Source: Taxawa tesnikishii (nom. ined.) (taxonomy: Eukaryota; Ascomycota; Dothideomycetes; Dothideales). From it: 64,000 bases of DNA. This document shows positions 1 to 64,000 of the stretch, piece by piece; the first letter of the stretch is position 1, and each line of letters begins with the position of its first letter. The position numbers were made by a program, and so were the translations under genes. Below the pieces are notes generated by a model, which worked only from the letters and a program-made list of their open reading frames with translations, had not been told where the DNA came from and did no database searches. The stretch lies in contig JAPDRO010000010.1 of the NCBI GenBank assembly GCA_030247885.1, forward strand, positions 682,001-746,000, in the 5' to 3' direction.

Positions 1-53
1 AGACTGTAGGGTTTAATCATGGTCGGGTAGAGCACGAGCGCAAGACTGCATTA

Positions 54-1902
54 ACGTAAACCGCGGGGTAATGGAACAGGTGGGGTAATGGAACACTCGA
101 ACGCGACCCTTCTAGCTTCAACTACTATTTGCGCACCGCAACAACAATACTGTCAGAATCTGAGTCGCTTACTACAACTTCCGCCTCTTCTTCTCCACTA
201 CTCTCGAGCGTCTCCTCAATTGGGCGCTTGCGTGGCCGTCCACGTGGCTTTTTAGTCGATGACTCCGCTTCTGCTGCCCTCGCTATCTCAAGCACTTCTT
301 CCGTACTAAACACGAACTTCCCTTTCAATGCGACCCGCTTGCCCTTCTTCCGAGTCTTTCGCATGTTGAGAAGCTTCTCCTGTTCTTCTACCTGTTTGCG
401 TAAAGTAACGAGCTCGCTATGCGTCACTTCAAAAGCGCGAGTCATCCGCTCCGCATACCGCTTCGCCGGGGATGGAGCATCCTGGATCGCCTTGATCGTG
501 GAGTTGAACAGCGCGTTTGCTTCGCGTAGCTCGGTGCCGTCTGGTGGAGAGCTATCTATTAGCGATAGGTCTAGATCAGGTTGTTGTGGAGGCGTGTGAG
601 GTTGTGTATCCGCCGTAGTTGGCTTCGTAGGCAGCTTGTTAAGCACCGTTATAGGGCTTAGCGGCACAAGACCTGCCCCTCTCCATCCACCGAGGATGTT
701 GTTAGTTGTAAGCGCCCTCGCCCTTGCGCGGATATACATCTCCGTCCATTCCACACGCGATATGCGGCCGGAGTCAAGTCGCAAAGCGGCGTCGGTTTCC
801 GAGGCTAGCGCGCGCTTTAGCGGTGCAAACACCCCAACATCGAGCGGCTGGAGTATGTGCGAACAGTGAGGCGGCAGGATGAGCAAGTCGATCGCATTCT
901 CCATGCAGAAGGCGATCACTTTCGCTGTCATATGGCTGCTATGGCCGTCCATGATTAGCATTCTTCGTGTCGTAGGGTCGTCAGGTCGCGTCAAAGGGTC
1001 GAAAACCGTAGTCAGCCACTGCAAACCGTGACTGTCGGACGTCCAGCCGCTGCTGCTAGTCGAGAACCGCCAGTCTGGAGGCGTATGTGCAGGTACCCAG
1101 GCGGTGTTGGTGTGTTTGGCCTTGAAGATGATCAAGGGTGGCACAGCTTCCCCAGCAGCGCTCACACACTCGATCGCCGTTATCCACTCTTGCCGGCTTC
1201 CAACCTGCTTCCAGCTAGATGTCTCACGTATGTTGACCAAAGCTCTTGACGACTGACTCGCTCCGACAGCAAAGCCAGACTCGTCCATGTTGTAGACGCG
1301 CTCTGGAGGATAGTTGTGTTGCACAAACAGTTCTGTCACTGCGTCAAACCACCTCTTTACGGCGTCATGACTTGTCGCGTTGAAGCGCGCACTCTCGATC
1401 TGACGAGTCCAGATGCTAGCTATCTCAGGATGGCGGGTTTTGAAGCGGTCGAGCCACTTCTCGCCAATCGGTCGAGGAGAAGGTCGCGAAGTCCTCGATA
1501 GCTGCACGCGTTCGCGTCGGATTTCTTCGGCCATTTGCACGACTAACGCAGGCGAGGCAGGGAAGCCGGTACGTGTAAGACGTGTAATCCATCGGACTAG
1601 TGTCTTCTCTTCCGCGTTTGAGAGAATTTGATCCGATTCATGCGCTATAGCGCGCGAAGTCCGTCCGGCCATACGCGCGCGTAGAGTTGAGTAGGGGACG
1701 CTAAACGCGCCTGCAGCCTTGCGAATTGACTTGAGTTCCTTTCTTTCAAGCGCAGAGATGGCGTCCTGTATATCAGCTTCAGTATAGGCGAGTTCGTTAG
1801 GTGTAGGAACATCCATGGTGGGTAGCAGTAATGGTGGAACATAGGAGAGTCGCGTTTCGGTGGTTCGCTTCCCCACCTGGCTCGCTTCCCCGCGGTTTAC
1901 GT
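54..1902 (-). mobile_element. Fot/pogo-like DNA transposon A1 (chimeric subfamily)
   Basis: The 1849-bp element is bounded by TA target duplications (52-53 and 1903-1904) and inverted ends starting ACGTAAACCGCGGGG. The left end continues TAATGGAACAGGTGGGG and the right end, read inward, continues AAGCGAGCCAGGTGGGG, so the two ends belong to different subfamilies. The left end and the 3' coding part resemble the elements at 9459 and 26674. The right end and the 5' coding part are nearly identical to the element at 16685. It carries one uninterrupted transposase and looks whole. Confidence 0.93.
125..1816 (-). CDS. Pogo/Fot1-like transposase (DDE_1 family), intact
   Basis: The predicted 563-residue DNA transposase would cut and paste the surrounding element. 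An N-terminal psq/CENP-B-type helix-turn-helix (about residues 10-50, TEADIQDAISALERKE) is followed by a second Tc5-type DNA-binding domain and the catalytic core with Asp in YNMDESGF, LIMDGHSSH and LQPLDVGVF. The C-terminus has a coiled-coil segment (LRKQVEEQEKLL) and an AT-hook-like basic stretch (PRGRPRKRP) before an acidic tail. I chose the ATG at 1816 because the upstream in-frame ATG at 1876 lies inside the terminal repeat and related elements start at the equivalent site. No stop or frameshift is visible. Residues up to about 445 match the 16685 copy and the remainder matches the 9459 type. Confidence 0.93.
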   Translation of the reverse strand: MDVPTPNELAYTEADIQDAISALERKELKSIRKAAGAFSVPYSTLRARMAGRTSRAIAHESDQILSNAEEKTLVRWITRLTRTGFPASPALVVQMAEEIRRERVQLSRTSRPSPRPIGEKWLDRFKTRHPEIASIWTRQIESARFNATSHDAVKRWFDAVTELFVQHNYPPERVYNMDESGFAVGASQSSRALVNIRETSSWKQVGSRQEWITAIECVSAAGEAVPPLIIFKAKHTNTAWVPAHTPPDWRFSTSSSGWTSDSHGLQWLTTVFDPLTRPDDPTTRRMLIMDGHSSHMTAKVIAFCMENAIDLLILPPHCSHILQPLDVGVFAPLKRALASETDAALRLDSGRISRVEWTEMYIRARARALTTNNILGGWRGAGLVPLSPITVLNKLPTKPTTADTQPHTPPQQPDLDLSLIDSSPPDGTELREANALFNSTIKAIQDAPSPAKRYAERMTRAFEVTHSELVTLRKQVEEQEKLLNMRKTRKKGKRVALKGKFVFSTEEVLEIARAAEAESSTKKPRGRPRKRPIEETLESSGEEEAEVVVSDSDSDSIVVAVRK

Positions 1903-1972
1903 TACGTTAAAGTAAATCTTAAATTATGTAGACATAGCGGAGCCCCTTCTAGCCTGCCGTGAGGTCTATATT

Positions 1973-2432
1973 CTACCCATGCTTCACTAGAATACCCGAC
2001 TCTTTTAGCTGTGTAACGACACCGCTCGCGGTCAACAATGCATCCCTGCCCGCCGGCACACCACAGTAGACCATGGTATGTCTGCAAGCCTCGCACAGTT
2101 CCTCTTCAGTTAAGCCATTGTACAACGCCCCTTGAAGATGGATTTTCAACTCAGCTCCCCGGTTCAAAGCGACCAGCATGGCGATATTCATTAGCGCGCG
2201 CTCGCGGAAAGTGAGACCTGGTCTGTCGTAGGACGAAAAGCAGGTTTCCATGACGAAATCTTGTGCGGTTTGTTTGAAGATATCCGTGTTACGCTGCTTT
2301 CGTCAGAACAATGTGCTAAGGACACACCTCTCGAGGACCTACCTCATCACCTCGAAGTTGCTGCACGTGCTTGACCCCGAAATACTCGGTGGCTTTTTCA
2401 TTGCCAAGCTGTAATTTGCTGTTTGATGACAT
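1973..2432 (-). CDS. Carboxymuconolactone decarboxylase (CMD/AhpD-like) family protein
   Basis: Two exons, 2432-2343 and 2293-1973, are joined by a 49-bp GT-AG intron with a CTGAC branch site and give 136 residues, the usual length of small CMD proteins. The family signature is clear: SRPGL-like YDRPGLTFRERAL, then IAMLVALNRGAELKIHL, NGLTEEELCEA and HTMVYCGVPAGRDALL. Family members decarboxylate 4-carboxymuconolactone in aromatic catabolism or act as peroxidase-like or tailoring enzymes in fungal clusters. A CxxC peroxidase motif is not present, so an AhpD-type peroxidase role is unlikely. No signal peptide is seen, so it is probably cytosolic. Transposon A1 ends 70 bp past the stop. The substrate cannot be told from sequence. 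Confidence 0.87.
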
Positions 2433-2581
2433 CGTGTCGACTTTCTGTTAGCGGTGAGACAAGTTGAAATTTTGAGAAGCACTGCTCTGGAAATCATTCG
2501 TGTGGGTCGAAGCATAAATATCTCTTAACGTAATGCAGCCAGAATTCGGACTTCACCCCCACATATTCAGATGCTTGGATA

Positions 2582-4586
2582 ACGTGATTCCCCACTTGAT
2601 GACCGATCCCACATGATGACCGATTTTGCGCATTACCAACAACCAACTTTATCCTACTCCACAATGGACCACAACACTCGTATAGCTTGCGCAATAGATG
2701 ATTTAGAGTCGCAAGAGCGTATAAACTATGCCGTGACTGCGCGAAAGTGGAACATCGACCGTAGAACACTAGCAAAGCGCTACAAAGGCGAAACAGGCAC
2801 AGTCCAAGAAGCCATCTCTTACACGCGCCGGAAGCTCACAGACGCGCAAGAAGAGGCGCTTGTTGCGCATGCTAATAGACTTACGGATCGTGGCCTTCCA
2901 CCGACACCGCAGATACTCAAGAATATTGCTGAACAGATTGCAAAAACTGCGCTTGGAAAGAACTGGGTCACGCGCTTCTACCAGCGTCACCGCGATCGCC
3001 TCACTAGCATCTACCTACGAACAATCGATCACAAGCGCAAGGTAGCAGATAACTCGCACTACTTCCAAGACTTCTTTGACCTAGTTAGTTTTCTCCCACC
3101 TGCGTTATAGTAGCGTGCAGCCTGCTTCTAGTATACGCGTCTAACGCTCTTAACCTAGCTTCACAAAAAGATGGAGCAGTACGACGTCACGCCGTCAAAC
3201 ACGTACAACTTCGACGAGAAAGGCTTCTTGATAGGCCTCTCTAGGTCTACGAGAAGAATCGTCTCACGTGAAGCACTAGAAAGTGGGCGCTTGCTCGGTG
3301 CAAGTCAGGATGGCAGCCGGGACTTCATCACGCTTATTGCTTCCATCTGCGCCGATGGAACGCACCTTCCACCCGCGCTTATCTACCAAAGCGAGTCGGG
3401 AGACTTGCAAGACTCTTGGTTAGAGGATTTTGACGGTGAAAAACAGTCGGCATACTTCGCTAGCTCGGAGAAGGGGTGGAGTAATGAGGTTTTGGGGTTG
3501 CAGTGGCTGGAGCACGTGTTTGACCACAACACACGGCGAAAAGCAGCCAGAGATCAACGCCTGCTTATTCTAGACGGCCATAATAGCCATGTAAACCTCG
3601 ATTTCATCGACTACGCCGATTGCAACCGGATTCTACTTGCCGTTCTCCCTCCACACTCGACCCATAGGCTGCAACCTCTCGATGTTGGCATGTTTTCGCC
3701 TCTTTCGACCTACTACTCGCAAGAAGTCAGCGAGTTTCTGAGCAATGGTAGAGGTCTCACTCATGTTACAAAGCGGCAGTTCTGGACATTCTTCCACGAG
3801 GCGTGGAAGCGCGCATTTACGGAAAAGAACGTCAAAAGCGCATGGGAAGCGGCTGGGATTCACCCGTTCAACCCCGAGCGTGTGATAGCCACAATCACAC
3901 GGAAGAGCACCACGCCTGAGCCGCAGCAAGTTCGAACACCTACTTCAGCACGTGAGAGGGAGGAAAGAAAGGCCGCGCGTGCTGCGGCGCGGGAGGCAGC
4001 CAAAGCAGAGCGAGAACGTGAAAAGGCCGAACGAGCGGCAAAGAAAGTAGCGCAACAAGCGAGTAAGCTTGCGCAAACTACTAAGCAGCCTCGGGCTGCT
4101 ACCATAGAAGAAGGAGAAGTGATAGTGGTAAGGGCAGCGAAAGTAGACGCTACTAAGCCTAGGAAGAGGGGTCTCGAAGAGGAAGGGGTAGGGGTGCCCC
4201 GGAAGAGGCTTCACGCGCAGCCTTCCACACAGCGCACCCAGCGAGAAGCAAGCGATTCAGGTGCCATTCTAGGTTCTACGGAGTCTAAGCTTCAGCGTGC
4301 TGTTACTTCTAGAGGGAGGGTTTCTAGTCCTACTTTGCGCCAGCGAAAGGCAGGTTGGGTACCGGTTTCGCGGAGGTTACGCTCCGGGCGTAGCACACAG
4401 CCGCCCTCACGATATTTTTAAGTTAGTTAGTAGCCAGAATAGCTCTGTTACTACTCTTCTTAAAGTACATAAAACATCAGGTTAATGCATCTAGTGGTTG
4501 AATTATTAGAGCTGTGCTTTCATGTTTAGCTAGGATGTGCAAAATCGGTCATCATGTGGGATCGGTCATCAAGTGGGGAATCACGT
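2582..4586 (+). mobile_element. Fot/pogo-like DNA transposon B1 (GATGACCG subfamily)
   Basis: The element has TA duplications at 2580-2581 and 4587-4588 and inverted ends ACGTGATTCCCCACTTGATG. Each end holds two copies of a TGATGACCGAT-like word, the same architecture as the other Fot-like families here but with different bases. Length is 2005 bp. It encodes one transposase that reads through once a short intron is removed, so it may be whole. A deleted relative lies at 53996-55455. Confidence 0.92.
2664..4421 (+). CDS. Pogo/Fot-like transposase with one intron
   Basis: Exon 1 (2664-3083) encodes the helix-turn-helix region (ARKWNIDRRTLAKRYKGE) and the Tc5-like domain (LGKNWVTRFYQRH). Exon 2 (3159-4421) carries the catalytic Asp residues in YNFDEKGFLIG, LILDGHNSH and LQPLDVGMF. 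The 75-bp intron 3084-3158 has GTTAGT at the donor, a CTAAC branch site and TAG at the acceptor. Splicing restores a continuous frame across FFDL and LHKKMEQY, exactly where other family members are continuous. An earlier ATG at 2613 lies in the terminal repeat, so 2664 is preferred. The C-terminal 160 residues are Lys/Arg/Ala-rich (RKAARAAAREAAKAERE) and probably form a basic helix. No defects are seen. Confidence 0.88.
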
Positions 4587-4674
4587 TATCCCCGCGGATT
4601 ACGTTATGGCAAACAGTTCTAGGTGCAATGACTGATAACAGGCATTTAAAGTATTTTGGTAGATGAACATTGTA

Positions 4675-7600
4675 CTATGTGAGCGGATGCTGAGACAGTC
4701 GTCCAGCGGCGTGACCCAACTCCAACATCATGCGACCCAATTGAGCCACCAGGGGCTGGCACTGGCCCGAACTGGTGACCCCGTTCTTGGACAACAGGGA
4801 ATCTACTATACTTGTCATCACAGCCCTCCCATCGCTGACCGGAACTTGCTTCATGATACCTTGCTCTCCCAGATTGCAATGAACGGAGATCACAGGTGTT
4901 CCTTTTCCAAGTTTGATAAATTGCCATGCGTCACCGCGTCCATTCAAAGGTACTGTCGCGGTAGGGTCGTCTTGTACAGATGCGCTGCCAGCAACCCGGG
5001 CCGAGTTGTTGATGGAGAGGATTTGGGAGTATGCCCAAAGGACCACGCTTGCATGGTAAATGGCAACCAAGGATTGTGCTGGCAAAATATCAGTGTAGAG
5101 GTTCGCAGCGCGGAGCATCTGACCCGCATGCCATATTGCTTGCCGGGAATCTTCGCTTTTGACCCATTCTACGAGGATAGGTATCATTCGACGTGCTTCC
5201 GTTTCTCCGAGCTTGCCGGCTAGAGATTGCACGTCTTCAAGCGAAAAATGCAGAAACAGGAATTGATGCTCGTACAACATCGAAGCCGTCGGCCCGAGAT
5301 GCTCCCAACTTTCGTTGAAGATCATCTTGAAAGACTCCTGCACATCTTTCACATCTCGATACACCGCATTTGTGAGCAAAGGGTTTCGAGATACTCCCCG
5401 CTTCGTTGTTGGACATCCTGGCGATAGGCAGAGATTCGTGACCAATAAGTCGATAGCACAGCGAGAGAGCTAAGGTGAAAGTCGATCCTTGTTTTCACAG
5501 GCAAGATCAGACCAGAGTCTCTGATGCATTCGTCCAGAGATGGGAGCCGGAGAAGCTGTTGACTGTCTTGAGCCAGGAACAGATCGCGCCATTCGCTTGC
5601 GGTCTTAGCTTGCCAAAGCTCCTTCGAGGCGGGAAGCTCCAATCGCATCTCCCAAGGAGCTAATAGCAAGGGCACAAGAAGAGACATCGAGCACTGCACA
5701 TCTGCGACGAAAACATGTATCGTCAACCTAACAACGCGTCAGTGATGTTCTTTGGGTTATGAAGTGCTTCTTGCCTCTTATAAGATTCATGTGATATCCA
5801 CTTCCGCCATTTTTCCTCAATGACGTCCGGTCCGTCGTCAACCTTGGGCTCAAGGGCATGATTGCGGGTTATAGAAAAGAACTTTCCCCGCCTCAACATC
5901 TGCGGTTATCAATACTGAGCAATGCCCGTCTGGATATCTCGGAACACGCTTACTGTTACCAGGGAACTTCTATGCCATTCTGCTATTTCCATGTTCCGCC
6001 TATCACCGCTCCAGATGCCAGAATCCAGATACAAAGCGAGAGATTGTAGTAGGGGAAGTAGCCGTATGTTTTGATCATGAGCAACCTAACCGTCTTTGGT
6101 TAATTTTGTGCAATCAAAGTGTGCAACACACAACATACAAGCTTGTTGTTCAACGCGCGGTGAGCTTCATGGAGGAATGATCCGAATTGGCGCACTGATG
6201 GGTGCGCGGAATTCAGGGCGGCAGAGGCGATCACTCCCACCCACAGTTCCGGGAATTGCTTGCTTGGCTCGAACGTCGTAGCGTGGATGAAATTATCCAC
6301 CCTCTTCATATGATCCGAGAGAGAATGATTGGTCAACTCTGCCAAGATACTCGTCGAAGGAAAGGAGGACATGAGTGACACAGTCGACTGTAAAGAAGAG
6401 TTTTCGGACAGGGACAAGATTAGAGCGATAAGATGATCTCGGTCCATAGAAGACACATCAATCGAGATTGCCTGGGGATGCTTCGCTTCGCTTGAAATGT
6501 CTGTCTCATTCACGTTAGGGGGATATTCGAGTGTTTTGTTTCCGAGTGTAGCCCTGAATCGGCCTGGAAAGGATCAAAGGACCAGAAGGAAGGCTGAAAT
6601 TCTTTGTTTCCAAGAGTGATTCCATTCTGCATCGAGGTTTCACAAGCCACGTAGTGGGTTGCGTTCACGCTTGCGAGATTTTGCTCGGAGTTTTGGGCTA
6701 TGTTGCCTGCATAATCATGAGACACCGGAAGGCAGGACAGCTCAGCAAAATTGAAAGATTGTCCACTGAAATCCAATACATCTCCCTGTATCAATGATTG
6801 GCTGTCGCTCGTGCATTGTGGCGATTGTGTACAAGGATATGGTGGCTGTAGGACCGACATGAGGAAGTCTGTCAACCACGAACTTCCAGACTCCTGATCC
6901 AGCAAGACTTCAGGTACGACGGTGGAATCTGGAACTAATGATCAGTATCAGGTACGATAACGGATATGGCTACCTACAATGATCCATCCTAGTGGGAATG
7001 GCAGACCGTGTAGTCGGAATGTCGATCGAACACTGGAGATCGCTTAGTTGATGTGCTTCCCCATCATGGTTAAGAGCAATCGCTGCATGCTCGTGGGAGA
7101 CCAGAGCAGGTACAACCTCCCAGTCCATTTGTTGTTGGAGATGTTCTTCAGGTACGCGCCTTGTATCCAAGGGTTCGGCAGTTGAGAGTGGTTCCGTCAC
7201 GGACGGCATTTCCGGTGTATTCTCGTCTACTATGGGCGCTTCCCCATCAATGGCATGTCTAGACGTTCTGGCGGCATTTGCTGCTCTCGCGACGAGTCTC
7301 TACCCGGGGATGGATACGTAAGAGGCGGACTAGGTACATGTGAAGCACCAGGTGCTGAGGCGGCTGCATTGGAAGACAGAGAAGAACCTGCTAGTGTCGA
7401 ACGCATCTGACATGGGATGTTCCTAGCTACACACCGACGGCATGGGTCGCCGCCCTGGCAGCGGACTTTGTTTTCTGCACAAGGAATACATGCCAGTGAC
7501 GCTCTCGGACCGACTCCTCTAGATGAGCGAGTTTGCTTCGAAGAATTTCTGTCTTCGAGGTGTCCTAGAAAGTGACGTTTGAGTATATCGCTGGGATAGG

Positions 7601-7892
7601 TGAGTACGAGCGTGCGTCCAAACTCATGCGGATGCTTTCCACTCACGATCGACCAAAGGACTTTTCGCAAACTGGACAAGTGTGGGGTTTCTCATGGGTG
7701 TCTGCTCTGGGTCGTGAGCGACTTTCTTTTCTGTGTTCTTTAGCAGTACATACGTGATCGAGAATGTCTCATGAGGTGTTCCAGTCGCGAATATCGCCGA
7801 CCACAAATGTCGCAAACAGCTGCAGTCGTCGGCCCTTCGATATTCCCGATATGATGCTGCTCTTCGTCGCCGTTGATGTCTTCCGTCTGCAT
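4675..7892 (-). CDS. C2H2-Zn2Cys6 transcription factor with fungal regulatory domain
   Basis: This is a nuclear regulator with two C2H2 fingers (CDICGRRYSRLEHLMRH, then CPVCEKSFGRSDILKRHFLGH) followed by a Zn2Cys6 cluster (CIPCAENKVRC...CRRCVARNIPC). After a Ser/Pro linker comes a fungal-specific middle homology region (ELTNHSLSDHMKRVDNFIH; IWSGDRRNMEIAEW; EKWRKWISHESYKR). Clear introns are 7702-7753, 7591-7646, 6929-6977, 6086-6138, 5900-5953 and 5728-5774; the last begins GC instead of GT. The ATG at 7892 is the first in frame before finger one. Frame changes near 7230-7300, 6510-6550 and 5390-5450 have no convincing intron, so the gene may carry indels or introns I could not place. Neighbouring CMD and VOC genes suggest a local pathway regulator; that is inference. 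Confidence 0.82.
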
Positions 7893-8590
7893 GTCAATCC
7901 AAGCCCAATCACAGTGTTCTTGTTCCTCGACAGTAGTTGGACAGTTCAAGTATATAGTGTGAAGAAATAGTGCGGGGTTATGTGTTGAACGTTGGTAGGC
8001 CCCCGCTCGCTCAGATCGGGGTCTCGGGAGAGCCGTCAGCCGGCCGCCACTCTTCCATTGGAGTTAGCGGTCAGATAGCATGCCGAGCTGACTTTCGCGC
8101 GGAGCTGAAGCGGAATCGGGCCATTCCTCATCCGCTCGCACTTGTCGTACTACCTCCAGGGATTGTCTAATGCCCGCTTGACCATTGTGGTGCTTATTTG
8201 CATCGCCGAATTCATGCGTTTGCAGAGCTAGCACAGAAAGTCACTTCGGGAGAGGGTGTTCAGCACCAACGACAGTCTCGAACCAAAGTGAGAGACTTGT
8301 TCATTGTCACATTCACATGATTAGAGGAGGATCGCGGCAGGAGACCTCTGGCATGTTTTATAAATGGACGTCATTTGTATATTATAGCCAAAGGGCGTCA
8401 TCTGGAGGTTGAACAAGAACGCAGGGTTCTGTTGATTTTCCGTCTATCTATGTACTACTCTCATCAAAGAAAGTTCCCAATGGCTGCTCATGAATTTGGG
8501 AAGTGTAATGAGAAGCAGTAAAAAGCGTAATGGAAGAGGTGGCGGTCATGCAACTACTAGTCCCACGACCGTAGATTTGTGCTTTGCATA
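7893..8590. other. Intergenic, no gene recognised
   Basis: This 698-bp gap separates the start of the C2H2-Zn2Cys6 gene from the stop of the VOC gene. It should contain the regulator's promoter and the 3' end of the VOC gene. I see no repeat end, transposon relic or conserved coding exon. Confidence 0.5.
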
Positions 8591-9175
8591 TCACCTCCTT
8601 GCGCGAGGGCCAATGTTGGGTCGTGTTTTGATGCTCTTTTCATCCTCTCCCGATCGGACCCTTCTGAGGAACTCTTCGGGGTCGTAGTCCACGCCTATGG
8701 GATTTTCGTGAAACTCAGGGCTAGACATGTACTCGATCGCCTCTTCGGCAGTATCGAAATTGTCGACCAAGGCTTCCAACTCGTTGCCGTCTGGATCGGT
8801 AAAGTACATGCTAGTCGAGATGCCGTGGTTGACAATCCACTGCGGCTTGATCCCTTGGGCCTTTTTCTGTTCGTAGAAAGTCGCCAGATCCGTCAGGTTG
8901 GAAAATCCAAAAGCAATGTGTCGCAAGCCCGAAACATTCCCGGCGATCTGGCTTCGAGCGGTTGTCCCGGGGATGGAAACGATGCCCAGGCGGTGATGTT
9001 CTTCATCGTAGCGCAAAAACGTGATATGTTCACTTCCATGGGCGACTTTGGCGGCAAGAAATTTGACATAGAATTGGATCATATTCTCATAGTTGTCTGG
9101 AGTTGTTCCAAGGACAAGATGACGAATGTCATGTGGAGAGAGCTTTTTCGATGACTGCTGGTCCTGAGACTCCAT
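8591..9175 (-). CDS. VOC superfamily (glyoxalase/extradiol dioxygenase-like) protein
   Basis: A single exon encodes 194 residues with the vicinal-oxygen-chelate fold: an N-terminal module (DIRHLVLGTTPDNYENMIQF followed by YVKFLAAKV), then LRHIAFGFSNLTDLATFYEQ and the ending STSMYFTDPDGNELEALVDN. His in RHLVLG, His in LRHIAF and Glu in GNELEAL occupy the metal-ligand positions of extradiol dioxygenases and glyoxalases. The family acts on aromatic ring cleavage, glutathione adducts or epoxide and ester natural products. Length matches fungal single-domain biphenyl-2,3-diol dioxygenase-like proteins. No signal peptide is seen. The ATG at 9175 opens the frame. With the CMD gene at 1973 and the regulator between them it could form a small aromatic-catabolism or detoxification group, which is inference. 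Confidence 0.85.
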   Translation of the reverse strand: MESQDQQSSKKLSPHDIRHLVLGTTPDNYENMIQFYVKFLAAKVAHGSEHITFLRYDEEHHRLGIVSIPGTTARSQIAGNVSGLRHIAFGFSNLTDLATFYEQKKAQGIKPQWIVNHGISTSMYFTDPDGNELEALVDNFDTAEEAIEYMSSPEFHENPIGVDYDPEEFLRRVRSGEDEKSIKTRPNIGPRARR

Positions 9176-9422
9176 GTTGTGCGATTCCTTTCGATATGTT
9201 TCGCCTCCAGGTGAACAGGGACAAGGACAGATTGTCGAATTACGCTTTGCACATTGACTTTGTATGCTCTAAGTCAAAAGCACCCGGTTAATGTCTTATA
9301 AACTTTCTTCAGATGTACACATAAGGGAGTCAGCCACTCTTACCTGTACACAGCAGCTTACAGGGTTGTGTCATGAGCATGTGGGGGTGGGTAAAGATCC
9401 AGTCTTGTGGGGCCGAGAATCG

Positions 9423-9456
9423 TACCGTGTCCGTGCACCCAATGCACGGATTCACT
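9423..9456. repeat. Solo terminal repeat of the 46735-type Fot element
   Basis: After TA at 9421-9424 the text CCGTGTCCGTGCACCCAATG matches the left end of the element at 46735 (CCGTGTCCGTGCACTCAATG). Only this end remains; element A2a starts two bases after it. This is a truncated relic of a second transposon family. Confidence 0.75.
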
Positions 9457-9544
9457 TAACGTAAACCGCGGGGTAGTGGAACAGGTGGGGTAAGGGAACA
9501 CTCGAACGCGACCTCTCTACCTTGTAACGCAGTTACCGCCTACC

Positions 9545-11035
9545 ATGAGTACTTCTACACCTAATAAACCCGTTTATACTGAAGCTGATGTCCAGAATGC
9601 CATCTCTGCCCTGAAAAGAAAGGAATATACGTCAGTTCGTAAGGCTAGTAAAGCGTTCAACATCCCAAGTACTACGCTTTGGAATCGCATGGCTGGACAC
9701 ACTTCGCGCTCTGTAGCGCATGAAACAGAGCAGATCCTATCAGTCGCGGAAGAGAAGACATTAGTCGGATGGATTACACGTCTTACACGTACCGGCTTTC
9801 CTGCTTCGCCTGCGTTAGTACTGCAAATGGCCGAAGAAATCCGTCGCGGACGCGTGCAGTTGTCGAAGACTTCGCGACCTCCTCCCCGACCGATTGGCGA
9901 GAAGTGGCTCGACCGCTTCAAGTCTCGCCATCCTGAGATCGCAGGCATATGGACTCGTCAGATCGAGAGTGCGCGCTTCAACGCGACAAGTCATGAGAGT
10001 GTAAAGAGGTGGTTTGACGCAGTGACGGAGCTGTTTGTGGAACACAACTATCCTCCGGAGCGCGTATACAACATGGACGAGTCCGGTTTTGCAGTCGGAG
10101 CAAGTCAGTCGTCAAGAGCATTAGTCAACATACGCGAGGCATCTAGCTGGAAGCAGGTCGGAAGCCGAGGGGAGTGGATAACGGCGATCGAGTGTGTGAG
10201 CGCTGCCGGGGAAGCTGTGCCTCCCTTGATCATCTTCAAGGCAAAACACACCAACACAGCGTGGGTACCCGCACACACGCCTCCGAACTGGAGGTTCTCG
10301 ACTAGCAGTAGCGGCTGGACGTCCGATAGCCACGGTTACGAGTGGCTGACTACTGTTTTCGAGCCTTTGACGCGGCCAGAAGACCCTACGGCACGGCGAC
10401 TACTGATTATGGACGGCCATAGCAGCCATATTACTGCGAACGTGATCGCCTTGTGCATGGGGAATGCGATTGACTTGCTCATCCTGCCACCTCATTGCTC
10501 GCATATACTCCAGCCGCTCGATGTTGGCGTCTTTGCTCCGCTGAAGCGCGCGCTAGCTTCGGAGACCGACGCCGCTTTACGAGTCGACTCTGGCCGCATA
10601 TCGCGCGTGGAATGGACGGAGATGTACATCGGCGCAAGAACTAGAGCCCTTACTACTCGCAACATCCTTGGTGGATGGAGAGGGGCCGGACTTATGCCTC
10701 TGAGCCCTATAACGGTGCTTGACAAGCTACCTACGGAGCCGACTACGGCGGATTCACGACCTCATACACCGCCACAACAACCCGATCTGGACTTATCGCT
10801 GCTCCACAGCTCACCACCAGATGGCACCGAGCTACGCAAAGCAAACGCGCTGTTCAACTCCACGCTTCAGGCGATCCGAGAGGCTCCATCCCCGGCGAAG
10901 CGGTATGCGGAGCGGATGACTCGCGCTTTTGAATCAACGCATAGCGAGCTCGTTACTTTGCGCAAACAGGTAGAAGAACAGGAGAAGCTTCTTAACATGC
11001 GAAAGACTCGAAAAAGGGCAAGCGGGTCGCATTGA
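9545..11035 (+). CDS. Fot-like transposase lacking its AT-hook tail
   Basis: The 496-residue transposase has the N-terminal helix-turn-helix (TEADVQNAISALKRKE), the Tc5-type domain and the catalytic core YNMDESGF, LIMDGHSSH and LQPLDVGVF. It ends after LLNMRKTRKRASGSH because one base is missing in a run of A residues near 11015, relative to the A1 and 16685 copies. The remaining 67 codons are open in the -1 frame (11032-11235). The whole catalytic core is kept, and two identical copies share the defect, so either the short protein is enough or another copy supplied the enzyme. A programmed slip at the A run is possible but the context is not a classic heptamer. Confidence 0.9.
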   Translation: MSTSTPNKPVYTEADVQNAISALKRKEYTSVRKASKAFNIPSTTLWNRMAGHTSRSVAHETEQILSVAEEKTLVGWITRLTRTGFPASPALVLQMAEEIRRGRVQLSKTSRPPPRPIGEKWLDRFKSRHPEIAGIWTRQIESARFNATSHESVKRWFDAVTELFVEHNYPPERVYNMDESGFAVGASQSSRALVNIREASSWKQVGSRGEWITAIECVSAAGEAVPPLIIFKAKHTNTAWVPAHTPPNWRFSTSSSGWTSDSHGYEWLTTVFEPLTRPEDPTARRLLIMDGHSSHITANVIALCMGNAIDLLILPPHCSHILQPLDVGVFAPLKRALASETDAALRVDSGRISRVEWTEMYIGARTRALTTRNILGGWRGAGLMPLSPITVLDKLPTEPTTADSRPHTPPQQPDLDLSLLHSSPPDGTELRKANALFNSTLQAIREAPSPAKRYAERMTRAFESTHSELVTLRKQVEEQEKLLNMRKTRKRASGSH

Positions 11036-11235
11036 AAGGGAAGTTCGTGTTTAGTACGGAAGAAGTGCTTGAGATAGCGAGGGCAGCAGAAGCGGAGTCA
11101 TCGACTAAAAAGCCACGTGGACGGCCACGCAAGCGCCCGATTGAGGAGACGCTCGAGAGTAGTGGAGAAGAAGAGGCGGAAGTTGTAGTGAGCGACTCAG
11201 ATTCGGACTGTATTGTTGTTGCGGTGCGCAAATAG
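11032..11235 (+). pseudogene. Detached C-terminal AT-hook tail of the A2a transposase
   Basis: Sixty-seven codons in the frame next to the transposase encode the tail seen fused in A1: FSTEEVLEIARAAEAES, then KKPRGRPRKRP, an AT-hook-like minor-groove-binding motif, and an acidic end. It starts at an in-frame ATG only by chance and is best read as the separated 3' end of the same gene. Confidence 0.8.
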
Positions 11236-11308
11236 TAGTTGAAGCCAGAAGGGTCGCGTTTGAGCGTTCCATTACCCCACCTGTTCCACTACCCCGCGGT
11301 TTACGTTA

Positions 11309-11966
11309 ACTTATCCCTTTGGTATGCTTGGCCAGAAGCACGCCATACATAGGCAGCTGGTTTGCCAGATCCACGCTCCACAGAACACTCATCTGAGAAG
11401 ATAACTTTCAGCTGGTCTTCAACACTCCAGTGCTTGTATAACTGGCACCAGGCCCTTCTCTTTCTAGCTGTGGCCTCTGATAACAAAGGGCGCTTCTTGG
11501 CAACCCAATCCTTGATGCCCTGGTCCTTCAGAATGCGGTAGATGGTAGCATGGCTGCATTCCAGCTGGAGATCCTTCAGAAGCTGGCTATAGGTGTAGAA
11601 TGGATGCTTGCGTGCATAACGAAGAACTGTACGCTTTGTGCGCTCTGTACAAGACTGTGGACGGCCTGAGCGGGGCTTGGAGACACCGTGTGGTCGCTTA
11701 GAGGCATTGTTGATGGTCCCATCACTAATGGAAGCCGTCACGTTGAAGGTGTCGCGTATTTGACACTGTCGCATTCCAGCAGCAGCCGCCCCTATGATCT
11801 GATTTCTTGTAGCTGGTGAGAGCTCAGCACGGCGACGTCTATTACGCGATATTGCAGCAAGAGCACGAGTCTGTGGCGCCATAGTGGTGGTTGAATTGAT
11901 AGAGTGCTATTCTAGTTGACGCGTTGCAACGATCTACGCGGAGAACTTCCGAGACTTCTGCCGAGG
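11309..11966 (-). mobile_element. Tc1-like element fragment T1 (5' half only)
   Basis: The outer end at 11966, followed by TA, reads CCTCGGCAGAAGTCTCGG on the minus strand and matches the ends of the Tc1-like copy at 24385-25721. The coding part (11882-11309, minus) starts MAPQTRALAAISRNRRR, carries two helix-turn-helix units and GRPQSC, and reaches the first catalytic Asp (VIFSDECSVERG). It stops after GQAYQRDK exactly where transposon A2a begins. The second half, with the other two catalytic residues, is not on the far side of A2a. Confidence 0.88.
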
Positions 11967-12138
11967 TACACTATCTAAAGTATACGTCTTAAAAGCTACA
12001 AATACGTAAGCGATACTTAGGGTTGGCCGAGGCCGCGGAACGCGACGTAGGGAGGAGGGAGGGATGCGGTTAGTTTCTATCACGTGTAAAGCAAGATATC
12101 TTTCAACCAATCTTTGGTCGTCGCGAACATATCCCCTT

Positions 12139-14380
12139 CTACATGACTTTCAGCTTAAACAGTAACAACCTCAAAGCCCAGTTATGCCATCCAGCCGACT
12201 GTTCCAAGCTCTCAATCACCCAGAGCATCTCATGCTCAAGTTGAAGCATGGACTCGAGAGTATATTCCATGCTTCCGGCAAGCCTCAAGTGCTCTAGCAC
12301 ACGCTTCTTTCCTTGTTCGGACATGTACCCTTGAACACTTCGCTCGTGAAGCAGACTTGACAGTTCTGCTGCGTCGTAATCGCTCCACAAGGCATGTATG
12401 AGAGGATGCGAATATTTACCCTCGTCAAGGTCGTCACAGAACCCTTTCTGTTGCGTGTACTCAGCATCGTTCAAATTCTGGTAATCATCCCGGATCTGGA
12501 AATATCTACCGAGCAGCATCACGAGCTTATTCAAGCCATGGCACTGGACGCGAGTTTCGGGACAGAGTACTTCCATCAACCTCAGCATCAATCGAAACAG
12601 CCCTCCGGTCTTCATGTCGACCATGCTGAGATACTCATCTTCGCTTGGACTTTCTCCAGCTTGAGTCCAATAAACGTCGTAACTTTGACCGAGGTAGAGC
12701 ATTCTGAGTTCCTCTTGGAAGATCTGAACACACTTGAGATTGCCCAGTTTCAACACCTTGCCAAGAGCTTCGTTGCTGAGATAACCGGCGGAGTTGATTG
12801 TTTGCCCAATTCCAAATACCACATGTGTCGCTGGTCTGCCTCTTCTAAGTTCCGAGTTATCTTCTATATCATCGAGCATGAGTGAAGCGGAATGTAGGGT
12901 GTTGATGACGTCTTTGACGTTGTCGGCTGTTGTTTGCGCTAGTGGGAGCCACGCCCTCAAAGCATCAATGAAGAGATCCCGAACGCCTTTCGATGGGAGT
13001 GAGATCAGATATTGGAACGGGGCCAATACTTTTCTATCGTCCAGCAAAGCTGGCGAGATCGATGTCAATGAGCGCAGGCCTGATCTCTTCTCAGCGAAAC
13101 CATCGGAGCTCTTAGCTTTGAGTGCTCTGATGACGGGACTGTTCTCGCATTTCGATGGTCCCTCATCACCTGATGGTAGCAGGGAATCTTGTCGCTCATG
13201 TCCTGAATCACTGGGGTTTTCTTCGCTTTGGTCAGATATAAGTAACCCGGGCCGCAGCTGATATCGAGGGCAGGTCAGGCTCCAGATTACATTTCCCGGT
13301 ACTTGGTATGACAATGCTTGCAGATACTCTTTCAACTTTGTTGACGGAGCCGGTTCCGAAGCAATGAAAGACTGCCACAGCTGGATAAAACGTCTCTCGT
13401 AGGCAAGCGTCTGTTCCTTGACCATCTCTTTCGCGCGTGGTATGTCAACCCCGTACCATCTCGTATACAGCCAGACAGCGTTTGTCATCATGGAAGAATC
13501 AGATGTTCGGAACTCCTGGTATTCCACATCGAACGAGAAGTAGTCATTGGCTAGGCCTAAGGCGGCGAAGCACGGCTGCACTACTGGAGCTAACATTTCA
13601 GTTTCATCTTCGGTCAAGGTCATGCCTAATCCGAAAAGCATAAGCTTCTCTACGAACCTGGCTGCCTTCAGCAACGGCTGCGACAGTAACACCTTCCAAA
13701 GTGACTTACGGCGCACCGGTATCAATGATCCGGTATTCCACGTATGCTTCAATGTCTTCGAAGAACTGTGATTTGTCTCGGTCGGCGGTGGTTCTGATCA
13801 TTGTCTTCCAGGCATCGATGACAACTTCCGCGCACCCTTTATCAAGTTGCAGCATCTCCAGCATCATCTTCGATTGCACCTGGAGCGAACCGATCTTGGA
13901 TCTAGCAGCCGTGTCCTCGAATTCGCAAAATCCGAGTTCATTACTTTCGTTGGTCTGTTCATGTCTCAACTTATGACGATACAGAGTTGCCTAAGCGTCA
14001 ACCACTCACTTGCGCTTTGGCGGCAGATTCAAGGAGGTTGTCGTACAAGAAGGCATCTGGGACGGATGAGAATTTCGTGTTGCCAAGCCAATCAGAAGCA
14101 ACTGACACTCGAAGATATAATTGATGATCCTTGTTCTTTCCGGTTTGGATGTCGGCAATGTCAAAGCCCCAAAGCAGGATCCCTGAGGGTTCGCTCCTCC
14201 AGGAGAACCGATTGGTCCGATGTATCGCGCCCAGTCCTCTCTGCATTCTTGAATTCCTTGCTCCGCCAAGCTTTCGTACGAGTGTTTGCAAGCTGTGTAG
14301 TTATTGCAGAAACCTTGAAGCTCTTCGGCAGGAGGATCAAGCACGATGAGGGATCCGCTAGTGTTCTGGGAGCCGTCCAT
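12139..14380 (-). CDS. Bifunctional prenyltransferase-terpene synthase (PTTS)
   Basis: Four exons, 14380-14107, 14056-14010, 13954-13710 and 13657-12139, sum to exactly 695 codons (694 residues), the usual length for chimeric fungal di- or sesterterpene synthases. The N-terminal cyclase domain has CREDWARYIGP, a first metal motif YDNLLE (residues 97-101, Asp-Asn instead of Asp-Asp) and the NSE triad in NDYFSFDVE (226-234). A linker of about 80 residues leads to the C-terminal prenyltransferase domain with DDIED (451-455) and DDYQN (579-583). The enzyme should chain C5 units to GGPP or GFPP and cyclise the product; resemblance to ophiobolin- and fusicoccadiene-type synthases is by architecture only. 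It is transcribed away from a Sec14-like gene, and a Tc1-like fragment begins 172 bp past its stop. Confidence 0.94.
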
Positions 14381-15462
14381 CTCGGCTGAGACCAAGTTGC
14401 GAACGCAATCAATTCGAAAGACAACCAGAAGCCCAATGTTCTCAGTTTGGATACGATTTCGGACACCCTATATCTCACGCTCGAGTGTGAGGTTAGCGTC
14501 TGACGTGTTCTTCGGTCGCATCGCCTCAACAGGCCTTTCATTCAGCTCTTTCCGAACTTGCATTGCATATCGGAACTAGTGATCACGAACGGACACCGCA
14601 TATCGACTGCCATGCAAGCGTACAGCATTCTTACTACTTGCAGCGACTAGACAGACCCACCGGCCGATGAGCCTGGAAGTGCTGCGAACCCGGATAGAGA
14701 TCCTAGATCACCTACGGTGGGCCCGAAGATCCCGTCAGCAGGGTTGACGAAACGGGCCGCCCAACCCGCAGCGAGTAACAGCCGGTTTTATGTATATGGG
14801 GAAGGTGTCTGTTGTCACTCAGCAGATGTCGCGCGGGCTCTCCACGTTAGCATGACGACAGATTTTCCACCGTGCGTGATTTGGTTGTTTATATACAGTT
14901 TCCATTGCCCCACAAAACTCAATCTGTTTCCTTTTGCATCAGCCGGGGACAACTCCCGTGGTCGAGGAGTAGAACATCAATGTTCAGTCTTTCTTATTTT
15001 TCCTCAACGCTTCTGGTTGGTGGTGGAGAGGGTAAACGTTCTTGCATGTGAGAATCATCCTGACGTCAAGGCTCGCTACGAACGCACATTAGCTGTGTTG
15101 TCGGGGAACGAGTGAGCTGGTAGTGGAACACCACGGAAACTAAGATTGGCAATTGGTCTCGCGAACGACCAGTGGTAAACATGCGAAACACCGATCATGT
15201 CTTTTGCATTTGTATACAAGGCACGCTAGATGACTACTTTCCGGCGGGCAGAGCCGACTCATGGTTACACCAGCGTGAGCCTGCAGAATCTTGCATGCAG
15301 GAAGTCCAGTAGACCGATCGTCTTGACCTCGGGCTTATATGATCGATTTCCACTTGCGCTACTTGATCTAAACGGCAATCACCTTCCGTACCAACAGTGA
15401 CTGGTTGTACGAGTGAAGACTCGTCGCATCCGGTCTATCACGCACTCTTTCCTTGCCGCGAC
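14381..15462. promoter_or_regulatory. Shared divergent promoter region (terpene synthase / Sec14-like)
   Basis: The 1.08-kb interval separates two start codons that point away from each other, so it must contain both promoters. A TATA-like TTTATATACAG lies near 14888. There is no transposon end or coding exon that I recognise. I could not identify a specific operator by eye. Confidence 0.55.
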
Positions 15463-16629
15463 ATGAGCGCGAGCGACGGCCCTGCCGGGGTCTCCAAAGA
15501 ATCCACCGCGTTGCAAGACTTCAAGTGTCGATGTCTTGAATCGGGACTGCAGCTCAGACAAATCGAAGGTGTGGACGACGATGTGACGCTCTTGTAAGGA
15601 TCTACATATGCTTCAGGAGCCACATCGCTAACTTAGGCAGACGTTTCATCCGAGGGAAAGCTCTCAACGTCGATCAAGCATTCCAGCAGTTCAAGTCTGC
15701 TTCCATAATCCGGGAAAGGGCCGCAGTGTTGGAGACGTATGACCGGTTTGATGTCGAGGAATTCGAATCCATGCGAAGACTGGTATCTCCCACACGCTGT
15801 GCCATCTGCATTCGGCTGATACTGACGTTCCGCTTGCTGCAGTATCCGCACTGGACAGGACGTCGAGACCGGAACGGCTCACCGATCTGCATCTTCGATA
15901 TCGCAGCCTTAGATTCTTCTACAATGAACACTTACAAAGCATCTCGCGGAGACAGCTTGGATGCGGTAATCAATGGAATCGGAAAGCCTTCAGCCGCGGC
16001 CACGAATGCATTGGTCTTTCACGACTTTTTGTCCAGATTCATCCTACCCCTCTGCTCCGCTATGTCCGGGCAAGGGCAACCAAGCGGACATGGCCTAGCA
16101 TGTCTCTACCTTGTCGACATTTCGAGTCTGAGCCTGCGGCAGAGCTGGACGCTGAAAGAGTACACACTGGACATTAGCAAGATTTTGGCCAACTGTTATC
16201 CGGAGATGATAGACCGGGTGTTCGTAAGCGCGGAACGCAATTACTCCCTCAACCCAGCGTGCTCACGGCGTGCAGGTCATCGGTGCGCCCAGGTACTTCG
16301 GAGCGATCTGGAAGTTGCTCAAGGGATGGATTGATCCGGTGACTGCAGCCAAGCTCGACATAATACCCGACGGAAAAGTCATTGAGATGCTCTCGGAGCG
16401 AATCGACGTGGCAAGTATCCCCGATAAGTATGGCGGTCAGTTTCGCTTTGACCATGGGATGCCGCCGAAGATGGACCTCGGTACTGTCAAACACCTAAGA
16501 GGGGAGAGCCTAAGCGACCATTTTGACCTCAGAGGCCCCTTCAAATGGTTCCGAATGACCGATGGCAAGTCCGTAGTTGTTGCTGTCGGAACAGAAGGAG
16601 GGAAGCCTAGAAGTAATATAGCAACTTAA
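15463..16629 (+). CDS. Sec14-like CRAL-TRIO lipid-transfer protein
   Basis: Four exons, 15463-15593, 15641-15782, 15843-16223 and 16276-16629, total 336 codons (335 residues), and all borders are GT-AG. The N-terminal helical part (KALNVDQAFQQFKSA) precedes the lipid-binding CRAL-TRIO fold: YPHWTGRRDRNGSPICIFDI, LYLVDISSLSL, ANCYPEMIDRVFVIGAPRYF, WLLKGWIDP-like KLLKGWIDPVTAAKL and IDVASIPDKYGGQF. The family binds and exchanges phosphatidylinositol, phosphatidylcholine, sterols or other hydrophobic ligands in the cytosol. Being head-to-head with a terpene synthase suggests it could carry a terpenoid or supply membrane lipid for it, which is inference. Transposon A3 begins 55 bp beyond the stop. 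Confidence 0.92.
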
Positions 16630-16684
16630 TATCGGGTTACTAGCTACTATTCTAGAGAAAACCACACTGTAGTTTTTAGGGTTA

Positions 16685-18533
16685 ACGTAAACCGCGGGGA
16701 AGCGAGCCAGGTGGGGAAGCGAACCACCGAAACGCGACCCTCCTATGTTCCACCATTACTGCTACCCACCATGGATGTTCCTACACCTAACGAACTCGCC
16801 TATACTGAAGCTGATATACAGGACGCCATCTCTGCGCTTGAAAGAAAGGAACTCAAGTCAATTCGCAAGGCTGCAGGCGCGTTTAGTGTCCCCTACTCAA
16901 CTCTACGCGCGCGTATGGCCGGACGGACTTCGCGCGCTATAGCGCATGAATCGGATCAAATTCTCTCAAATGCGGAAGAGAAGACGTTAGTCCGATGGAT
17001 TACACGTCTTACACGCACCGGCTTCCCTGCCTCGCCTGCGTTAGTTGTGCAAATGGCCGAAGAGATCCGACGCGAACGCGTGCAGCTATCGAAGACTTCA
17101 CGATCATCTCCTCGACCGATCGGCGAGAAGTGGCTCGACCGCTTCAAAACCCGCCATCCTGAGATCGCTAGCATCTGGACTCGTCAGATAGATAGCGCGC
17201 GCTTCAATGCGACAAGTCACGACGCCGTAAAGAGGTGGTTTGACGCGGTAACAGAGCTGTTCGTGCAACACAACCATCCTCCGGAGCGCGTCTACAACAT
17301 GGACGAGTCTGGCTTCGCGGTTGGAGCAAGTCAGTCGTCAAGAGCATTAGTCAACATACGCGAGGCATCTAGCTGGAAGCAGGTCGGAGGCCGAGGGGAG
17401 TGGATAACGGCGATCGAGTGTGTAAGCGCTGCCGGAGAAGCTGTGCCGCCCTTGATCATCTTCAAGGCCAAACACACCAACACCGCCTGGGTACCTGCAC
17501 ACACGCCTCCAGACTGGCGGTTCTCGACTAGTAGCAGCGGCTGGACGTCTGACAGTCACGGTTTGCAGTGGCTGACCACCGTTTTCGAGCCCCTGACGCG
17601 ACCTGACGACCCTACGACACGAAGAATGCTAATCATGGACGGCCATAGCAGCCATATGACAGCGAAAGTGATCGCCTTCTGCATGGAGAATGCGATTGAC
17701 TTGCTCATCCTGCCACCTCATTGCTCGCATATACTCCAGCCGCTCGATGTTGGCGTCTTTGCTCCGCTGAAGCGCGCGCTAGCTTCGGAGACCGACGCGG
17801 CTTTACGAGTCGACTCTGGCCGCATATCGCGCGTGGAATGGACGGAGATGTATATCCGCGCAAGGGCGAGGGCGCTTACAACTAACAACATCCTCGGTGG
17901 ATGGAGAGGGGCGGGTCTTGTGCCTTTAAGCCCTATAACGGTGCTTGACAAGCTGCCTACGAAGCCAACTACGGCGGATACACAACCTCACACGCCTCCA
18001 CAACAACCAGATCTAGACCTATCGCTAATAGATAGCTCTCCGCCAGATGGCACCGAACTACGCGAAGCGAACGCAGCGCTCAACACGGCGATCAAAGCTG
18101 CGCAGGACCTGCCTTCTCCGGCAAATCGGTATACGGAGCGTATGACTCGCGCTTTTGAAGCGACGCATAGCGAGCTCGTTACTTTGCGCAAGCAGGTAGA
18201 AGAACAGGAGAAGCTTCTTAACATGCGAAAGGCTCGAACTAAGGGCAAGCGGGTCGCATTAAAGGGAAGATTCCTGTTTAGCACGGAAGAAGTGCTCGAG
18301 ATAGCGAAGGCAGCCGAAGCGGAGTCATCGAGCAAAAAGGCGCGTGGACGACCACGCAAGCGCGCAATTGAAGAAGTACTCGAGGACGACGGTAATGAAG
18401 TGCCTGAAAACATATATAGCGACTCAGATTCTGACTGTATTATTGTTGCGACACGTAAATAGCGATGGAATCCGTGTGGTTAGTGATTTAATGGTTCGCT
18501 TCCCCACCTGGCTCGCTTCCCAGCGGTTTACGT
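16685..18533 (+). mobile_element. Fot/pogo-like DNA transposon A3 (GAAGCGAGCC subfamily)
   Basis: TA lies at both borders (16683-16684 and 18534-18535). The left end reads ACGTAAACCGCGGGGAAGCG and both ends contain the paired words AAGCGAGCC and AAGCGAACC. Length is 1849 bp. The transposase is uninterrupted. Its left end and 5' coding half are nearly identical to those of A1. The right flank is an internal piece of a Tc1-like element, but the matching left part of that element is not on the other side. Confidence 0.93.
16771..18462 (+). CDS. Pogo/Fot1-like transposase, intact
   Basis: The protein of 563 residues starts at the ATG for MDVPTPNELAYTEADIQ; an upstream ATG at 16711 lies in the terminal repeat. 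The helix-turn-helix region, Tc5-type domain and catalytic Asp residues (YNMDESGF, LIMDGHSSH, LQPLDVGVF) are all present. The tail includes LRKQVEEQEKLLNMR, KKARGRPRKRA (AT-hook-like) and a final acidic stretch. Compared with the 9459 type it differs in the last 120 residues (for example LNTAIKAAQDLPSPANRYTE), marking a distinct subfamily. No frameshift or stop is visible, so it may be active. Confidence 0.93.
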   Translation: MDVPTPNELAYTEADIQDAISALERKELKSIRKAAGAFSVPYSTLRARMAGRTSRAIAHESDQILSNAEEKTLVRWITRLTRTGFPASPALVVQMAEEIRRERVQLSKTSRSSPRPIGEKWLDRFKTRHPEIASIWTRQIDSARFNATSHDAVKRWFDAVTELFVQHNHPPERVYNMDESGFAVGASQSSRALVNIREASSWKQVGGRGEWITAIECVSAAGEAVPPLIIFKAKHTNTAWVPAHTPPDWRFSTSSSGWTSDSHGLQWLTTVFEPLTRPDDPTTRRMLIMDGHSSHMTAKVIAFCMENAIDLLILPPHCSHILQPLDVGVFAPLKRALASETDAALRVDSGRISRVEWTEMYIRARARALTTNNILGGWRGAGLVPLSPITVLDKLPTKPTTADTQPHTPPQQPDLDLSLIDSSPPDGTELREANAALNTAIKAAQDLPSPANRYTERMTRAFEATHSELVTLRKQVEEQEKLLNMRKARTKGKRVALKGRFLFSTEEVLEIAKAAEAESSSKKARGRPRKRAIEEVLEDDGNEVPENIYSDSDSDCIIVATRK

Positions 18534-18535
18534 TA

Positions 18536-19349
18536 TAGGAAGTAGGCCCATAGTAAGAGCATCAATGTATGAGTTAGCTGAGTAACCTTGCCTCTTTGAC
18601 TCCATATCCCTACGCATAACAATCAACTCAGTCTTCTGGTTGCTATATATGCCAGCCCACACCATCACACGTATGTCCTTGCTCTTATTGAATGGTTGTA
18701 CCTTATCCCTTCAGTATGCTTAGCCAGAAGCACGCCATACATAAACAGCGAGTTTGCCAGATCCACGCTCTATAGAGCACTCTTCTAAGAAGATGACTTT
18801 TAGCTAGTCTTCAACAGTCTAATGCTTGTGTAACTCGCACCATTCTTTCCTCTTTTTGGCTAAGGCCTCTGATAACAAAGGACGTCTCTTGGCAACCCAA
18901 TCCTTAATGCACTGGGCCTTTAGAACCCTGTAGATGGTAGTATGGCTGCAATCCAACTAGAGGTCCTTCGGAAGCTGCTTATAGGTATAGAAAGGGTTCT
19001 TGCGTGCATAACGAAGGATTGCACGCTTTGTGCGCTCCGTACAGGTGTGTGGACGGCCTGAACGAGGGTTGGAGACACCGTGTGGTTGTACAGAGGCGTT
19101 GTTGATTGTCCTGTTGATGGTGAAAACTGCTACGTTAAAGGTGTCGCGTATTTGATACTGTCGCATTCCAGCAGCAGCAGCAGCCCCTATGATCTGGTTT
19201 CTCGTCGCTGGTAAGAGCTCAGTCCAACGTGGTATTGCAGCAAGAGCACGACTCTGAGGCGCCATAGTGGTGGTTGAATTGATAGAGTAATTTCTAGTTG
19301 ACGCGTTGCGACGATCTACCGCGGAGAACTTCCGAGACTTCTGCCGAGG
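18536..19349 (-). mobile_element. Tc1-like element fragment T2
   Basis: The right end (19349, then TA) matches the Tc1-like ends CCTCGGCAGAAGTCTCGG. The coding remains on the minus strand start at about 19265 (MAPQSRALAAIPR) with GMRQYQIRDTFNVAVFTI and GRPHTCTERTKRA. They then degrade: near 18810 the conserved VEDW is VED-stop (TGG to TAG). The fragment is cut at the border of transposon A3, and the catalytic second and third residues are missing. Confidence 0.87.
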
Positions 19350-19392
19350 TATCATAGGTGAGCAGGAAAAATACGCACCATTTTAGCGATCA

Positions 19393-21825
19393 TTAGTGGG
19401 ATCGAGAGGACAGTATCGGCAAGTCCAGGATATCGGTTGTTTCTTTGCTCCCGTAAGGGTTGGATAGCAAAGTCAATAGATGACAAGCCGCATGATGGAA
19501 CAGGGAATGGCCACGTGGTAGGGTAAGCATATATTCAGAGGCCTGAGGGAGGTTGGATTGAGCAGGACGTTCCGACTGTCCGAGTGATGCGTGTCCCGTC
19601 CGGATCTCCTCGGCACGAGCGGCATAGAGAATATTGCTGTACACTTTTAAGGCGTTGTAGAACCTCCAAGAAGTTGGATCTAACTCAGAATAATGCAAGA
19701 GCACCTCGAGACAATCATCCACTCCGTGTAGGTTTTCGCTCCATTCAGATTGTGGAAATCCATGGAGCAACTTCTGAAAGGCATCGAACAGCAGGATGAC
19801 ACAGGATCTGTAGGCCTTGAACCTGGTTGAATCGAGCGTCAGCATTTGGGAAGGGAGTAGTGGACAGACAAGACACCTACATGCACACCCAACAGCGCCC
19901 GTTATCACCAAACTCAGAGCACAGTAGGTATATCATACGTGCTGCTTGTTGCGCCGCAGTGACACCTTCTCCGATCCATTCGCGCATCTGTGGGAGCAGA
20001 GCAGTCCAGCCTGTGTCTAACTCTTCCGGTTCCAAAAGGCATTGTGAGAGTAGACGCCGATAGAAGGTCATAACGGCATTTAGATGGAGAAGATGCACAT
20101 AGTACGTTTGCCTCCTATGTTGTGGATCGGACTGTGTTGTAGCAAGGTGGGTTAAGGTTAGCGGCTCAGGCAGCGACTTATACCACTCTTGGAGACCTCG
20201 CCTAAACCTCATAATTGACTCGACGGATGAAGGCTCATAGGCGATATCATGAAGGAAATTCGCTTTCCATTTGATGACCTTCATAATCTCAACCTGAACG
20301 GAATCTTCAGAATCGAGATTATTTTCATTTTCCATGTCTTCGATCGAGAAACGCTTGGAAGGATGTCAGCTTGTGTCATCAAAACAACCAATGCTTGACA
20401 TTTTGGCTTACCTTAAACCCTTCTGACAAGTTTCTCCACCCTGAAGCATATCCTAGCGTGGGTTCCATCCATCTGTCATACATAAGCACTGACTATTAAG
20501 TGCAGTTGTGTATGAACTTACCCATTGCAGAACAGCAACGTTCTCCAGACCTTCTTCGCATCCGCCCACTCCACGGGATCAAACCTTTGAGGATCATCGC
20601 TGTGCAGACCCAATTTGTTAGCTAGGCCCACGCCGGATTCTGCGACGGTTAGTCAACGTACAAACATCCACAAGGCAGATAAAAAGTCAAGCGGGATCCT
20701 GACAGTAGTTGGAATACGAAAAGTGAGCGTACCAACATGCGCCGAAGCCACTGCCGTGTCTTTGTTGATGTTGTACAGCGCTAACAGCGTGTGGACTTTC
20801 ATTGCCCGAAGCGGAGCTTCATCGATGCAGCTTTTTAGCGTGGACTTTGCGACGATGTGGATCTGGATTTCCCACTCCGGCGGCATGTGCTGTCGGGCAT
20901 ACTGCGAGCCTATAGTAGTCAAACTGCAGATTTCGCACATGGAAGCGCTAGCTAGAGCTTGAGTAGGGGCCTGACTGATCCTATTCAACACTTCATCCAC
21001 TTTCTCCCTCGTGTAGCTATAGAACAGCGGCCCGACCGACCGAAGGAAAGCCGTAATTGCATTCCGCAGGATAGGTACTCGGAAGCTAATGTAGTTGACA
21101 ACGGCCGTTAGATCGATTTGTTCCAGAGAATCTGCTGGCATGTCTAATTCAGCAAGTGACGCATCATGCTGCTCAGACTCGGACATGGTTTTTCCATGTT
21201 GACTGTTCGGATCCTGGGAAAACGAACGTGGATCTCTGTAGTTGGAGTTCGCAGCGGTAGAAGCTGATTGCGGTGGTAAGAGAACACTCTGAGATGGCGG
21301 AAGAGTGCTCCGCGAAGTTTCCGTAGTAGGCGTCTGCGTTTGTGTAACAGGATCTCCATCGTTGATGAGTGCTGATATGGATGGAGCTGATAAACCTGCG
21401 CTTGACCTTATCCGGTGAAAGACATCAAGTGCTTCCCTCTCTGGCCGATCCCGCAGCATCCCCAATAGCCGTTGAAGGTCATGCAATTGTTTTTGCGATG
21501 CATCGTATCTCTGCCTCATCGCCATGAGTGGGTAAGCATCGGGAGCCGCATCATACTCACACTCTATGTCTCTCCCGGCGCATCGTGAGCAGAGCGGTCT
21601 TTGCCCGTCGCACTGGTAATCCGGATCATTAGCTATGCGGAACCACAAGTACGGCACAGCAGCGAGGACGAAACTCAGACTCGTATAGATCAGGTAATTT
21701 ACCTTGATTTTCGCCTTACGGCATTCATTGCATGCCACAACCACTTGCTGTCGCTTGGCTCTAGGTTGCGCAGGAGTAGAAATCGATGTCGCCGAGATAG
21801 GCGAGATAAAATCGGAAGCACTCAT
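19393..21825 (-). CDS. Zn2Cys6 transcription factor (regulator 1)
   Basis: The Zn2Cys6 cluster (CNECRKAKIK, then CDGQRPLCSRCAGRDIEC) is split by a 90-bp intron that happens to stay open; joining KIK to CDG restores the canonical spacing. A coiled-coil-like segment (MRQRYDASQKQLHDLQRLLG) and a Ser/Thr/Gln-rich linker lead into the fungal regulatory domain (NYISFRVPILRNAITAFLR; KVHTLLALYNINKDTAVASAH). Further introns restore frame at HV-ESGVGLANKLG, CN-DGWNPRLGYA, GFK-RFSIEDMEN and CWVCM-FKAYRSCV. It should be a nuclear DNA-binding regulator. It lies 2.7 kb beyond the Sec14-like gene and is a paralogue of the regulator at 49510, so it may control the terpene locus (inference). A Tc1-like fragment ends 43 bp from its stop. 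Confidence 0.9.
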
Positions 21826-21944
21826 CGCGCATTGCGCAACTCGGCGGATGAACAGGGAGGATAGTAAGACGCTTTTGTGATGCTTAGAGACGGAGGGTTC
21901 TGACTTGAAGCCTGGGATAGAGATCGAGATTGTGTAAAAGGGTA

Positions 21945-22111
21945 ACGTAAACCGCGGGGTAATGGATCAGGTGGGGATATGGATCACTGACCCAAGTACG
22001 GCTTAGCTCTGCCCTACTTAGACTAATTTTCTGCTTCTAAGGGCTTCTAGTTGCCTAGAGAAGTTTAAGTGATCCATAGCCCCACCTGATCCATTACCCC
22101 GCGGACTACGT
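21945..22111. mobile_element. 167-bp MITE of the Fot-like GGATCA subfamily
   Basis: Between TA at 21943-21944 and TA at 22112-22113 lies a non-coding unit with long inverted ends. The left end reads ACGTAAACCGCGGGGTAATG and then GATCAGGTGGGGATATGGAT. The right end read inward is ACGTAGTCCGCGGGGTAATG and then GATCAGGTGGGGCTATGGAT. About 43 terminal bases pair with only a few mismatches. The same GGATCA word occurs at the end of the broken element at 23613, which is the likeliest source of its transposase. Confidence 0.92.
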
Positions 22112-22113
22112 TA

Positions 22114-22529
22114 CAACGTTGATGAGCAGGTTACATGGTTAAAAGGATCTGCGTAAGAGCGTCATCGGGGCATGGCGCGATGGCCGTCTTCCCTGCTCGC
22201 GAAAAGTCTCGAGAGCCCGCTTCGGCGGTAGCTCCGCGAAGCCCGCCTCCTAGGCCAGGTTATTTCCGTGTCCGCCAAGTCCTGACACATTTAGCGAGGT
22301 CCCATCAATCAATCCTGGACACTCTGCGACATGCGATCAGCGTATCCATCGAGCGTAATAGAGAGCATGTAAGGGACAAACTAAACCGGGCTATTCTTGC
22401 TTGGGCTTACGATCTGAGCCATGGCCATGTTTTTGTCTCATTTGTTAGTCCACCCTCAATGCGATGGATCTGTAGCTTGCTCGTGTGTATGCTATACACT
22501 CACTTAGTTGGCATCTTAGCTATTTGTGG
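22114..22529. other. Intergenic, nothing recognised
   Basis: These 416 bp lie between the MITE and the broken Fot-like element. I see no transposon coding similarity, terminal repeat or gene exon; they may be host DNA or sequence that replaced the missing 3' part of the neighbouring element. Confidence 0.4.
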
Positions 22530-23613
22530 CTTTAGCGGCGCAGACACCCCAACATCGAGCGGCTGTAGTAGATGCGAACAGTGAGGCGGCAGGATGAGCA
22601 AGTCGATTGCATTTCCCACGCAAAAGGCTATCACTTTCGCTGTCATGTGGCTGCTATGGCCGGTCATGATAAGTAGTCTTCGTGTCGTAGGGTCGTCAGG
22701 CCACGTCAAGGGCTCGGAAACAGTGGTCAGCCACTGCAAACCGTGACTATCGGACGTCCAGCCGCTGCTGCTAGTCGAGAACCTCCAGTCTGGAGGCGTA
22801 TGCGCGGGTACCCACGTTGTGTTGGTGTACTTGGCCTTGAAGATTATTAAGGGCGGCATAGCTTCCCCGGCAGCGCTCACATACTCCATCGCCGTGACTC
22901 ACTCGTCTACTTCCAATCTGTTACCAACTAGTTGCCTCGCGTATGTTGACCGACACTCTTGATGTCTGACTTGTTCCGACCGCGAAGCCAGGCTCGTCCA
23001 TGTTGTAGACGCGCTCTGGAGGATAGTTGTGTTGCACAAAAGCTCCGTTACTGCGTCAAACCATCTCTTGACGCTATCATGGTTTGTCGCACTGAAGCGC
23101 GCGCTATCTATCTGACGAGTCCATATGCCTGCGATCTCCGGGTGGCGAGTCTTGAAGCGGTCGAGCCACTGCTCGCCGATCGGTCGAGGTGATGGCCGTG
23201 AAGTCTTCGATAGCTGCACGCGTCCGCTTCGGACTTCTTCGGCCATTTGCACAACTAACGCAGGCGAAGCTAGAAAGCCGGTACGCGTAACACATGTGAA
23301 CCATCGTGCTAGAGTCTTCTCTTCCGCGACTGATAGGATCTGCCCTGTTTCATGCGCTGCAGTGCGTAATCTATGTTCTGCCATGCGATTTCGAAGCGTT
23401 GTACTTGGGACGTTGAACGCGCTAGCAGCCTTCTAGATTGATTTATGTTCCTTCTTTTTGGGGTCTGAGTAGTATTCTGGATATTAGCTTCGGTATACAT
23501 TCGCTAGTTGGGTATGGAAGCACTCATAGTGGGTAGTAGTGATGTTGGAAGATCGGAGGGTCGCGTTTTAGTGATCCATTACCCCACCTGATCCAGTACT
23601 CCGCGGTTCACGT
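22530..23613 (-). mobile_element. Broken Fot-like element A4 (GGATCA subfamily)
   Basis: Its right end (23613, then TA) reads inward ACGTGAACCGCGGAGTACTG with GGATCA twice. The transposase remains on the minus strand include MAEHRLRTAAHETGQILSVA, GEQWLDRFKTRHPEIAG, MPPLIIFKAKYTNTTWVPAH, TGHSSHMTAKVIAF (the catalytic Asp of MDGHSS is lost) and LLQPLDVGV. Several frame breaks separate these pieces. Everything after LQPLDVGVSAPLK, and the left terminal repeat, is missing. It is a dead copy. Confidence 0.88.
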
Positions 23614-23619
23614 TAATTA

Positions 23620-23750
23620 ACGTCATTCCCGGGGAAACGGCCACCCTGTGAAGCCGATCGTGAAAACGCGTCTGTAAAATCCAAACCCAACAATTACCTC
23701 CAGTCAGTGCTTCTATGCCCAGAAAGCTAGTTTATACTAAAGCTGATGTT
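23620..23750 (+). repeat. 5' end relic of a further Fot-like element
   Basis: After TTAA the text ACGTCATTCCCGGGGAAACG looks like the end of a related family. About 100 bp on, CTAGTTTATACTAAAGCTGA matches the start of the 9545 transposase (KPVYTEADVQ region) with substitutions. Similarity fades after about 23750. Only the extreme 5' end of the element is left. Confidence 0.6.
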
Positions 23751-24382
23751 TTAGGACATACCATGCGAAACCCGGTCTTGCCTCATCTGTACGAAAGTTT
23801 GCGACTAGGGTATTTTATCATGCATGGCCAGCGTTGCTGTGACAACCATGTCTAGCGGCCGAAAAGAAGGAAGAAAAGGGGCAATCGGCGATTGTGGGTG
23901 TTGGAGGCGATGGTACCTGCTTGTCTTTATGTCGAAGAAGCAGAACGACAGCAGCTAGGGGAGCGGTCTTTACCTCCGTAGACAGTGCGGCGGAGCGCTA
24001 GCCGTCACGGAAGTAGCATCGCAGATGGGAGAACATCGTGCAACTAGGATTGCGGAAGTAGATGTGCTCTAGTGATGATGCTGCCTTGACTTGCAGATGG
24101 TCGATGATGCAGCGGCGGACTTCAGCTTCAGCATCGAGTGATGGTGGATGTCGGGGACTCGGTGCGTTCTTTATATGTGTACCGGGCAGCCTGACCCCGT
24201 GCTCATGCAACCACGGCAGTATGTGGTGCTGTTCTTGTTGTATGGGGATCCTTGCGTGTCCCTGTCCCCTTGATTGTCCCTATCCCTGCCGTTGATACCT
24301 TAGTATGACCGGCAGTGACGTCGAGATCTACAGATGTGTATGTAGTACTATGTTGAGTATCGTCTGCAGTGTCCTGTTATGA
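23751..24382. other. Intergenic, nothing recognised
   Basis: About 630 bp without recognisable exons, terminal repeats or transposon similarity lie between a Fot-like relic and the Tc1-like element. Confidence 0.4.
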
Positions 24383-24384
24383 TA

Positions 24385-25721
24385 CCTCGGCAAAAGTCTG
24401 CGTAATTCCCGAATCCTCCGAATCCAGAAGCCTACCCTCTGATGCACCACCCTATGCCCTGTACCTATAACACTAGCAATTAACTAGCAAACTGAGTATG
24501 GAATAGTTCAGATCTTGGAGGTTTGCATGGCAACTCAGGAATAGTGATTTTCTTCAGTATCTAGTGTACCAGCCATCATTCTGAAGGCAAGCCTGGATCC
24601 TATCCACCATACTCACAACACAGTTATACACTGCATTACTACTGATATGATCCCAAGCATGTACAAGGGCATCTTCCATCCTTTTATGTACAAAGTCATT
24701 ACCACCACTCCATAGATCCATGCCAGGATATAGCTGAAAGAGCTGCTTTTTGAGCATAGCCCATACATGCTCAATGGGGTTCAGATCTGGTGAGTATGCA
24801 GGCCAGTCTTCCACCAGTTTGATGCCTTCCTTTCTGAAAAAGCTGCTGTCTTTCTGGCTGTGTGTATACCAGCGTTATCTTGCTGGAATAGCAGGTCCTT
24901 ATGGTACATAGGAAGTAGGCCCATAGTAAGAGCATCAATGTATGAGTTTGCTGAGTACCCTTGCCTCTTTGACTCCATATCCCTACGCATAACAATCAAT
25001 TCAGTCTTGTAGTTGCTATATATGCCAGCCCATACCATCACACGTATGTCCTTGCTCTTGTTGAATGGTTGAACCTTGTCTTTCTGGTATGCTTGGCCAG
25101 TAGCACGCCATACATAGGCAGCTGGTTTACCAGATCCACGCTCTACAGAGCACTCATCTGAAAAGATGACTTTTAGCTAGTCTTCAACACTCCAGTCTTT
25201 GTGTAATTCACACCATTCTCTTCTCCTTTCAGCTGAGGCTTCTGACAACAAAGGTCTCTTCTTGGCAATCCAATCCTTGATGCCTTGGTCCTTCAGAACT
25301 CGGTAGACTGTAGCATGGCTGCAATCCAGCTGGAGATCCTTCAAAAGCTGGCCATAGTTGTGAAATGGATATTTACGCGCATAACGCACAATTGTACGCT
25401 TTGTGCGCTCTGTACAAGCTTGTGGACGGCCCATGCGAGGTTTGGAGACACCGTGTAGTCGCTGAGAGGACCTTTTGATAGTAGTACTAATGGTACTGGC
25501 TGTAAGGTTGAAGATCTCGCGTATTTGACGCTGTGGTACACCAGCAATAGCCATTCCAACGATCTGATTTCTTGTAGCTGGTGAGATCTCAGTATTGCGA
25601 CGTCTATTACGCGGTATCACAGCAAGAGCACGAGTTTGTGGCGCCATAGTGGTGGTTGAATTGATAGAGTGTTATTCTAGCTGACGCGTCGCGCGAATCT
25701 GTACGCAGACTTTTGCCGAGG
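24385..25721 (-). mobile_element. Tc1-like DNA transposon T3, both ends present
   Basis: TA duplications (24383-24384 and 25722-25723) flank perfect inverted ends CCTCGGCAAAAGTCTGCG, giving a 1337-bp element. This is the only copy of this family here with both matching ends and the complete body, so it defines the family. The transposase inside is broken, so it is not autonomous. Confidence 0.93.
24554..25647 (-). pseudogene. Tc1-like transposase, broken
   Basis: The N-terminal part (25647-25177) starts MAPQTRALAVIPRNRRR and holds two helix-turn-helix units, GRPQAC and the segment HATVYRVLKDQGIKDW. It ends at VED-stop, where the 56286 copy has VEDW (TGG to TAG). Later pieces carry RRDMESKRQGYSANSYIDAL, LLFQQDNAGIHTARK and WPAYSPDLNPIEHVWAML in shifted frames, so all three catalytic acids (Asp, Asp, Glu) can be recognised but not in one frame. 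At least one stop and two frame shifts are present. Confidence 0.9.
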
Positions 25722-25723
25722 TA

Positions 25724-26412
25724 TCATATTGGTTATGTAAATAATGTAAGCAGCTCATTGCCTCAATGGGTCGATCTGGCAACAGACTGACCTGCCGAGG
25801 CAGGACTAAAGCCAAGGGTTAATTGATGTCTACGTCAACGGGTGGAGCGCTTGGCTTGGCCTAATCGACTCGTTTAGCCCTACGTCATGCAGGTTTTTAC
25901 CGGTCTTGCAACCGTCTCCTCGTTGATTGCACGGAACTCCACTCCGATCTGATTAGAGAATGGCGATGGCGGTTTTGCGTTGCTTTGGCCGCTCGGCACG
26001 ATCTGCGATCCCAGAACAGGCAAGTTTCCGTTCAACGCGCACCTTCTTCCTAAGTCCCAGTCTTCTCCGTCTTACTATTACATCTGTCTGTGCCGAGCCT
26101 TTCTGCACCATTCCAAAGACGCATCGGCCAACCTGATCGACGACCTAAATCTGCTGCACTTGCCTCACACATACTTCGGTTTTTCGCATGACCTACTTGC
26201 ATGACACCCCGCCTGTTTCTAATCTACTGTTCATCGATCTAACAGTATCCCGGCTCTCCTAGTCTACAATTCCGGTAGTTAACTGGAAAGGCCGCACTGT
26301 TGTCATGCTGTTGCAAGGATTTTTGGCAGGGTCTTCCAACAGGCGTTTATGTAAGAGTACCGCGCTGGTAAACGTCTGCGCGGACCTGTTTTGCCCTTTA
26401 CTAGCTTGCAGC
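25724..26412. other. Pyrimidine-rich upstream region, no gene recognised
   Basis: This gap lies upstream of the SAM-domain relic. CT-rich stretches near 26040-26110 (such as CCCAGTCTTCTCCGTCTTAC) resemble fungal promoter or 5' UTR sequence, so it may be the old promoter of that gene. No exon with family similarity was found. Confidence 0.4.
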
Positions 26413-26647
26413 ATGGAGGGGACCGAATTGCGACGTATTGCGGAGACTAGGCTTGTCCCAGTACTTCCGCACCTTTATCGACGAGGGCTTTGACACGCTG
26501 CCCACCCTCATGGACATAACCGAATCCGATCTGTTTGTTGTCTTCTTCGCGTATCTTGCACTCTTAAAGCGCTTACAGTCGGCCAGCGATGCATTGGGCG
26601 TGAAGTTGGGCCATCGCAGGGTATGGGAATCCAAACGATCGGTCTAA
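26413..26647 (+). pseudogene. SAM-domain protein gene relic, cut by transposon A2b
   Basis: The text encodes LGLSQYFRTFIDEGFDTLPT and LMDITESDL; after removing a putative intron (GTTTGT...GCCAG, about 26539-26596) it continues DALGVKLGHR. This is the sterile-alpha-motif core found in fungal Ste50-like and HMG-box/SAM proteins. A start ATGGAGGGGACCGAATTGCG is out of frame by one base near 26450. A second donor (GTATGG) follows the SAM core, and transposon A2b begins 27 bp after the last in-frame codon. I did not find the rest of the gene beyond the transposon. SAM domains mediate protein or RNA contacts; this copy is most likely dead. Confidence 0.7.
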
Positions 26648-26673
26648 GCGTTTGTACATTCTCATCTTTGGTA

Positions 26674-28521
26674 ACGTAAACCGCGGGGTAGTGGAACAGG
26701 TGGGGTAAGGGAACACTCGAACGCGACCTCTCTACCTTGTAACGCAGTTACCGCCTACCATGAGTACTTCTACACCTAATAAACCCGTTTATACTGAAGC
26801 TGATGTCCAGAATGCCATCTCTGCCCTGAAAAGAAAGGAATATACGTCAGTTCGTAAGGCTAGTAAAGCGTTCAACATCCCAAGTACTACGCTTTGGAAT
26901 CGCATGGCTGGACACACTTCGCGCTCTGTAGCGCATGAAACAGAGCAGATCCTATCAGTCGCGGAAGAGAAGACATTAGTCGGATGGATTACACGTCTTA
27001 CACGTACCGGCTTTCCTGCTTCGCCTGCGTTAGTACTGCAAATGGCCGAAGAAATCCGTCGCGGACGCGTGCAGTTGTCGAAGACTTCGCGACCTCCTCC
27101 CCGACCGATTGGCGAGAAGTGGCTCGACCGCTTCAAGTCTCGCCATCCTGAGATCGCAGGCATATGGACTCGTCAGATCGAGAGTGCGCGCTTCAACGCG
27201 ACAAGTCATGAGAGTGTAAAGAGGTGGTTTGACGCAGTGACGGAGCTGTTTGTGGAACACAACTATCCTCCGGAGCGCGTATACAACATGGACGAGTCCG
27301 GTTTTGCAGTCGGAGCAAGTCAGTCGTCAAGAGCATTAGTCAACATACGCGAGGCATCTAGCTGGAAGCAGGTCGGAAGCCGAGGGGAGTGGATAACGGC
27401 GATCGAGTGTGTGAGCGCTGCCGGGGAAGCTGTGCCTCCCTTGATCATCTTCAAGGCAAAACACACCAACACAGCGTGGGTACCCGCACACACGCCTCCG
27501 AACTGGAGGTTCTCGACTAGCAGTAGCGGCTGGACGTCCGATAGCCACGGTTACGAGTGGCTGACTACTGTTTTCGAGCCTTTGACGCGGCCAGAAGACC
27601 CTACGGCACGGCGACTACTGATTATGGACGGCCATAGCAGCCATATTACTGCGAACGTGATCGCCTTGTGCATGGGGAATGCGATTGACTTGCTCATCCT
27701 GCCACCTCATTGCTCGCATATACTCCAGCCGCTCGATGTTGGCGTCTTTGCTCCGCTGAAGCGCGCGCTAGCTTCGGAGACCGACGCCGCTTTACGAGTC
27801 GACTCTGGCCGCATATCGCGCGTGGAATGGACGGAGATGTACATCGGCGCAAGAACTAGAGCCCTTACTACTCGCAACATCCTTGGTGGATGGAGAGGGG
27901 CCGGACTTATGCCTCTGAGCCCTATAACGGTGCTTGACAAGCTACCTACGGAGCCGACTACGGCGGATTCACGACCTCATACACCGCCACAACAACCCGA
28001 TCTGGACTTATCGCTGCTCCACAGCTCACCACCAGATGGCACCGAGCTACGCAAAGCAAACGCGCTGTTCAACTCCACGCTTCAGGCGATCCGAGAGGCT
28101 CCATCCCCGGCGAAGCGGTATGCGGAGCGGATGACTCGCGCTTTTGAATCAACGCATAGCGAGCTCGTTACTTTGCGCAAACAGGTAGAAGAACAGGAGA
28201 AGCTTCTTAACATGCGAAAGACTCGAAAAAGGGCAAGCGGGTCGCATTGAAAGGGAAGTTCGTGTTTAGTACGGAAGAAGTGCTTGAGATAGCGAGGGCA
28301 GCAGAAGCGGAGTCATCGACTAAAAAGCCACGTGGACGGCCACGCAAGCGCCCGATTGAGGAGACGCTCGAGAGTAGTGGAGAAGAAGAGGCGGAAGTTG
28401 TAGTGAGCGACTCAGATTCGGACTGTATTGTTGTTGCGGTGCGCAAATAGTAGTTGAAGCCAGAAGGGTCGCGTTTGAGCGTTCCATTACCCCACCTGTT
28501 CCACTACCCCGCGGTTTACGT
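26674..28521 (+). mobile_element. Fot/pogo-like DNA transposon A2b, identical to A2a
   Basis: TA duplications lie at 26672-26673 and 28522-28523 around a 1848-bp element whose terminal repeats and coding sequence appear base-for-base the same as 9459-11306. Every protein reading in the two copies matches at a constant offset of 17,215 bp. The identity means a very recent transposition or gene conversion. It inserted into an intron or just past the SAM-domain exon at 26647. Confidence 0.95.
26760..28250 (+). CDS. Fot-like transposase lacking its AT-hook tail (second copy)
   Basis: This copy encodes the same 496 residues as the one at 9545, with the same early end after KRASGSH. The catalytic motifs (YNMDESGF, LIMDGHSSH, LQPLDVGVF) are intact. 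The detached tail frame with KKPRGRPRKRP lies at 28247-28450. Because the one-base deletion is shared, it predates the transposition that made the two copies, so it did not prevent mobility in cis or in trans. Confidence 0.9.
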   Translation: MSTSTPNKPVYTEADVQNAISALKRKEYTSVRKASKAFNIPSTTLWNRMAGHTSRSVAHETEQILSVAEEKTLVGWITRLTRTGFPASPALVLQMAEEIRRGRVQLSKTSRPPPRPIGEKWLDRFKSRHPEIAGIWTRQIESARFNATSHESVKRWFDAVTELFVEHNYPPERVYNMDESGFAVGASQSSRALVNIREASSWKQVGSRGEWITAIECVSAAGEAVPPLIIFKAKHTNTAWVPAHTPPNWRFSTSSSGWTSDSHGYEWLTTVFEPLTRPEDPTARRLLIMDGHSSHITANVIALCMGNAIDLLILPPHCSHILQPLDVGVFAPLKRALASETDAALRVDSGRISRVEWTEMYIGARTRALTTRNILGGWRGAGLMPLSPITVLDKLPTEPTTADSRPHTPPQQPDLDLSLLHSSPPDGTELRKANALFNSTLQAIREAPSPAKRYAERMTRAFESTHSELVTLRKQVEEQEKLLNMRKTRKRASGSH

Positions 28522-28789
28522 TACCCTAACCAAACGACAACGATGTTATATCTCCATAACGGCTGCGTTTGACATGCTGTGCCTTTGGATATCCGTTTTT
28601 TGCGTGCGTGCGACAAATCTGCCGGATTCTAATGGCATACCGCCTAGGGAATGTAATTGGGATCAGGTCGCAAAGTTGATAATGGGGATGGGCTTCCTGT
28701 AGTCTCTATCACTACGAACATCTGAGCACATAAAGGGGATAGGATCTCATCCCAAAACGCCATTTTGGTTAGGACATCCAGAAGGCAAT

Positions 28790-29288
28790 ATCTGCAGTAA
28801 AAAATCGAGAATACACGTTAGTCCGAAAAGCTGCGCTTGCATTTAACGTTCCAAACGCAACGCTACAGAGTCGCATGGCTGGACATACTTCACGCGCTGC
28901 AGCGCATGAAACAGAGCAGATCCTTTCGAACGCGGAAGAAGAGACACTAGTCCGATGGATTACACGTCTTACGCGTACCGGCTTTCCTGCTTCGCCTGCG
29001 TTGGTCGTGCAAATGGCCGAAGAAGTCCGACGCGAACGCGTGCAGCTATCGAGGACTTCGCGATCATCTCCTCGACCGATTGGCGAGAAGTAGCTCGACC
29101 GCTTCAAGACTCGTCATCCTGAGATCGCAGGCATCTGGACTCGTCAGATCGAGAGCGCGCGCTTCAACGCGACAAGCCATGACGCCGTAAAGAGGTGGTT
29201 TGATGCGGTGACGGAGCTTTTGTGGAACACAACTACCTCTCTTCTAGTGACTCGCTTCTCCGGGTACTCGCTTCCCCAGGGATGATGT
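28790..29288 (+). mobile_element. Fot-like fragment A5, N-terminal half joined to a right end
   Basis: From about 28790 the plus strand encodes KAISAVKNREYT, LVRKAALAFNVPNATLQSRM and MAEEVRRERVQLSRTSRSS, then GEK-stop-LDRF (TGG to TAG at about 29092) and on to FDAVTEL. The catalytic half is gone. Shortly after, the text GACTCGCTTCTCCGGGTACT and CGCTTCCCCAGGGATGATGT followed by TA (29289-29290) looks like a right end with the word GCGAGTACC. It is an internal-deletion derivative; the left end was not found. It ends 44 bp from the stop of the surface-protein gene. Confidence 0.75.
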
Positions 29289-29332
29289 TAGTGATTTTGA
29301 ACACAGCACAAACTGATGATGACTGAATACTT

Positions 29333-30992
29333 TCAAAACTGACCCGAAACTCCACTATCATACCCTGCGCTCGCCACAGCCGTAGCGTAGGAGTAAAACC
29401 CCTGAAACAACGTACACTGGCCTGCCTCGCTTCCACCAACGACACTCTGAAACCCGAATCCAGCGCACGGAGCTTCGTCGTAGTTTACACACAGATTAAA
29501 GCAAGCTGCAAAATCCGACAGAGAAGTCGTAGCGATTGGGTCTACCACGTTCACTGAGCTTCCACAGTAGACCTCATATTCGCCATAGTGACCTGGAGTG
29601 CAGCCGTTGGTGAAGACAGCGGTGACAGTCTCAAACGTGGTTGTGGTGGTTGTTCTTGTTGCGATATCTTCTTCGACGGTTGTAGTGCTCATAGACGTGA
29701 CTGTGACGGTGGAGATGGGTGTGCTTGCTATGATTTGTGTGGTTCGGGGTGGGAGTTCGCTTGTGGACGTGGTTGTGGTAGCGGAGAGGGTTTTTGTGGT
29801 TGTGGTTGTTGAGGATGCATATTTTGTGGTGACGGTTGTGCTTACTGGATTTGTGATTGTAATGGTGGAGGTTATCGTCGTAGTTAGTTGGCCAGTTGAT
29901 GAACATGCTGCTGGAATGGTGGTGGTGGTGGTGGTATCGGTCCTGGAAAGAGTGATATGGGCTGTGGAGGTGTGAGGGTGGACGAATACTGAGCATGCTT
30001 CGGAGATGAGGTCGCATGCGAAGATCTGTAGTTCCTTTGGGAGGTTGCTGATGGCGCATTTCATAGAAGATGAAGTTGTTTTTGCACTCGTGGAACCGGT
30101 CGTAGCTCGCGGGAGTACGTTATTCCATAAGCGACGCGGATCGACGAAAATGTGCCACGGCGATAGCTTTGTAGATGACTCCATGTCTCGTCTGAACTTG
30201 AGTGCTTCTGCTGTGGTCTCTCTGGCTGTGACACTGCGTGAACGATTAAAACAGTCCGATCTGAGCATCATTTCGTGCTGCAAGCGAAGTGCCTAGTACA
30301 CTGAGATCGACTGTAGACTTACACATCGTATGTAAAGACTGTCGTGGATGTGGATGTGTCTGTTCTCGTATATGTAGTTTGCACCACGGTAACGATGGTT
30401 GTTGTCTCTGTAGCGGGTGTGGTGGTGTCCTGGATGTGCGAAAGTGTTAGAAACATACTAGGCTCATACTTTGGTTGGGTAACATTCTTGTACCGTAACG
30501 GTCGAAGCTGATGCTGTTACAACAACGGTAGAAGTCGAACCAGATATTGTCATAGTGACTGTGGTCGTGCTTGCTGTGACGGTTGTGGTGCTCGTGAATA
30601 CCGAGCCTCGAATTGTAGAGGTCCTTGTCATCGTCGTCGTGCTCGGTGATGGTGTCTGTTGTTTGTCAATTGCGGATTGACCCAATTAGCTCAGTGAGGC
30701 GCGCCTTTTTACAGCTGCCCGTTGTGACGGTTCTAGTCTTTAGGCCGGTCGAGGCAGTTGATGAGATAGTCTGGGTAACATCATGAACCCCAATAAAGGT
30801 GGAACAAAATGACGATGCTTTCAAGGCAACTAGAACTGCTTCGCATGTAGCGACGTTGTTTCTTTGCTTCAATTTCTGACTGGGTGCGCTGTCGAGTTGA
30901 GATTTGGCGCGAGAAGTCAAGCCTGCATTAGCACGTGGGGCTGCGGCAAGGAAGAACAAGACGAGTATCAGTAAAAGCTTAATAGTACCCAT
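29333..30992 (-). CDS. Secreted Ser/Thr-rich surface protein with apple/PAN-like C-terminus
   Basis: The start at 30992 opens a textbook signal peptide (MGTIKLLLILVLFFLAAAP, cleavage near ANA-G). The mature part is dominated by Thr/Ser/Val repeats in several exons (TSTTTVTASTTTVTMTISGS; TETTTIVTVVQTTYTRTDTS). The C-terminal Cys-rich region (NGCTPGHYGEYEVYCG; ACFNLCVNYDEAPCAGFGF; CTLFQGFYSY) resembles apple/PAN-like domains of fungal wall proteins. A clear intron joins PTK to DTTTPATE (about 30477-30440); one near 30700-30660 and one near 30325-30290 are less certain. No GPI signal is evident. Role is probably adhesion or wall structure (inference). Transposon Z1 has TA duplication overlapping the A of the start codon, so its own promoter is now beyond 32842. 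Confidence 0.75.
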
Positions 30993-30993
30993 A

Positions 30994-32840
30994 ACGTAGT
31001 TCACCACCGAGCGGCCAACCACCACCGAGTGGCCCACCCCACTAAAGTTGCGTCTATTACATGTCTATTACCTCCGCACCACTACACTCTGCTGCAATCT
31101 GCCAGGCACTACAGTACTATTCAGAAGCGTCGCTATCGCCTGGATCTACTATTTCTGCAGTGCAGGTGCGCTTGTTGTGGCCAGTCTTGCCGCAACGCCC
31201 GCAGTGCCTCTGCGCGCGCGCCCTCTTTGCAGGCTGTTCAGCTGCCTCCTCACCACCACCCTCCTTCTCAGCAATCAGATCCAATACGTCGCCTACTGCA
31301 AGGCTCTCCTCTGTGCGAACATACTTCCTCTTGCGTTTGCGCTGCTCTGTTGCTGCCTCTATTGCCTTGCGAAGACCTGCGATTTCCCTGGTCTGCAACA
31401 CTGAATTATGACCTATGATAGCTATGCCTTTGGCAAGCGAATTGACAGCCTGCAGAAGAGGTGAAACAGGCGATTCTCTGTGCTGTTGTATGCGCTCGCG
31501 GACTAGTGTTGATTGGGCCTCTATCTCCTGCAGGTTGCCTGGTGTTTTGGATTCCCATAGGGTGGCCTCTACCGGTGGAGGTGTTGGCGTGCGAAGCACC
31601 ACATCAAGCTTCGATAGCACTCGCTCTGGGTCGTGGGGGACCAACCCAGCGCCTCTGAAGCTTGCCTGGATATTCTCCTTTGTGATTGCCTTGTCGAAAG
31701 CGATATGAAAGGCTGGCAAGAAGCTCTCTTTCTTGACTTGCGTGACTGAGTACCGTGACCAGCTGTCAATCTCCGTGTAGTACGCCCGCTTCAGGGGGCA
31801 AAACAGCCCACGTCAAGCGGCTGCAACAGGTGCGATGAGTGTGGAGGCATGCAGAGAACAACAATCTTCTGTTCCTCACAGTACTTGTGGAAACTGTGAC
31901 TATTGTGGCTCTCATGGCCGTCCACAATCAGTAGACGATACATTCCTATAGTACGCCCCTTTGTATGCGCGTCAAAGTGCTTTAACCACCTGATAGCAAG
32001 CTCATTTGACGTCCAGCCGTTAGGGCTAGTCTCGATAACCCAATCACGAGGCAGGCCTGGGTACCAGCTTGATATGAGGACCTTGCCGCCGAAGATGATA
32101 AAGGGTGGGATAGCCCACCCACTAGCGCAGATGCCCTGGATGATTGTAACCCACTCCCGGTTGCCCGGCTGTATCTTCTTTGGATTGTTCCGCTTCTCAG
32201 TGCCTGTGAAGACCATATGAGCGTTTATCACGCCCATCATGAAGCCTGTCTCATCAAAGTTGTGTGTGTCTTCATCCAGGATGCCGTACTTCGCCTTTGT
32301 GTCCTCTACAAGCTTGAACCAGGGCGCTATAACGCGTGCATCTTCGTTCAAGGCTCGCTGACGATCGTATGGACGGCTGCGTCGAAGCTTGATATCGTCG
32401 ATACGCGTCTTGAACCTGTCTACCCAGTTCTTGCCAACGGGCCCTTTCCCACGCGCGGCGCGTAGATCATTGGCCATTTCTCCGACCATAGTCCTTGTAG
32501 CGCCTATCCCTCGCGCATCTAGCTCAAGTATGCGTCGCACAACTGCGTCCTCTTCTAGGCTACTAAGGTTCCTGCAGTTGGGCTGAGTATCGCGTCGTGA
32601 GAGGGTTCCGTCGCGTCGTCGTCTTAGCGTCGTTCGGGGACGTCAAACGCTCTGCTTGCGTGTCTCGTAGTATCTGGTGTCTTGGCTTGGGTAGCCTGGA
32701 TAGCAAGGGACAGTGTGCCTTCGTTGTAGGTCTTCTGCGCGTTACGTGGTGGTGGCATTGTAGGCAATAGACATGTAATAGGCAAAGGTTGGTGAGGCGG
32801 GCCACTCGGTGGTGGTTGGCCGCTCGGTGGTGAACTACGT
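30994..32840 (-). mobile_element. Fot/pogo-like DNA transposon Z1 (zinc-knuckle subfamily)
   Basis: TA at 30992-30993 and 32841-32842 flank ends ACGTAGTTCACCACCGAGCG, each with CACCACCGAG(C/T)GGCC twice. Length is 1847 bp. The paired-word layout is as in the other families but the words differ entirely. The insertion point is directly in front of the start codon of the surface-protein gene. Confidence 0.93.
31117..32758 (-). pseudogene. Fot-like transposase with CCHC zinc knuckle, two frameshifts
   Basis: The start is MPPPRNAQKTYNEGTLSLAI. After a frame change near 32630 (one C short in a C run) come the DNA-binding half (VGKNWVDRFKTRIDDIKLRR) and the catalytic motifs HNFDETGFMMG, LIVDGHESH and LQPLDVGCF. 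A second frame change near 31797, again one C short, precedes ENIQASFRGAGLVPHDPERV. The C-terminus is Lys/Arg-rich and ends with CGRCGKTGHNKRTC, a canonical CCHC zinc knuckle, not the AT-hook of the A elements. Except for the two single-base losses the gene is complete. Confidence 0.88.
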
Positions 32841-33111
32841 TATCCAAACTGTTGGATCTTTGAGACAGACGCTTAGTCTCTTGGGAACTGTTTATCTTAA
32901 CGGACGCAAGGTATTCTTGTCATCTGGAGAGCGCAAAAGAAGTAAGAGAGGAAGGGATTACTTAATTCTTACGTCGAGGAAGAGCTCAGCTAGCCACGGC
33001 CATCGTCTACGCGACTGCCCTATAGGGCGCGCAAACCGCTCACCCCACCCGCCTCAAGGGACAAATCACGGATAGCAAGTAGCGATTGCCTACAGTGACT
33101 CCACAAAAGTA

Positions 33112-34959
33112 ACGTAGTCCGCGGGGATGTGGGTCACGCGGGGTAGTGGGTCAACGAATCTCTACCCTTTCAACTCCATTAATTATCTGCGCATTGCAAC
33201 CATAATACAATCAGAATCAGAGTCGCTGGGTAGGTTCTCAAATAGCTCGTCTTCCTCCTCCTCAGTTATTTCTTTCGCCTTGCACTTACGTGGCCGTCCA
33301 CGAGTCTTTTTCTTTGCTGTCTCCGCTTCTGCTACCTTCGCTATCTCGAGTACTTCTTGCGTACTAAACACGAACTTCCCTTTCAATGCAACTCGCTTGC
33401 CCTTTGTTCGGGCCTTTCGAGTATTGAGAAGCCTCTCCTGTTCTTCTACCTGCTTGCGTAAAGTGATAAGCTCGCTGTGCGTCGATTCAAAAGCGCGAGT
33501 CATACGCTCCGTATACCGCTTCGCCGGAGATGGAACGTCCTGGATAGCCTTTATCGTGGAATTGAGTAGCGCGTTTGCTTCACGTAGTTCAGTGCCGTCT
33601 GGCGGTGAGCTACAGAGTAGCGACAGGTCTAGATCGAGTTGCTGGGGTGGTGTATGCGGTGGTGAAGCGGCTGGAGTCGTCCTAGAAGGTAGCTTTTCAA
33701 GCACAGATATCGGGCTTAGCGGTACTAAACCAGTACCGCGCCACCCAGCGAGAATGTTGCGAGTAGTAAGCGCCCTATCCCTTGCGCGGATGCACATCTT
33801 AGTCCATTCTACGCGCGATATGCGACCAGAATCGACACGCAAAGTAGCATTAGTCTCCGAGGCTAGCGTACGCTTTAGCGGCGCAAAGACGCTAACATCA
33901 AGCGGTTGAAGGATATGCGAACAATAAGGTAGTAGTATCATTAAGTCAATTGCATTCTGCATATAGAACGCAATTACCTTGCCAGTAATATGGCTACTGT
34001 GGCCGTCCATGATTAGTAATCTCCGAGTTATAGGGTCCTCTGGCCGTATCAAAGGCTCGAACACGGTAGTCAGCTACTCGTAACCGTAGCTATCGGACGT
34101 CCAGCCGCTGTTGCTAGTCGAGAACCTCCAGTTTGGAGGCGTATGTGCAGGTATCCATGTAGTATTCGTGTGTTTCGCCTTGTAGATCAACAAGGGTGGA
34201 ACAGCCACGCCGGCTGCGCTTACGCACTCGATTGCAGTTATCCATTCTTGCCTGCTAATGATCTGCTTCCAACTACTGTCCTCACGTATGTTGACCAATG
34301 CTCTTGATGACTGACTCGCTCCGACTGCGAAGCCGGACTCGTCCATGTTGTAAACGTGCTCCGGCGCATATTGGTTCTGTATCCACATCTCCGTTACCGC
34401 GTCAAACCACTTCTTTGCGTTCTCGTAGCTCGTCGCTCTGAACCGTGCGCTATCAATCTGACGCGTCCAGATGCCTGCGATCTCAGGATGACGAGCCTTG
34501 AAGCGATCGAGCCAATGCTCGCCAACTGGTCGAAGAGTTAGGGCGGAAGCCTTGGAAAGCTGGACGCGTCCGCGTCGTATCTCCTCAGCCATTTGTAGAG
34601 CCAACGCAGGCGAAGCGGGAATCCGGTACGCGTAAGACGTGTAATCCATCGTACTAACGTCTTTTCTTCCGGTATAGAAAGGAGCTGCTCATCTTGGTGC
34701 GCTATAGCGCGTGAAGTTCGTCCAGACATGCGATGCTGTAGCGTTGTGTTCGGGACCTTGAATGCGAGGGCAGCCTTACGAACTGATGGGTATTCGTTGT
34801 TTTTAACAGCAGAAATGGCCTTCTGGATATCCTCTTCCGTATAAGCCTGTTTACTAGGTATAGAAGTACTCATGGTAGTTGGTAGTAACGGTAGAAGATT
34901 GGAGGTTCGCGTTGTAGTGACCCACTACCCCGCGTGACCCACATCCCCGCGGACTACGT
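33112..34959 (-). mobile_element. Fot/pogo-like DNA transposon A6 (GGGTCA subfamily)
   Basis: The element has TA at 33110-33111 and 34960-34961. Ends read ACGTAGTCCGCGGGGATGTG with the words GTGGGTCA/GTGGGTCAAC (left) and GTGGGTCAC (right) repeated twice around GCGGGGTAGTGGG. Length is 1848 bp. It belongs to the A group by protein sequence but has its own terminal word. It abuts the 5'-truncated LINE at 35013. Confidence 0.93.
33183..34873 (-). pseudogene. Fot-like transposase, one frameshift and one nonsense codon
   Basis: It begins MSTSIPSKQAYTEEDIQKAI with the usual helix-turn-helix. The frame changes after ITRLTRTGFP (about 34620), continuing ASPALALQMAEEIRRG and GEHWLDRFKARHPEIAG. At 34073 the conserved YEWL is YE-stop-L (TGG to TAG). 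The second part holds LLIMDGHSSHITGKVIAF, HILQPLDVSVFAPLK and the tail KKTRGRPRKCK with an acidic end. All catalytic Asp residues are still present. The two lesions make it inactive. Confidence 0.9.
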
Positions 34960-35012
34960 TATCCGTGATTTAGCCGAAGCTGCCATCGCCAGCCTTGTAT
35001 ACCACGAGTTGA

Positions 35013-36319
35013 GGGCACAAAGAGTGGCAGCACAAGCCATCATTAGCAGCTTCCGAACGGTAGCCCTCCCGATTGCAGAAGCAGAAGCGGGTATACGATC
35101 ACTCCGTCAGCGACTCCACAACCAGATGCTTCGGTTCTGGATCGGCATACATGGCCTCAACATGTCCCACCCCCACTACAAGCTAGCGAGGCGGACTAAG
35201 ACGCTCAAGAGGTTCATCTCTCCTCTGAGGAAGGCGGCCATCTTCAAAGAGCTGAAGACAAGGGACATAGAGCCAATAGACCCTTTCACTTGTGCCCCGT
35301 GGACGGGAAAGCCGAAGGTGGTCATGCTGGATCATCAGCAGGCAAAGGAGGCTGCCCAGGTGCGGGACCCGAGGACGGTCGACGTGTTTACCGATGGATC
35401 AGTCCGTAAGGGCCACGCAGGCGTAGGTATATGGTCAGCTACGCACGCTGTGTCGCGCACTACGGATGAGGTCGCGAGAACCAATGTCCACCTCACTGAA
35501 CTAGAGGCCATTCGAATAGCAACCAGCTCACTAACCGAAACCACTCTACGATGGCCAAAGGTCCGGATATTCACGGATAGTAAGGCAGCGCTTCAGAGCA
35601 TAGAGCGACAGAAGAGGAACGGTAGTCAACGCATCGTTAGGGAGATCATACAAAACATCGAGGGGAAGAACGTGTCCCTACACTGGATCCCAGGCCACGA
35701 AGGCATCGAAGGAAACGAGAAAGCCCACGAGCTAGCTCAGAGAGCCACCGAAGACGATGCACAACCTCCAGAAGGCAGCGGTAGGAGGCCGATCTCAGTA
35801 GTGTACGTGGAAGGGAAGGAGAAAGGGTTCAAGCCTAGTGTCGATCCATTGAAGAACTCCACAACAGGCAAGTACACGCGGAAGCTGGACAAAGCACTAC
35901 CGGGCAGACATACAAAGCTACTATATGACAAGCTGAGCAGAGTCGAGGCTGCGATCCTGTCACAGCTACGCACAGGAAGATCACGACTGAACAGCTATCT
36001 CTCGAAGATAGGAGCAGCGGAATCGGACAAGTGCGAATGCGGAGCGACGGAGTCAATTCCTCACTATCTGTACGTATGCCCAAGGTGGAGGCAACAACGG
36101 AGGAGCATGAGAGAGACGCACGGCGATAGATACGGAGATCTGTCCTTCGCCCTTGGGGGATACTCAACCTTCACGCAGAAGGGGAAAAGGGTGGATGGAG
36201 ACATCAAGAGGTGGATGCCGGACCTTGAAGCAGTCAAAGCGACAATCACCTTCGCAAGAGCCACGAGAAGACTCGACTACGTGCCCCCGGAGATAGGCAC
36301 ATCTCAGCCCTCGCAGTAA
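35013..36319 (+). pseudogene. LINE ORF2 3' part: RNase H domain and Cys/His C-terminus
   Basis: The open frame encodes the end of a LINE ORF2: a connecting region, then an RNase H domain with FTDGSVRKGHAGVGIW, LTELEAI, IFTDSKAALQS and WIPGHEGIEGNEKAH, which carry the DEDD-type acids and the final His. It ends with a CxC...H...C cluster (CECGATESIPHYLYVCPRW) common in Tad-clade elements. The frame runs upstream into transposon A6 by chance (from 34934). There is no reverse transcriptase or endonuclease, so it cannot move itself. This copy keeps the Trp of GVGIW that is a stop in the longer copy. Confidence 0.88.
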
Positions 36320-36678
36320 AGCTGCGAGAAGCCTAACAAATCTTATTCAGTATACGCAGCACCATCGGCACACCAACTCACGAAGAAACGGCAGAACCAA
36401 ACAGCAGCCTCCGGCGAGTGCTCGGCCCCCTTAGGAAGACCACGACGCGAAGAATCGCCTCCGCGGAGGAGGCTCTCATACTAACCAGACAGGTCAACTG
36501 CCCTTTCTTCATTTTCTTTCCTTTGTTGCGGATGGTAGCTTTACGTCAGGTGTTTCCAGACGTTGCTTAGTTATCAGTTGTTTGTGGCTTCATGGGTACG
36601 CGTATCTTGTCATTGGCGCGGCGATTCGGTTAGCGATTAGTAATAGCTCCTACCCTCTTCAGGGTCCATAGCTTCAAG

Positions 36679-36706
36679 AATCAATCAATCAATCAATCAA
36701 TCAATC
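36679..36706 (+). repeat. AATC tetranucleotide tail of LINE L1
   Basis: Seven tandem AATC units follow GCTTCAAG directly at the LINE 3' end. The related copy at 58290 ends at the same place with AACC units. The tail is therefore a feature of the element. Confidence 0.8.
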
Positions 36707-36842
36707 GACCAGCCACTTTGCCACCTTGCTGCGCAGCGAACACATGTTGTATTGAGTCGAAACTCGACAGACTATGGCGTCGACAGACAATGACATTTGA
36801 ACTTTGCGATCTCGAGTGTGTGCATGAGTTGTAATGCGACGT

Positions 36843-37850
36843 TCAGAATATGGTGTACCAGCCTTCAGCGCGAATCACAGCCTCAACTCGCTCCTTCATC
36901 GACACAACACAGTTGTGGATGGTTTCTGGCTCGATAGTTGACCACGCATGTACCAAAGCATCTTCCATCCTTTCGGCAATCGAATCGTCGGATCCTGACC
37001 AAGTTTCAGCGTCTGGATAGAGCTGGTATAGCCATTCCTTCAAGATCGCCCACACATGCTCAACTGGATTCAGATCCGGTGAACACGGAGGCCAGCTTTC
37101 CAACAACACGACCTCCATCTTGCGAAGCCAAGCCATCGTCTTGTTGACCGTATGGATTGGAGCATTGTCTTGCTGAAAGGCCATAGGTGGCTCGTCAAAC
37201 TGGGCCAGCGTGTAGCTAATTGTGTCAAAGTACGATTCAGCGGTATACCCTTTCCTTGCTGCAGTCATACCTCGTCGCATGACCATCAAGTCGGATTTCT
37301 GATCATTTCATATACTAGCCCATACCACAACACGTATATCCCTACTTTTGTTGCGTGTTTGCACTCTGTTGTAGTCGTATCTCTCGCTAATCTTGCGAAA
37401 CACCCATCGGCGTTTGTGACCCGCCCCACGTTCAACCGAACACTCGTCTGAAAAGATGACCCTTGACCATTGAAACGCGTTCCAGTGCTTGTGGTTTTCG
37501 GTCTAAGTTAACCTCGATTGCGCAGTCTTTGCGGTCAAAAGAGGTGACTTTGCTATCCATTTTCCGATTTTAGTTGCTTGTATAGTTCGCTGTATAGTTT
37601 TGGTGCTAACATCTAGGTGGAGCTCGCATTTGACTGTCGCGTACGTCGCAAAGGGTTCTTTTGTATATACTGTAGGATACGTCGATTGTCGCGATCTGTA
37701 AGCTTCTGTGGACAGCCAGGTCGTTTGTGTGATTCTCCACGTGGACGGCTAGCTGCGTTGTTGACTGTGTCGTGAACAGTGGAATAGGGCAGCTTGAAAT
37801 CATGCTCGATTTTTGCGTATGTATCAGCATGGTTTCTCGCTAAAACCATC
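36843..37850 (-). mobile_element. Divergent Tc1-like element T4, broken
   Basis: The minus strand encodes a Tc1-like transposase of a different family from T1-T3. The N-terminal piece (37849-37613) has LPYSTVHDTVNNAASRPRGE and CPQKLTDRDNRRILQYIQKN. A degraded centre includes the first catalytic Asp in FSDECSVERG near 37450. The 3' piece (37289-36843) has MAFQQDNAPIHTVNKTMAWL, LLESWPPCSPDLNPVEHVWA and a GWYTIF end. Several frame changes separate them. I found no inverted ends, and the 3' side runs into unassigned sequence next to the LINE tail. Confidence 0.82.
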
Positions 37851-37865
37851 TGGCCACGCGTGTAT

Positions 37866-37997
37866 GGACTAAGTTCCTTTTTTCTAGGGCAGAGATCGCA
37901 TTCTGCATATTAGCTTCATTATAAGCGAGTTTATTAGGTATAGAAACATTCATGGTGGGCACTAGTGATGATCAAATATGAGAGAGTCGCGTTTGCT
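37866..37997 (-). repeat. 5' end relic of a Fot-like A element
   Basis: The minus strand from 37953 encodes MNVSIPNKLAYNEANMQNAI and SALEKR, the start of an A-type transposase (compare MDVPTPNELAYTEADIQDAI). The untranslated leader (CCACCATG context, GCGACTCTCTCATA) also matches. It breaks off into T4 on one side and before the outer terminal block on the other. Confidence 0.75.
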
Positions 37998-38257
37998 TGT
38001 GAAAATTCATCTGTTCAGTGTCCACCACCGCTGTTCAACATCCTATGCGCCTGCCTTTCAACAACTGGGCGCTCCACACCACACCCTATCTGCCCAGGGG
38101 CTCGGACCTAACCTCATCGAAGGTGCCGGTGATGTGAGTGATCTGAGTGAGATCAAAGCACAGATGCACTGCCAACTCCGTTGCGGAAGCCAACGTCGGG
38201 CCAAGATGCTACTTCAAAGAAGCACTGGAGCGTTCATCACACAAAGCCGTGCTTCTT

Positions 38258-41200
38258 TCATGAGCCCCTTGTCCTAGACACAGCTTCCGTATCGCTTCCG
38301 CCCGATATTTCACCTCGTTCCCACCGTGCCAGCAACTCTCCCAGCTCCTCGAGCCGCACCGGCTTCGTCACGAACACATCCACACCGCTCCGCAGCGCCT
38401 CGTCCTTATCATTGGCGCTCGCCAGTCCTGTGAGGGCCACCAGCAGTGCGGGTTTGTGTGACGTTGATGATGGGGTGGAGCTGACATGACGTGTGCGCTC
38501 CAGCTCGCGTATCTTGCGGGAAGCTTCGAAGCCGTCCATGACCGGCATGGAGATATCTGATATAGCGTTAGCACGGGACGCTTGGTTTTGCTCTTGTGGG
38601 TCTGTCCGCTGTGCGCTGGTATGCTTGCTCACCGGTGATGATGATGTCAAACCCCTCAGCGCGTCTCTCAGCCGCTTGAACAGCCTGCATGCCATCTGCT
38701 GCCGACTCGACGTTCGTGTATCCCCTCTTGGCAATGAAGGTCTCCAACAGCTTGAGATTGATCCTGTTGTCCTCGACGAGAAGTATGCTGGGACCGTTCT
38801 TAACAACAGGCGTGGCGGCGCCGTTAGACTGCCGCTTACGTGATTTCGTGCTGTGCTCACGGGATAGGCCGACTGCGGTTGCGGAGTGGGAGGTGGCGAC
38901 TGCCACCCTACAGTGTGAGCTCTTGGTTGATAGCGCTTCTTGTTGCTGTTCCTCGACATTGGTCTTCATCTGCGACTGATTCAGGTCCTGTAGTCGCTCG
39001 AGACATCTCATTAGAGCTTTCGCAAGTTTGTGCGGACCGAGAGGGCGCGAGATCCTTTCCCATATATGCTTCTCGGCAAAATATATCGAGCTCGCCGGTT
39101 TTGGCGGGCCGGTAGATACGGTAAGCACAGCCAAACGCTGGTTGTATGCTTTCAGCTGGGTCTGGAGCTCTTCGAACTTGTCGTTGTCGGTTCCGTCTGC
39201 AAGGATGGTGTCCGGGTCCGGCCCTTTGTCCCCTAGGGCAACTACCGCACAGTTGAACCAATTGACAAGATAGGCTCGAAGGGATTGTGCGGTTGCATGC
39301 TCGAGGCCATGGATGGCTACGACTAAGTTTCGACTCCGAAGGACCGCGAGGTTCTGCTCAATGGTCGGAGCACCAGGCACGTGTTGCGTGATCTTGCCGG
39401 CTGCCATGGGTATGCTGATCTTGAACTCCGACCCTTTCCCAAGTTGACTTGTTACCTCGATCTTCCCAGCCAACAGGTTGGCCAAACTCTTGACAATGGA
39501 CATACCAAGGCCCACGCCTTCAGACTTCACAGCGTCTTCTTGATGGAAAGGCAAGAAAAGCTGATTCTCGAGGAAGTCCTTGGACATGCCCTTGCCGGTA
39601 TCCTTCACAGTAAAAACTACAAGCTTCTTCTCAGTTCCGTCTTCATCGCTCCTCCACCGCGGCTGGGCTTCATCGTGTGACTCGAGCTTCTCAGCATCCC
39701 AAGCATCCAACGAGACGACCACGATACCTTCTGGCGAATACTTCATAGCGTTACCGATGATGTTCATCATGATCCGGCGGAGGGCACCTGGCTCGGTCAT
39801 GAAGATCCATGACTCATGATAGCCTATGTTCAGCGTCACAGTCGGAGCAGTGTCAGAGCTAGAAGCGTTGTACGAACGGCCACTTTCCAAGACCTGCACA
39901 ATGTCTTCGCAGAGGAGAGCAACATCCGTAGACACGAAGAGGCCAGCAGAGGGTCCGCTTTGCCGTACAGCTCCCTGGGCCTTGTTCTCTAAAGCCCACG
40001 GGGAATCTCGCGGTCGATTCTGTTCAGGTCTGTTCCGTTTCTGCTCGAAGTCGTTGATCTTTGCGTATGAAAGCACGTTGCTGAGTGTGTCTTGGAGAGT
40101 GGAACCACAGGCTTGTATCGTATCCGCCAGTCCTTTTTGAAAGTCGTCAAGGTCGGTTTCAGCAAGTAACTCAGCGGCACCAAGGATGCCGTGCAAGGGA
40201 GATCGAAGCTCATGACTGACGGACGAGACGAACGACGCTTGCTGCTTGACGGCAGCGACGGTGTCAAGCCGAGAGATCTCTGCCACCACAGTATGGAGGA
40301 AAGCTTTGTACGAACAGAGAACGGTTCCGTCAGTGAAGACCGGCAGTACCTCGGAAGTCCATGCAAAGCACCCTGCCAGATTTTTGAGTGATACTGGATC
40401 AGTCAAAGGCGAGAAAATGACTTGGCGTGCGCTCGGGAAAGACAAAGCGATACGGTCAGCGTCTCCAAATTGGTCTTCACCCGAGACAAGAGCATCGTCA
40501 TCAAAGCGGAACGGTTTTCTTGCTTCATCAAAATACCATGTCCCTCCCTCGGGGTGACGCTCCAGGAAATGTTGAAGGAACCCTTCGTCCATATGGACCA
40601 AGCCCTTGGTGCTCTCGGTCAACTGTCTGGTTGGAGGCATTGATCGTCCATACTGAATCGAGTATCCTAATATCTCTGCTCTTCTGGCCCTGTAGATGTC
40701 TTTTCTGTAATCTGCACTGGTAAATACACGGGTCGCTTCGTTCGGTGTCTCGCTATTCATTGTGATATCGTTCGTTCGCTTCGCTTTCGCAGTTTGCATC
40801 ATCTCGCGCTCGAGTTCCAGCTCAGGTTCACCGACAGGCAGCATCCCACCGTGCCACCCGATGAAACCATTAACGAACATAACCCCATCCACCTCCAATG
40901 ACGTCCGCAAACATGCTGCCGCGCGTTTGAAAGTCTTTCGATAGGTGGTTTCACCGTGTATAGTATCATTGTTGCGACCTTTCTTTGCCTGCTGTGCGGA
41001 CTGGGACAGTTGCTCGGGGTTCCCTTTCGAGTCCTTGTGCGCCTGCCAGCTGTCCTGCGGTATGTTTGTCGATCCATGTGAGAGTTTTGATTGCGGAGTT
41101 TCGCCCGGAGTAAACTTCGTGCTATCTCTCGTCCCTTGGCTCGATGAGCTCTTTTCGGGTGTGTTGGGAGTCACGCCTTCTCGGTGCTGAATGAAAGAAT

Positions 41201-41987
41201 CGATCCCCCGGACATCATCAATCCGCGACGCTGGGCCTCAACCTCCCGTGTCATCTCCAGCTGTCCCATGCATCGCTTCGCCATACCTTGCAGAAATACC
41301 ATCTCTTGTTCTGAGAGGTCCTGTCGAGCGCTGTCATGCACGACAAAAAGGACGCCGATGCATATGTCGAGTTTTGTCACTATGGGTGCAGCCGCGTAGA
41401 ATCGGAGAGATGGCGGTTCGGTAACGGACGACAGCGCCTTGGTGTACTCGTCCGTGGTCATATCGGGAATGCAGAAACAGCGCTGCATAGCTGGTCCAAG
41501 AGATCTTTCCAGACTCCGTAGCGTCAGCGAAAGCCATCCTTTAACAGCATTGGACTCTTTAAACCACGCTGTAGCAGAAACATTGCCCTCTCCACTGAAA
41601 CCGTTTTGGAAATCGTCCGTGCTTCCAGCGATAAAGTGTTGAGCAGTCCCATCTGTCAAAGCCACGAAGGCTCCCGAAACCCCTGGGCGCGTGCGTCAGT
41701 GCATGAACGCTTGTCGGCCGGCTACACGCCATCCGTACTCAGCCGCGCGCTCACTACTTGTGTGAATGCTGCAAGAGCATCATGCGATGGAGTTGGTCTC
41801 GGCGATCTCGTCGAGAGATCGGAGGGTGGCTTCGCGTTTCCGGCACCTTCAATCGGAGGCAACGTCCGCGGATTGTAGTATCTACACATGATCGCGTCAG
41901 CTCAGCACGTATAGCTGCTAAGCCGAGCTCAGGCTTGCTTACTTACTTGCGGAGCTCAAAAGCTCGAATGCTACTGGCCATCTCCAT
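38258..41987 (-). CDS. Hybrid histidine kinase (GAF-HisKA-HATPase-receiver)
   Basis: This is a phosphorelay sensor kinase. Exon 1 encodes MEMASSIRAFELRK and an intron at 41882-41946 joins it to YYNPRTLPPIEG, the usual fungal kinase start. A GAF-like sensor follows (FVALTDGTAQHFIAGSTDDF; LDICIGVLFVVHDSARQDLS). HisKA has the phospho-His in VSHELRSPLHG. The ATPase has MNIIGNAMKYS, DTGKGMS and GVGLGMS. The receiver has VEDNRINLKLL, the phospho-Asp in TDISMPVMDGF (restored by the 38557-38632 intron) and VTKPVRLEEL. No transmembrane segment is seen, so it is probably cytosolic. The exon border near 41700 and a frame change near 41175 are unresolved; the latter may be a one-base loss. It should feed an HPt protein such as Ypd1. 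Confidence 0.88.
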
Positions 41988-42422
41988 GATGTCAAGGACC
42001 CATCAGGTAGTCATCGCAAAGATGGGAAAGACTATCGCTCTATGCAGCCATGGCGCTGACAGACAAGAACGGCGGTAGTGCTAACCAAGCGAGCATAGGT
42101 GTATCGCGTATCGTGGACGACGATGCAGGTGGTGGTGTAGAAGAGATGGCAAGAGTGACCCCAAGGTTGTTTCTTGCGATCCACAGGGTCCAGCTCTAAA
42201 CCGTCTCGGCATTATATCGGGCACGGTCACGGTCGCATACTGATCACTTCATTAAGCTATGCGCAGGCTTGTCGCCCGTATGAGCTATCCCAACACGCTA
42301 CTGTGCCAAGACAGAAGTTTCGCAACCACTTTACGCGCTTTGCGACAACGCGTCACCGCCTTTTCCTCTTCAACACACATAATACCATGGCGCCGACCGT
42401 TGAGCGGAGACACGATACTCAC

Positions 42423-43079
42423 CAATAAGATACGAAATTCCCATAGACAACGCCTCGATCAAATCTCCGTTCGCGCGCGGCTTGTCCAACCTAAGCTCGA
42501 AGTCCATCATGAACTCTCCAGGTCAGCTCATCCCTCCCACCTCCGGTCACTCGTCAACCACCCGTACCTTAACCCACATGTCCACGTTCGCCATCAGCCC
42601 CTCCGCCACCAGCCGCACACAGCTCCTATCCAGCCCATACCCCTCATGATCTCGTAGATCTCCTCCTCCTCGACTTGTGGCTTCTCCGCTACTTCCGCCC
42701 GCTCGCGCTTCTCTTCAACGCTGTAATGCTTACGCTCTGTGCTTGCGGCCAAGTAGGCGCCGAGGCCCATGGAAATCGCGCCGGAGACGAGTTCCGCCAG
42801 GCCACCGAGGATGACGAGGTGGGAGGAGCCGAGGCTGTATGGACGGCCGTGAGTCAGGGCGGTGAGAGATATGATGGAGAGAAGGTGTAGGGGCTTACGA
42901 AGAGAGGCCAGTTGTTAGGGCGAATGGGACTGTGAGGCCGTCTGCGAAGCCAATGATGATGTTGCGGATGAGTTCGTTGTGAGAGATGTGGTGTTCTTTG
43001 TGCGGGTAGCGTCGAAGGCTGTGGCACTAGCTCTGGTGCTGAGGTTGTGCTCCTCAGCGTGAGGGAGTGAGACTGCCAT
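42423..43079 (-). pseudogene. VIT/Ccc1-type vacuolar iron transporter, 3'-truncated
   Basis: Three exons are clear. The first (to 42899) encodes HHISHNELIRNIIIGFADGL and TVPFALTTGLSS; the second (42834-42568) SLGSSHLVILGGLAELVSGA and ISMGLGAYLAASTERKHYSV; the third (42513-42423) FMMDFELRLDKP and LSMGISYLIG. Introns are GT-AG. These are the first two membrane helices, the Glu-rich cytosolic metal-binding region and the start of helix 3 of the family that loads Fe or Mn into the vacuole. A donor site follows LIG, but none of the last three helices (GG-x-x-P region) is found before the kinase gene 440 bp on. The possible start at 43079 is also out of frame with RYPHKEHH by one base. It is probably a dead gene. 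Confidence 0.8.
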
Positions 43080-45219
43080 TGTGATTAAAGGTTTGCGGAG
43101 TGGTGAGATAGGTAGCGATTGATGGGTGGAAGAGATATGTTAGAGTCGAGAGTTTTTGCATGGCTTATATGTAAGAACGAAGGAGCAATCGAGCAAGAGA
43201 GGTACGAAGAGAAGACCTGAGACCTATACAGCGTGGATATGGTGCTAAACAAGAAAGCAGAGAAACCATTGCTGTTTTATAAGAGTCCGGAGGTGTATGC
43301 GGAAATTAGCACGAAGGCGGCTACTATATCATACACACCCTATGCCAGCGAATAGCAGTGAAGATATTTCTAATCATCTATGGTATCTGATGATTAGATA
43401 CACATCGTTGATAGTTCGGAGTTTGGAAATCTTGAAGTTGCGTTGACGGATCTGATCTTGCGACAACGATCTGATTGTGCGCCCATCACGGCGCAGGTCT
43501 GGCGGTAGGCGTAGTTGCTCAACAGACACTGGTACTATAGATACGGACAGGCTATCTGAAGCATACAGGGTAACTGTACTGACAAGGACGTAGCTCAAAG
43601 AGCTACGAAAAGCTTGATGGATGCGATCAGGATGGAGCCAGAGTCGGCTATCACGTGCTGGACCTGGATGTCAATAGATCACGCCCGTGACAGCGTCATA
43701 TCAAAGGAAGCCAGAGAGCCAAGGGTATGAAATACAGGGAGTAAAAGACGATGCTCAATAATAGAGGTAACTGAACCATGCTTTACGACACGAGGTATCC
43801 GCAAATGGAAGCTTGAGGCTCACGATTCCTCTGTTGGTGAAGGACCTGTGTTATCAACAGTCAGTCAGTCAACCGACTGAGCTTTCTCGATGACTGGCCG
43901 TGCCGTTTGGACAAGATCCGGAACGACTCGCGCAAGGTTCTTATGCCTTTCCTGCGAATTGTGTACCCTGTGGTCGTCCCAGATAACTAACACGCGGGAA
44001 ATTAAAACCTGGAGTTCGTCTCTTACGCTTTTGCGATACAATTCGCCTGCTGATAGGAAAGCGCGGTATCACCGCCGAGAAGCCGAATCTAGGAGTCGGT
44101 ATGGATGTAGAGGCAGATGGATGGGGCGAGTCCCAGCGGTGTTGTCTACCTGCAATGACTCCGGAGGTCGTAGTCGCGTCGAGGGATCTAATATAGGTTG
44201 AGCCCACATCGGACTAGGAGAAGAGTTCTTCCCGCTTCCTTCTCATTTCCCATTTCTCGAATCAGTCATGTTGCCATCTTTGATTGCAGGAAGTAAGCTA
44301 AAGTGCAGTCTCTCGCTAGGCCGAAGAGAGAAAACAGTGATGTTCCTACTAAGAATAAGGCAGAGATCATGTGTTAGGCATGGCAAGGGGGCTACGAAGC
44401 CTCTTGCGAATCAGCCGTGGCATGGACGCTCTTCCTGGAGGAGCTTAGTGTAATCTGGACATCTCGGTCGTTGGTTGCGGGAATTGGGTTTCTCTCGACA
44501 GCCCCTTAACTCGGTCGGATGGTGCAGGATCAGCCGCTCTTTTTGAACTTCTAGAGAATGGCCCTCCGCCACAAAACCGAATCTCTTGTCTGCGGGACCA
44601 CCAGGCTCGAGTTTGGCTGCGGTTTTTGGTGAGTAGGCTGGGCATAGGCTTCGTAACATGGAACAGCGACTTGTTTGAACGTTCCTGACATCGGACGCTG
44701 TTCGGCTTCCGGAGGGTCGACGGCCGCCTCCCAGGCGTCACCTTCTGGATTTCATCGTACCGGCATGCAGTCTGGTCAACGATTTACGCTGCCTGAACAC
44801 GCGCGGAACTGATTTTAGTGGACCGTGGTCTGGTTTTGCATCTATGCGCGGGACGAATGTTTCCAACTAGTAGGAGAGAGGCTTATTGAGTCGGCATGGC
44901 CGAGGCACTTGCTCAGTTTTCTGCTAGGTTCTCTCTAGGATAAATCCAGGAAACGTCCGTGTGAGAGGGAGGGGTTCGCGTGGTGCCGCTGCATTGAGCC
45001 ATTGGAAAGACTACTTTCCCTATGGCGAACAGTAAAGTGTACGGTAACAGGAGGCCTAAATAGTCTGTAGTATTAAATCCCTAACCCTACGCTAAGCCCC
45101 AATCACGATCACGCTGAACCCTTCTATGCAACATCCCAGCTCATGACATCGAAGACAATGTTGGTGCCGACCGTGTCATTGTTCTCATCGTTATCACAAC
45201 CCAGAGCGGCTTCAGGTTC
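43080..45219. other. Gene-free stretch of 2.1 kb
   Basis: No exon with family similarity, terminal repeat or transposase remnant was recognised on either strand. A short CCCTAACCCTA near 45079 resembles telomere repeat text but occurs once only. Confidence 0.4.
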
Positions 45220-46244
45220 CTAACCAGCATCAGTGTTCTTACTGGGAGCGTAGCTCACTGCGGTCTGGTACGAAGAGGGACCAAGTCCCAGGTTGTCGCA
45301 ACCAAAGCTCTGCTGAGATTGGTGCGACGGCTGTGCAGCAAGACTCGGGTGCATGGAGGATATTGAGTGTTGGTCATACTGGGTATGGTAGTGCTGTAGA
45401 CTTATCCAGTCGTGCCAATGAGCGAGCATGCCATCGAACTGTTTGGGACATGCTAAGTGTCTGTGCTGCATCTGCGCATAAAGGTCGTACTGTGACTGGG
45501 ACGGTATGGCGACGGGCAAGTGCGCAGTGGTCCGTGTAGGAATGCTGCTGAGAGGCTGCATGGAGGGATTTTGCAGCTCGGGCTCGCTCATGCTGGGTTG
45601 TCGGGACGGTTCTATCAAGGGAGCAGTTACAGGCATCAGCACGTGCTGCGCCTGCGACCGCGGGTGCGCTGGTAATCGTTGCAGTTGTGGTTGTCGAAAC
45701 AATGGTTGGTGTTGCGATGGCACAGGGATGGCAAGCACACAGCTTCGCCGTTGGGACGATTCACCTGTCGAAGTGGTGTCGTTGGTGTTGCTGCCGCACG
45801 TACTGCCTGGTCTGCAAGGTTTCCGCATCTGAAGCATCTGATCCAAGTTGGACGTAGCAGTGGAATGTTTTGGGGTTTCAAGCGCATCATCGTCGATGAG
45901 GTCTGCGGCCATACTGTTATCGATAAAAGCGTCACTGGTGCCTCGCGCCTTGAGTAGCTGTCTGAGGCGTTTGTTTTCCTCAACCACTTTCCTGGCAGCG
46001 GCTTGTATCTCGGCAGAAGCCTCGGCGCCTATGGCTTCGCAGGCGCGATATTTCGATTCAAGTTTTTGTAGGTATGCCCTCCGCCGGGCACGACAACGGC
46101 GTTGATTGTGACGGGTGCGGGCAAGGTTGGCCTTTGCTGCTCGGATCGCTGCGATCGCTGCGTGAGGCTCCTTGTCAGTTGTCTGAACGGCGGCTGCAGC
46201 GGCATATCGAAAAGCCTTACAGAGCTCGCAGTAAAATCACTCAT
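45220..46244 (-). CDS. bZIP transcription factor
   Basis: The basic region HNQRRCRARRRAYLQKLE fits the N-x7-R bZIP consensus and is followed by a short leucine-zipper-like helix (ACEAIGAEASAEIQ; VVEENKRLRQLLKARG). The C-terminal two thirds is Gln/Ser/Pro-rich (QHQPLFRQPQLQRLPAHPRS), typical of an activation or regulatory region. The proposed start at 46244 (MSDFTASS) needs a short 38-bp GT-AG intron to reach TTDKEPHAAIAAIRAAKANL; that is shorter than usual and tentative. From ARTRHNQRR onward the frame is continuous to the stop. It is a nuclear DNA-binding dimer. Fungal bZIPs of this kind often control stress responses or natural-product clusters, but no target is evident. The downstream 2 kb is empty. 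Confidence 0.82.
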
Positions 46245-46732
46245 TTTGCAAGTAAAGCGAGCGCAATCGGATCGGTTGGTACAAACGATGCGGAGGGTTG
46301 ACGTTGCGCTTCCGCGCCGTCGAGTCAGCGGGGTGTGGAGAGAGCCTAGGTCTTAGCAAATGAGGGAGGTGAAGAGGAAAACACAGTCCAGGAAGGTGGA
46401 AGTCGTTGATTGCGTGTAATCAAATGGTGCTACGGCCAAGCAATCGAAGCACGGCATGTTTGAGCTGTATGTCTGTCAGATCCGCTGGCAGTTTGGAGGT
46501 GCGCTATGTTGTTGCAAGAAAGGAACAGGCATAGTGCCACCGGTTGCATGCAAAAGTCCAGTGCGGGAACGACGACGCGGGACCTTGAAAGGAAGCTAGG
46601 GAGATTATGTACGCTTGACTCTCTACTACTGGCTTGGTGTGGGATAAAGGACCTGCGCAAGACGTTGGTCTTACAAGGCTCGTGGAGGTTTCCGGTTCAT
46701 GTGACAGCATTAGCTCCGCGCCGTGTCCGGGG
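46245..46732. other. Intergenic between bZIP gene and transposon C1
   Basis: These 488 bp should contain the bZIP promoter. No coding exon or second terminal repeat was recognised. Confidence 0.4.
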
Positions 46733-46734
46733 TA

Positions 46735-48865
46735 CCGTGTCCGTGCACTCAATGCGCGCATTCAGTCAATGCGCCGAGACGCGTTTAACCACCCATTTTC
46801 ATCCCAACTTAGCACAACAAGATGACCGATATGAAAGAAGCGCTTGCAGAATGTGATGCAGTACCCTCTGATGAGGATATCCCATGGCAGAAAATAGCTG
46901 ACAAGCATGGTGTTGTACGCTCGACTTTGACGCGCAAACACCGAGGGGAAACGCGCTCGCGAGAAGAAGGAGGTTTAGCACGTCGCAACTTGTCACCACA
47001 ACAGGAGGCAGAGCTTGTGGAGTCTATAGAGGAATTAACAGAGTGTAAGCTTCCTCCTACAAAGGAAATGGTGCAGATTTACGCGTCTAATATCGCTGGA
47101 CACCCTGTCTCCGAGAGCTGGGTCTCGCGCTTCCTCAACCGTCACGCCGATGAGCTCACGTCACAATGGAGCACTTCTATGGATCGCACACGCCACGCCG
47201 CTGATTCTGGTGATAAGTACAAGGTGTACTTTGAACAGCTAGGCAGCAAAATTGACTACTACGAAGTAAGGCCTGCGCATACATACAATATGGATGAGAA
47301 GGGCTTCATGATTGGAGCTGTTGGTAGTCAGAAGAGGATCTTCCGCGAGCGGCTGTACAAGAAGAAGCAGTATCAGCAGATGCTCCAGGATGGCAACAGA
47401 GAGTGGATAAGCTTGTTGGCGTGTGTTTGCGCCGATGGTACAGCGTTGCCGCCAGCTCTTATATATGCGGCTGACTCCAAGAACATACAATCAAGCTGGG
47501 TGGAGGATGTGAAGGTAGGCAAGCATATGGCCTTCTTCGAAGTATCAGGCAGTGGCTGGAGCAACGACGGCTTGGGCCTGGCATGGCTGCAGCAGGTCTT
47601 TGATCGCTTCACAAAGGCCAAAGCACGGAGAAAGTATCGCCTGTTGCTTGTAGATGGCCATGGGAGTCACCTAACGGAAGAGTTTTTGGAGTATTGCCAC
47701 AGGCATAAGATACTGTTAAGTGTCTATCCGCCTCACAGCACCCACACGTTGCAGCCGCTCGATGTGGTGATGTTCAAGCCTCTCAGCACAGCATACTCAA
47801 AGAAGCTGGCAACACGCCTTCACAAGCACCATGGCTTAGTGCCTGTGACTAAAGCTGACTTCTTCTCACTGTTCTGGGACGCCTGGGTGGCCAGCTTCAC
47901 CGCGAAGAACATTTTCAGCTCCTTCAAATCGACAGGCGTACACCCCTTCAACCCCAATGTTATACTGCACCGTTTCCATGACGAGGACTCCGACGCGGCC
48001 AGTGACGCCTCATCTGAAGCTCCTGTGTATGGCGGAGATACCTGGATAAAACCGGACACTGTGGCCAAACGAGCGATGGCTGGCGCCTCGGAGAAGGACG
48101 CATCTATTGTTCGGCAATCGATCCACCACATGGCTACACAAAACAGCCTTCTGAGGGCTGAAAACGAGGGTCTCCTTGACGCTCTCACTGTCAAGAAGCA
48201 GCGAGAGAAGCAGGGCAAGTCTCTGGCTTTGTTGCAACACTATGAGTACTGGGGTCCTTCCATGATGTGGACTCCTCGATCGTTCCGAGAAGCCAAGGTG
48301 CGCATGAGGCTTGCAAGGGAAGAGCGAGAAGCTGAAGAGAAAAAGAAGGCTAACATGAAGGAGTTAGCCAAGGCTCATAAGCTATACAATGACAAGCTTG
48401 CTAAGGAAAAGCGTGGAAAGCGGAAGAAGGAGAAGGAAGAGCATGACCGGCAGGCTGCTGTGAAGGCCAAGGAAGTCGCCAAACGCAAGGCAGAGAGAGC
48501 GTCAAAAGCAAGCTCGCGACGCTCAAAAAGCTACAAAACAAGCCTCGAGTAGTAAGCGCAAGGCCTCACAGAAAGCAGCACCAAGAAAGAAGCAGAAACG
48601 TGGTGCTGTAGGTGATGTAGGTGGTGCTTCTGCCGCCGAGCGCTCCCCGTCTCCTCCGCCTAAAGATCCACACGCGGCCGCAACATCAAGCTTCCGCGCA
48701 AGTATAGATAGTACAAGTTTGTCGCATAGGCCTGTAGAGTACTCCACCAAAAAAATCTTACAATAATAGCTATTGTGTGTGGCTCTGTGGCTTCATTTTT
48801 TGTAGTGACTGTTTTGGTGATTCGCGCGCATTGACTGAATGCGCGCATTGAGTGCACGGACACGG
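46735..48865 (+). mobile_element. Fot/pogo-like DNA transposon C1 (CCGTGTCCGTGC family)
   Basis: TA at 46733-46734 and 48866-48867 flank ends CCGTGTCCGTGCACTCAATG, followed by CGCGCATTCAGTCAATGCGC. The inner part is itself near-palindromic and repeats the word CAATGCGC. Length is 2131 bp. A solo end of the same family lies at 9423 and a partial degraded copy starts near 63457. The large transposase frame is open, so it may be near-intact. Confidence 0.93.
46822..48552 (+). CDS. Pogo/Fot-like transposase of element C1
   Basis: The 576-residue protein begins MTDMKEALAECDAVPSDEDI with helix-turn-helix WQKIADKHGVVRSTLTRKHR, a Tc5-like domain (VSESWVSRFLNRHADELTSQ) and catalytic Asp residues in YNMDEKGFMIG, LLVDGHGSH and LQPLDVVMF. 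A long Lys/Glu/Arg-rich helix occupies the C-terminus. The frame stops at 48552, but the +1 frame stays open to about 48765 with KRKASQKAAPRKKQKRG and a Ser/Pro-rich end, as if one base was lost near 48480 and a nuclear-localisation-type tail was cut off. The catalytic core is whole. No intron is needed. Confidence 0.92.
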   Translation: MTDMKEALAECDAVPSDEDIPWQKIADKHGVVRSTLTRKHRGETRSREEGGLARRNLSPQQEAELVESIEELTECKLPPTKEMVQIYASNIAGHPVSESWVSRFLNRHADELTSQWSTSMDRTRHAADSGDKYKVYFEQLGSKIDYYEVRPAHTYNMDEKGFMIGAVGSQKRIFRERLYKKKQYQQMLQDGNREWISLLACVCADGTALPPALIYAADSKNIQSSWVEDVKVGKHMAFFEVSGSGWSNDGLGLAWLQQVFDRFTKAKARRKYRLLLVDGHGSHLTEEFLEYCHRHKILLSVYPPHSTHTLQPLDVVMFKPLSTAYSKKLATRLHKHHGLVPVTKADFFSLFWDAWVASFTAKNIFSSFKSTGVHPFNPNVILHRFHDEDSDAASDASSEAPVYGGDTWIKPDTVAKRAMAGASEKDASIVRQSIHHMATQNSLLRAENEGLLDALTVKKQREKQGKSLALLQHYEYWGPSMMWTPRSFREAKVRMRLAREEREAEEKKKANMKELAKAHKLYNDKLAKEKRGKRKKEKEEHDRQAAVKAKEVAKRKAERASKASSRRSKSYKTSLE

Positions 48866-48867
48866 TA

Positions 48868-49509
48868 TATGGCTCCCCGGAAACCAGTGTACGCTCTTGC
48901 TGTTCAACAGGTTGTAGTTAGCTAGAATCCTGTCTGTGACCGCTCTCCTGATCCGGACTCTAGGCATGCTGAGCGTACCCCAATACTGATCTCGCTATAC
49001 AAATAGTCCGATAAACACGTGTACACACAAATGTGGCTGCATCACATCTTACCTATAGATATCCCCGGGTTTTGGCTGAGTGGACTGGCAATAGTCAGCG
49101 ACGGAGTGGGGCTAATTAGCAGTCGCAGATCTGGCTGTACAAGGATGACGTTGCCACTGGGCTTGAGCCTTCTCAAACTTACCAGTCCCTTCGAACCACA
49201 GCAGCTTTGCCATCTAAGACGCGGCCCAGAGGTGTAGGAAGAGGCGACAGTGGTCTCCCGACAGAAAACGCTCTATAGCGATATCCCTTCGACACATTCG
49301 TCTCTCTTGCACTCGTCCGTAATCGTCTGCTTCTTCGATCGTGCGATAGCGCATGATTTCCGAATATTGGCTCACAAGAACACCTTCTGGACGGCGGAGC
49401 AGGTCCTTTAGCTTTCGCTACGTGGACGAGTATATTGCCGGCGGAGCAGGTCAGCTGACCGACGTGAGTACCTCCTCGACGCGCCTGTACCCCGACAGGG
49501 ATGTTCGAG
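48868..49509. other. Intergenic, upstream of regulator 2
   Basis: These 640 bp lie between transposon C1 and the Zn2Cys6 gene and probably contain the latter's promoter and perhaps an undetected first exon. No transposon end or family-similar exon was seen. Confidence 0.4.
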
Positions 49510-52054
49510 ATGGGCGCTGCATCCAACCCCAAAACACAACCATCAGCTAGCAACTGTAGCAATGACAAGGATAGCCCGCCCAGCTCCTCGAGTTCACAGC
49601 CGCCAAAAAGCGTCACCAAACGACGGTCGCTTGCAGCGAATGCCGTAAAAGGAAGGTCAAGGTAAGCAATCCTTCTCCCGCCTTCTTGGGAACCGCTCAG
49701 AGATATGTGTCACACTGCTAACTTCCGACAGTGCGATGGCCAAAGGTAACAAAAGGATATCTCGTCCTGATGGTGAAGGATGCTGATCTCGTAGACCCGC
49801 TTGCCAGTCATGCATCACACGAGGCCTTCAGCAAGAGTGCCACTTCGACGCAGATCCGGATGCACCTCCCATTGTAGCTCTGAAAAGAAAGTACGAGCAT
49901 CTCCAAAAGCGAGTGGCGACGTGAAAGAGCTTTTCAGGATGATCAAGCAAAGACCAGAGTCAGAGGCTGCAGAGATCTTCAGGAGGATCAGGACAAACGA
50001 GGACCTTTCATCCCTTCTAACTGACATCAAGGGGAGCGATATGCTGACCCAGGCTCGCATGGTGGATATCGATTCACACCGGAACATGCAACAGCAACAG
50101 CAACAGCAACGGCTCAGCTCCTGGGAGGAGAGTGCCCTTCGCCACCCCAATGCATATCCTGTTCTGGCACCCTTTGAGATACCGGCCAGTTTGTACAGGA
50201 GTCCTCCGGTCGAGTTTCACCAGTCCCCACGAAGCGCCCGGATGAAGTCGCAGAGTCAACAACCGCATCGCGAAAACTTGTCCGAATTGACATCAATGCT
50301 GTTCAGGTGTGCAATTGCTGACAACCAAGCCAGGTATCGCCAGCACTCGGCGGATTATGCAAGCATGAGCTCCACAAATTCCTCAGCATCGGCGCGAGAT
50401 ATATCCTCCCCTACAAGTCCGTTCTTCTCATTGAGCTTTACCACGAACGCTCCAGACTTCAGGGAAGATCGCTCACGACAGACTCTATGCGACCAACGCC
50501 TCGACAACGCAAGAGCAGCAGACTGGACAGATGCTTCTATCGACGATCACACCTTCAGGAGCATAGTCTCTATGTATCTCTCCTGGGCACATCCCGGTTG
50601 CAGGGTCTTCGATGAGGATCTTTTCGTGGATGACTTGGTAACAAACAGACAAGATTTCTGCTCACGCATATTGGTGGCTGCAATTTGTGCAATGGCCTGT
50701 GTATGCTGTCCACCCTCAACCATTGACCTGAAGTCTTGCTGACATATCCCAGCTTAGTTACAGCACCCTCAACCCTGCCACATCAGATTTGGGTCGGTGG
50801 TTTTTGATAGCGCAAAGACCATGTGGGGTCAAAGCGAGCGCGCAGGCGTACTCAGTTCTTTGACCGATGTGTCGGTAGCGTATGTGATGTCTAATGTTGC
50901 GCACCTTCTGGGCAAATCCAAGCTCGGAACGTCGTTTCAGTCTTCAGGCACCAGATCAGCCAAGCATCTTGGTCTCTTCCGCAAACAGACAGCGGATCAG
51001 ATGTACGACGTTCGAAATCCCAGACTTAGGAGAGCCCGGGCGGTAGTGGCATGGGGAGCTTACTGCCAGAATGCGTAAGTTGTCGATCTTGATTCGCGAC
51101 TCTCACGTTTGTCGTCTAACTTTGTCAGACGTGCTTTCTTTTACATGCACGAAGAAACGGAACTGAGAACCCCTCCTCCGGTACCTATTCCCTACGATCC
51201 GGATGCCGAGGAAAGCATATGTTGGGATCCGTACCCTTTCAGTCGACTTCCCATGCCTCTTCACCAAGGGGCCGTGTTCAAGGCGATGTGCGAGTTGTGG
51301 ATCATCGGAGCTGATATGGCAACTTTGTACCACGCTCAGCATGCCGCGTCCCCTGAACAAGTCAAGGACCAAGCCAGCTCACTCCGTGAACGGCTGTTTG
51401 AGTGGGCTGATAGCCTATCGTATCCTCTTACACGAACCCCTAGCGCACTTCCGCACGTGCTGATGATGCAGTAAGTGTAAAGATCGACCTGCAAGGTACC
51501 AAACTCGCTGATATCCTGTGAGCATCTATTTCCATACAATGGTCGTTGAGCTCTATAGACCATTCACCAACGTCACTATCGAGGCATCTGAGGATCTGCT
51601 AGATCCTCCCGATACATATCCGGACCAGCTCACCACCGCCTCTGTCCAACAGTTGGAGCGAATCATTTACCATTATCGCACACAGTACGGGAGTCCGCGA
51701 AGCCTCTACATGGAAGCCACCTTGCTTTATGTGGCATTTGCCACCTTACCGCACCTCCAGGTCTCGGAGTCACGTTTCTTCTTCTGTCTCAGCATCGAGA
51801 TGCTCTTCGAAATGTCAAAGACGTTTCCAGTGATCGTATACGTCTTGAAAGCGGTCAATTCAGCCATGGAGGCTCGTAGTGCCCCGCTGCCACCCGAAGT
51901 GCAGACGACTGTTGAGAAGATGCAGCAAGTCGTCTCTGATGCCGAACGTGCCGGAACAGGAGACGATACAGCCACGGAAAGTTGCGGTGATGTGGACCTT
52001 CAATTAGCTCCAGGAGACCTCGAGGCCGTCAAAATGGGCAGCCGTCTGCAATGA
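49510..52054 (+). CDS. Zn2Cys6 transcription factor (regulator 2), with a probable frameshift
   Basis: The cluster reads TVACSECRKRKVK, then CDGQR, then PACQSCITRGLQQECHF across introns 49662-49731 and 49746-49794, giving C-x2-C-x6-C and C-x2-C spacing. The next segment (YEHLQKRVA, then DVKELFRMIKQRPESEAAEI) aligns with YDASQKQLHDLQRLLGMLRD of regulator 1 only if one base is missing near 49918. A CAG/CAA run encodes seven Gln at about 50090. The fungal regulatory domain follows (SIVSMYLSWAHPGCRVFDED; ILVAAICAMAC; VSVAYVMSNVAHLLG; HTMVVELYRPF), with introns near 50750, 51080 and 51475. The true start is uncertain: the ATG at 49510 is not in frame with the zinc cluster without another intron. 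Paralogous to the gene at 19393. Confidence 0.82.
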
Positions 52055-53993
52055 GATCACGATCTGGACCTTCGTAGGAGAGACGAAGATTGAGCTTTCC
52101 TAACGGTCTCCCCTGCAACAACTCCTTATAAACACTCGCTTTGCCGAAGACTCTCTTGGACGATTACTCTGCACGACCGATAATGCCATGGATCAGAATG
52201 GCAACACCCGGACGCATCTTTGCATCCAGGGTGGATCACCTTCATATGTTGTTTCAGCTTCCGAGCGGAGCTGTTTGCTATAGGCTTGGCTCAAGCACTA
52301 CTGTTACGAAGCCACAAACAACATGCGCGACAGGCTTGGCAAGGAAGAACGAAAATCAGGAAGAGCTCGTCCTGACTTCTTAACCAACCGCAATGCTTCA
52401 AACGTCAGAACGGGATCTTCTTGACCTTAAGAACCTTGGGGTTGGCTAGCAGGGTGCTGATCATGTTGTAATGACTGTTCTGGACCGTCGAACGTGCCTA
52501 GCCCTGTTTTATCCTATTGCCAATGCAGTAGTAGCGCTTCGGTCGGGCTGTCTCAATGCTTGGTTTGTGGAGAAGAGCCGGTACGTACATTGCGCAGAAC
52601 CTCTAACGTTAGTATGTCAGTAAAGGTCTCTTTGAGAAGAACTGTTCTAGACTTCCCGTTTGGAACCGGCCGAAGTGCGCTGTAGAGCTTTTGCTCACGT
52701 GATCAAGGCTGCTAATGGAAAGAGAAGAGAGGTGTTTCCAAGCTTTCCACGCTAGTTGGGCGAGATTGCATGGCAAACAACCGCCGTCCCCCTGTGTAGG
52801 GAGGCACAAGATGTATCCAATCCAGGAGAACCGAAGGATAACCGGACCAGTAGAACGTGTTGCCGGATGTGTTGTCGAACCTGCACATAACCCTTCCTTG
52901 AGCATAAGTGACCTTGCCTTGAGAATAAATGCCATCTCCGTCAATGATCTGACAGCTACTGAGCAACAACATCGACAGGATTTGAGTACAGGCAGTACAC
53001 ACGTAACCGGATGGTGGAATGTTCCGTAGAAGCCAACGTTGATTGATGGGGTTAGTCAGATGGGTACGGCTGGAGGGACGCTATAAGCTTTCTTGTTATA
53101 GTCACATGGTCCTGATCTCTTCTGATTGGGTCTGCTAGGCTGTATAATGCGGATACGTCACGTTTCAGTGTCACGCGACTTAATGCCATCACGCAACCCA
53201 ATTTTCGCACGCGATGTCCTCCACTCCCTTGCTCTCACTGTTTTACTGTCAGCCCAAGAGAATTTTCGCCGCTTCTCGCAAGTTAGAGGGTGTGTACGCC
53301 TGACTAGAGAGGACATTCTCGTAAGCGGAGAATGCAGGCGCCACTCTGGCACTATAGCAGATGCAAGAGAAAGGCACTTCGTCTGCATCGGCGCGCATGC
53401 TTTGCATCGTGTCCGAGACCGCGGTGGCAAAGATCGCTAGAACGACTAGACTATATTCCGGCTTAACGTCCTTGACCTTCACAACAGGCCCGCAGTTGAC
53501 CGTAAGGACAGCGCCAGCTCGGCGAAGCTAGGCAATACGTGTGTCGGTCAGACCGACACGTGGGATATAGGGAACGTGCCGGATACGTGCGTGATATTGG
53601 CTGAGTGTTCGACCAAGTATTCCGAATGGATCTGTATCCTCTAGCGATGTCGATGCCGAACCGGCAGGTGGTGGCATGGCCGGAGTGAACAGCACAACCA
53701 GGGCTTCCCCGACAGATTGCGAAGGGTACGTATGCTCCGATCGGACGACCGAAGAAGGCGTACAGAGGGCTGGGGTTTTGATGTTGTCAAGGAAGGCGAC
53801 TGCTTGACTTGTGCCATGACTGCGATCTTCGTGAGACTGACTGTGATCTTCAATCAGTGACTAACATGGTGCGGAGAATGTGTAGGTGTTCCCGATCCCG
53901 TGAAAACACGCATTGCTTGAAAATGGAAGCGATGCTCGCAAATGCGAAATGACGAAGGAACACGGAAGCAGACGGTGCTACGTGCCTAAGAGG
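52055..53993. other. Gene-free stretch of 1.9 kb
   Basis: No convincing exon is present. A short minus-strand frame at 53249-53482 has a hydrophobic run (SLVVLAIFATAVSDT) but no start codon, so it cannot be called a gene. No terminal repeats occur before TA at 53994. Confidence 0.4.
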
Positions 53994-53995
53994 TA

Positions 53996-55455
53996 ACGAA
54001 CTTCCCCACTTGATGCACGTTCCCACTTGATGCACGCTTTTCGGGTCTCAGCGATACATGAAAGGACAGCTCTAATTATTTGACCACTAGGTGCATCAGC
54101 CTAAGATTTTACACAGCTCAAGAAGAATAGTAACAGAACTGTTCTAACTACTGATTAACTGAAAGATATCGTGAGGGCGGCTGTGTGCTGCGCCCGGAGC
54201 GTAACCTCTGCGAAACTGGTACCCAGCCTGTATCTCGCTGGCGCAAAGCATGACCAGAGCTCCTCCCTCTTGGAATAGTCTCACGCTGAAGCTGACACGC
54301 CGAAGAACCTAGAACACCATCCAAACCGCTTGTGTCTTGTTGAGTGCGTTGTGTGGAAGGCTGTGCGTGAAGCCTCTTCTGGGGTACCTCTACCTCCTCC
54401 TCTTCAAGACCCCTCTTCTTAGGCTTAGCAGCGCCGACTTTCGCTGCTCTTACCACTATCACTTCTTCTTCCTCTGTACTAGTAGCCTGAGGCTGCTTAG
54501 TAGTTTGCGCATGCTTGCCAGCTTGTTGCGCTGCTTTCTTTGCCGCTCGTTCAGCCTTTTTACGATCCAGCTCTACTTTTGCTGCCTCGCGCGCTACAAC
54601 ACGCGCAGCCTTCCTTTCCTCCTTCTCACGCACTTTGTCTGCTCGTGCTCTAGCTGCTTCAAGCTTGCGATCTTGTATAGCTTGCTTGCGTTGGCGCTCC
54701 GCCTCCGCTTCGTTGGCTGCTTGCTGGCGAGCTCGCTCAACCCGAGCGGGACTAAAGAACTGTGCTCGTGTGAGACAATTCTTTTCGTAGACCTAGAGAG
54801 GCCTATCAAGAAGCCTTTCTCGTCAAAGTTGTACGTGTTTGATGGCGTGACGTTATACTGCTCCATCTTTTTGTGAAGCTAGGTCAAGAGCGTTAGACGC
54901 GCATACTAGAAGCAGGCTGCACGCTACTATAACGCAGGTGGGAGAAAACTGACTAGGTCAAAGAAGTCTTGGAAGTAGTGCGAGTTATCTGCTACCTTGC
55001 GCTTGTGATCGATCACCCGTAGGTACACGCTGGTAAGGCGATCGCGGTGTCGCTGGTAGAAGCGCGTGACCCAGTTCTTTCCAAGCTTAGTTTTCGTGAC
55101 CTCCTCAGCGATATTCTTAAGCATTTGCGGTGTTGGTGGAAGGCCACGGTCCGTAAGTCTATTCAGATGCGCAACAAGCACCTCTTCTTGTGCGTTTGTG
55201 AGCTTCTGGCGGACATTGGAGTTGGCTTGTTGAATTGTGTCTGTCTCGCCTTTATGGCGCCTTGCTAGCGTTCTGCGGTCGATGTTCCACTTTCGCGCGC
55301 TTGCAGCATAGTTCACACGCTCTTGCGACTCCAAATCATCTAACGCGCAAGCTATACGAGTGTTGAGGTCCATTGTGGAGTAGAATGAGTTTGGCTGTTC
55401 GTGATGCGCAGAAGTGGGCATTACGCGGGATCGGGCATCACGCGGGGAACTACGT
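53996..55455 (-). mobile_element. Fot-like element B2, internal-deletion copy of family B
   Basis: TA at 53994-53995 and 55456-55457 flank a 1460-bp unit related to B1 (2005 bp). The left end reads ACGAACTTCCCCACTTGATG with the word TTGATGCACG twice; the right end read inward is ACGTAGTTCCCCGCGTGATG with the word ATGCCC, so the two ends differ. The central catalytic part is deleted. It could only move with a transposase from elsewhere. Confidence 0.9.
54148..55421 (-). pseudogene. Family B transposase with deleted catalytic centre
   Basis: The 5' exon (55421-54927) has MDLNTRIACALDDLESQERV and LGKNWVTRFYQRHRDRLTSV. The conserved intron (about 54867-54926) separates it from MEQYNVTPSNTYNFDEKGFL and IGLSRSTKRIVSHE. 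Sequence then jumps to the basic C-terminus (KEERKAARVVAREAAKVELD; RLRSGRSTQPPSRYL) with an intervening frame change. The LILDGH and LQPLDVG catalytic motifs of B1 are absent, so no active enzyme can be made. Confidence 0.88.
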
Positions 55456-55617
55456 TACCAGGGCAGTCAGGCTCCGAAACAAACGAAAGACACCCGAAAC
55501 AGTGGCCGATGCCAGTATGCCTCCCTCACTTTTGCGGCCGCAAGAAAGGGTGCCAAGCTTACGCTCCTGTGTCGTTTCTTAGAGTCTCGGGCACGTTCCT
55601 TGCTTCCATTACGTATC

Positions 55618-56075
55618 GCTAGAGTTTGTGGAAATCGAGGGAGCAGGAACAGACCCTCACCACCATCTTGTCGTGGACGGAGTAGGTAGTGGCAATCTTG
55701 CCAACTAGCGCCGGAAAGAGCCTTTCCTTCATGTTGCCGTGTACGCTACCTGATGCTAGGATCATTATTCTTATCGTACCGCTCGTATCCCTTCGGGCAG
55801 ACCTGCTTCGGCGGATACGGTAACTGAACATCGGTTACCATGAATGGCTACCAAGAGAAAGTTGAGAAGCATCGCTCATGATCGTTAGCGTTGAGGCCGC
55901 GGCCACAACACACTTCATAAGATACGTACCAAGCCTACTCGCCTGGCAAAAACTCGATCGAACCGTGATCGACGAATGCCACCTGACAGTAACTGCCGCT
56001 GACTACCGATCAAGCATCGTCGACCTTGCTGCGGTCCGCACTCTCGGGACACAGTTTGTCTACCTCCAGCTACGT
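55618..56075 (+). pseudogene. RecQ/TLH-like DNA helicase relic
   Basis: One frame on the plus strand keeps helicase motifs in the correct order: KSREQEQTLTTIL, the P-loop TSAGKSLSFMLPCTLP, motif Ia IIILIVPLVSLRADLLRRIR, a motif like IVSVEAAATTHFIRY, the DECH box in KLDRTVIDECHLTVTAADYR and the start of motif III (TLGTQFVYL). Three in-frame stops (before VVAILPTS, after LLRRIR and after PRES) and the loss of everything after motif III make it dead. Similar RecQ-type helicases (telomere-linked helicases) are multi-copy near chromosome ends in many fungi. The match is from memory of the family, not from a search. It is convergent with the I9-like gene. Confidence 0.72.
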
Positions 56076-56285
56076 GTATGATAACTTCGCTGCAGTCTTC
56101 TCCACGACTGCTGACGATGTGCTCACTCATTTCGTTGTCTAGAGCAGCTCCGCATCAGTCACCGAGATCTCCGTGCCCTGGGATATCAGGGTTTCGGTCG
56201 ATACCAATCACAAGGTCCCCTGGTGCGGAGTTCCACTGCACTATCAACAACGCTGTCGGCGCCATACTGAGCCAGATCAAAACTA

Positions 56286-57632
56286 TGGTGACTCGTCAAA
56301 AGTATCGGGATTCTCCGAATCTGAATCCTACCCTCGGATGCACTACCATATGCTTTGTACTCACAACACTAGCAATTGACTAGCAAACTGAGTATAGAAT
56401 AGTTCAAACACCATAGATTTGCGTTACAATTCAGGAAAAGTGATCTTCGTTAGTATTTAGTGTACCAGCCATCGTTATGAAGGCAAGCCTGAATCCTATC
56501 TATCATGCTAGCAACACAGTTGTACACCTTCTCACTATCAACCTGATCCCATGCACTAATGAGTGCATCCTCCATCCTCTCATGAATGCATTCCTCACTA
56601 CTAGACCAGCGATCCATGTTAGGAAAGAGCTCAAAAACCTTCTTCTTTAGCATAGCCCAAAGGTGCTCAATTGGATTCAAATCTGGTGAGTATGGAGGCC
56701 AGTCTTTCAACAGATTGATGCTACTCTTCTTCAGAAAAGTTGCTGACTTTCTGGCTGTATGGACTCTAGCATTATCCTGTTGAAACAGCAGTTCTTCTTT
56801 GTACATAGGGAGCAGGCCTATAGTAAGAGCATCAATGTATGAGTTTGCTAAGTAGCCTTGCCTCTTTGACTCCATATCCCTACGCATAACAATTAACTCA
56901 GTCTTTTGATCATTGTAGATACTACCCCATACCATGATACGTATGTCCTTGCTCTTGTTGAATGGTTGTACCTTATCTTTGTCATATGCTTGGCCAGACA
57001 TTCGCCATACCCATACAGCTGGTTTGCCAGCTCCACGCTCTACAGAACACTCGTCTGAAAAGATGACTTTTAGCCAGTCTTCAACAGTCCAATGCTTGTG
57101 TAATTCACACCATTCTCTTCTCTTTTGGCAGTAGCCTCTGACAACAAAGGTCGCTTCTTGGCAATCCAATCTTGGATGCCTTGATCCTTTAGAATCCGGT
57201 AAACAGTTGAGTGGTGCAATCTAGCTGGAGATCCTTCAAAAGCTCGCTATAGGTTTTGAATGGATTGTTACGTGCGTAACGAAGGATAGCACGCTTTGTG
57301 CGCTCTGTACAACGCTGTGGACGGCCTGAGCGAGGTTTTGAGACACCTTGTGGATTGTTGGAGGCGTTGTTGATAGTCCTGTTGATGGTGGAAGCTGGTA
57401 CGTTGAAAAGGTCGCGTATCTTATATTGTGGCATACCAGCAGCAGCCGCTCCAACGATCTGATTTCTCGTAGCTGGTGAGAGCTCAGTCTGGCGACGTCG
57501 GTTACGCGAGATAGCAGCAAGAGCACGAGTTTGAGGCGCCATAATGGTAGTTCAATTGATGGAGGGTGTTCTGGTTTGACGCGTTGCGACGATCAATCGC
57601 GGAAGAATTCCGATACTTTTGACGAGTCACCA
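56286..57632 (-). mobile_element. Tc1-like DNA transposon T5
   Basis: TA at 56284-56285 and 57633-57634 flank inverted ends TGGTGACTCGTCAAAAGTAT. Length is 1347 bp. The body is related to T1-T3 but the terminal repeats have diverged (those end CCTCGGCAAAAGTC). It is inserted in the I9-like gene. The transposase is nearly complete but has frame changes. Confidence 0.93.
56450..57542 (-). pseudogene. Tc1-like transposase of T5, about two frameshifts
   Basis: The N-terminal piece (57542-57189) starts MAPQTRALAAISRNRRRQ with two helix-turn-helix units and GRPQRC. Frame changes near 57215 and 57135 separate it from a long 3' piece (57169-56450) with VEDWLKVIFSDECSVERGAG, RRDMESKRQGYLANSYIDAL, ELLFQQDNARVHTARKSATF and WPPYSPDLNPIEHLWAMLKK. 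I count 35 residues between the second Asp and the Glu. Unlike T2 and T3 it keeps Trp in VEDW. It is the best-preserved catalytic half of the family in this window. Confidence 0.9.
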
Positions 57633-57867
57633 TAGCTTGATAACCGAAGGTATACCTGCGAAACTCAGGCGAGCTTAACAGGTTCTGGCCGATGGTGTAG
57701 AAGTGCTGTTCTAGAGTATAGTTCTCGTAAAACGTGACCAAGTACTCATTGGGATACTTGTTGCGGATATCTATGCCCTCGAGAGGCGCCAAGTAGCCCC
57801 CGTGTTCGCTCGACAACGATCGTGCGGTCCAACATGTAAGTAAGGTGAAGATGGAGGTAAAGAACAT

Positions 57868-58289
57868 AGCAATGAATCTGCGTTGATTCGCAAGTCCTCC
57901 TCGTCAGTATCGACTCGGTGTGTGAAGCGCACTGCAATCGATGAGGTCTGAAGTACGTCAGCTGCGGTTGATGATGTCGGAAGTGCACGCGCTGCAGGTG
58001 AAGAGGCCTTGAGCGTCTGCGGAGAGAATCATGTTCATGTTCATGTTCACGCGCCTGAATCATGCGGATCTCCACGGGGACAAAGCCTGCCATCGTCGCA
58101 ATCTCGACAGCCGAGGAATGCCGTTCGGACTCAGCCTACGCAGGGCAGCAGCAGCACAATACCAGATATGATGACTCTAGTGTGACAGATATGTTCTATA
58201 TGATGAAGGTTCACACTTGTGCATGGGAATTGCATGTGTGAGGGGCGTGGGGGTGTGGTGGGTGTGTATGTGCAATTCAAGTTTCACAC
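57868..58289. other. Intergenic, with a short ATGTTC tandem
   Basis: These 420 bp lie upstream of the I9-like gene and before the LINE. A tandem of CATGTT units (CATGTTCATGTTCATGTTCA) occurs near 58030. I could not see a target-site duplication that fixes the LINE 5' end. Confidence 0.45.
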
Positions 58290-58388
58290 TGCATCACTGC
58301 AAGTCCTATTGGGGTTCGAGTTTCCTTTGACCTCACGTCGTCGCGGTCGAGCTCACCAAGGCATGGTTCTCCAAGGACGTCTCCTCCG

Positions 58389-59234
58389 ATGTCCCTGAAC
58401 ACGTCACTGAAGAGTGCAATGAAATCAGTGACGAGCGAGCATAGCGCACAAGGTGTGACACTCGTTCTTGACATGAAAGACCTGGACAGCGAGATCGCAG
58501 AACAAGACAACGACGCGAGGAAGATGAAGGCACGGCTAGCAAGAGCGCTGAACAGCATCCAGGAGCTGAAGACCCCCGACGTACAAGACTTCAGGCTCTG
58601 GCACACGAACAAAGAGGTGCGGGTGATACGCTTCCGCGTCTCTAAGGAGGCGGAAGGCCCTTTCCGCCAGAACGCCGCGGCGTGGATCCACACGCACTTC
58701 AAGGGTGCAAGGCTGATAGGAGCGAAGTGGTATGCCGTCAAGGCCGACTGGGTCGACAAGGACTCAGTAAGTGACCCTGTCACGGGCATGATCACGGAAG
58801 AGGCATGCCGGGAGTTCGGCGAAGACAACGACGTCGAAGTGAAGCAGATGAAGTGGCTTGGCAGGCCGAAGCCAGGGGCCCAGTTCGCTTCCGCGGTCAT
58901 CAAGGTGGCCTCCAAGGAACAGGCCGAGAAGCTACTGATGGCCCGACTCATAGGCAAAGAGGTCACGTGCACAGGAATGACGGTGGAAGTGTCACCGTTC
59001 GAGGACAGGAGAGGGCCGGTGATATGCTTCAGATGCTAGGGCTACGGACACACCAAGAGGAACTGCCGACACGACGCCAAGTGCGCGAACTGCGCAAAAG
59101 AAGGTCACGAGAGGTGTGACTCGCCGGAGGTCAAGTGTGCCAACTGCAGCGGACCGCACAGGGCCTTCGATCGCACGTGTCCGAAGTATAGGCAGCAAGC
59201 GCAGAGGGTCCTTACTATCCATAGCTACGAGTAG
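58389..59234 (+). pseudogene. LINE ORF1 (zinc-knuckle nucleic-acid-binding protein)
   Basis: The 281-codon frame has a coiled-coil N-terminus (LDSEIAEQDNDARKMKARLA), an RRM-like middle region (EVRVIRFRVSKEAEGPFRQN) and three CCHC zinc knuckles at the C-terminus (CFRC...HTKRNC, CANCAKEGHERC and CANCSGPHRAFDRTC). An in-frame TAG at 59037-59039 interrupts the first knuckle, directly after CFRC. The protein would bind LINE RNA. The stop at 59232 lies next to the start of ORF2. Confidence 0.85.
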
Positions 59235-59235
59235 C

Positions 59236-62200
59236 GCGTTCAGCATCCTCCAGACGAACATGGGGAAGAGGCCGATGGCCCAACACGCGCTCTACAACGA
59301 CGACGACCTCTATGTGCACCAGGCGATCCTGATCCAGGAACCCCATTGTACCAGAGCCGAAGGCAAGACGCAGATCACAGGAGTAGGACCTGCTTGGGAA
59401 GCCCTCTATCCTCAGGAACAGCTCGAACAGAGATTCCCAGTTCGATCATGCATATGGATGAACAAGAAAAGTGACTACGTGCAGATCCAAGTCGGGAGTA
59501 CTGACATTACGGCGGCACGAGTAAAGGTGCAGGACCGTCAGATCCTACTAGCCTCGGTATACATTCCCCGATCGATCTGGAATGAACGACTAGAGCGGTA
59601 GGACACAGCCTAGATGAGGAACGCCTTAGGAGCCGTCTCCAGCTACTCCAGTGTTCTATTGAGAGAGAACAGGTGCTGTTCCCAGCCTTGGAGCTCCTGA
59701 TCGTGGGTGACTTCAACCGCCACGACCTACTTTGGGGAGGAAACGAGGTAGGACTGTCGCCGAGACAAGGCGAGGCCCAGGCGCTCCTAGAGTTCATAGA
59801 AGACAACGACCTCCAGAGCTTACTCCCGAAGGGAACCATCACATGGGAGAGCGGCGAACGAGAAAGCGCAATCAACCTGGCTCTAGCGACGCCGAGACTC
59901 TTCGAAGATCGGATCAAGTGCGAGCTTCACTCAACGGAGTATGAATCAGACCACAGGGCTATCCATTCGTCGTTCCAGATGCCGGATGTGCAGGAAACGC
60001 AGGAAACACAGGAGGCCAGATTCATCTTCAGGAGGGCCCAATGGGATCGTATAAGGGAGGAGGTTCAACGAATGACCAGGACAAGACCGTTCCCGAGTCA
60101 TGATGTTGATGAGATGGCTGGCTACCTTCAGACCACAGTGCAAGAAGCTCTAGAAAGGTATTGTCCAAGAGCCAAGCCTTCTCCGCTTGCTAAGAGGTGG
60201 TGGACAGTAGACCTCACCATACTAAGAAAGGCGTACACGACACAACGAAACAAAGCGAGATCGTTGAGGAGACAGGGAAGAGCAGATGTCGAAGTGGAGG
60301 AAGCGGCAAGAAAAGCCAGACAGGACTTCTTCCACTCTGTCAGGAAGCAGAAGAAAGACCACTGGGAGGAGTTCCTAGACAATCCAGAAAGCATCTGGAA
60401 GGCAGCAAAGTACCTCGATCCCTCTATTGCCTCAGGTTTGGGTAGGATCACCACAATCACCGACCAGCAGGGAGAACAGCTCCAGGACAAACAAGGCATT
60501 GCTAGCGAACTCATCAGAGGCTTCTTTCCGCCGCCCCCGATTCCGCAGTCCTACGCAGGAAGAAGAAAGGAGACGGAAGCCGCAACTACCGTTCTTGCCG
60601 GTAACGGAGGAGGAAGTACGCTGCGCACTCTTTGCAGCTAACCCGGATAAGGCGCCAGGTAGGGATGGATTGCCGATCAGAGTGTGGAGAGAGGTGTGGC
60701 CAGTACTCCGCAAAGAGATCTTCACGTTGTTCCGGCAGTCACTCCGAGTTGGAAAGCTGCCGAGGGAATGGAAGATTGCAAAGATCGTTCCGCTGAAGAA
60801 GCCAGGAAAGGACGACTACACCCAGCCAAAGAGCTACCGTCCGATATCGTTGCTCTCAACACTGGGGAAGGTGCTAGAAGCTGTCGTAGCGGAAAGGATC
60901 TCGTACCTAGTAGAGACGAACGGTCTGCTTCCGAACACCCACTTTGGTGCGAGGAAGCAGAGATCGACGGTTCATGCGCTATCCCACCTCCAAGAGCAGG
61001 TCTTCGACGCGTGGAGAGGTGGTAAAACGCTTTCTCTAGTGTCCTTTGACGTGAAGGGAGCGTACAACAACGTAGCAAAAGGGCCTGAGCTGGAGAGGCT
61101 GAGGCAGCGTGGCATTCCAGAAGAGCTGGTCCGATGGATCGATGACTTTTGTACAGACAGACAGGCATGCGTCGCGGTCAACGGGTTCACGTCTGAGGTG
61201 CAGGATCTGCTGCAGTCGGAACTCCCGCAGGGCTCGCCGCTAGCACCGATACTGTTCCTCTTCTTCAACGCGGACCTGGTACAAGCCAGGTTTCGCAAGG
61301 GTGGCTCTATGGCCTTTGTCGATGACTACACGGCATGGATGGTAGGAGAATCGGCAGCAGACAACACACGTAGGATCCAACAAGAGATCCTCCCACTTCT
61401 CGAAAGATGGGAAAGGGAAAGCGGGGCAGTCTTTGAACCCTCGAAGACGGCGTTCATCCACTTCACAAGAACCAGGAACCAGAGCAGGGACGACTCAGGC
61501 CCATTACAGTTCAAGGACCAGTCCATCAAACCAAGCAGTCAGTCAAGGTGTTGGGTGTTGTTCTCGACCAAGGCCTTCGGTTCAAGCTGCATGTAGCGTG
61601 GGCAGCCGATAGAGCATACACAGCCGCGCTTGCGCTGAAGCGGCTCAAGGGACTCCGAGCCTCAAATGCACGCCAGCTCTTCTCAGCCACGGTGGCCCCG
61701 ATTGCAGACTATGCATCACCGATATGGTACCTAGTCGCGCCGGAAGGTGTCCTTAAGCTGCTAGAGCGGGCACAAAGGGTGGCAGCACAAGCCATCATCA
61801 GCAGCTTCTGTACGGTAGCCCTCCCGATTGCAGAAGCAGAAGCGGGTATACAACCACTCCGTCAGAGGCTCCACAACCAGATGCTTCGGTTCTGGATCGG
61901 CATACATGGCCTCAACATGTCCCACCCCCACTACAAGCTAGCGAGGCGGACTAAGAGGCCCAAGAGGTTCATGTCTCCTCTGAGGAAGGCGGCGGCCATC
62001 TTCAAAGAGCTAAAGACGAGGGACATAGAGCCAACAGACCCTTTCACTTGTGCCCCGTGGACGGGAAAGCCGAAGGTGGTTATACTCGATCATCAGCAGG
62101 CAAAGGAGGCCGCCCAGGTGCGGGACCCGAGGACGGTGGATTTGTACACAGACGGATCAGTCCGTAAGGGTCACGCAGGCGTAGGTATATAGTCAGCCAC

Positions 62201-63077
62201 ATACGCCATGTCGCACACTACGGATAAGGCCGCAAGAACCAATGTCCACCTCACTAAACTAGAGGCCATTCGAATAGCAACCACCCTACTGACCGAAACC
62301 CTTCTACGATGGCCAAAGGTCCGGATATTCACAGATAGTAAGGCAGCGCTTCAGAGCATAGAGCGACCGAAGAGGAACGGTAGTCAACGCATCGTTAGGG
62401 AGATCACACAAAACATCGAAGGGAAGAACGTGTCCCTACACTGGATCCCAGGCCACGAAGGCATCGAAGGAAACGAGAGAGCCCACGAACTAGCCCAGAA
62501 AGCCACCGAAGATGGCGCACAACCCCCAGAAGGCAGCGGTAGGAGGCCGATCTCAGTAGTGTACGTGGAAGGGAAGAAGAAAGGGTTCAAGCCTAGTGTC
62601 GCTCCATTCAAAAATTCTACAACAGGCAAGTACACGCGGAAGCTGGACAAAGCACTACCGGGCAGACATACAAAGCTACTATACGACAAGCTAAGTAGAG
62701 TCGAGGCTGCGATCCTGTCACAGCTACGCACAGGAAGATCACGGCTCAACAGCTATCTCTCGAAGATAGGAGTAGCGGAGTTGGACGAGTGCGAATGCGG
62801 AGCGATGGAGTCAATCCCTCACTATCTGTACGTATGCCCAAGGTGGAAACAACAACGGAGGAGCATGAGAGAGAAGCACGGTGATAGGTATGGGGATTTA
62901 TCCTTCGCCCTAGGGGGATACTCAACCTTCACGCAGAAGGGGAAAAGGGTGGATGGAGACATCAAGCAGTGGATGCCGGACCTTGAAGCAGTCAAAGCGA
63001 CAATCGCCTTCGCAAGAGCCAAGAGAAGACTCGACTACGTGCCCCCGGAGATAGGCACATCTCAGCCCTCGCAGTAA
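59236..63077 (+). pseudogene. LINE ORF2 (endonuclease, reverse transcriptase, RNase H), broken
   Basis: The order is: APE-type endonuclease (ILIQEPHC; LIVGDFNRHDLLWGG; SDHRAIHSSF), reverse transcriptase (PDKAPGRDGLPIRVW; KSYRPISLLSTLGKVLE; SFDVKGAYNNV; PQGSPLAPILF; MAFVDDYTAW, the catalytic DD box), a thumb region, RNase H (LYTDGSVRKGHAGVGI; IFTDSKAALQS; WIPGHEGIEGNERAH) and a Cys/His end (CECGAMESIPHYLYVCPRW). Stops near 59601 and 59615, frame changes near 59650, 60620 and 61560, and a TGG-to-TAG stop at about 62190 (GVGIW) separate the parts. All domains can be recognised, so decay is fairly recent. Confidence 0.9.
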
Positions 63078-63436
63078 AGCTGCGAGAAGCCTAACAAATC
63101 TTATTCAGTATACGCAGCACCATCGGCACATCAACTCACGAAGAAACGGCAGAACCAACCAGCAGCCTCCGGCGAGTGCTCGGCCCCCTTAGGAAGACCA
63201 CCACGCGAAGAATCGCCTCCGCGGAGGAGGCTCTCATACTAACCAGACAGGTCAACTGCCCTTTCCTCCTTTCCTTTCCTTTGTTGCGGATGGTAGCTTT
63301 ACGTCAGGTGTTTCCCGGCGTTGCTTAGTTGTCAGTTGTTTGTGGCTTCATGGGTACGCGTATCTTGTCACTGGCGCGGAGATTCGGTTAGCGATTAGTA
63401 ACAGCTCCTACCCTCTTCAGGGCCCATAGCTTCAAG

Positions 63437-63456
63437 AACCAACCAACCAACCAACC
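63437..63456 (+). repeat. AACC tetranucleotide tail of LINE L2
   Basis: Five AACC units follow GCTTCAAG at the 3' end. Copy L1 has AATC units at the same position. The two tails differ by one base per unit. Confidence 0.78.
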
Positions 63457-64000
63457 ATTCTTCTCAACACCACGGCACAACAACGATGACAGGCATTAAT
63501 GAAGCGCGTGCAGAGGTTGAAAACATACCTTCTGAAGATAAGATCCCGTAGCAGAGAATAGCTGACAAGCATGGTGTTGTTCGCTCAATTTTGACGCGCA
63601 ATGTGACGGGCGAGACGCGTCCGCAAGAAGACTGGACTATTGCATAGCGCAAACTCAACCCCAAACAAGAGGAGGAGCTTGTGAAGTACATAGCAAGTCT
63701 TACGGGACGCCACCTGCCTCCTACAAGGCAAATGATCGCGAACTTCGCCTCTGAGATCGCTCAGAACACTATCTCCAACAGCTGGGTTACGCGCTTTCTC
63801 GAGCGTCAATGCGACCGACTCATCTCCGAATGGACTGACCCCATGACTGCAGAACGTCACGAAGCTGAGTCTTACGCCAAGTACAAGGAGTACTTTGACA
63901 TCATAACTCGGAAGATCGCTCAGTATGAGATAGAGGAGGAGAAGACATACAACATGGATGAGAAGGGCTTCATGATTGGGGTCATTGGCAAGCAAAAGAG
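63457..64000 (+). mobile_element. Fot-like C element C2, 5' part, continues past the window
   Basis: From 63487 the text encodes MTGINEARAEVENIPSEDKI, then stop (the TGG of PWQKIA is TAG), RIADKHGVVRSILTRN, a second stop near 63645, NSWVTRFLERQCDRLISEWT and YNMDEKGFMIGVIG, matching the transposase at 46822 at about 60 percent by eye. The leader (CACGGCACAACAACGATGAC) also matches C1. The left terminal repeat is not visible because LINE L2 lies directly upstream. Decayed, and cut by the window end. Confidence 0.85.

Follow-up and report, generated by a model that had tools for sequence, protein, structure and literature searches.

Paired words in the ends of Fot/pogo-type transposons of Taxawa tesnikishii covary with a helix in the first HTH domain of their transposases

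Introduction

In the parts of the published account considered here, the inverted ends of Fot/pogo elements are mostly 40–60 bp long, and the target duplication of Fot elements is TAA in most elements and TA in two clades (PMC7386202). For ends of the kind described below, the portions of three further reports used here give 17-bp direct repeats and a possible link between DNA-binding domain and end in 2010 (PMC2836289), ends that start with ACGT and carry 15–17 bp repeats in 2012 (PMC3441728), and, in 2014, an assignment of cleavage to ACGT and of the transposase sites to direct repeats (PMC4188875). An initial annotation of the DNA studied here had taken the swapping of short paired words between such ends to be undescribed; the 17-bp repeats, the ACGT tip and a suggested domain–end link had already been published, whereas a pairing of individual helix residues with word bases was not found in print.

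The DNA analysed, referred to as the window, is the whole stretch of 64,000 nt at positions 682,001–746,000 of the forward strand of contig JAPDRO010000010.1 (assembly GCA_030247885.1, Taxawa tesnikishii, nom. ined.). It sits on a 1.16-Mb contig rich in transposons, in a genome assembly of 34 contigs and 29.4 Mb in total.

Results

The window elements are related Fot/pogo-type cut-and-paste transposons crowded on one stretch. All three domains, psq, Tc5 and DDE_1, were present in four of the eight window proteins scanned (E1, E3, E4 and E6); the other four, from broken copies or other families, carried DDE_1 with or without Tc5. D290 and D326 are invariant in all seven aligned transposases with 35 residues between them, a D-D35-D spacing, and judged from their position they are probably the last two catalytic residues. 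The arms of the inverted ends measure 42–76 bp, in keeping with the Fot/pogo range, and TA at both ends of the elements, read from filled sites alone, fits a TA rather than a TAA duplication. The features are as follows.

52–1904, minus strand: E1, 1853 bp, with unlike ends; transposase 125–1816, minus strand
69–78 and 86–95: left end of E1, word TAATGGAACA twice (GGAAC type)
1878–1887 and 1861–1870: right end of E1, GCGAGCC/GCGAACC
1676–1693, minus strand: codons 42–47 of the E1 transposase, third helix of the first HTH (Y S.. R A), helix placed from the E6 model
2580–4588, plus strand: family B element, word TGATGACCG twice per end, period 17
4590–4604: leftover main-family end adjoining the family B element
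9457–11308, plus strand: E3, both ends with GGAACA, the second copy in each differing by one base; transposase 9545–11035
16683–18535, plus strand: E4, GCGAGCC/GCGAACC at both ends; transposase 16771–18462
16894–16911, plus strand: codons 42–47 of the E4 transposase, third helix of the first HTH (Y S.. R A), helix placed from the E6 model
21943–22113, no strand assigned: MITE of 171 bp, both ends with GGATCA; the outer block reads ACGTAAACC in one and ACGTAGTCC in the other
22518–23615, minus strand: E5, broken main-family copy, 5' end at 23615, word GGATCA
26672–28523, plus strand: E6, both ends with GGAACA, the second copy in each differing by one base; transposase 26760–28250
26883–26900, plus strand: codons 42–47 of the E6 transposase, third helix of the first HTH (S T.. 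W N)
30992–32842, minus strand: family Z element, ACCACCGAGNGGCC twice per end, period 18
31791–32642: family Z transposase piece, DDE_1 and HTH_Tnp_Tc5
33110–34961, minus strand: E8, GGGTCA at both ends; transposase frame broken
46733–48867, plus strand: further pogo-like element, TCAATGCGC twice per end, period 17; transposase 46822–48552
53994–55457, minus strand: family C element with unlike ends, left TTGATGCACG twice, right GTGATGCCCG/GTAATGCCCG, the right end lying on the DNA-binding-domain side

The E6 transposase is the same protein as that of E3 (tblastn, 100%). An open frame at 31117–31812 adjoins the family Z transposase piece. The words listed by the initial annotation were found where it had placed them; its five element ends become 13, one of which is the leftover at 4590–4604. 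Two other inverted-repeat pairs in the window (24378–25728 and 56280–57638) lack the two-repeat layout, and the window copies at 28773–29219 and 37852–37995 showed no main-family end in the stretch read and yielded no word.

Each main-family end consists of a TA-ACGT tip followed by two 17-bp direct repeats (for example GCGGGGTAATGGAACA and GTGGGGTAATGGAACA), in which the swapped part is five bases followed by a fixed CA. Main-family ends thus have the DAHLIAE1/Trem-type arrangement of an ACGT tip with two 15–17 bp direct repeats. With at most one mismatch allowed, the window contains 13 occurrences of the outer block ACGTARWCCGCGGGG, 12 of them exact, compared with a mean of 0.03 and a largest count of 1 in 100 shuffles of the window; genome-wide, the 33-place end pattern was found at 111 places and the same pattern read backwards at none. 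The shared frame that had been proposed is therefore real, but its separate spacer and the inner GCGGGG of its outer block are parts of the 17-bp repeated unit. Since GCGGGG is half of the first repeat unit, it is more likely a putative binding site than a cleavage site. The idea that the outer block is kept for cleavage is weakened further by the tip itself, which is ACGT in the main family, in families B, D and Z and in two further families, but ACGA in family C and CCGT in the family of the element at 46733. The two-copy layout with other words, suggested for families B, Z and C, holds for B and, with a repeat period of 18, for Z; the family C element has unlike ends.

The two words of one end agree. 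We found 126 ends in this genome, of which 108 were in register and were used for this comparison. The words were equal in 67 of the 108 (shuffles: mean 6.3, maximum 14) and within one base of each other in 94 (mean 21.9, maximum 36). MITEs in register at both ends kept matching words in nine of nine cases, and in paired full-length elements the words of both ends lay within one base in 25 of 29, the four disagreeing pairs representing three events. One agreeing element, at 912875–914743, is a nested and ambiguous case.

For the transposase side, 54 main-family copies were clustered and 42 had both the DNA-binding domain and the 5' end; two were omitted, one with a repeat deleted and one RIP-mutated, leaving 40 elements in 15 word groups, one row shifted by one base having been assigned to its group by hand. 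The copies are related and recombining, and seven of the 15 groups are single copies; the E4, E6, E8 and TTGATCA types all include intact copies. No relative outside this genome was confirmed in searches of genome-contig and viral-contig collections, so the word–helix test rests on one genome. Between the 15 groups, mean identity is 62% in the first HTH (psq; 105 pairs), compared with 84% in the Tc5 HTH, 87% in DDE and 78% in the C-terminus (91 of 105 pairs each). Nonsynonymous difference, calculated for nine groups, is 0.52 at four helix residues (42, 43, 46 and 47), 0.18 in the rest of psq, 0.09 in Tc5 and 0.08 in DDE. Among types B, C and D, identity is 58–73% in psq versus 89–93% in the Tc5 part (four between-type comparisons).

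A profile of 17 such DNA-binding domains matched DNA-bound CENP-B (1HLV) with an E value of 5e-5; when one domain sequence alone was compared with solved structures, the matches were weak and unrelated. In a model of E6 of modest quality (pLDDT 71, pTM 0.46), residues 42, 43, 46 and 47 fall in a predicted helix at 42–49, and Foldseek with this model placed 1HLV first of 165 (E 7.5e-3, probability 0.99) with a low TM-score of 0.27. By sequence profile and by modelled fold, this is a CENP-B-like two-HTH DNA-binding domain. The CENP-B box is also 17 bp, with the pattern TTCGNNNNANNCGGG; this pattern is not enriched in the window, where its one match (0.40 expected), at 24408, lies outside the main-family ends.

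Tabulating the words against the N-terminal DNA-binding domain in this genome, as had been suggested, gave 15 words and 15 different majority helices, defined by the four residues, and the majority helix of the group is present in 37 of the 40 copies. In the main family, no case was seen of words varying freely among copies that share a DNA-binding domain; outside it one recombinant copy, L083, breaks the rule, with a D.STLS helix but the ATGCGC end of another subfamily. In a column-by-base scan of 470 tests, residue 42/base 5 ranked first and residue 47/base 2 second, with family-wise p values of 0.0003 and 0.006 by the largest raw information, but 0.11 and 0.13, not significant, when the largest z-score was used instead. 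Leave-one-out prediction of base 2 from residue 47 was right in 15 of 15 cases against 10 for the majority rule, the best gain of the 470; base 5 was predicted correctly from residue 42 in 10 of 12 predictions against 7, a gain (+3) that two columns from outside the helix also reach, in each case for base 3. At residue 47, D goes with C at base 2, S with T, and N, H or A with G; at residue 42, Y goes with C at base 5, N or F with T, K or P with A, and S with T or A.

Words and DNA-binding domains might simply diverge with age, so that their match reflects shared ancestry and not recognition. The groups are indeed related and their trees poorly resolved, and the z-scored scan is not significant family-wise. 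A tree-based independent-pair test was dropped as having too few informative pairs (at most two on supported branches among those listed, showing the same direction or no difference). However, word distance correlates with the four helix residues (Mantel p 0.0004) and not with the rest of psq (p 0.17); the helix correlation persists once the rest of psq is removed (partial Mantel p 0.0003), the converse being borderline (r 0.17, p 0.052). The four-residue set ranks first among 57 equally spaced sets, a control that is only partly blind because the residues were picked after the table was seen. Furthermore, the word varies while the adjacent CA and GGGG stay, and both copies change together. 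The CGAACCA group shares a well-supported branch with TGGGTCA in each of the three domain trees and, in two, with TTGATCA as well, and nonetheless has Y... R A in common with CGAGCCA, paralleling the word (CGA.CCA). We consider ancestry alone an unlikely explanation.

Copies outside the 15 groups extend and limit the pairing. L064, with helix N P.. Q S, has the first word TTGGTCA, as N and S predict; its second word, TCGGTCA, is not given by the residue–base rule. D recurs with C at base 2 in a family of 27.5% identity in the first HTH (psq), with TCGGCCA as the first word in six of six copies read, and R in place of Y also goes with C at base 5 in two other families. L041 and L117 combine D R S.. 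S R with GTGCCGCCCG, not ATGCACG, and the four residues thus do not fix the word across families. Within the main family, the comparisons support a rule in which residue 47 would fix word base 2 and residue 42 would largely fix base 5; word-swapping with a matching enzyme domain is likewise supported at the level of sequence. Of the earlier proposal that the paired word is a binding site changing with the transposase, the tracking of the word by the third helix of the first HTH is what stands.

Elements with unlike ends exist in this genome, two of them in the window (E1 and the family C element). Such elements could be assembly errors in repeats, which would touch the recombinants only and not the word–helix link. 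Repeats of 1.85 kb with up to 100% identity do recur on this contig. Against this, the contigs are long (34 for 29.4 Mb), E1 has a second copy that matches it at all 1853 bases and is flanked on the right by different sequence, and along the element there is a gradual shift in how closely E1 resembles E4 and E3; misassembly seems quite improbable. The E1 pair was rejected as proof that unlike-ended elements move, since, in the 50 bases compared, the left flank is the same for the two copies. Gene conversion between repeats, easy between close repeats in general and suggested here by the recombinant elements, could keep words alike without a role in recognition, the fast change of psq having another cause, but alone it leaves both the helix prediction of the word and the D–C pairing in a distant family unexplained and is very improbable.

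Discussion

Our preferred reading, to which we assign a probability of roughly 0.8, combines recognition of the word by a transposase helix, joint change of the two that makes separate addresses, and recombination. Each end would present a TA-ACGT tip, at which cleavage may occur, followed by two adjacent putative 17-bp binding sites. One transposase subunit would cover one 17-bp unit through two HTH domains, as CENP-B does on its box: the first (psq) would set its third helix on the five-base word, in presumed physical contact, with residues 42, 43, 46 and 47 determining the word, and the second (Tc5) most likely reads the conserved G-rich part. As helix and words change together, subfamilies would become separate addresses with reduced cross-mobilisation while tip and catalytic domain remain common, and recombination between subfamilies would relocate ends, giving unlike-ended elements whose 5' end usually still fits their own helix.

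We give even odds to a broader proposition, that at least 15 word–helix pairs in one family on one contig, with parallel sets in related families, amount to a readable psq-helix recognition code, in which new addresses arise by coordinated change and by recombination joining ends and DNA-binding domains, and sister elements cease to cross-mobilise. It is an old question how a DNA-binding domain can change in step with the several copies of its site while function is retained, and here recombinant and possibly intermediate states are found together in a single genome, along with a residue–base pairing that is specific and can be tested. This genome supplies a natural series from which the DNA choice of such enzymes could be learned. 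If true, the pairing would provide a specificity table for psq/CENP-B-type HTH domains, a means of assigning MITEs to their mobilising enzymes, and candidates for orthogonal transposase–end pairs.

CENP-B (1HLV) places two HTH domains on one site, as proposed for these transposases, with the same helix aligned, but is a domesticated protein, unlike these transposons, and its box sequence is not enriched here. In the parts of the reports considered here, the Tc1-mariner elements of Sclerotinia sclerotiorum (PMC4188875) share the ACGT tip as cleavage site, direct repeats as transposase sites and a pairing of end and transposase held to confer some specificity, whereas direct repeats were not found in those ends themselves. 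Trem of Paracoccidioides (PMC2836289) has two 17-bp direct repeats per end, said to resemble Aft1 and Tan1; its domain–end link is given as a possibility, without residue–base pairing in the parts considered. DAHLIAE1 of Verticillium dahliae (PMC3441728), whose five subfamilies are presented in a main text that, as far as covered here, does not tabulate repeat letters against helix residues, shares with the elements described here a length of ∼1.9 kb, TA flanks, ACGT ends, 15–17 bp direct repeats and a psq, Tc5 and DDE_1 transposase in several subfamilies.

Elements of the window

Contig C2 (JAPDRO010000010.1), in which the window occupies positions 682001-746000, comprises 1,163,921 bases of a 29.4-Mb assembly in 34 contigs. 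The genes of the window are of fungal type, and several pogo-type transposons are present. A domain scan detected HTH_psq, HTH_Tnp_Tc5 and DDE_1 in the transposases of the four main-family elements with open frames (E1, at 52-1904 on the minus strand, E3, E4 and E6), and the spacing between the last two catalytic D residues was 35 in all seven aligned transposases. The elements are ordinary Fot/pogo transposons. A stub of another pogo-type end (TACCGTGTCC...CAATGCACGG) at 9423-9456 adjoins E3, apparently as a nested insertion. Other features are as follows.

12139-13641, minus strand: open frame that matches the polyprenyl synthetase and terpene synthase domains, a chimeric terpene synthase type that belongs to fungal secondary metabolism
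38568-40880, minus strand: hybrid histidine kinase (HisKA, HATPase_c; response-regulator match partial, below its cut-off) located between transposons
59586-63077, plus strand: non-LTR retrotransposon pieces (endonuclease, reverse transcriptase, RNase H)

Each end carries two copies of a subfamily word

Allowing up to one mismatch, the window contains 13 occurrences of the outer block ACGTARWCCGCGGGG, against a mean of 0.03 and a maximum of 1 in shuffled sequence. A main-family end reads TAACGT(A/G)(A/G)(A/T)CCGCGGGG, ten bases, GGTGGGG or similar, and another ten bases; among families of the window that share this two-repeat layout, the repeats recur every 17 bases, or every 18 in family Z, and the kept GGGG belongs to the repeat unit. 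The final seven of each ten bases form the word, five variable bases followed by CA; across 15 word groups the variable bases are C/T, G/C/T, G/A/C, A/G and A/C/T at positions 1-5. Genome-wide, the 33-place end pattern was found at 111 places, 100 of them listed, and the same pattern backwards at none.

Word agreement was assessed on 126 ends found in the stretches examined, 108 of them in register. An end carried the same word twice in 67 of the 108 cases (shuffled mean 6.3, maximum 14) and two words at most one base apart in 94 (mean 21.9, maximum 36). Counting each distinct word pair once (n = 39) left 13 identical pairs (shuffled mean 1.2, maximum 6) and 28 within one base (mean 4.2, maximum 12). 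Paired full-length elements numbered 29. In 25, among them one nested and ambiguous case, the first words of the two ends were at most one base apart; the four disagreements represent three events. All nine MITEs in register at both ends agreed within one base, and in four, all with TGGATCA, the tip block differed between ends (AAA versus AGT) while the word was alike, so tip and word assort separately. The outer-block ends and the within-end agreement bear out the initial annotation's proposal that words are swapped between otherwise similar element ends.

Words pair with the third helix of the first HTH

Clustered main-family copies numbered 54. A DNA-binding domain could be read together with a 5' end in 42 of these, and 40 fell into the 15 word groups, seven of which are single-copy. 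In the first DNA-binding HTH (psq), the third helix follows the pattern P-x1-x2-T-L-x3-x4-R-M (residues 41-49, numbered from the M; x1 to x4 are alignment columns 59, 60, 63 and 64). The majority helices of the 15 groups are all different; 37 of the 40 copies carry that of their group, and the remaining three differ at one position. At x4, D accompanies C at word base 2 in three words, S accompanies T in two, and N, H or A accompanies G in ten. At x1, Y accompanies C at base 5 in each of the seven words that have it and is absent from the other eight.

This pairing had been noticed in the table before the following tests were done. In a scan of every variable column against the five word bases (470 tests), x1/base 5 and x4/base 2 ranked first and second; the family-wise p of the top two pairs was 0.0003 and 0.006 by raw information but 0.11 and 0.13 when z-scores were used, a measure inflated by rare letters. 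Word distance tracked helix distance (Mantel, 15 groups: r 0.43, p 0.0004), also after the rest of psq was removed (r 0.44, p 0.0003); no significant link to the rest of psq was detected across the 15 groups (r 0.09, p 0.17), and after removal of the helix this link was borderline (r 0.17, p 0.052). Under leave-one-out prediction, base 2 came out right for all 15 groups, where a majority rule scores 10; this was the largest improvement among all tests. For base 5, 10 of 12 calls were correct as against 7 by majority rule, and two columns outside the helix, both for base 3, gained equally. Copy L064, which has lost its tip and stands outside the 15 groups, has the helix N P.. Q S and the first word TTGGTCA, as the rule predicts; its second word, TCGGTCA, is not given by the rule.

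A profile of 17 domains finds the CENP-B–DNA structure 1HLV (E 5e-5) and aligns the transposase helix with the corresponding CENP-B stretch. In the predicted E6 domain model (pLDDT 71, pTM 0.46), residues 42, 43, 46 and 47 would lie within helix 42-49, the third helix; 1HLV ranks first in a Foldseek search with this model, at a low TM-score. The corresponding helix of CENP-B sits in the major groove.

We conclude that word-swapping is real and, as judged from sequence comparison, linked to helix 3 of the first HTH, in keeping with the earlier suggestion that the word changes with the transposase.

The psq module diverges most

Mean identity between groups was 62% for the psq HTH (105 pairs), versus 84% for the second HTH (Tc5), 87% for the catalytic domain (DDE) and 78% for the C-terminus (91 of 105 pairs each). 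The psq trees had terminal branches roughly four times as long by median, and this held with the helix left out (0.25, versus DDE 0.068 and Tc5 0.062). Nonsynonymous difference fell from 0.52 at the four helix residues to 0.18 for the remainder of psq, and was 0.09 for Tc5 and 0.08 for DDE. Synonymous difference is likewise raised in psq (0.86 and 0.51, versus 0.39 and 0.44), which suggests that, besides evolving faster, the module is older or less homogenised.

Recombinants with unlike ends

In its 5' 300 bases E1 resembles E4, in roughly the last 360 it resembles E3, and its words are unlike at the two ends. A second copy is identical over 1853 bases; the left flank is common to both, and the pair was therefore rejected as proof of independent movement. 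L064 and the window's C element also have unlike ends, as do two further elements:

C2:226027-227875: unlike-ended element
C2:526118-527970: unlike-ended element

All five have a 5' end that matches their own helix or type. This would be favoured by linkage alone, because the helix codons lie some 200 bases from the 5' end and about 1.6 kb from the 3' end. The reverse case is L083, in which a D R S.. S helix stands behind an end of the ATGCGC type.

Other families and other contigs

Among types B, C and D, four between-type comparisons gave 89-93% identity in the Tc5 part versus 58-73% in psq; helix D R R.. A K pairs with ATGACCG, D R S.. S R with ATGCACG, and D R R.. A R with ATGCCCG. In the family of the window element 46733-48867, V R S.. 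T pairs with the first word ATGCGC and D R S.. S with ATGCAC, with L083, L041 and L117 as exceptions; in the latter two, D R S.. S R pairs with GTGCCGCCCG. Several V R S.. T copies (L082, L107, L109, L080) have ATGCAC as second word. A distant family, 27.5% identical to E6 in the DNA-binding domain, combines helix R S.. Q D and TCGGCCA as first word in the six copies read (second word TCGGTCA in one), repeating D with C at base 2. With both matching cases and exceptions, the residue-base pairing is, on these alignments, partly common to several families and not universal.

C2 makes up 4% of the assembly, yet has all but 26 of 146 HTH_Tnp_Tc5 matches. Of 85 listed main-family transposase matches it also holds 50, the list coming from 84 of 565 candidates scored and thus being biased to well-kept copies; at least nine stop codons were found in 33 of the 35 listed matches on other contigs versus one of 50 on C2. 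RIP indices agree, with strong mutation (G+C 0.26-0.31) in six of nine pieces off C2 and one of 15 from C2 (L100). C2 may be an accessory chromosome escaping RIP, or a later arrival. A further pogo family with TAACGTGTTTCACAAG ends (L112-L114 and L124-L126, on C2, C16, C1 and C24) has long open frames off C2 too, of 575-590 aa at the places read on C1, C16 and C24, whereas main-family copies on such contigs are RIP-broken.

Relation to known systems

Pot2 ends carry 16-bp direct repeats. In the parts of the open-licence literature consulted, the original Fot1, Pot2, Tan1 and Aft1 papers aside, no residue-to-base pairing for Fot/pogo transposases was found. Between them, PMC2836289, PMC3441728 and PMC4188875 cover ends with two repeats, the ACGT tip and the suggestion that DNA-binding domain and ends are linked. 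The general idea, of which the initial annotation knew no description, is thus already in print; what is new is the specific residue-to-base pairing, together with its partial recurrence in sister families, and the recombinant states.
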